IMG/VR virus record: IMGVR_UViG_3300045135_001923
Span: 1 to 25,757 of that record
Length of the DNA stretch: 25,757 nt
Source of the DNA: a virus
Direction: 5' to 3' (one strand)
The notes under the pieces are model-generated. The model did not search any database. It was not told the DNA's origin and was given only the letters and a program-made list of their open reading frames with translations. This document shows positions 1 to 25,757 of the stretch, piece by piece (the first letter of the stretch is position 1; every line of letters starts with the position of its first letter). A program made the translations under genes and the position numbers.

Positions 1-2
1 AC

Positions 3-1412
3 CTCGTATGCCAGCAGGTTTGGAAGGACGCCGCAACAGAATCCACCACGTATCAAGGATATGGAGTTTCACGCATTCTGTATGTGTGCAAACGTGCAGA
101 TGAGGACACGTTCCCAGATTATACGCAGTTATCGGACGCTTCGGGAGCACCCGCAGACCCACGCTGGGGGCGAGCCTCGTACACCATGTCGTATTTTCAG
201 ATCGATTTCAACATTCCCGAAGGGAACAGCCCAGACCACCACCGCCATGCATCGCAATACGTTGACCAGCCTAAGATTTGCCTACGTGGTGATGGGACGC
301 CCGTGATTTTCTATCGTGGTTCAGCCCCAGATTTCACTGCCGTAGCAAATAGAGGATACACAGCGGTGTATGCTCAAATTGCTCTAAGTGATGGAGCACA
401 GCCAGGCGGGACAATGGGAGGCGGATATTCATTCAACAACCAAGCGTGCCACGTAGTCGGGCTGGGTCCAGATGCCAATAACACGGGGCAGGGAGCGAAT
501 AACGTTCACTATTATGACGCAATCGTGGACGAATACGACCGAGCAATTGTTGTCGCAACGCTTGATGACCAGCAAACGAGCGGATCGCCAGCACAAACTT
601 TCGCATCTCGGCAAACCTACGTCACCACGTTTGACACGAATAAGACGCTGGCAGACCAATATTCCACCACCACAGGGCTGGGGACGACCCGTGTGTTGCT
701 CAAAGCCCCCGTTTATGACGGAACGACCGAGACGAGGTATCTTGACCCACGCTACAAGGACATTCAAATCACCACCAACGGTCAAGGCGAGATACACATA
801 GTGCTGGGCTTTAGATTGACGGGCGGAGATGATAACAGGGTCGGGGCGGTGTATCGTGATGCGTCCAAACAGGAAGCCAGCGGAATAGCCCCGCAACAAT
901 GGGCTACGGTTTCACACACCGAAACAAACAGCCTGTATGACGGTGGATATGCCGAGCAATCAACAACACCCGACTGGTCGGGTGGAGGCTCGCTAAACTC
1001 CCCAACAACACCCGTGAATGAGATAACCCACTTCATGCACGTTTGGTTGCCTTCTATCGAATTCGATCAGAATCCGTCAGCCGATGATTGGGTCATACGC
1101 TCCATGAACATACGCTGGCTGTCCGTTCCGTCCTTGAATTATGATGCAACGACAGGCTGGCAACCCGTAGGCTCGGCTCAAAGCCTTGCTGGAAATGAGG
1201 ACTTCGTACACTTTGCCCCTCAGTTGAGGTATCAGCGGTTTTGGGGCTTCAACGCCAGCGAGTTGGACTTGACGTGGCTGACCAATGAAAACTCATGGTA
1301 CACAACACAGCACGAAGGTTCACGCTTATTCATGCCCTCAACGGGTGGAGTTTCCTTTGCGTTTGGCGGCTCCGTTGGGCAGGGCATACCTGGATATCCG
1401 AGTGGAGTTTGA
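3..1412 (+). CDS. Putative virion structural protein, 5'-partial
   Basis: The frame is open to the left window edge. Reading from base 3 gives about 27 sensible residues before the first in-window start codon (GTG at 84), so the gene almost certainly begins outside the window. The visible part is about 469 aa, rich in Gly, Thr, Ser, Tyr, Trp and Asn with alternating hydrophobic and polar stretches, and without charged helical runs. This is typical of beta-rich tail-fibre, tip or capsid-decoration proteins. A stretch near bases 760-830 (IQITTNGQGEIHIVLGF) looks like a beta-propeller blade, but no family is recognised. No membrane segment or signal is visible. It sits upstream of a baseplate-like gene, which supports a structural role. 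The function is inferred from composition and neighbourhood only. Confidence 0.6.
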   Translation, partial: LVCQQVWKDAATESTTYQGYGVSRILYVCKRADEDTFPDYTQLSDASGAPADPRWGRASYTMSYFQIDFNIPEGNSPDHHRHASQYVDQPKICLRGDGTPVIFYRGSAPDFTAVANRGYTAVYAQIALSDGAQPGGTMGGGYSFNNQACHVVGLGPDANNTGQGANNVHYYDAIVDEYDRAIVVATLDDQQTSGSPAQTFASRQTYVTTFDTNKTLADQYSTTTGLGTTRVLLKAPVYDGTTETRYLDPRYKDIQITTNGQGEIHIVLGFRLTGGDDNRVGAVYRDASKQEASGIAPQQWATVSHTETNSLYDGGYAEQSTTPDWSGGGSLNSPTTPVNEITHFMHVWLPSIEFDQNPSADDWVIRSMNIRWLSVPSLNYDATTGWQPVGSAQSLAGNEDFVHFAPQLRYQRFWGFNASELDLTWLTNENSWYTTQHEGSRLFMPSTGGVSFAFGGSVGQGIPGYPSGV

Positions 1413-1427
1413 CGGTTTAGACCGAAT

Positions 1428-1568
1428 ATGCGGTTTGACATGGTGGATTATGCGTCATACAGAAGCCAATATGCTGCTGGAAATTTCCAGCTCGGCACGC
1501 AAACTTCGAGGGTTATATTGAGAAAACAAACCATTGAGAAAGCGAGGGCTTATATATGGCGTGCCTAA
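1428..1568 (+). CDS. Possible 46-aa ORF after the structural gene
   Basis: ATG at 1428 opens 46 codons ending in TAA at 1566-1568. It lies in the same frame as the preceding gene and is separated from it by that gene's TGA (1410-1412) and five codons. The peptide (starting MRFDMVDYASYRSQYAAG) has ordinary composition with a basic C-terminal half. No convincing Shine-Dalgarno is visible, and ATG 1440 is an alternative start. It overlaps both the 16-mer element at 1485-1500 and the TATA box of the next gene, so it may instead be non-coding regulatory DNA, or a readthrough extension of the structural protein. Confidence 0.35.
   Translation: MRFDMVDYASYRSQYAAGNFQLGTQTSRVILRKQTIEKARAYIWRA
1485..1500 (+). 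repeat. AGCT-containing 16-mer, copy A
   Basis: TTCCAGCTCGGCACGC is one of five copies of a dispersed element (consensus TTCCAGCTCGCCACGC, 15 of 16 matches here). It lies between the structural gene and the 1578 gene. Each of the five AGCT tetramers found in the window is inside such a copy. The role is unknown; a protein-binding site is the simplest guess. Confidence 0.55.
1549..1558 (+). promoter_or_regulatory. Archaeal TATA box for the 1578 gene
   Basis: CTTATATATG places TTATATAT 28 nt before the ATG at 1578. Archaeal TATA boxes lie about 26-30 nt before the transcript start, so the message would be nearly leaderless. AACCATTGA lies about 20 nt upstream (1529-1537), the reverse complement of the TCAATGGTT found near other promoters here. 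Confidence 0.55.
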
Positions 1569-1577
1569 TGGCTAACC

Positions 1578-2090
1578 ATGAGCGGAACACAAAACACCGA
1601 CCAGCAAATTGTCCTTTTGGCAAAAGCAAGCAGCGAGAACGGATTTCACAATGCACAAGCAACGTGCAATTTTGGAGAGTACCAAGTCCTTTACAGGAAG
1701 TTTGAGGCAGACTACGTACCTCACGACCGCCGCATTGGCGTTGGTTTCATGTACGACATGAACGACTACGAGCACGTTGCTACACTTGATTTCAACCACG
1801 AATCCTACGAAGAGAACGGAGTTTCAGCCTTTGGTCTATGTCAAAACGGCATCACCGTTGATTCATGGAGCCGAGAAGCACGAGACGGCAACATTGACGG
1901 CTTGACCCTTGTTAAGCCTCTTGAGATTGACGAGGACGGCAAGGAATGGGGACACCGCTCCATGATGGTTGGCGACATGATTTACAAGCCAACCACAGGC
2001 CAGGTTTACATTGTTGCGAACTGTGGCTGGCACTCCGCTATGGACAGGGAGTCTTGGGAGATGGAACTCTCCTTTGGATGGCACGATTGA
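1578..2090 (+). CDS. Hypothetical virion-region protein, 170 aa
   Basis: No family is recognised. The protein is acidic and aromatic-rich, with many Gly, Asn, Tyr and Trp residues and mixed beta-type patterning. It has no membrane segment and few basic clusters, consistent with a small tail or decoration protein. The ATG at 1578 is supported by a TATA-like box 28 nt upstream and the absence of a Shine-Dalgarno, as expected for a leaderless start. It is followed after about 40 nt by the baseplate-like gene, so the two may be co-transcribed. A virion role is inferred from position only. Confidence 0.65.
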   Translation: MSGTQNTDQQIVLLAKASSENGFHNAQATCNFGEYQVLYRKFEADYVPHDRRIGVGFMYDMNDYEHVATLDFNHESYEENGVSAFGLCQNGITVDSWSREARDGNIDGLTLVKPLEIDEDGKEWGHRSMMVGDMIYKPTTGQVYIVANCGWHSAMDRESWEMELSFGWHD

Positions 2091-2132
2091 GCCACAGAAA
2101 CACGCTTAAACCGTCCAGCATTTGGTTTGGGT

Positions 2133-3941
2133 ATGGACGATGCCCTTGAACGCTTCCAACGTCTTGTGAGGCGTCCTCTCAGCGATGAATTGGTGATCGT
2201 ACCACCCCAACCTTTGCTCGATGAGATTGAACGTTTAGGTCAAGACCCCAGACGCCCACGCACGGCAATTGCACGCTGGGCTTCTCAAGTGTGGCTCGAT
2301 ACGGTTCACGAGCAGCAGCGTGTGAATCCAGCACCCACGCTTGACGCCAGCCACGCTGAGAAGGAATTGATGCAACGCCCCCAGCACTATCCTACGGAAT
2401 GGGGGCTGGAGTTTATCCCGTTCCCTACGGATATCGGTGGTTATCTAAACGACAAAATCTACACCCACTGCTACACGTCTTTATCCACACCTCGCCCATT
2501 TGACCCACACCTACACGGAACTCTTCCCGCTCCTACGCTGGGCTTTGGGTATCAATTCCTCTCGGCATCTGGCTTCCCCGATGAATACGATATCACCGCA
2601 AGGAGAGGCGGAGGACCCCGTGGCGGGTTTGCCTTCACGACTGGACCCACGGAGGGTGCTTATCCTTCAGCGGTGTTGCCTCAGCCCACGTTCAATCTGG
2701 GAGAGTTGGGTTTCAGCAACGGTGGATGGAATCCCGAAGGACTTCAATGGACGAACCGACCAAAACGCATGATGCTGGGTGGACTACGCAACGGCTGGGC
2801 ACACAAGGTTATGTTTGCACGTTCCCGAACTGTGATGAAACGCAACGTCTACGGACCCGTTGCTGTTGATGAAGCGACACCAAACGCGCCCCTCGTGGTG
2901 TTGAATGGTCTATCTGCCATTCAAGGAATACGAAGAATCTCAGCAAAACGCAAAATGAACGCTCCTACTTTGCTTGATATTGACGTCAATAACACTGCAG
3001 GTCGACGATCTGGAATCGCAAAAGAAGGCGATACCGTTCAGGTTTATGCGGCTCCACGAACATGGGCTAACCCTCCGATAATTTTCACGGGTTTTGTTTC
3101 ATCAATTCAAGAAGGCTCGGACACTTTGACGATAACCTGTAGTGACACGCTGGGGTATTTGCACCGAGAGGTATTGGCGGCAACGCCACCCTATTATCGA
3201 CAAGACGCAGGGTCGGTCATCAAGGACATTATCGCAAACTCGGTCTACAACCTCCCCGTAGGAGCGGTGACCAACGACACGGGCTTCACACTTCCAACGG
3301 GGCTGAATCTGGCGAATAAATCCCGCCTCGCCGCCATTCAAACCATTCTCGGTCTGGTCAATTCAATACCTCGCCTAACCGTTCTGGAAGCCGATGCTTA
3401 TGGCGTTTTACACCTACGGACACTGCTGGAGGTTGATGACACGGACGTGTTCCCGTTGAATGGTGGAGTGTTGCCGAGAACGGGGCTACCTCAAGACTTC
3501 TATCCCATATCGGTCGAGAGGGAGGATGGTGACATTCAATCGTTCAACGTGGTGCAGGTTATCAATGAAGAAGCGAGCATCAGCGAAACCATTCCCTCCC
3601 CCAGCGACTCTCGTTATCCTAGCCGCCCCGTAGTGCGTATGGTGAGAGATAGGTCGATCCAATACGTGAATCAAGCGAGGCTGCTGGGAGAACAATTGCT
3701 CCAACAACAGGGGGCTTCCAAAGCGCGCTGGACGGTCATCGGACGACCCGAAAGGTACGACATCAAACCTGGCGATGTCATTGAGTTTCAAACCGCTGCT
3801 GGAGCCTTGAGCGGGCGTTTTCGTGTGTTCGATGTGGCTTTCAATCTCAGCACAAACATGACGGAAATGACGCTGACAGTCGGTCGTCCTTCACAAGACT
3901 TGCTCACCTCAATACGTCTGGCTGGAGACATTTCGATTTGA
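2133..3941 (+). CDS. Baseplate/tail-hub-like protein (gpD/gp27-like)
   Basis: A protein of about 602 aa. The N-terminal 250 residues are Pro/Gly-rich and unrecognised. From about residue 260 the pattern matches tail-hub proteins of the late-control gpD / T4 gp27 type. It runs through an LDIDVNN strand, a GDTVQVY strand, IIFTGFVSSI followed by LTITCSDTLGYL, an Ile/Leu-rich helical region, and then, near the C-terminus, YDIKPGDVIEF, a Gly-turn and FRVFDVAFNLS with the closing MTLTVGR strand. That order of small beta barrels is the hub signature and supports a contractile or long-tailed virion, as in magro-type viruses. The start could be TTG 2127 or ATG 2133; ATG is preferred. This is a structural-pattern assignment, not a verified match. 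Confidence 0.62.
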   Translation: MDDALERFQRLVRRPLSDELVIVPPQPLLDEIERLGQDPRRPRTAIARWASQVWLDTVHEQQRVNPAPTLDASHAEKELMQRPQHYPTEWGLEFIPFPTDIGGYLNDKIYTHCYTSLSTPRPFDPHLHGTLPAPTLGFGYQFLSASGFPDEYDITARRGGGPRGGFAFTTGPTEGAYPSAVLPQPTFNLGELGFSNGGWNPEGLQWTNRPKRMMLGGLRNGWAHKVMFARSRTVMKRNVYGPVAVDEATPNAPLVVLNGLSAIQGIRRISAKRKMNAPTLLDIDVNNTAGRRSGIAKEGDTVQVYAAPRTWANPPIIFTGFVSSIQEGSDTLTITCSDTLGYLHREVLAATPPYYRQDAGSVIKDIIANSVYNLPVGAVTNDTGFTLPTGLNLANKSRLAAIQTILGLVNSIPRLTVLEADAYGVLHLRTLLEVDDTDVFPLNGGVLPRTGLPQDFYPISVEREDGDIQSFNVVQVINEEASISETIPSPSDSRYPSRPVVRMVRDRSIQYVNQARLLGEQLLQQQGASKARWTVIGRPERYDIKPGDVIEFQTAAGALSGRFRVFDVAFNLSTNMTEMTLTVGRPSQDLLTSIRLAGDISI

Positions 3942-3985
3942 TTCTTCCGTTTGTGTTGAGATTGCGAGCGTTAAAAAACAATCAT

Positions 3986-4008
3986 TTGCTGTGCCGAAGG
4001 CACAGCAA
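3986..4008 (+). terminator. Perfect 10-bp hairpin, possible terminator
   Basis: TTGCTGTGCC, loop GAA, GGCACAGCAA gives 10 of 10 paired bases. It begins 45 nt after the stop of the tail-hub gene. No U-tract follows it; an A-rich run (TTAAAAAACA) precedes it. It could therefore be a transcript-end stabiliser, a protein-binding palindrome, or a terminator for the opposite strand. Confidence 0.45.
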
Positions 4009-4113
4009 CCCAAAAGAACGCAGTCGGAGCCTGTGCTGAGACCCATATATATTCGTTATAGTGTGTATATATCGGTGGGTTAGGTATGGTTTGGAGTTTT
4101 GTTGGTTTCCTTG

Positions 4114-4138
4114 TTGATATTCCGAACCATTGATAAGG
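4114..4138 (+). promoter_or_regulatory. 25-nt promoter repeat, left copy
   Basis: This segment is 24/25 identical to 13686-13710. Both copies sit just upstream of a small ORF, and in each the TTGATAAGG part lies about 29-30 nt before the ATG (4159 here, 13732 there). That is the position of the TATA-like box used elsewhere in the window. The segment also includes GAACCATTGA, the reverse complement of the upstream promoter element seen at 6222, 22600 and 25099. Confidence 0.55.
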
Positions 4139-4158
4139 TAAAACATGGTGGTCGGGAT

Positions 4159-4455
4159 ATGAGCCGAACACGACGATATCACGGACGAGAGAACGGAGAG
4201 GACGCAAAGTTTCACCGCTGGTGGAGGAAGAACGAAGGCGACTGGTCAAGGCACGACCATGACCGCCACAAGGTTCAGACCATCGCCAAGACAGTCGCAA
4301 TTCACGAAGGTGTGAAAATCAAGAGCCGCAAAATGAAGAATCCACCCAACAAAACCCTGTGGCGGTTCCGCGCTCAATTTGGAAAAGTCCGCCCTCTTGA
4401 GGATTGGGAACTTGAACGAGCAGGCAAAACCTCCAGATATAACCACCTCGAATGA
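4159..4455 (+). CDS. Small basic His/Arg/Trp-rich protein
   Basis: A 98-aa protein rich in Arg, Lys, His and Trp, strongly basic and probably nucleic-acid binding. The N-terminal third has a dense His/Arg/Trp patch (KFHRWWRKNEGDWSRHDHDRH), and the centre is Lys-rich. No family is recognised. An in-frame upstream start at 4099 is possible, but ATG 4159 fits the 29-nt spacing from TTGATAAGG and has a GGTGG Shine-Dalgarno-like run at 4147-4151. It immediately precedes the helicase gene, whose promoter motif begins just after its stop. Confidence 0.6.
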   Translation: MSRTRRYHGRENGEDAKFHRWWRKNEGDWSRHDHDRHKVQTIAKTVAIHEGVKIKSRKMKNPPNKTLWRFRAQFGKVRPLEDWELERAGKTSRYNHLE

Positions 4456-4470
4456 TGAAAAGGGTGGGGC
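4456..4470 (+). promoter_or_regulatory. AGGGTGGG promoter for the helicase gene
   Basis: TGAAAAGGGTGGGGC. The octamer AGGGTGGG begins at 4461, exactly 24 nt before ATG 4485. The same spacing recurs at 7687, 14255, 18081 and 24011. Proposed to be a TATA-like element with a G-rich downstream half that drives a leaderless transcript. Confidence 0.5.
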
Positions 4471-4484
4471 ATCCACCTTGAGGT

Positions 4485-6224
4485 ATGGCGGTTGTGAGAA
4501 TCAACATCCCATCGAAGGCAACCTTGCCGAATGAATGGGATAAAATCCAGCCCCATTTTCCAATGCCAAGCCCCAGAAAATATCAAGATGATGCGTTGAA
4601 CGTAGCGTGGTGGGCTTTGGAAAATGATGACTTTGACAACGTTGTGATCGAAGCCCCAACAGGAACGGGCAAATCGGCAATCGCAATGACGCTCCAGCAC
4701 AGGTTTCAATCAGCCTACCTCTTGACTCCCACTCTCGGTTTGACGGAGCAATACAAACGGGACTACGGTCACGTTGTTGAGGAAGTGAGGGGCAGGTCGA
4801 ACTTCCCCTGTTGGATTAACAGCGGAACTGCTCACAACGCTCCCTGCTACAAGAACGGCAAAAGGTGTCCCCATGCAAAGAAGGACGAGGACGACCCCTG
4901 CCCGTATTATGAGCAAAAATGGAGAGGCCAGGACGCCAGATTGACGCTGACGAATCCAGCCTACATCTTCCGAGCGATTCAATTTGATGAGGGCTGGGGT
5001 CAGCGTGACTTTGCTATAATTGACGAAGCACACAACCTCGAACCGTTCTTCATGGGTTTGCTTGAAGTCCAAATCACGGAGGCTGACTTCGATAAGGTGT
5101 GGGGTCCGAAAACCATGCCCATGTTTCATATTCCGAAGGATTGGGAGGACACTATCAAAAAACTGCTCGATGGGGCAATTGCGAGCCGTGACAAAGCCAA
5201 AACGGATCGCGATGACATAGCGGAGGAGACGTTCAATTCAATAGCCCAGCGTTGCTCAATGATGCTCACGCTGTTATCCAAACCCAACGATATGGTGATG
5301 AATCAAGATACGGAGCGTGCTGGACGTGTGCTGACGGGCAAGCCTGTGCGGGTGAATCAGTTTGCGCTGGACAGGCTGGAGCAAATCAGCCGCAAACGCA
5401 TCATGCTATCTGCAACGGTGCTGGACATTGAAACCTACCTCAAATCTCTCGGTCTTGAACACCAAAAGACGCTGTTCATTTGTATCACCGATTCTCCGTT
5501 CCCGTCATCAAACTTCAACATACACTACGCCCCATGTGGGCAGATGTCCTATTCAAAGAGGAAGCACAGCATTCCACGTCAAATCAAAGCCATCGCTGCA
5601 ATTATGCGGAGATATCCAGACCAGCGGGGCGTGGTTCTTCCTCATACCCACGCCATAAGAAGGGAACTCGTTGAAGGATTGGTGGCTGAAGGATTGGGCG
5701 ACCGTATTCTCACACATGACTCGGACGGGCGTGCTCGTGATTTGGTTATCGACCGTTTCATGTCATCAAAGGGTCCAGGTCAGGTTCTCATCTCCACGTA
5801 CGTTGGTGAAGGGTTTGACTTTGCTGGCGATTTGGCTCATTGGCTCGTATTGAGCAAAATACCGTATCTTTACACACCCGACCCCCAGATCGCTCAACGC
5901 ATGGAACAAGACGAACACGAATGGAGGCGTGAGCATGAAGGAACACCAGCGTGTCCGTACGAGCCTCCCAACAAATACAGTGGCAAATTGTGTTCATCAT
6001 TCACCTGTGCCAAGCCGTGTCAACGCTGGTACAACCTCCAAACCACGCTCAAACTCGTTCAAGGGGCGGGGAGAATCCACCGCCGCCCAGATGACGTGGG
6101 GAGCATCTTCATTCTCGATGGCTCTTGGCAGCGTTTCTATCGTCAAAACGGACACCTTTTGCCAGGTTGGTTTAGAGACAACATCTCCGACCCGCCCAAT
6201 TGGTTGAAGCGTCATATCTCTTAA
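4485..6224 (+). CDS. XPD/DinG-type Fe-S superfamily 2 helicase
   Basis: A 579-aa ATP-dependent helicase. Walker A is APTGTGKS at 57-64, the DEAH box is at 180-183 (IIDEAHNL), motif III is around ILSAT-type MLSATVLD, motif V is GEGFDF, and motif VI is QGAGRIHRR at 526-534. Between Walker A and DEAH lie four cysteines (109, 121, 128, 139), placed as in the [4Fe-4S] domain of XPD and DinG helicases, which unwind 5'-3'. Likely roles are fork opening, repair or transcription-linked unwinding on viral DNA. A second four-Cys cluster (490, 503, 508, 512) is inserted just before motif VI and is not part of the standard fold that I know. The start is fixed by the AGGGTGGG motif 24 nt upstream. Confidence 0.88.
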   Translation: MAVVRINIPSKATLPNEWDKIQPHFPMPSPRKYQDDALNVAWWALENDDFDNVVIEAPTGTGKSAIAMTLQHRFQSAYLLTPTLGLTEQYKRDYGHVVEEVRGRSNFPCWINSGTAHNAPCYKNGKRCPHAKKDEDDPCPYYEQKWRGQDARLTLTNPAYIFRAIQFDEGWGQRDFAIIDEAHNLEPFFMGLLEVQITEADFDKVWGPKTMPMFHIPKDWEDTIKKLLDGAIASRDKAKTDRDDIAEETFNSIAQRCSMMLTLLSKPNDMVMNQDTERAGRVLTGKPVRVNQFALDRLEQISRKRIMLSATVLDIETYLKSLGLEHQKTLFICITDSPFPSSNFNIHYAPCGQMSYSKRKHSIPRQIKAIAAIMRRYPDQRGVVLPHTHAIRRELVEGLVAEGLGDRILTHDSDGRARDLVIDRFMSSKGPGQVLISTYVGEGFDFAGDLAHWLVLSKIPYLYTPDPQIAQRMEQDEHEWRREHEGTPACPYEPPNKYSGKLCSSFTCAKPCQRWYNLQTTLKLVQGAGRIHRRPDDVGSIFILDGSWQRFYRQNGHLLPGWFRDNISDPPNWLKRHIS

Positions 6225-6257
6225 TGGTTCAAAAAATCAAGGTACGGGGTTTATATG
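6222..6257 (+). promoter_or_regulatory. Promoter: TAATGGTT element plus TTTATATG box
   Basis: TAATGGTT at 6222-6229 is followed, exactly 28 nt from its first base, by TTTATATG at 6250-6257 and then GTGGTGGGGG. The ATG at 6279 lies 29 nt after the first T of the box. The same two-part layout with identical spacing occurs at 22601-22636 and 25100-25135. Confidence 0.65.
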
Positions 6258-6278
6258 TGGTGGGGGCGTGCGGCGACC

Positions 6279-6362
6279 ATGAGCGAAGATGCAAACCGCC
6301 ATAACTTGAAAGTGAAAATTGAAACAGAAGAGTACATCTATTGGGAATACGTGGAGGCTTGA
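6279..6362 (+). CDS. 27-aa leader ORF
   Basis: ATG at 6279 opens 27 codons to TGA at 6360-6362. It encodes an acidic, Glu/Tyr-rich peptide (MSEDANRHNLKVK at the N-terminus). The ATG lies exactly where a leaderless start is expected from the TTTATATG box. The downstream gene starts three bases later at GTG 6365, and its Shine-Dalgarno (GGAGG, 6354-6358) lies inside this ORF. It may be a real micro-protein, or a leader peptide that couples translation to the downstream gene. Confidence 0.5.
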   Translation: MSEDANRHNLKVKIETEEYIYWEYVEA

Positions 6363-6364
6363 AC

Positions 6365-7441
6365 GTGTCTGCGTTGCTAGCCCGACAGGCTTCTCTATGG
6401 CAGAAACAGGAAGCCAAAGGGGAACTCCCAGATGAACTGTACTCAGCATTGGCTGACGGTCATGCCTCAGCCTATGAACGCAGAATCATACGCAACCTCG
6501 CCAAGATTTCACGGATCGTTGAAACGGACGGAACGATAAGACCGTACGCTGTATTCTCACAGGATTGGTTGTACCAGCACAGTGAGTTTGGGTTGGTTCA
6601 CAAGTGCGAACTGTGTGGACACGAGCCAATCGTTGAGAACTGCGTGATAGAAAATCAAGAATCCAAAAAGCGGATATTCATCGGCAACACTTGTGTGCTA
6701 CGCTACATTGAAGTGAGAGACAAGAGCGGAAAACTCATGTCCCAGCGTGAGAAGGCTGAGTTTTTGAAAGAGGAAATGAGCGCAGCGAAGAAGGAGTTTC
6801 GCCGCCAAGACTTTGCCGCACGTCACCCAACCGCCATGAAAGACCTCGCCAGATTTGAACCCATGATGCGGGAACGCAAGAAACTCAAGACACTACACAA
6901 GCAGGTCGTATCCCGCATTGTCAAGCATGGTTATTTGGGTCCGAAAATCGACAAAGCATTCTCGGATTTCATGCTGACGGCTGAGGCTGACTTCAAAGCA
7001 TGGAATACAGAAAGAGCGAGGCGGGCTGAAGAAGCACGCCTACGCTCGGAGCGTATGGCTCTTGAAATCGCAAAGAACCGCAACGTGTGGCTGAAGGAAT
7101 CAAAAGAATGGCTCGAACAGTGTGAGGGGATAACAACCAACACATGGGAAGAAGGCATGGTCAACCGTGTGGCTGACAAAATCAAAAGTCGAGGGCGTGA
7201 ATCCCTACGGCATGGAATGGCCAGGTTTGCTGAAGAGATGGACGCCCGTGTTCAAATGAACGAAGGCGGAGCAACAAACCCAATCTCGGTGCAATTGTTG
7301 AGCATACCAGCCGACTCCTTGAATGAATGGGAGCAGGGCTTTGTCACGTCCGTTTGCACACGTTTGGAGGCGGGACGATCATTATCACCAGCCCAAACCC
7401 AAGTCGTGCAGAAACTCATTAAACGACTGGCGGAGTCTTGA
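6365..7441 (+). CDS. Zinc-finger/coiled-coil protein, 358 aa
   Basis: The N-terminal part has a Cys motif, CELCGH (about residues 80-85), followed some 25 residues later by IGNTCV. This CxxCG...GxxC layout is common in small phage zinc-binding domains. The middle (about 130-270) is Lys/Arg/Glu-rich and helical, probably coiled coil. The C-terminal segment (WEQGFVTSVCTRLEAG followed by LSPAQTQVVQKLIKRL) is a short helical module also seen in phage proteins of unknown role. GTG 6365 is chosen because GGAGG at 6354-6358 is well spaced; an upstream TTG at 6341 overlaps the leader ORF. Function unknown; DNA or RNA binding is plausible. Confidence 0.68.
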   Translation: MSALLARQASLWQKQEAKGELPDELYSALADGHASAYERRIIRNLAKISRIVETDGTIRPYAVFSQDWLYQHSEFGLVHKCELCGHEPIVENCVIENQESKKRIFIGNTCVLRYIEVRDKSGKLMSQREKAEFLKEEMSAAKKEFRRQDFAARHPTAMKDLARFEPMMRERKKLKTLHKQVVSRIVKHGYLGPKIDKAFSDFMLTAEADFKAWNTERARRAEEARLRSERMALEIAKNRNVWLKESKEWLEQCEGITTNTWEEGMVNRVADKIKSRGRESLRHGMARFAEEMDARVQMNEGGATNPISVQLLSIPADSLNEWEQGFVTSVCTRLEAGRSLSPAQTQVVQKLIKRLAES

Positions 7442-7445
7442 CCGT

Positions 7446-7706
7446 ATGGAGCCGCCCAAGAAGGTGCTGACGCCCCAGCGTGACGATTTCCCGTCAAGGC
7501 TTGCAGACGTTGTCGGCACTGGTGTTGTCAAAGTCTGCCCAACGTGTAAACGTGAAGCCAACCTCCCCACGTTGATTCTCGCTCCCGTTGATACCTGGCC
7601 AAATCAAGCGATAGTGTGTGGGCAGAACCGTTGTGGAATCGTTTGGGTTCTCGGACCCGTGCCACATCACGCCCGTTTTATTGATGAGGGTGGGAATGAT
7701 GGCTGA
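7446..7706 (+). CDS. Zinc-ribbon protein, 86 aa
   Basis: Two cysteine pairs, C31-x2-C34 and C58-x4-C63, are separated by 23 residues and flanked by beta-prone hydrophobic strands (IVCGQNRCGIVWVLG). This is the zinc-ribbon pattern found in archaeal transcription and replication factors. ATG 7446 starts 5 nt after the previous stop and has GGAG at 7432-7435. The longer frame from 7323 only shadows the upstream gene. The 3' end contains the promoter motif for the next gene, which begins at 7711. A regulator or accessory DNA-binding factor is possible; the specific role is unknown. Confidence 0.65.
   Translation: MEPPKKVLTPQRDDFPSRLADVVGTGVVKVCPTCKREANLPTLILAPVDTWPNQAIVCGQNRCGIVWVLGPVPHHARFIDEGGNDG
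7687..7694 (+). promoter_or_regulatory. AGGGTGGG promoter for the 7711 ATPase gene
   Basis: TTGATGAGGGTGGG, with AGGGTGGG starting exactly 24 nt before ATG 7711. It lies inside the 3' end of the zinc-ribbon gene. This spacing selects 7711 over the in-frame starts at 7618, 7696 and 7699. Confidence 0.5.
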
Positions 7707-7710
7707 GGAC

Positions 7711-9711
7711 ATGAGCGACAAAATCGTGGTCAAGCAATCAACGGAGACCGCTTCAAAATACGAGGCTACGGTCGAAGGCTATCCGCTCATCTTTGCGTTC
7801 TTGAAGTCATCAAAGAACCGCATGGACTTCATGGTCGAGCATGACAACAAACCTCACGGAACGTACAACCTGCTCAGCCAACATTCAATCAACAGGCTGG
7901 CTAAATCCCTCGATATAGCGGACTCCGCTAAAAATGCCTTCAATGTTGGAGTCTTGACGGTTGGCACTATGCTCCGAGATGGAGAATACGAACCTGCACC
8001 AATTGTCGATAGAAGAGTCGCTGAGGTTGAAACGTATGCTGGGAAGATGTCGAGTCGTGGAGTTATTGACGCCAATATCATCGAGGACTTTCTGGGCGAT
8101 CAGCATCTGCTTGACGTTGTGAACGAAGTGCTTCACGGTTCGAGAGGCGTGCCTTTTGTTGGTGATGATGCAAACCTACTCCTCACGTTCTTGGTCATGC
8201 TCTCATGCAAAACAGACTCCCCGCTGAATCTGGAAATGGTTGGGCAATCCTCCAGCGGTAAAACCTATCTCACCTTGACGGCTCGCAACGGCTTCCCCAA
8301 ATCTATGTGCATGGTGCTGGCTGGTGCTTCCCGTGAAGCCCTCAAATACGACTACGATGAGATAGATGAGGAAGGCAATTTCATAGTCCACGTTGAAGGT
8401 CGCTGTATCATCATTCTTGAGAAGGATGAGTCGGAGGCGTTTATCCGCAAAATGAAACCGCTCATGAGCGGTGACGATAAGGAACTCGTGTGGAAAACTC
8501 CAATCAAGAACGACCTCACGGGTGAAATCGAGACACGGGACTTCATCATCAAAGGACAGCCGTCTTTCATCACGCTGACCACCCGCAACCCACGAGAGGC
8601 GGAGCAAATCACCCGTCAATTGTTGATGACGCCCGACACCACGACCGAGAAGGTTGCGGCGGTTGTGAGCAATTCACTGAACGCCAAAGCCCGACCCGAT
8701 GAAATGTTGGTGCATCCAGACGTTGAACTGCTCCAAGCATCTATGCTCAATCTCAAGCAATACAGGGTCCGCAACATTTTTGCCCCGCTCATGGTGGACT
8801 TCTTCCCAGCACGCAACGCCCAACACCAAAGAGACATCAACAAAGTGCTGTCGATTATTGATGCTGTGACGTTGCTTCACCAAAAGCAACGACCGATACA
8901 CCAACACAACGACCGTGAATACCTCATGTCGTCCATTGAGGACAATATCATCGGCTTGATTCTTTGCGACCTCGTGTTGCGAGCCAGCCTTAGTGGAATC
9001 CCAGATGACTCATGGATCGTGTTCAGTGAATTGCAGTCAATGGAGGACGCTAAACGCCCGCTAACAGAGGATAACATTCTCCAATGGCTCAACATTCACG
9101 CCTTTTCATGTTCAAAGAATGCCCTACGTGAGAAGCACCTGCCCACGCTGGAGGACGCTGGTTTGATTGAACTCGCCAGGCGGGGTGGAGGACGTGGAGG
9201 CGGTCGCAAAACATGGCGTATCGTCAAGACACGTCAGGGTCTTTTGGAGACGTACGCGCTGGCTCCGCTCTTTGTTGAGTCAGCACGCAACAATCTGCAA
9301 ACCGTGATCGACGAATTCCAGCCCGTTATTGACGGCTGTATTCCGCCCAAGCGGAGCCGCAGACTTGACAGGGGCGAAAAGGAACTTCTCCAAACGCTGG
9401 GGTGCGGCTCCAAAACAGGCTCGTTGATATACCGTTCTCTGTTCTTGGGAACGTACCTCAACCACACGGGCAGAAACGGTGTTTTGTTTGACATAGTGGG
9501 CGATGTTCCAGCTCGTGACGCATTATTCTCTCGGACTCCAGCGTGGCTTGACACTACGCTGAAAAGCACCGCAACGGAGACGCTGGGCAAGAAGCGTGAA
9601 GCACGTGAGAAGGTCAAAGAGGCGACAAAGATTGCTGCTGTCGGTGAAAATGCCGATGACCTTTGGAACGCTTTGGCGGACGCCCACCTATTCGATGAGC
9701 CTTCTTTATGA
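7711..9711 (+). CDS. P-loop ATPase with winged helix, candidate replicative helicase
   Basis: A 666-aa protein. Walker A is GQSSSGKT near residues 178-185 and Walker B is IIILEKDE near 232-239, followed by an R-rich sensor-like region (TTRNPREAEQITRQLL near 290-306). The GxSSSGKT P-loop, the following fP...v...sreALkYdy segment and the acidic Walker B resemble helicase-type ATPase domains attached to primases in mobile elements. A winged helix is visible at about 450-515 (NILQWLNIHAF to KTWRIVKT, with a Gly/Arg-rich wing). The N-terminal 140 residues are unrecognised. No MCM or DnaB-like gene is present in the window, so this is the best candidate for the fork helicase besides the XPD-like protein. 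An ATPase is clear; a helicase is inferred. The start follows the AGGGTGGG spacing. Confidence 0.62.
   Translation: MSDKIVVKQSTETASKYEATVEGYPLIFAFLKSSKNRMDFMVEHDNKPHGTYNLLSQHSINRLAKSLDIADSAKNAFNVGVLTVGTMLRDGEYEPAPIVDRRVAEVETYAGKMSSRGVIDANIIEDFLGDQHLLDVVNEVLHGSRGVPFVGDDANLLLTFLVMLSCKTDSPLNLEMVGQSSSGKTYLTLTARNGFPKSMCMVLAGASREALKYDYDEIDEEGNFIVHVEGRCIIILEKDESEAFIRKMKPLMSGDDKELVWKTPIKNDLTGEIETRDFIIKGQPSFITLTTRNPREAEQITRQLLMTPDTTTEKVAAVVSNSLNAKARPDEMLVHPDVELLQASMLNLKQYRVRNIFAPLMVDFFPARNAQHQRDINKVLSIIDAVTLLHQKQRPIHQHNDREYLMSSIEDNIIGLILCDLVLRASLSGIPDDSWIVFSELQSMEDAKRPLTEDNILQWLNIHAFSCSKNALREKHLPTLEDAGLIELARRGGGRGGGRKTWRIVKTRQGLLETYALAPLFVESARNNLQTVIDEFQPVIDGCIPPKRSRRLDRGEKELLQTLGCGSKTGSLIYRSLFLGTYLNHTGRNGVLFDIVGDVPARDALFSRTPAWLDTTLKSTATETLGKKREAREKVKEATKIAAVGENADDLWNALADAHLFDEPSL
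9506..9521 (+). repeat. AGCT-containing 16-mer, copy B
   Basis: TTCCAGCTCGTGACGC has 14 of 16 matches to the consensus TTCCAGCTCGCCACGC. It lies inside the coding region of the 7711 ATPase. In-gene occurrence argues that the element is kept for a DNA-level function or arose by chance from a favoured word. Confidence 0.4.
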
Positions 9712-9718
9712 GGGTGGG
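9705..9718 (+). promoter_or_regulatory. TTTATGAGGGTGGG promoter for the SSB-like gene
   Basis: The TATA-like box with AGGGTGGG (9711-9718) would place transcription start near 9735. The gene begins at ATG 9755, so here a leader of about 20 nt is predicted, with Shine-Dalgarno GGAG at 9742-9745, 9 nt before the ATG. This is the AGGGTGGG copy that does not sit 24-25 nt before a start codon. Confidence 0.5.
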
Positions 9719-9754
9719 AAGAAACGGTGAGGACTGCACAAGGAGACAACCCAA

Positions 9755-10987
9755 ATGCCAGCAAAGAAAAAGACAAACAAATCAAGCCTGCCACCCGTAG
9801 CCGAAAAAGCCCTGCGACCTTTCATTGACAAAGGAATCGCCAACGGTATTTTCAAGGACGACAAGCAAGTCGTTGAAATGTTCAAGAGGAAGTCGCAAGA
9901 CCCAGCCTTGAAGGACACCATCGACACACTTGGAGGAATCAAATCCCAGACCGCACAGAGTTTCCTTGCGGACATCGTGAGAGTCGACCTCTCCGCAATT
10001 CTTCGTCAACGCCGCTACACCGCACACCTTGACATTTGGCAGGTTCAACACCGCACTGTTGGAGCCGCCAGCGGCAACCCACGACCCGTTTGCTTCCTCA
10101 TGGGGCAAGCAGTGGTCGAAGATGGAGACTCCGAAATGGAGCCTGCCCTGTTCAAGATGGGTCTTTGGGACGAGGACGCCTCGCTCGGAGACGATTTGGA
10201 ATCTGGCGGACACTACAGTGCTGCAGTCACCTGCCGCAACCTTGACGATGCCACCCTCAACCTCAACGCTCTATCGGGCTTCACCGTGTTCAACGCTGAA
10301 GAATACGAGCACCACGATCCAGTCGACCTTCTCCGTTCAACGTTTGAAGTGACACCGATTGCTGACCTTGAGGACGACATCTCAAGAGGACGTGACGACT
10401 TCCGTTTGGTGGAGGCTCAAGTCTCCTACAGCGGTGTTCAAAACTCCAAGACAGGCTCGCAGTTTGGCAAAATCATTCTCAAGGACGAAAGCACCATGAC
10501 GATGGAAGCCATTGAATCTGGCGACACCCTCAACCTCAACTGCATCTGTGCGACCGATGTTGCGGCTCGCTTCGGCAAATACAGTCGCATCCTGGCTTTG
10601 GTCACAACCCGTGTAAATGGTGAATACGGTCTATCTGGCAACCTTGAGTGTGCTGTTGGAATCATCACCGTTGCACCACCAAAGGTTGAGTCCGCCACAC
10701 CTGTTGAGCAGAAGGAAGATGACGCATCGGACTATTTCAAGGGGCAACTCGTTAGCCTCGATGATGATGAGGACGAAGATGACGCTGACGATTCCAACGA
10801 CACTGAGGAAGAAGCGGAGGAAGAGGCTGAGGCTGACGACTCCACGGACCCTGAGGAAGAGGACGACTCGGACGATTGGGTCGAAGATGACGAAGAGGAC
10901 GAGGACGAAGAGGCTGAGGCTGAGGCTCCAGCCGCTGACGCTGGCGACTCCGAAGATGATGAGGACGACTGGGACGATTGGGAATGA
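9755..10987 (+). CDS. Probable ssDNA-binding protein with acidic tail
   Basis: A 410-aa protein. The first 60 residues are Lys-rich and helical. Residues about 70-315 are beta-patterned with barrel-like segments (VRVDLSAILRQR, FRLVEAQVSYSG, KIILKDESTMTMEAIESGDTLNL), consistent with OB folds. The last 80 residues are almost wholly Asp/Glu and end in DDWDDWE. Bacterial SSB and T7 gp2.5 carry an acidic tail ending in aromatic residues that recruits partner proteins, and this tail has the same logic but is far longer. A clear Shine-Dalgarno and leader suggest strong translation, as expected for a stoichiometric protein. It lies just before the recombinase. SSB is inferred from architecture; a different acidic chaperone-like protein is possible. 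Confidence 0.58.
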   Translation: MPAKKKTNKSSLPPVAEKALRPFIDKGIANGIFKDDKQVVEMFKRKSQDPALKDTIDTLGGIKSQTAQSFLADIVRVDLSAILRQRRYTAHLDIWQVQHRTVGAASGNPRPVCFLMGQAVVEDGDSEMEPALFKMGLWDEDASLGDDLESGGHYSAAVTCRNLDDATLNLNALSGFTVFNAEEYEHHDPVDLLRSTFEVTPIADLEDDISRGRDDFRLVEAQVSYSGVQNSKTGSQFGKIILKDESTMTMEAIESGDTLNLNCICATDVAARFGKYSRILALVTTRVNGEYGLSGNLECAVGIITVAPPKVESATPVEQKEDDASDYFKGQLVSLDDDEDEDDADDSNDTEEEAEEEAEADDSTDPEEEDDSDDWVEDDEEDEDEEAEAEAPAADAGDSEDDEDDWDDWE

Positions 10988-11020
10988 ACCCAAACCCCCA
11001 CCGTTCTTGACCCGTTCCCC

Positions 11021-11033
11021 TTATGAATGTGGG
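11021..11033 (+). promoter_or_regulatory. TTATGAATGTGGG promoter for the Sak4-like gene
   Basis: A two-base variant of TTATGAGGGTGGG. AATGTGGG begins at 11026, exactly 24 nt before ATG 11050. This supports 11050, rather than the in-frame ATG at 11023, as the start. Confidence 0.45.
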
Positions 11034-11049
11034 ATATCAAGGTGATTTC

Positions 11050-11934
11050 ATGCCAAAGCGAAAGAAAATCGACTACGCCAGCCTCATTGAGTCCTGTGAC
11101 ACAGGCGACACAATGATTGAGAACAGAACCCGACACATCAAACTGCAGGGATTCAGCGGATCGGGTAAGAGCACATTCGCTCTCACCTTCTTTGCTCACG
11201 AGTCCAAAGGGCGAGACCCAGCAGAATGCCTCCTAACTATCGTTGATTGCGATTTGGAAGGACAGGCTGATTTGGTGGCTCGTGAAGAGATTATCCCGAC
11301 AGACCTACGACCACGCATCTTGCGTAAAGTCTGCCAAACTCCAGATGAAGTCAACGACTTCACGCTGGCGTTCATTGACCTCCACCGCCAGCACCAAGAA
11401 GAACACCCCAACGGGGTTCGAGTTTTGGTGTTGGAGAATGAAGGGGCGTACTACATGAGCGTCCGCAACCACTACGCTGAGAGCGTGCATGGATTGAGCG
11501 AGGGCGATTTGCTCCTTGCTCGCCAGCGTCAAGCAATTGGCGAAGGCAAAAAGACACTGCCAACCTACGAGGAAGGGCAGATGCACGCCTACAAAGTCAT
11601 CAACCGCCTCTTTATCCAGCCCTTTGAACGTATGAAGATGGGGGCTGAATTGTACGGAGCACACTTCATTTCAACCACGCTGCTGAAATCCAGAACGGAA
11701 GGATTCGGAACTGCCAATGCCAAAGACGTTGTCGTTGCCGCTGGACGCCCCGAAATCACCGACCCGCTCTTTGATTGGATTATCGAGTTTACGCAACAAC
11801 AACGGGTCCGCAAAGGCGAACTCAAATCACGACACATCGCACAGGTCAAGAAGTCACGAGCCTGTCAGCCGTTTGCTATTGACAACCCAACACAGGATAG
11901 GTTTTGGCAAGCCGTTGACAAGCAGTCAGCATGA
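11050..11934 (+). CDS. Sak4-like RecA-family ATPase (AAA_24 type)
   Basis: A 294-aa protein. Walker A is GFSGSGKST at 34-42 and Walker B is VLVLENE near 125-131. The overall size and order (short basic N-terminus, P-loop, Asp-rich strand TIVDCDLEG, helical insert, strand near HFISTTLL, basic C-terminus with RHIAQVKKSRA) match the single-domain RecA-like ATPases called Sak4 or RadA-like in phages and archaeal viruses, which support single-strand annealing or homologous recombination. It is followed after 14 nt by a Cas4/RecB-like nuclease and preceded by the SSB candidate, so the three form a recombination module. The acidic residue after Walker B is in the sequence ENE rather than DE. Confidence 0.72.
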   Translation: MPKRKKIDYASLIESCDTGDTMIENRTRHIKLQGFSGSGKSTFALTFFAHESKGRDPAECLLTIVDCDLEGQADLVAREEIIPTDLRPRILRKVCQTPDEVNDFTLAFIDLHRQHQEEHPNGVRVLVLENEGAYYMSVRNHYAESVHGLSEGDLLLARQRQAIGEGKKTLPTYEEGQMHAYKVINRLFIQPFERMKMGAELYGAHFISTTLLKSRTEGFGTANAKDVVVAAGRPEITDPLFDWIIEFTQQQRVRKGELKSRHIAQVKKSRACQPFAIDNPTQDRFWQAVDKQSA

Positions 11935-11948
11935 GGGAGGGGCATTGA

Positions 11949-13169
11949 ATGAAAGTCCCCTACCTCTCGGCAACCAGATTGAAAAAACTCAAGGATTGCG
12001 CTTTTGCATATCAGTGCCACTATGACGCTGAGAACTGCCCAAGCCCAGACGATGCTGTTGCTCTCAAGAAGGCGGCTAACCACCAAGACCGCACGCAAGC
12101 GGCTAGGGTTGGGAACGTCATTCACGGTGCTCTTGAAGATTGGCGGAAGCCAGATGAAGCAACGGGCAAACCGTCCAAGCCTCGCTTTGGAGCGCTGATG
12201 AAGCACTACGAAGCGTGGGCGGCTAAACCCCAATACACGGTCGACCTCTCCTTCTATGAGGACGGGAAGAACGTGCTGAGGCGTTGGTTTGACCGTAGGG
12301 GCAAAAACCCCGTGCGGATCGTGGCAGTCGAACAGAAGATGGGCGAAGCGTTTGCTCCGTACGTCTTGGAGAATGGCGTGCCGATTTACGGTTTTATCGA
12401 TTTGGTTCTTGAACACAAAGACGGGACGATAGAAATCGTGGACTACAAATCCAACCGTGCTCCAAAGAGTCAAGGAGAAGCCGACCAAGACGTACAGGCG
12501 GGAATCTATCTCGCATGGGCGAGCGAAGTCTATCCAGACCGCCCGCTGAAGTTTTCGTTTGAGATGCTTCGCTTTGGCGTTGTCACAACCATTTGGAGCG
12601 ATGAAAAGATATCGGAGTTTAAGGCGTGGCTCAAGACCAAATATGAAGCCGCCCTCGCTATTGAAGAAGCAATCCCAACCATCGGAGACGAGTGCAAGTG
12701 GTGTGCTTTTGATGCAATCTGCCCCGAAGCCCAGCGGCTCCGCCAGGTGGGTGCCATGGACTTGATATTGAACGAGTTCGGTGATGATGAAGAGATGCTC
12801 AACAACCTCGCAACAATCAAAGCCAGCAAAACCCTGCTGGAGCGAGCACAGAAGAAGATTGAAAAAGACCTTCGCCAGCGTGGGGAATTGGACCCTACAA
12901 AGCCAGCCAAAGACCGTGTGATTCTCACGGAGTCATGGAAGGTTGAACTGACCGAGTCGAAGCGTGAAGAATACGTGCCTCATGAAGTCCAACGCCTTGT
13001 ACCTCCAGCCGTCTTTGGAACGATGGCGTCTTTGTCAAAGGCTGCTGTGGAACGCGCCCTGCCGATTCTCCCTCCAGATGTGGCTGAGGCTGTGGAGCAA
13101 ACCAAAATCACCAAACCGACCACACGGCTCACAATCAAACCCAAGCCACAAGACGATAAACAGGGCTGA
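11949..13169 (+). CDS. Cas4/RecB-like PD-(D/E)XK nuclease
   Basis: A 406-aa protein. The visible nuclease core comprises RVGNVIHGALEDW (conserved His, about 52-64), YGFIDLV (catalytic Asp near 150), EIVDYKSN (E-x-D-Y-K, near 161-168) and the QaGIYL helix near 183. A Cys pair near the N-terminus (C17, C23) and CKWCAFDAIC near 249-258 could bind an Fe-S cluster, as in Cas4 and AddB nucleases. The last 130 residues are helical and Lys/Glu-rich, longer than in Cas4. Likely function is DNA end resection with the upstream Sak4-like ATPase. No cas genes or repeats are nearby, so a CRISPR role is not supported. The start has GGGAGGGG about 8 nt upstream. Confidence 0.78.
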   Translation: MKVPYLSATRLKKLKDCAFAYQCHYDAENCPSPDDAVALKKAANHQDRTQAARVGNVIHGALEDWRKPDEATGKPSKPRFGALMKHYEAWAAKPQYTVDLSFYEDGKNVLRRWFDRRGKNPVRIVAVEQKMGEAFAPYVLENGVPIYGFIDLVLEHKDGTIEIVDYKSNRAPKSQGEADQDVQAGIYLAWASEVYPDRPLKFSFEMLRFGVVTTIWSDEKISEFKAWLKTKYEAALAIEEAIPTIGDECKWCAFDAICPEAQRLRQVGAMDLILNEFGDDEEMLNNLATIKASKTLLERAQKKIEKDLRQRGELDPTKPAKDRVILTESWKVELTESKREEYVPHEVQRLVPPAVFGTMASLSKAAVERALPILPPDVAEAVEQTKITKPTTRLTIKPKPQDDKQG

Positions 13170-13217
13170 ACAAGGGCAGGGTTCATAGACGGTGAAACCC
13201 AGCCTGTTCAATAACGG

Positions 13218-13559
13218 ATGCCCCCAGACGAGGACAAAGAGAAGGAAGAGTACGTTCCTTCTTCTAAATACGGAACACGCCGCAAAGGTCGGCTGGGGCG
13301 TAGCGGCGGTCGAAACATCAAACGTTTGTGGAAGTGCATGGTTGAGGCTGGAGCCACGGACGTTGAAAACGCAATAACGACTGGCCAGGTCTTGAGGCTG
13401 GAGGGTCAGCCTTTCACCATGAACGCCCTCACAAATCACCTCAAAGGCAAGAGGCACTTATTCACCTGCGTTGGCAAAGTGAGGGTAGCCTCGCTTGACG
13501 GTAAATCATCATACGACCAGCAGTTATGGATTGCAGATGCAACCGCCTTCGATTCTTGA
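13218..13559 (+). CDS. Small basic protein, possible winged helix
   Basis: A 113-aa protein with a charged N-terminus, an Arg/Lys/Gly-rich stretch (RRKGRLGRSGGRNIKRLWK), then a segment (FTMNALTNHLKGKRHLFTCVGKVRV) with helix-turn-helix-plus-wing character. No family is recognised. It begins 48 nt after the nuclease stop and ends at the head of a non-coding gap with a hairpin, so it is probably the last gene of the recombination operon. DNA binding is plausible from composition only. Confidence 0.55.
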   Translation: MPPDEDKEKEEYVPSSKYGTRRKGRLGRSGGRNIKRLWKCMVEAGATDVENAITTGQVLRLEGQPFTMNALTNHLKGKRHLFTCVGKVRVASLDGKSSYDQQLWIADATAFDS

Positions 13560-13644
13560 TCGAGAGCGAAACCGTGGCACGTCATCTTTCAAAAAATCCT
13601 GATCGGTGAACCTGAAACTCCAGCGTACAGACGGCAATAAGTGA

Positions 13645-13660
13645 GCGTGGCGAGCTGGAA
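13645..13660 (-). repeat. AGCT-containing 16-mer, copy C (inverted)
   Basis: On the minus strand this reads TTCCAGCTCGCCACGC, the exact consensus. Extended to 20 nt (13642-13661) it is a perfect inverted match to 25058-25077. It is the only copy in this orientation. Confidence 0.6.
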
Positions 13661-13661
13661 T

Positions 13662-13683
13662 CGGGAATAATTCCCGTTTATTT
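13662..13683 (+). terminator. Hairpin with T-rich run, probable terminator
   Basis: CGGGAA, loop TAA, TTCCCG, followed immediately by TTTATTT. The stem plus T-rich tract downstream of the 13218 gene fits transcription termination, and archaea also terminate at T-runs alone. It begins about 100 nt after the last stop codon. Confidence 0.5.
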
Positions 13684-13685
13684 CA

Positions 13686-13710
13686 TTGATATACCGAACC
13701 ATTGATAAGG
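13686..13710 (+). promoter_or_regulatory. 25-nt promoter repeat, right copy
   Basis: 24/25 identical to 4114-4138. TTGATAAGG at 13702-13710 lies about 30 nt before ATG 13732, the TATA-like position used across this window. It drives the zinc-ribbon gene at the head of the replication operon. Confidence 0.55.
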
Positions 13711-13731
13711 GGGAACCGCTTCGCTTGGTAC

Positions 13732-13866
13732 ATGAGCAGAAACATCAGCCTAAGCAGAACCCGTCCACGTTGCCCTTGCTGTGGCGGACGTCAAGAGAGA
13801 ATAGATGACACCTGGATTGCGTGCATTCCATGTGCAGAGAGCGAAGTTTGGTTCGAGGAGGCTTGA
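13732..13866 (+). CDS. 44-aa zinc-ribbon micro-protein
   Basis: ATG at 13732 to TGA at 13864-13866. The peptide has two CxxC pairs, C14-P-C-C17 and C31-I-P-C34, separated by 13 residues, after a basic N-terminus (RTRPR). It ends in an acidic Trp-containing tail. This is a minimal zinc ribbon, likely binding nucleic acid or RNA polymerase. The TATA-like repeat about 30 nt upstream supports the start, and the next gene begins 2 nt after the stop with its GGAGG inside this ORF, so the two are coupled. Real coding is supported by the ordered Cys motif and the tight spacing. Confidence 0.62.
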   Translation: MSRNISLSRTRPRCPCCGGRQERIDDTWIACIPCAESEVWFEEA

Positions 13867-13868
13867 GC

Positions 13869-14240
13869 ATGACCTCGATCACCATGCGTCATTTCACATC
13901 TGGAAAAACCGTCTTCACGTTCAAGGATTGGACAGCCACCGACTATCGTGAAGTTAGGAGCATTTCATTTGACATCTCGGACCCACGCACCGATTTCTAT
14001 GCGGTGATGGTTGATGGCACTGACTACACTATCACAAACAAAAACGGAGTCAAAACCGCAATGGTTGACAGTGGGCTTCAGCAGACCCGTCATATGTATC
14101 AATTGAAAGACTCGGCTGACTTCAGCCAATGCTACGAAACCCGCAACGAAGATGCAGAAACCCGCCTACAGGCGGCGTTCATGTTGCTTCAGTCCGTCAT
14201 CACCTTGATTGATGAAGGCGACTGCTTCCTTGAATGGTAA
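13869..14240 (+). CDS. Hypothetical protein, 123 aa
   Basis: No family is recognised. The N-terminal half is beta-patterned (TVFTFKDWTATDY, VRSISFDISD, FYAVMVDGTDYTI). The C-terminal third is a helix ending in an acidic tip (VITLIDEGDCFLEW). ATG 13869 is preferred over the in-frame GTG at 13821 because the latter would overlap the zinc-ribbon gene, while GGAGG lies 8 nt before 13869. It is co-transcribed with the zinc ribbon and lies just before the clamp gene, whose promoter begins after its stop. Confidence 0.6.
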   Translation: MTSITMRHFTSGKTVFTFKDWTATDYREVRSISFDISDPRTDFYAVMVDGTDYTITNKNGVKTAMVDSGLQQTRHMYQLKDSADFSQCYETRNEDAETRLQAAFMLLQSVITLIDEGDCFLEW

Positions 14241-14248
14241 GCCCCTTC

Positions 14249-14262
14249 TTTATGAGGGTGGG
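14249..14262 (+). promoter_or_regulatory. TTTATGAGGGTGGG promoter for the clamp gene
   Basis: AGGGTGGG starts at 14255, exactly 24 nt before ATG 14279. The same 14-base string occurs at 9705-9718 before the SSB-like gene. Confidence 0.55.
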
Positions 14263-14278
14263 GATTCAACGCTGAACC

Positions 14279-15100
14279 ATGAGCGTGGAATTAACCCCGA
14301 ACAGTGCCGAAATCAGCCGAACAGTCAAAGCCCGTGTGAGTGCCAACGAATTCGCCAGCGTGCTTCAAAGAACAGTCCTTGATAATCCACCGACACCCGT
14401 CAAGGTGTTGCTGGAGGAAGAAGGCGTGTCCATCTGGACGCATGACGCCGCCAAGACCATTCAGTTGTTGATTGACAGGGCTGAGGTTGGCACGCTCCGT
14501 GTCAAAGAGCCGTGCTCGTTGTTGATTGAACCCAAGTCCTTCTCGGAACTGCTCAAAGCAAAGTTTTCGGGCGAGGTTGTTGAAATCAACACCGAAGCAG
14601 GTCAGCCAATTGTCATCGAGAACCGTAGCGGCTCCAGTGTCACTTATCACCCCGCTGATGAGGACGACTGCAACATTATCCCTGACCATTGGGTTCTTCC
14701 TGTTGACGATGGCTTCCGTGTGTTCCCAATGTTTGACAATGAGAAGGCGACCAGCCGTATCGCAATTTCAACAGCAGAACTCAAGAAGGCTCTCGTTGAT
14801 ATGAACATCGCCAAAGCACCCTACGTTGTGTTTGACTTCAAAGCGTCAGGCTCCACGTGCCAATCTGGACACTGGGGTTCAAAGTCCAACCGCTCCTCCA
14901 CTTCAATCAATGCAACCATTGACGGAGAAGACACGGAGGTTTGCTTCACCGAGAACCTCCAGCGTATCTTGGGTTGCTTTGACCCACGCTCCGAGGCTAT
15001 CATTATTCACAAGCATAAGACGGGCGGGTTCATTGTTCTGGAAGCCCATGACCACACCCTCACCACTGTTGTTGCGACTGAAGCGATCCGTGAAGTGTGA
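14279..15100 (+). CDS. PCNA-like sliding clamp
   Basis: A 273-aa protein, close to the usual PCNA length of about 245-260 residues. The pattern is two similar halves. The first has an early helix (ANEFASVLQRTVLD), the strand EEGVSIWTHDAAKTIQLLID typical of the PCNA beta sheet, and an SFSELLKAKF helix. The second has TAELKKALVDM, VVFDFKASG, CFTENLQRIL and a closing FIVLEAHDHTLTTVVAT strand. It would form a ring that tethers the viral polymerase (19474) and be loaded by the viral clamp loader (18105, 24171). The N-terminus is slightly extended. A leaderless start is supported by the promoter motif. Confidence 0.75.
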   Translation: MSVELTPNSAEISRTVKARVSANEFASVLQRTVLDNPPTPVKVLLEEEGVSIWTHDAAKTIQLLIDRAEVGTLRVKEPCSLLIEPKSFSELLKAKFSGEVVEINTEAGQPIVIENRSGSSVTYHPADEDDCNIIPDHWVLPVDDGFRVFPMFDNEKATSRIAISTAELKKALVDMNIAKAPYVVFDFKASGSTCQSGHWGSKSNRSSTSINATIDGEDTEVCFTENLQRILGCFDPRSEAIIIHKHKTGGFIVLEAHDHTLTTVVATEAIREV

Positions 15101-15105
15101 TTTTC

Positions 15106-15330
15106 ATGTACGACCCAAACGCCAAAAAGTTCGATTTGCCAGCCGCTGAAGCGATGCTCGGCATTGATGATGAAATGCGAGAACACATCCGTATTCGGGT
15201 GGCGATTGATTTGCTGCTGGCTCACGCTGGTATCACTGAAGAACAGGTGAAGCAAGCATACGCTGAACGTGTGAAGAATGACCTACGGGACGCTGCCGCT
15301 TCCCTCACATCAATTGCTGGTGATGATTGA
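15106..15330 (+). CDS. Small helical protein, 74 aa
   Basis: A helical protein with a charged C-terminal half (EEQVKQAYAERVKNDLRDAAASL). No family is recognised. ATG 15106 is 6 nt after the clamp stop; an in-frame GTG at 15097 overlaps that stop. Its own TGA overlaps the TTG codon at 15327 in the primase frame, implying translational coupling. Its place between clamp and primase suggests an accessory replication role, but there is no direct evidence. Confidence 0.55.
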   Translation: MYDPNAKKFDLPAAEAMLGIDDEMREHIRIRVAIDLLLAHAGITEEQVKQAYAERVKNDLRDAAASLTSIAGDD

Positions 15331-15344
15331 GCGGTGGGATTCAT

Positions 15345-16520
15345 GTGTTTGGACCCGATGATTTTGACGAGATGCTGAATCATCTGGGCTTTGCTCATTT
15401 TCCACGTTCTATCGGCAACCCCCGACAGACGTTTGTTTTCACCAGCGAGGACGCCTTCCGCTCCGTGAAGAAGTGGAATGGCAACGCTTCCTGTTTCATT
15501 TCAACGCAAGGATATGACAACCTCACGTTTGACGGAGGCGGTCGGCAAATACCCTCCTCCATCATCTATGGCTCGACCTTCTTTGACTTCGACCACGACA
15601 CCAAACCCGAAAACGCATTTGCTGACGCTCACCGCCTCAGCCAATTCTTGACCGATCTGGATATCGCACATTGGGTTGCGTATTCGGGAAGCAAAGGCTA
15701 CCACCTACACATCAAACACCAGCCCGTACGGTTCAAGTTTTCACACCGAGACGGTTCAGCGGAGTCCTTGAGGCAGTTGGTCTGGCAGATTCAAAACCAC
15801 CTCAAGGTATCGCTGGGGCTTAACACGCTTGACTCGCAAACGATGGGCGACCCAAAACGTCTGTGCCGTTTGCCGTTCACCGCTCACATCGACCGACATG
15901 GCGAACCGTCTGGCAGATTCTGTTATGCGCTGGAGCCGCAAACTTTCGCCAAAACTTCTCACGATCACGTGGTGGAGGGTTCATACAGACCTGTGTATTC
16001 TTTGCCTTCCATACCTGGACGGACCCTGAGCCTATCGGATTTCATCAGCGAAATCGGAGTGAAACTCCAAGCACCCGAAACTCAAATCCGCCCAATGATT
16101 GACGGAGACTTTGGGTTCAAGGACTCAGCCTCCGCAACCGCCCGCTACATCTCCGCCCTTGACGTCAAGTGCATGGGCGTTGTGAATGAACTGCGGAGAA
16201 TCAACCCATCTCACAAAGCACGTGTCCACGCCGCCCTGTTTGGGAAGTTTTTGGGTATGAGCATCGAGGAGTTTGAGGCGGTCTGGGTTGAACTCGGCAC
16301 GACCGTTGGCTACGTGGATTTAGCCAACACGGAGTACAGACGGTTTCAAATGGAGTCCATATTCAACAACGACAAGATGAGGGCGTCCCCAAATTGCACC
16401 ACGCTCAAGCGAGACGGGTGTTGTGTTGGTGATGTGTGTCCCAAGTTTAAGACGCTGGAGGAATTGGAAGGATTCCAGCCTCAAATCAAACGCAAATGGA
16501 GGAAGAAAAATGGCTCGTAA
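15345..16520 (+). CDS. priS: Archaeo-eukaryotic primase (PriS-like) with Cys C-terminus
   Basis: About 391 aa. The catalytic motifs of the AEP superfamily are visible: FFDFDHD (metal-binding DxD) near residue 83 and YSGSKGYHLHI (nucleotide-binding SxKGxHxH type) near 112-122. Later motif positions are less clear. The C-terminal 50 residues carry a cysteine set (PNCTTLKRDGCC, then DVCPKF) resembling the zinc or Fe-S motifs found at the end of fused or viral primases. It makes RNA or DNA primers for the viral polymerase. GTG 15345 is preferred, with GGTGGG at 15333-15338; TTG 15327 is also possible. It overlaps the ERCC4 nuclease gene by 11 nt. Confidence 0.82.
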   Translation: MFGPDDFDEMLNHLGFAHFPRSIGNPRQTFVFTSEDAFRSVKKWNGNASCFISTQGYDNLTFDGGGRQIPSSIIYGSTFFDFDHDTKPENAFADAHRLSQFLTDLDIAHWVAYSGSKGYHLHIKHQPVRFKFSHRDGSAESLRQLVWQIQNHLKVSLGLNTLDSQTMGDPKRLCRLPFTAHIDRHGEPSGRFCYALEPQTFAKTSHDHVVEGSYRPVYSLPSIPGRTLSLSDFISEIGVKLQAPETQIRPMIDGDFGFKDSASATARYISALDVKCMGVVNELRRINPSHKARVHAALFGKFLGMSIEEFEAVWVELGTTVGYVDLANTEYRRFQMESIFNNDKMRASPNCTTLKRDGCCVGDVCPKFKTLEELEGFQPQIKRKWRKKNGS

Positions 16521-17367
16521 ATCAAGAACGATACGCAACCTGCTGGACGATGAAATGACAATCAAAGAACGTGCTGGCGGAACGCTGGGTCAACGTTTCT
16601 CGCTTTTGCGTGCAATCCTTGATGAGATAGGGGATTGGGAGGAAGTGTTTCCCATGAGGGCTGACCTTTTCACGCCCGAATACATCAAGACCAAAGACGC
16701 CGCCCAGCAGGTTGCTCTCGATATTATTGGGGAGATGTTGCACAGGGGGAAGAAGGTCGACCATCGTGAGCACGTCAAGATGCTCGACTTCCTCTCCGAT
16801 TTAGGATTTGAAGTCGTACACCTGCCAACGGGCAAAGGTGATATGTCAAGCAGACGTGTGAGCATAGAGAGGAAGGAGGACGACCTTATCTCCAGCCTGT
16901 TTGACGACCGCAGGTTGCGTCAGTTGGGGGCTATGCGTGAAGAGGCTGAGTTTTCATTCCTCATCGTCACGAAGTCATTTGAAATGGTGAAGCGGGACGC
17001 CCAGCGTAGGAGCCTGTCGCCTCGCACTCTTTTGGGCTACATAGCCAGCCTGTGTGCCGTTGGTTATCCTCCACTGTTCATAGCCAACAAAAAAGACGCC
17101 GCCAGCCTCATTTCACGGATCGTCAACAAAATAGAAGATGACGTGCCTCGTATCTATGTGCCACGCCCCAAAGCCCCAGACGTGAGGGAATACCGCAACG
17201 CTATCGTGGAGTCTTTGCCAGGTATTGGGCTGAAGACGAGGCGTTTGTTGGTCGAGGAGTTTGGCACGCTGGCGGGGTTGTGTTCTGCGGCTCCCGAAGA
17301 TATTGCCAGCATCAAAGGTATCGGGCTTGAAACCGCCCAACGAATCCACGATATCCTTCATGCTTGA
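16510..17367 (+). CDS. XPF/ERCC4-family structure-specific nuclease
   Basis: A 285-aa protein. The ERCC4 active site is visible as GD followed by VSIERKEDDLI (E-R-K-x3-D near residue 120), after an FEVVHLPTGKGD strand. Downstream are the fold's strands and helices, and the last 60 residues form a double helix-hairpin-helix (LPGIGLKTRRLLVEEFG and IKGIGLETAQRIHDIL), the DNA-binding end of archaeal XPF. No N-terminal helicase domain is present, as in short archaeal and viral forms. It would cut branched or flap DNA in replication or repair. ATG 16510 is chosen over an upstream frame that overlaps the primase; GGAGG lies about 7 nt upstream. Confidence 0.85.
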   Translation: MARKSRTIRNLLDDEMTIKERAGGTLGQRFSLLRAILDEIGDWEEVFPMRADLFTPEYIKTKDAAQQVALDIIGEMLHRGKKVDHREHVKMLDFLSDLGFEVVHLPTGKGDMSSRRVSIERKEDDLISSLFDDRRLRQLGAMREEAEFSFLIVTKSFEMVKRDAQRRSLSPRTLLGYIASLCAVGYPPLFIANKKDAASLISRIVNKIEDDVPRIYVPRPKAPDVREYRNAIVESLPGIGLKTRRLLVEEFGTLAGLCSAAPEDIASIKGIGLETAQRIHDILHA

Positions 17368-17393
17368 TAAACCGCCAACCGAGACCGAATGAT

Positions 17394-18074
17394 ATGTCGG
17401 GTGGAGCGTATCGAAAGTTTTTGCATGATTTAGACGGACTCAAGGTGAGCACAGCCCTTGAATTAGGGTCCAGAGACGCTAAAGATGCTGTGTGGATTGC
17501 TGACCACTTCAAATGCGAGGTTATTGCATGGGAGCCAAATCCCCCATCGATTGACGTCTGCCAATTTGTTGCAGGCAATCGTGAGGACATAACGCTGGTG
17601 GGGAAGGCAGCGTGGTCAAGTGATGGCGTCATTCCATTCTTCCCTGTAGTCAATGGAAACATCGGTGCGTCATCAGCCTTCAAAGCCGACCCGACCTATC
17701 CGTATGAACGGAGATATCAACAACGCCAGATAACAGTGCCAGCCCAGCGCGTGGACTCATGGTGGGCTGAACACAAAGCAGATACACCCGCTCCACAGTT
17801 GATTTGCATGGACTTGCAAGGTTCGGAACTCGAAGCACTGAAGGGTTGCGGTGATTTGCTCAAGGACGTTGAGGTGATCGTGACGGAGGGGCAATACAGA
17901 CGCCTGTATTATGAGACACCCCTGCTGAGAGATATCGAGGCGTACCTCAAGGAATGGGACTTCCATTTGGTGACGGGTGAACGGGTGAACGATTGGTTTG
18001 GAGACTTCCTCTTTGTGAAAGGCTACGCTTGGGCTGTTGCTTTGGAATCAAAATACAACCCGACTCCAGCGTGA
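17394..18074 (+). CDS. FkbM-family SAM-dependent methyltransferase
   Basis: About 226 aa. The SAM-binding motif appears as ALELGSRDAKDAVWIAD (G-x-R-D instead of the more usual G-x-G/N-x-G), then VIAWEPNP (E-x-N-P, typical of FkbM). Further on are GKAAWSSDG and the family hallmark ICMDLQGSELEALKGCGDLL near 145-165. FkbM enzymes O-methylate sugars or other small groups. In a virus it could modify glycans, virion or host surface, or be a base-modification accessory. TTG 17364 is an alternative start that overlaps the nuclease stop. It sits oddly between nuclease and clamp loader genes, whose promoter begins at its 3' end. Confidence 0.75.
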   Translation: MSGGAYRKFLHDLDGLKVSTALELGSRDAKDAVWIADHFKCEVIAWEPNPPSIDVCQFVAGNREDITLVGKAAWSSDGVIPFFPVVNGNIGASSAFKADPTYPYERRYQQRQITVPAQRVDSWWAEHKADTPAPQLICMDLQGSELEALKGCGDLLKDVEVIVTEGQYRRLYYETPLLRDIEAYLKEWDFHLVTGERVNDWFGDFLFVKGYAWAVALESKYNPTPA

Positions 18075-18088
18075 ATTAAGAGGGTGGG
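18075..18088 (+). promoter_or_regulatory. AATTAAGAGGGTGGG-type promoter for RFC small
   Basis: ATTAAGAGGGTGGG, with AGGGTGGG at 18081, exactly 24 nt before ATG 18105. The same ATTAAGAGGGTGGG string recurs at 24005-24018. It selects 18105 (MLWAESYRP) over the in-frame GTG at 18084. Confidence 0.55.
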
Positions 18089-18104
18089 GCAGTCAGTCCT
18101 TCTC

Positions 18105-19127
18105 ATGCTTTGGGCTGAATCATACCGACCGCAGACGCTTGATGACGTCATAGGGCAACCTCACGTAGTCAAAAGGCTGGAATACATGGTGGAGCAATTG
18201 CACACCACAGGCAACGATGCTGGATTCCCGCATCTTATGTTTGCGGGTCCAGCGGGAACGGGCAAGACGGCAACGGCTGTGGCTCTCCTACGCTCTATGT
18301 TTGGTGATGATTGGCGAGCCAATTTCATTGAAATGAACGCCAGCGATGAGCGGTCGATTAACGTCATAAGAACGAAGGTCAAGGAGTTTGCGAGGCGTGG
18401 AGTCGTTGGCACATACCTGGCGGGCGGGAACGTCCGACCTATTCCGTTCAACGTTGTCTTTTTGGACGAATGCGACCAATTGACACCCGATGCACAGGGA
18501 GCGCTCCGCAGAATCATGGAGCAATACAGCAAGCAGACCCGCTTCATTCTATCGTGCAATTATCCGCACCGACTTATTGACCCAATCAAAGACCGCTGTG
18601 CGTTCTCCGACACACGCTTCCGCCCTATTCCCTCCAGCGTGGTGTTCTCCGCTTTGGAGAATGTAGTGAAGAACGAGGGGCTGACGATCACTGATGAAGC
18701 AGTGAAGAAGATAGGCGAGTTGTGTCGTGGGTCAATGCGAAAGGCGTTGAACATCCTCTTTGCGGCGACCCGTGTTCCAGATACGGCAACGATTGATGAC
18801 GTCAAAGACGTGGTGTCGGAACTCGAACCCAAAGCGAGAACACGTCTGCTGGCTTCCGTTCTCAAGGCAAACACAACCGATGACGATGAAGAATACCGCA
18901 ACCTCTATCGGAGAATTGACCGCATGGTCGAGGAGATGGGTGAGCGTGGATTCAGCGGGGCTGATGTGTTGGACTCAATCTATCGAGCGGCTTCAAACGA
19001 TGACAATATGCCGATAACGTTGAAGCGTGCAATTTTCAAGGGAGTCGGTGAGGCTCTTTATCACGCCAGCGTGACTCAAGACGACCTGCTCACGGTCAAA
19101 ACGTTCCTACGTTCACTGGAGGTTTGA
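18105..19127 (+). CDS. rfcS: Replication factor C small subunit (clamp loader)
   Basis: A 340-aa AAA+ protein. [17 protein letters not shown] is the RFC N-terminal signature. Walker A is GPAGTGKT at 48-55, followed by the [17 protein letters not shown] motif, Walker B VVFLDECD near 117-124 (DECD rather than DEAD), and the sensor region [16 protein letters not shown] near 151-166. There the usual SRC arginine-finger triplet reads DRC, keeping the Arg and Cys. The C-terminal collar is helical. Together with the large-subunit-like protein at 24171 it should load the clamp at 14279 onto primed DNA. Size and motif order match archaeal RFC small subunits closely. Confidence 0.92.
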
Positions 19128-19498
19128 TGTTGGACGACAGCCCAGACCCGCTGACGTTGGACGACAACCCAGACCTGCTCGCAATTATCCGTGAGCGGCT
19201 AGAATTGGGAGCGGCCAGGTACGGACACGGGCTGAGGGCTGAGGACGACACAACCCAATGGGGAACGAAAGAGGACTCATGGGTTGAAATGGGGCTGGAG
19301 GAGATTTTGGATATGACAATTTACATCGCCTGTGCGATGCTACGGGTCCGAAAATACGAAGCCGAAGCGCGTCAAGCGTTGAAAGATGCAAGGATTAAAC
19401 GCCAGCAGGCTCAAACTATGAGGGACGAGGCTTTTGATGAGATACAAAAGGGTGGGGGTTCATGGTTGGCACGATGGTTCAAAAAACGGCAGTCTTAA
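19127..19498 (+). CDS. MazG-like helical protein
   Basis: A 123-aa protein. The central part (RERLELGAARYGHGL, a Trp-containing linker, then EEILDMTIYIACAMLRV near 59-75) resembles the phage MazG-like all-alpha fold, in which ExxD acidic residues coordinate Mg2+ for NTP pyrophosphohydrolysis. Only the EExxD half is clear, so activity is uncertain. The C-terminal 50 residues are a charged helix ending in a basic WLARWFKKRQS tail. ATG 19127 overlaps the clamp-loader stop (TGATG), and GGAGG lies about 5 nt upstream, so it is translationally coupled. It also overlaps the start of the polymerase gene. Confidence 0.5.
   Translation: MLDDSPDPLTLDDNPDLLAIIRERLELGAARYGHGLRAEDDTTQWGTKEDSWVEMGLEEILDMTIYIACAMLRVRKYEAEARQALKDARIKRQQAQTMRDEAFDEIQKGGGSWLARWFKKRQS
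19449..19456 (+). promoter_or_regulatory. AGGGTGGG promoter for DNA polymerase
   Basis: CAAAAGGGTGGGGG. AGGGTGGG starts 25 nt before ATG 19474, one base off the 24-nt spacing seen elsewhere. It lies inside the MazG-like gene. The earlier in-frame ATG at 19462 would be only 13 nt away. Confidence 0.4.
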
Positions 19499-22149
19499 TC
19501 GTTGGTGTGGACTATCAAGACGACCCGCTGGTCACGACTCTCCGTGTCAAGACGCTGGAGGGCAAATCACACAACATAGAAGTGACGGGGATTCAGCCAC
19601 GCTTTTGGACTGAAAAAGACCCGTCCCAGATGAACCTACCTGCTCAAGTGAGCAAAGCCAGCCCGTCCCGCTTCAAGTCCATCACAGGCACACCCCTGTA
19701 TGAAATCCGAGTCAACAAACCGTCCGATATCCGTGAGGTTAGGGAGTTTTTCTATCCACACTATTGTGCTGACGTTCCGTGGGCGAACCTTGTACGCTGG
19801 ATCGCTGGCTGGACTGCAGTTATTGACGTCAATACGGCTCTCTTGAATGGAACTCAGCGTTTTAGACCAAAGGACATCACCGCATCCGATGTTGATGTTG
19901 GGCTGTTCAAACTCGACACCATGTATTTCGATATTGAGACTGAAGATTGGCTGGACGTTGATGACCCGCAGGGGCGTATTGTCAGCATCGCAATCTATGA
20001 TGACCGAACCAAACGGCACGTGGTTGCGACTACAGCGCACACATCGGAACGACAGGTCAAGCGGTTTCTATCCTCTCAAGACGCCCTGCACGGTGTTGTT
20101 GAACACGAGAACGATATCCCAGCACTTGATATTGACAAAATAACGGTCGTCAACATTGAAGGTGATGACGAGGACGAGAAGGAGGCGGCGTTAATGTGGT
20201 GGTTCAAGCACACGATTGAGCAATTCGACCCAGACGTTATCGCTGCTCACAACGGCAGGGACTACGATATCCCGTATTGCCGAAACCGTTGTAGGGTCCA
20301 AACGAGAGCCATGAGGCAACAACACGCTGGGAACGTTCCCGTGTATCACCGCTATCCCAGATTATTCGAGAAGCGGCGCGGGCTTCGTCCGCACTTTGAC
20401 ACCAAGATGGCGTATGCCGAGCAGGTTCAAGGAGCGGCATTGACAACGGGGCAGTCGTCTTTGGCTTGGATGGGCGGTTCAACGCTGGGCTACGGCAAAG
20501 TGCCGAGAACCTCTATCGTTGATATGATGAAGAACGACCCCATGATGCTCGCTGTTTACAACATTTGGGACAACGTAGTCGCCGCCAGGTCTATGGAAAA
20601 ACTCGACCTCGTTGGCTTCTATGTGTTCAAGACAGCGTGGCACAATTCGACCCTACACTTTGCCCACAGCAATATGCTCCTCGTTGAGGACATGATGGGG
20701 CATTTGCTTTGGGAACGTGATACGGTCATGCCTTCCCTCGATGTAGTCCGTGAGCGGCTCCCCCGTAGCGGTATCGAGCAGGGCGGGTTTGTCATGGACG
20801 CTCCCACAGGAGTTTGGGAGAACGCTATGGAGTTGGATAATTCAAAGGAATACCCCAGTGCCATTATCAGCGGCAACCTTGACCCAGCCACCAAAGTGAA
20901 CCCAGCAGACTATCCAGATGGCTATCCCTTCCCAATCGCAACCACCCCAGCGGGGCGTGTGTACCGTCAAGACTTCGAGGGATTGATGCCAAGCATTCTC
21001 CGATACCTCGCAACCAACCGTGACAAGGTACGAGCCGAGATGAACGAGGCTGAGAGCAGGGGAGAATATGAAGAAGCGGAACGGCTCAACAAAAAGCAAC
21101 GGGTCATGAAGGAGAACATGAACTCGTGGTACGGTGTGCTGGGTTCGGGGCGTACAGAAAAGACACGGGGGCGTCCGTTTAGGCTTGCCGACCCAGAAAT
21201 CGGCTCCGACATAACGGAGATAGCCCGTGTTCACAACGATTGGAACAAGAACTGGATCGAGAAGGTCGGTGTGGAGTTTGACCCCAACGAGGGGGCGGTT
21301 TCATTGAGAACCCTAAACATTGATAAACCGACAGCCCATCGGGTATCGGACTCGGACTCCAGCGGCACGCTTCTCCGCTTCTCCGTGTTGTACCAAGACA
21401 CGGACTCGTGCAAAGTGTCAATCGTCAATCCACCGCCAGGTATCACACAGGCTCAAGTCGCCACGATTGCACATCTGCTTTGCGATGGCTTGAATGAGTC
21501 GTTTCACGAATTCGTTCAAACCACGCTGGGTATTCCGAAGAATGAGTTTTTTGAAATCAAACCCGATGCGTTCTATGCTCGCTATTTCCAATGGGGAGTG
21601 AAGAAGCGGTACGCCTACGTGGATTTCAGTGGCAAGTTTGGTTATCGTGGTGTTGAGATGCGACGATCTTCCACCCCTCCAATCGTCAAGACGTTTCAGC
21701 AGACGCTCTTTGATTGCATTTTGAACGGTGGAGGACGTCAAGAGATAAACACGCTGGTGCGTACGTTGAAAGAGCAAATGCTGGACCCAGCCGCACACGC
21801 TGACGTTGAGTTTGGACAGCCTCACGGTATCAAGAAGGCTGGAACAATGGCTCACCGAGCCGCCATGTGGAGCAATAGCCAGCTCGCCACGCAGTTTGAA
21901 TTGGGCGATAAGCCCGTCATTTACACGGCTCAATCAACACCCAAAGGACTCCCATCGAACCGCATGGTCGCTCTTGAATGGGGGGAGAATCCAGCCGATT
22001 GGGGTGTTGTTGTTGATCGAGAAGCGAGCATCGACCGTTTGTTTGCTCAATCCAACTCCTTCTCGGAAATCTTGGGTGCGTTCAATACGTCATGGGAGCG
22101 TGCGTTGGCTGGCATGAGTCAAGCAGATATGGGTGAGTGGTTCACTTGA
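19474..22149 (+). CDS. polB: B-family DNA polymerase with 3'-5' exonuclease
   Basis: About 891 aa, a full-length archaeal-size PolB. Exo I is MYFDIETED (near 153), Exo II is NGRDYDIPY (near 259) and Exo III is YNIWD (near 361). Polymerase motif A is LDNSKEYPSAI (near 453; the common SLYPS is SKEYPS here), motif B is KENMNSWYG (near 545), motif C is YQDTDS (near 639), and the KKRYAYV and YRGVEMRRSSTP segments (near 709-730) contact primer-template. All catalytic acidic residues are present, so it should be active and proofreading. No intein is visible. It is the viral replicase, working with the PCNA-like clamp and primase. ATG 19462 is an alternative start. Confidence 0.95.
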   Translation: MVQKTAVLIVGVDYQDDPLVTTLRVKTLEGKSHNIEVTGIQPRFWTEKDPSQMNLPAQVSKASPSRFKSITGTPLYEIRVNKPSDIREVREFFYPHYCADVPWANLVRWIAGWTAVIDVNTALLNGTQRFRPKDITASDVDVGLFKLDTMYFDIETEDWLDVDDPQGRIVSIAIYDDRTKRHVVATTAHTSERQVKRFLSSQDALHGVVEHENDIPALDIDKITVVNIEGDDEDEKEAALMWWFKHTIEQFDPDVIAAHNGRDYDIPYCRNRCRVQTRAMRQQHAGNVPVYHRYPRLFEKRRGLRPHFDTKMAYAEQVQGAALTTGQSSLAWMGGSTLGYGKVPRTSIVDMMKNDPMMLAVYNIWDNVVAARSMEKLDLVGFYVFKTAWHNSTLHFAHSNMLLVEDMMGHLLWERDTVMPSLDVVRERLPRSGIEQGGFVMDAPTGVWENAMELDNSKEYPSAIISGNLDPATKVNPADYPDGYPFPIATTPAGRVYRQDFEGLMPSILRYLATNRDKVRAEMNEAESRGEYEEAERLNKKQRVMKENMNSWYGVLGSGRTEKTRGRPFRLADPEIGSDITEIARVHNDWNKNWIEKVGVEFDPNEGAVSLRTLNIDKPTAHRVSDSDSSGTLLRFSVLYQDTDSCKVSIVNPPPGITQAQVATIAHLLCDGLNESFHEFVQTTLGIPKNEFFEIKPDAFYARYFQWGVKKRYAYVDFSGKFGYRGVEMRRSSTPPIVKTFQQTLFDCILNGGGRQEINTLVRTLKEQMLDPAAHADVEFGQPHGIKKAGTMAHRAAMWSNSQLATQFELGDKPVIYTAQSTPKGLPSNRMVALEWGENPADWGVVVDREASIDRLFAQSNSFSEILGAFNTSWERALAGMSQADMGEWFT
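21877..21892 (+). repeat. AGCT-containing 16-mer, copy D
   Basis: AGCCAGCTCGCCACGC has 14 of 16 matches to the consensus, with the last 14 bases identical. It lies inside the polymerase gene, coding for S-Q-L-A-T. Confidence 0.4.
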
Positions 22150-22595
22150 CACGAACCAGCAAATACACGCTGGCATATCGTCTATTGCGTGAAAATTGCG
22201 GACTCACCCACTTTGAGGTTCGCCAGATTTTGAAAACTCATTTCGGACCCTTAGCCCTCCACGAGAACCTGCTGAAGCGGGAACTCAAGAGGGAGAAGGA
22301 GGAACTCCAGCCCCTAATCCAGACCCTCGCCCTAATGTCAAACCAAGATGACGCTAAGGGAGCCGCTCAACGGCTCCGCTCGCTCATTGAATCCGACAGC
22401 AAATACGACTACGTTATCTGCCGTGAAAGTGCGAAACTCATACGCTCGTGGCATCCAGATTGGGGTGAGGCTGAACGTCAAGAGATGGAGAAGGTGCTGG
22501 CTTGGTTGCGTGTTAAGGAGCAAAGACGCGCCCTGCGGACGTGGAGGAGCCGCAACCTGCTGACGTATCTGCGGGTCAAAGGTCTAAACGTCTAA
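22137..22595 (+). CDS. Hypothetical helical basic protein, 152 aa
   Basis: No family is recognised. It is almost entirely helical, with many Arg, Lys, Leu and Glu residues. The N-terminal part (ENCGLTHFEVRQILKTHFG) looks like a helix-turn-helix. The middle is a charged helix (LLKRELKREKEELQPLI), and the C-terminus is Arg/Trp-rich (KEQRRALRTWRSRNLL). DNA binding is plausible. GTG 22137 overlaps the polymerase stop by 13 nt. It is the last gene before a strong promoter region and may be translationally coupled to the polymerase. Confidence 0.6.
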   Translation: MVHLTRTSKYTLAYRLLRENCGLTHFEVRQILKTHFGPLALHENLLKRELKREKEELQPLIQTLALMSNQDDAKGAAQRLRSLIESDSKYDYVICRESAKLIRSWHPDWGEAERQEMEKVLAWLRVKEQRRALRTWRSRNLLTYLRVKGLNV

Positions 22596-22599
22596 ACTC

Positions 22600-22637
22600 T
22601 CAATGGTTCAGCAAAACAAGGTGGGGGGTTTATATGG
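22600..22637 (+). promoter_or_regulatory. Promoter: CAATGGTT plus TTTATATG, MoxR operon
   Basis: TCAATGGTT at 22600-22608 and TTTATATG at 22629-22636, with the first C to first T spacing exactly 28 nt as at 6222 and 25100. The gene begins at 22713, so a leader of about 55 nt is predicted. It is A-rich (CAACAAAAACAAAAAAACAGGAG-type) and carries a Shine-Dalgarno, unlike the leaderless genes. Confidence 0.65.
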
Positions 22638-22712
22638 TGTGGCTTCTTAGCCTACATCAGCCCGAAGGAACAGGGCGACCAACAAAAACAAAAAAACAGG
22701 AGAATGAAGAAC

Positions 22713-23915
22713 ATGGGAATGATTGAAAATATGAGAGACGCAGTGGAAATGGCTGGCGGTCGCATGAGCGAGGAGGCTTACCTTCAAGCAGTGCAAACGC
22801 TAATCCAGAATGACGGTGGAAACACGAGCATCGAGAGTTTGAGGGCAAACGCCTTCGCCAAGAGATACATGGTGCCAGCAGGTGTCATGCGTGTGACCAT
22901 TGGAGACACCAAAGAGGTATGGCTTCAAGAGAAGGCAGAACAAATCATCGAAGGCACGCTGGTTGGCGGAATGGCTCCAGCAGCGACCGTTGAACTTGAC
23001 TACCACACAGGCGAGGGTGCTTACAACGGCATCCAGATTCAGCCTGTTGACCAATACCCTCAACACCTACACGCCAACATTTACAAGCCAGGTTCGGTTT
23101 TGTTTGAATCAACCAACAAAGACGAACTGCGTTTGATGAGCATCGCATACCGCAAAGGACACAACATGATGTTTACGGGTCCGAAGGGTTGCGGCAAAAC
23201 CGCCGCAGTCAAATCCTTCGCCAGCCACATCGGTCTGCCTGTCCTCCGTGTCAATTGCTCGGAAGGTATCACCGAAGACCAATTCATTGGATATCGTACG
23301 GTTGAAGATGGCAACGTTGTATGGGTTGACGGACTTCTTCCGATTGCTATGCGATACGGTTGCCTTTTGCTTCTCGATGAGTTTAACGGAGCACGACCCG
23401 AAATCCTGATCGCTCTAAACAGCGTGGGCGACAGCGGTACGTTGCTTCTTCCTTTGAACGACAACGAGGTTGTCAACGCTCACGACTCCTTCCGCATGGT
23501 TGCGACCATGAACCCAATGGACGGATACGAAGGCGTTCAAGAAGTCAACCAAGCAACAAAAGACAGGTTCGCTTTGCAGATTGACTTCGACTACCTTGAA
23601 GCCGAGAAGGAGATAGCAGTTATCCAAAAGGTCAGCGGTGTCACAAACCCTCCGCTTGCCCGTGAATTGGTGGCATTGGCAAATGACCTCCGCCGCCTAC
23701 GTAAAGACCGCACGCTGGAGTCCGACACGTCCACCCGTACCCTCATTCAAATGATGGATATGAGCACCGACATGAACGTCACCGAATTGGTTGACTACAT
23801 CATGGTTGGCAAATATCAACCGCACGAGGTTGAGGACGTCAAGATGGCGGCACGAGCACGCCTCTCAGCATACGGTAGCACGCCTTCACCATCAAGCGAC
23901 ACCGTTGCCGCTTGA
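22713..23915 (+). CDS. MoxR/CobS-like AAA+ ATPase
   Basis: A 400-aa protein. The N-terminal 130 residues are helical then beta-rich and unrecognised. The AAA_5-type core has Walker A GPKGCGKT at 156-163, a NCSEGITEDQFIGYR segment (pre-sensor beta-hairpin region typical of MoxR/CobS), Walker B CLLLLDEF at 217-224, sensor ATMNP at 264-268 and an Arg finger in ATKDRF near 281-286. MoxR/CobS ATPases work with VWA or CobT-type partners to remodel proteins or insert metals; the matching CobT-like gene starts at 25157. Phage cobS genes are known but their role is unclear. ATG 22713 is preferred over 22704 because GGAG at 22699-22702 then has a 10-nt spacing. Confidence 0.82.
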   Translation: MGMIENMRDAVEMAGGRMSEEAYLQAVQTLIQNDGGNTSIESLRANAFAKRYMVPAGVMRVTIGDTKEVWLQEKAEQIIEGTLVGGMAPAATVELDYHTGEGAYNGIQIQPVDQYPQHLHANIYKPGSVLFESTNKDELRLMSIAYRKGHNMMFTGPKGCGKTAAVKSFASHIGLPVLRVNCSEGITEDQFIGYRTVEDGNVVWVDGLLPIAMRYGCLLLLDEFNGARPEILIALNSVGDSGTLLLPLNDNEVVNAHDSFRMVATMNPMDGYEGVQEVNQATKDRFALQIDFDYLEAEKEIAVIQKVSGVTNPPLARELVALANDLRRLRKDRTLESDTSTRTLIQMMDMSTDMNVTELVDYIMVGKYQPHEVEDVKMAARARLSAYGSTPSPSSDTVAA

Positions 23916-23952
23916 GGACGGTATCACGCTTATCTGGGGCAAGTGTTCCAAC

Positions 23953-23995
23953 GTGGCGGGGGTATTTGCCCCTTCTCCCTCTCAGCCCCCGCCAC
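23953..23995 (+). terminator. 10-bp GC hairpin after the MoxR gene
   Basis: GTGGCGGGGG (23953-23962) pairs perfectly with CCCCCGCCAC (23986-23995) around a 23-nt pyrimidine-rich loop. It lies 38 nt after the stop and just before the next promoter motif. It could end or protect the MoxR transcript. No T-run follows. Confidence 0.45.
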
Positions 23996-24004
23996 ACCCC
24001 CTCC

Positions 24005-24018
24005 ATTAAGAGGGTGGG
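24005..24018 (+). promoter_or_regulatory. ATTAAGAGGGTGGG promoter for the coiled-coil gene
   Basis: AGGGTGGG starts at 24011, exactly 24 nt before ATG 24035. The string matches 18075-18088 over 14 bases, so the coiled-coil/RFC-large pair and RFC-small share a promoter type. Confidence 0.55.
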
Positions 24019-24034
24019 CAGAACACTTGAGGAC

Positions 24035-24193
24035 ATGAGCGAGAAAGACCTCAACCGAAGAATCGAAGAACTTGAGCAACGTGTAGCCACGCTGGAGCGT
24101 TTGGTGGATAATCTGGGCGAGGCATTGAGACCTCGCAACAAACTCCACCACAGCCAGCGGAGGATTGACGGTGAATATCACACCAAGAACTGA
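24035..24193 (+). CDS. 52-aa coiled-coil micro-protein
   Basis: ATG 24035 to the stop at 24191-24193. Residues 4-33 (LNRRIEELEQRVATLERLVDNLGEALR, shown in part) follow a clean heptad of Leu, Ile and Val, a short parallel coiled coil, then a basic tail. The leaderless start is supported by the AGGGTGGG motif 24 nt upstream. Longer in-frame starts at 23912 cross the hairpin and are unlikely. It overlaps the RFC-large-like gene by 23 nt and supplies that gene's GGAGG, so the two proteins are made together and may interact. Confidence 0.6.
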   Translation: MSEKDLNRRIEELEQRVATLERLVDNLGEALRPRNKLHHSQRRIDGEYHTKN

Positions 24194-25052
24194 ACTGATT
24201 GGACCCAAACGGAGATATGCCACCTGCAAGTCTTGGTTTCAAGGCTGGAGCGAAGGCAACGCCTCGCAGAACCCTCTCATCATTGTCGGAGACACGGGTT
24301 GCGGTAAAACAACCGTAGCAACGGCACACGCCCGTTTGTTTGGGTTTGACCTCATAACCTCCGATGGCGGTGATGAACGCAACACAGACCACTTCAAACG
24401 GCTTAATTCGGACGGTCGAATGCCTACGTTCTTTGGAGAACGCAGAGCCGTGTTGATTGAGGACTCCTCGACGATCACCAAAGCGTGCTGGGATATCGTC
24501 CGTTCCTACGGTTTGGCATTCCCCTGCATCATCACCTGCACCAGCGAACTCGACATCCCGTACAACGTCCGCAAATCTGGACTCATGTGGAATCTGGAGA
24601 ATCCAACCGCTGACGATCTGCAGACCTATGGTGAGCAGGTTGTTGAGCGGCTGGGCTTGCCCCATGATTTCACCGATATTGCTGGGGCGGCTGGAGCCTG
24701 CCAAACGTGGAGAGGAATCGAACACCTTCTCAAAACGTCAAGACCTGGCTCGGACTATTCATCAACCCTACAGACTCCAATAAGGATGGGGCAAGAACAG
24801 GTATCCGCAATTTTGCGGGGCGACTACAACCGACCGATATCCGTACACCCGATGGCATTGCTCACTACAGCCGAATACAACGGAACGGACCCCAGCGTGC
24901 TGAAGACCGCCAATTGGCTGTACTCTCAATCGTGGGCGGTTGAAGGACTCAGCGGGGTTGCTTCCTCATATCTGGCTACGTTGAGGGCAAGGACTCAAGA
25001 CAAGCCTCCATTCCGTAAAAGGAAGATAACGGGTGCAAACCGTAGGACGTAG
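24171..25052 (+). CDS. RFC large-subunit-like AAA+ ATPase
   Basis: A 293-aa protein. Walker A is GDTGCGKT at 40-47. Then comes FGFDLITSDGGDERNTDHF, which resembles the ASDxRxxxxF motif of RFC large subunits. The Walker B strand AVLIED at 93-98 has Glu then Asp where Asp-Glu is usual. PCIITCTSELDIP matches the large-subunit sensor 1 region, the middle is a helical lid, and the C-terminus is a collar-like helical region with a basic tail (FRKRKITGANRRT). Shorter than cellular RFC-L (about 480 aa). It probably pairs with RFC small (18105) to load the clamp. GTG 24171 is preferred because GGAGG (24159-24163) lies 7 nt upstream; TTG 24165 is too close. Confidence 0.68.
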   Translation: MNITPRTELIGPKRRYATCKSWFQGWSEGNASQNPLIIVGDTGCGKTTVATAHARLFGFDLITSDGGDERNTDHFKRLNSDGRMPTFFGERRAVLIEDSSTITKACWDIVRSYGLAFPCIITCTSELDIPYNVRKSGLMWNLENPTADDLQTYGEQVVERLGLPHDFTDIAGAAGACQTWRGIEHLLKTSRPGSDYSSTLQTPIRMGQEQVSAILRGDYNRPISVHPMALLTTAEYNGTDPSVLKTANWLYSQSWAVEGLSGVASSYLATLRARTQDKPPFRKRKITGANRRT

Positions 25053-25058
25053 GCGGAA

Positions 25059-25074
25059 TTCCAGCTCGCCACGC
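25059..25074 (+). repeat. AGCT-containing 16-mer, copy E
   Basis: TTCCAGCTCGCCACGC, the exact consensus. Within 25058-25077 it forms a perfect 20-nt inverted repeat with 13642-13661. It is intergenic, 25 nt before the CAATGGTT promoter element. Confidence 0.6.
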
Positions 25075-25098
25075 TCATTTGTTGGGGTGTTCAAATCC

Positions 25099-25138
25099 TC
25101 AATGGTTGGGCGTATCAATGTGCGGGGTTTATATGCGG
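25099..25138 (+). promoter_or_regulatory. Promoter: CAATGGTT plus TTTATATG, CobT-like gene
   Basis: TCAATGGTT at 25099-25107 and TTTATATG at 25128-25135, 28 nt from first C to first T. ATG 25157 is 29 nt after the first T, predicting a leaderless transcript. It shares both parts with the promoter of the MoxR gene, suggesting co-regulation of the two partners. Confidence 0.65.
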
Positions 25139-25156
25139 TGGCGACATGGGGTAAAC

Positions 25157-25757
25157 ATGAGCCGAGCCAAAGACTCATGGAAGCACAAAGCACGACAGAA
25201 CCGTTTGACCCGCATCGCCCGTATCATGTCGGGGGAATTGGAGAACGTAGGAGCAACCGTAAAGAAGGTCATTCTTAACCATCAAGGACGAGCCTCAACG
25301 GACGGCAAGAACGTTTACATCCCAGCAGACTACGGCACAGGAAACGAAGCCCTTGAGTTGATGATTCAAGAGGCAACATTAGCCCACGAAGCAGCGGGAC
25401 ACATGAGATACACACAGTTTGAGGATTGGCACAACCTCTCCAAGTCCGTTAAGGCTGGAGACGATGACCAATTGATTCACGACTTTGTCAATATCCTTGA
25501 GGACGCCCGTGTTAATCACCTTCTCGGTCAGGACTTTCCAGGAAGTGGCAAGCGTTTGGCAATCAGTCAAGAGGTATTCAAGCAACGCCACCAAGCCGAC
25601 TGGGAACGCAAGGATTCAGCAGACGAGAGCCTTGACCCACAGGCGGCAATCGTTGCGATGATGACGGAGGCTATCATTCACGAGCCACACTTCAACACGG
25701 ATCGACCACAGGTTGTTGCCTACATGGACGAGGTACGCTCACTTCTCAACAACGCAA
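25157..25757 (+). CDS. CobT-like MoxR-partner protein, 3'-partial
   Basis: ATG 25157 opens a frame that runs off the window end (200 codons visible). The N-terminus is basic. Near residues 75-90 is LAHEAAGHMRYTQFEDW, a His-Glu...His motif followed by an aromatic/Thr patch. About 30 residues later comes FVNILEDARVNHLLG. A HE..H motif followed by N-x-L-E-D-x-R is the pattern I associate with CobT/VWA-type partners of MoxR ATPases, where it resembles a metallopeptidase site. Here the spacing is HExxxH rather than HExxH, so catalysis is doubtful. The VWA domain, if present, would lie beyond the window. The gene belongs with the MoxR/CobS-like ATPase at 22713 through function and shared promoter type. 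Confidence 0.68.
   Translation, partial: MSRAKDSWKHKARQNRLTRIARIMSGELENVGATVKKVILNHQGRASTDGKNVYIPADYGTGNEALELMIQEATLAHEAAGHMRYTQFEDWHNLSKSVKAGDDDQLIHDFVNILEDARVNHLLGQDFPGSGKRLAISQEVFKQRHQADWERKDSADESLDPQAAIVAMMTEAIIHEPHFNTDRPQVVAYMDEVRSLLNNA

Follow-up and report, generated by a model that had tools for sequence, protein, structure and literature searches.

A putative regulator-binding site retains AGCT in one lineage of a magrovirus-type virus group from which this word is nearly absent

The window analyzed here, that is, the complete stretch of 25,757 nucleotides of the IMG/VR virus record IMGVR_UViG_3300045135_001923, encodes PolB, a clamp-loader-like AAA protein, an ERCC4/helix-hairpin-helix nuclease, a helicase, a PD-(D/E)XK nuclease and a tail protein, and additionally shows a weak match to LigD-type primase-polymerases. 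The archaeal-type replication genes of magroviruses (PolB, ERCC4 nuclease, primase, PD-(D/E)XK nuclease, clamp loader) are present, and the tailed-virus structural module (terminase, portal, protease, major capsid protein) is found on two sister contigs, L015 and L356. This gene content matches the published descriptions of the Poseidoniales magroviruses, which include PolB, the ERCC4 nuclease, the PD-(D/E)XK nuclease, a primase-like protein, the clamp loader and the tailed-virus structural module (PMC10160649, PMC12999244). The assignment is made by gene content, on which the window appears to be part of the genome of an archaeal tailed virus of the magrovirus type. Many relatives of the window are present in IMG/VR; no capsid relatives were found in the phage collection, and genome scans for a host yielded no relative. 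The features relevant to the present analysis are the following.

1485..1500, plus strand: site 1, TTCCAGCTCGGCACGC, intergenic, 77 bp upstream of the ATG at 1578
1532..1558, plus strand: promoter-like element CATTGAGAAAGCGAGGGCTTATATATG, of the same sequence as L356:13687-13713, where a site is likewise located upstream
1578..2090, plus strand: gene following site 1, encoding 170 aa without a family match
9506..9521, plus strand: site 2, TTCCAGCTCGTGACGC, within the ORF 7618-9711, in the frame VPARDA (VPSRDS in the nearest relatives)
13645..13660, minus strand: site 3, exact TTCCAGCTCGCCACGC, intergenic, 73 bp upstream of the ATG at 13732
13732..13869, plus strand: small ORF downstream of site 3, about 45 aa, CxxC-rich, zinc-ribbon-like by eye, no family match
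21877..21892, plus strand: site 4, AGCCAGCTCGCCACGC, inside PolB, encoding SQLAT
25059..25074, plus strand: site 5, exact TTCCAGCTCGCCACGC, intergenic, 82 bp upstream of the ATG at 25157
25115..25135, plus strand: promoter-like element TCAATGTGCGGGGTTTATATG; the orthologous promoter of the closest relative, G001, is conserved but lacks the site
25157..25757, plus strand: gene following site 5, with a weak match to a PHROG peptidase, continuing past the end of the window; relatives contain a VWA-type DASGSMG motif

The tetranucleotide AGCT occurs in the window five times, at 1489, 9510, 13653, 21881 and 25063, compared to 127 occurrences expected under a maximal-order Markov model, a comparison proposed in the initial annotation, and 99 expected from the base composition. 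That annotation, made by eye, had reported five occurrences where about 100 would be expected; the exact count bears this out, and four of its five positions are exact, the third having been given as 13651. It had further claimed that every AGCT lies within a near-copy of a 16-mer and that three of these copies are intergenic and two are located in genes. Indeed, all five are contained in matches to TTCCAGCTCGCCACGC, with one mismatch at 1485, two each at 9506 and 21877, and none at 25059 and on the minus strand at 13645, and all fall within CCAGCTCGNNACGC, the invariant part of the 16-mer; sites 1, 3 and 5 are intergenic, and sites 2 and 4 lie within ORFs. A sixth match to TTCCAGCTCGCCACGC, at 8804, has three mismatches and no AGCT, and relatives show similar coding sequence at the same place. 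Shuffled sequence contained a mean of 0.26 TTCCAGCTCGCCACGC matches, with a maximum of two. No copies of the site with a broken AGCT and no degenerate AGCT-less version were detected. The other depleted words in the window include CCGG (no occurrences) and GGCC (six).

The same motif recurs on the two sister contigs. Contig L015, which encodes the terminase, the portal, the protease and methyltransferases, including an N6/N4 methyltransferase, carries the 16-mer along with the word profile of the window (AGCT 4/84, CCGG 0, GTAC normal), and its four AGCTs all fall within CCAGCTCG, with two of them forming an inverted pair. This pair (L015:2767-2798), with TTTT as the spacer, is located inside a methyltransferase-like ORF that apparently lacks the catalytic N-terminal part. 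Judging from the profile, the sample and the gene order, L015 matches the window as part of the same genome. Contig L356, which comes from the same metagenome as L015 and was found by a capsid search that made no use of the motif, contains only two AGCTs, in CCAGCTCGGCACGC and CCAGCTCGCCCCGC, and its last 20 bases are the first 20 of the window. Together, the three contigs contain 11 AGCTs in 60 kb, where approximately 306 are expected; all 11 are in CCAGCTCG, and nine are in the full 14-mer site, one of these with a mismatch. A search for the segment linking the window to L015 did not find it, and the gene order in the relative G005 gives an estimate of about 8–14 kb of the genome missing from the three contigs. 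Exact-match viral contigs other than L015 have ordinary AGCT counts, and a degenerate motif scan yielded no AGCT-depleted contig among the matches listed. An assembly or adapter artifact was considered and rejected: the in-gene copies preserve the reading frame without indels, and the motif is also present on separate contigs.

Examination of related viruses shows that the absence of AGCT extends far beyond this genome. No AGCT was found in 27 PolB relatives, in 54 loci matched by the protein encoded at 7618-9711 (about 2,400 expected), in five genomes of about 80 kb each (about 400 kb in all) or in the 44 relatives from the last scan (about 2,270 expected), and 80 capsid loci contained two (about 3,100 expected), of which one is in the motif and belongs to the same virus as the window; these sets overlap, so that the figures are not additive. 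Contig G003 contains one further AGCT close to its end, where it differs from its near-identical relative G005 by two bases. At L295:4001, a capsid-bearing relative contig contains a lone AGCT outside the motif, in the context ATTAGCTTTG, which could be a sequencing error or a real exception. Unrelated viral contigs have mostly ordinary AGCT counts. Compared to codon shuffles, AGCT is at zero in six of the six relatives tested, and palindromic words are depleted beyond what composition and codon use would produce. The search for the 16-mer in relatives, which the initial annotation had put forward as a trial of its own proposal, went against it: the 16-mer is absent from related viruses, and the closest relatives have no site at the orthologous promoter or in PolB. 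The site is therefore lineage-specific, and the absence of AGCT characterizes the virus group as a whole.

This avoidance probably reflects host restriction. A similar situation has been described in the HF1-group haloviruses: palindromic tetramers are missing altogether from these archaeal tailed viruses, AGCT being missing from HRTV-7, and the authors ascribe this to host restriction (PMC7230728). In that case, however, no exception restricted to a single longer word was reported, whereas here the absence spans a large virus group in which one lineage retains AGCT only in a promoter-linked motif. Neither word avoidance nor such a motif is reported in the searchable magrovirus papers (PMC10160649, PMC12999244).

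AGCT is not the only avoided word in this group. Codon shuffles identify many further words at or near zero, and the set differs by lineage. In G005, G007, G019, G021 and G024 (L231-L250), dozens of words 4 to 6 letters in length are absent or nearly so compared to the shuffles, for example, TCGA (0/498) in G005 and CCAG (1/508) in G021. Some avoided words survive in particular contexts: in G005 (loci L231-L234, 78 kb), GTAC is found in GTACGCG in 35 cases of 35, with a mean spacing of 2.26 kb and a coefficient of variation of 0.51, more even than any of 5,000 random sets, and the depleted CGCG survives mainly in CGCGCCC in several magrovirus lineages (L038, L067, L098, L049, L085, L042). In the window itself, all six GGCCs (1998, 4926, 7219, 7597, 13383 and 19213) are part of GGCCAGG, which overlaps CCAGG, a pattern consistent with an exempt context, with a count near the codon-shuffle expectation; AGTA and TACT are strongly depleted, and the four remaining AGTAs (1678, 6331, 13249 and 16333) are all within GAGTAC. 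The possibility that survivor words such as GTACGCG are under positive selection was considered and dropped because common tolerated words exceed codon shuffles three- to sevenfold anyway, and GGGGCAGA in G005 turned out to be a coding repeat.

Overlapping modification or enzyme preference could explain the retention of avoided words in special contexts. Given that other magroviruses keep such words only in particular contexts (GTACGCG, CGCGCCC and GGCCAGG being the cases in point), AGCT might be tolerated in CCAGCTCG or in the 14-mer because it is methylated there by a viral or host methyltransferase or left uncut, in which case the 14-mer would be a site of modification or self-marking and not an operator. 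We regard this as a less likely alternative, with which the N6/N4 methyltransferase gene of L015 is compatible, as are the two CCAGCTCG copies without the ACGC half, close to the 2.8 that would be expected in genes absent avoidance. Permission, however, creates no copies. In codon shuffles of 56 kb of genes, 203 AGCTs are expected and seven are seen, compared to 2.8 expected and seven seen for CCAGCTCG and 0.11 expected and five seen for the 14-mer. Nor does an exempt context predict placement before start codons and at promoters.

Within genes, the site is a feature of the DNA rather than of the coding sequence. The in-gene copies are in differing reading frames, and where the window has SQLAT, the block is conserved among 24 PolB relatives, in most cases as N-[LI]-[GD]-T; the PolB copy thus replaces residues conserved in relatives, which argues against a coding origin. 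A peptide origin, with NN as codon wobble in PARHA, was rejected because the true frames in PolB and the methyltransferase-like ORF differ and a CCN-GCN-CGN version without AGCT is absent. It is very unlikely that the motif is a small mobile or copied repeat that recently spread through the virus, even though the copies are near-identical with none decayed, two form the inverted pair around TTTT in L015, and the closest relatives have none: PolB and the ORF 7618-9711 align with relatives without gaps, indicating substitution rather than insertion, the flanks are unrelated among the copies, and the placement is non-random.

At five of the 10 loci, the gap that separates the 14-mer from the following start codon, measured from the 14-mer end, is 77, 73, 82, 78 and 81 bp, and only 1.4 % of random positions are 70–85 bp before a start (P = 1e-7 for five of 10 loci), with the qualification that the interval was chosen post hoc, after the data had been seen, and that the gene list was hand-curated; with purely automatic gene calls, three loci only (77, 78 and 81 bp) are at such a distance. 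Four of the 10 loci are intergenic compared to 5.9 % of the sequence (P = 0.002). All three strict combinations of CATTGA/TCAATG and TATA-like elements preceding a gene start in the 60 kb have a site upstream; two of these promoter-like elements share an identical 27-bp sequence, and the spacers between them and their sites, which lie 31 and 35 bp further upstream, are unrelated to each other. The in-gene copy at L356:4608 is at the right distance from a start but has no clear TATA box, and about half of the loci are within genes with no promoter nearby. Seven of the nine strong copies follow the direction of transcription, and the promoter copy at 13645 is inverted.

The sites are also spaced more evenly than by chance (at least 3.2 kb as the minimum, P = 0.004 across the three contigs). 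Even spacing, together with the orientation of most copies along transcription, would suit a genome-wide maintenance site, involved in replication, packaging, Chi-like recombination or genome organization, of which copies are needed every few kilobases. We consider this rather improbable in view of the intergenic preference, the location 73–82 bp before starts and the lack of an equivalent motif at the same places in any relative.

Because AGCT is kept only in one word that often lies at a fixed distance before gene starts, this word is probably a valuable control site. The interpretation we favor, to which we assign a probability of roughly one half, is that CCAGCTCGNNACGC is the asymmetric putative binding site of a lineage-specific magrovirus transcription regulator, with the AGCT core retained despite a group-wide avoidance that is most likely due to host restriction. 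Under this scenario, the regulator would bind the site at promoters, with further sites inside genes, and avoidance acting on the whole group would have removed all other AGCTs. The model could comprise two layers, with CCAGCTCG tolerated, so that L015 would have acquired its two incomplete copies by chance (2.8 are expected in genes), and with selection acting on the 14-mer within this tolerated context. The suggestion of the initial annotation that the word is a site with its own protein, kept against selection on AGCT, is supported in part and gives the best fit to the evidence, namely, the clustered placement before start codons, the promoter linkage, the override of coding constraint in PolB and the recurrence on two further contigs of the same virus; among the roles it listed, a viral regulator is favored, and no finding points to packaging, partition or replication. 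Against this interpretation stand the in-gene loci away from promoters, the inverted promoter copy, the lack of a clear TATA box at L356:4608 and the absence of the site from PolB and the orthologous promoter in the closest relatives; furthermore, no DNA-binding regulator was recognized among the ORFs scanned in this incomplete genome.

The nearest analogy might be the operators and stoperators of mycobacteriophage L5 and its relatives, asymmetric sites of 13–14 bp with many copies scattered over promoters and other locations, most of them pointing in the direction of transcription (PMC9283540). The site described here is likewise asymmetric, with many dispersed copies both at promoters and in other places. 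Unlike in L5, there are fewer copies, some of them well inside genes, one promoter copy is inverted, the core is an avoided restriction-type word, and there is no recognized repressor gene, so that the site may work like the L5 system rather than belong to it. A more elaborate variant, which we consider unlikely, is that AGCT is forbidden in magroviruses almost without exception and that this lineage has made a shielded control site of it, such that CCAGCTCGNNACGC, when bound or modified, would control viral genes and at the same time keep AGCT safe from the defense that eliminates it elsewhere.

There are few experimental handles on uncultured marine archaeal viruses. The near-complete loss of a word across a virus group points to a defense that is conserved among the hosts, whereas retention of a word in a single promoter-linked motif is a sign of a viral regulator; methylation sequencing and simple binding assays would be ways to look for them.
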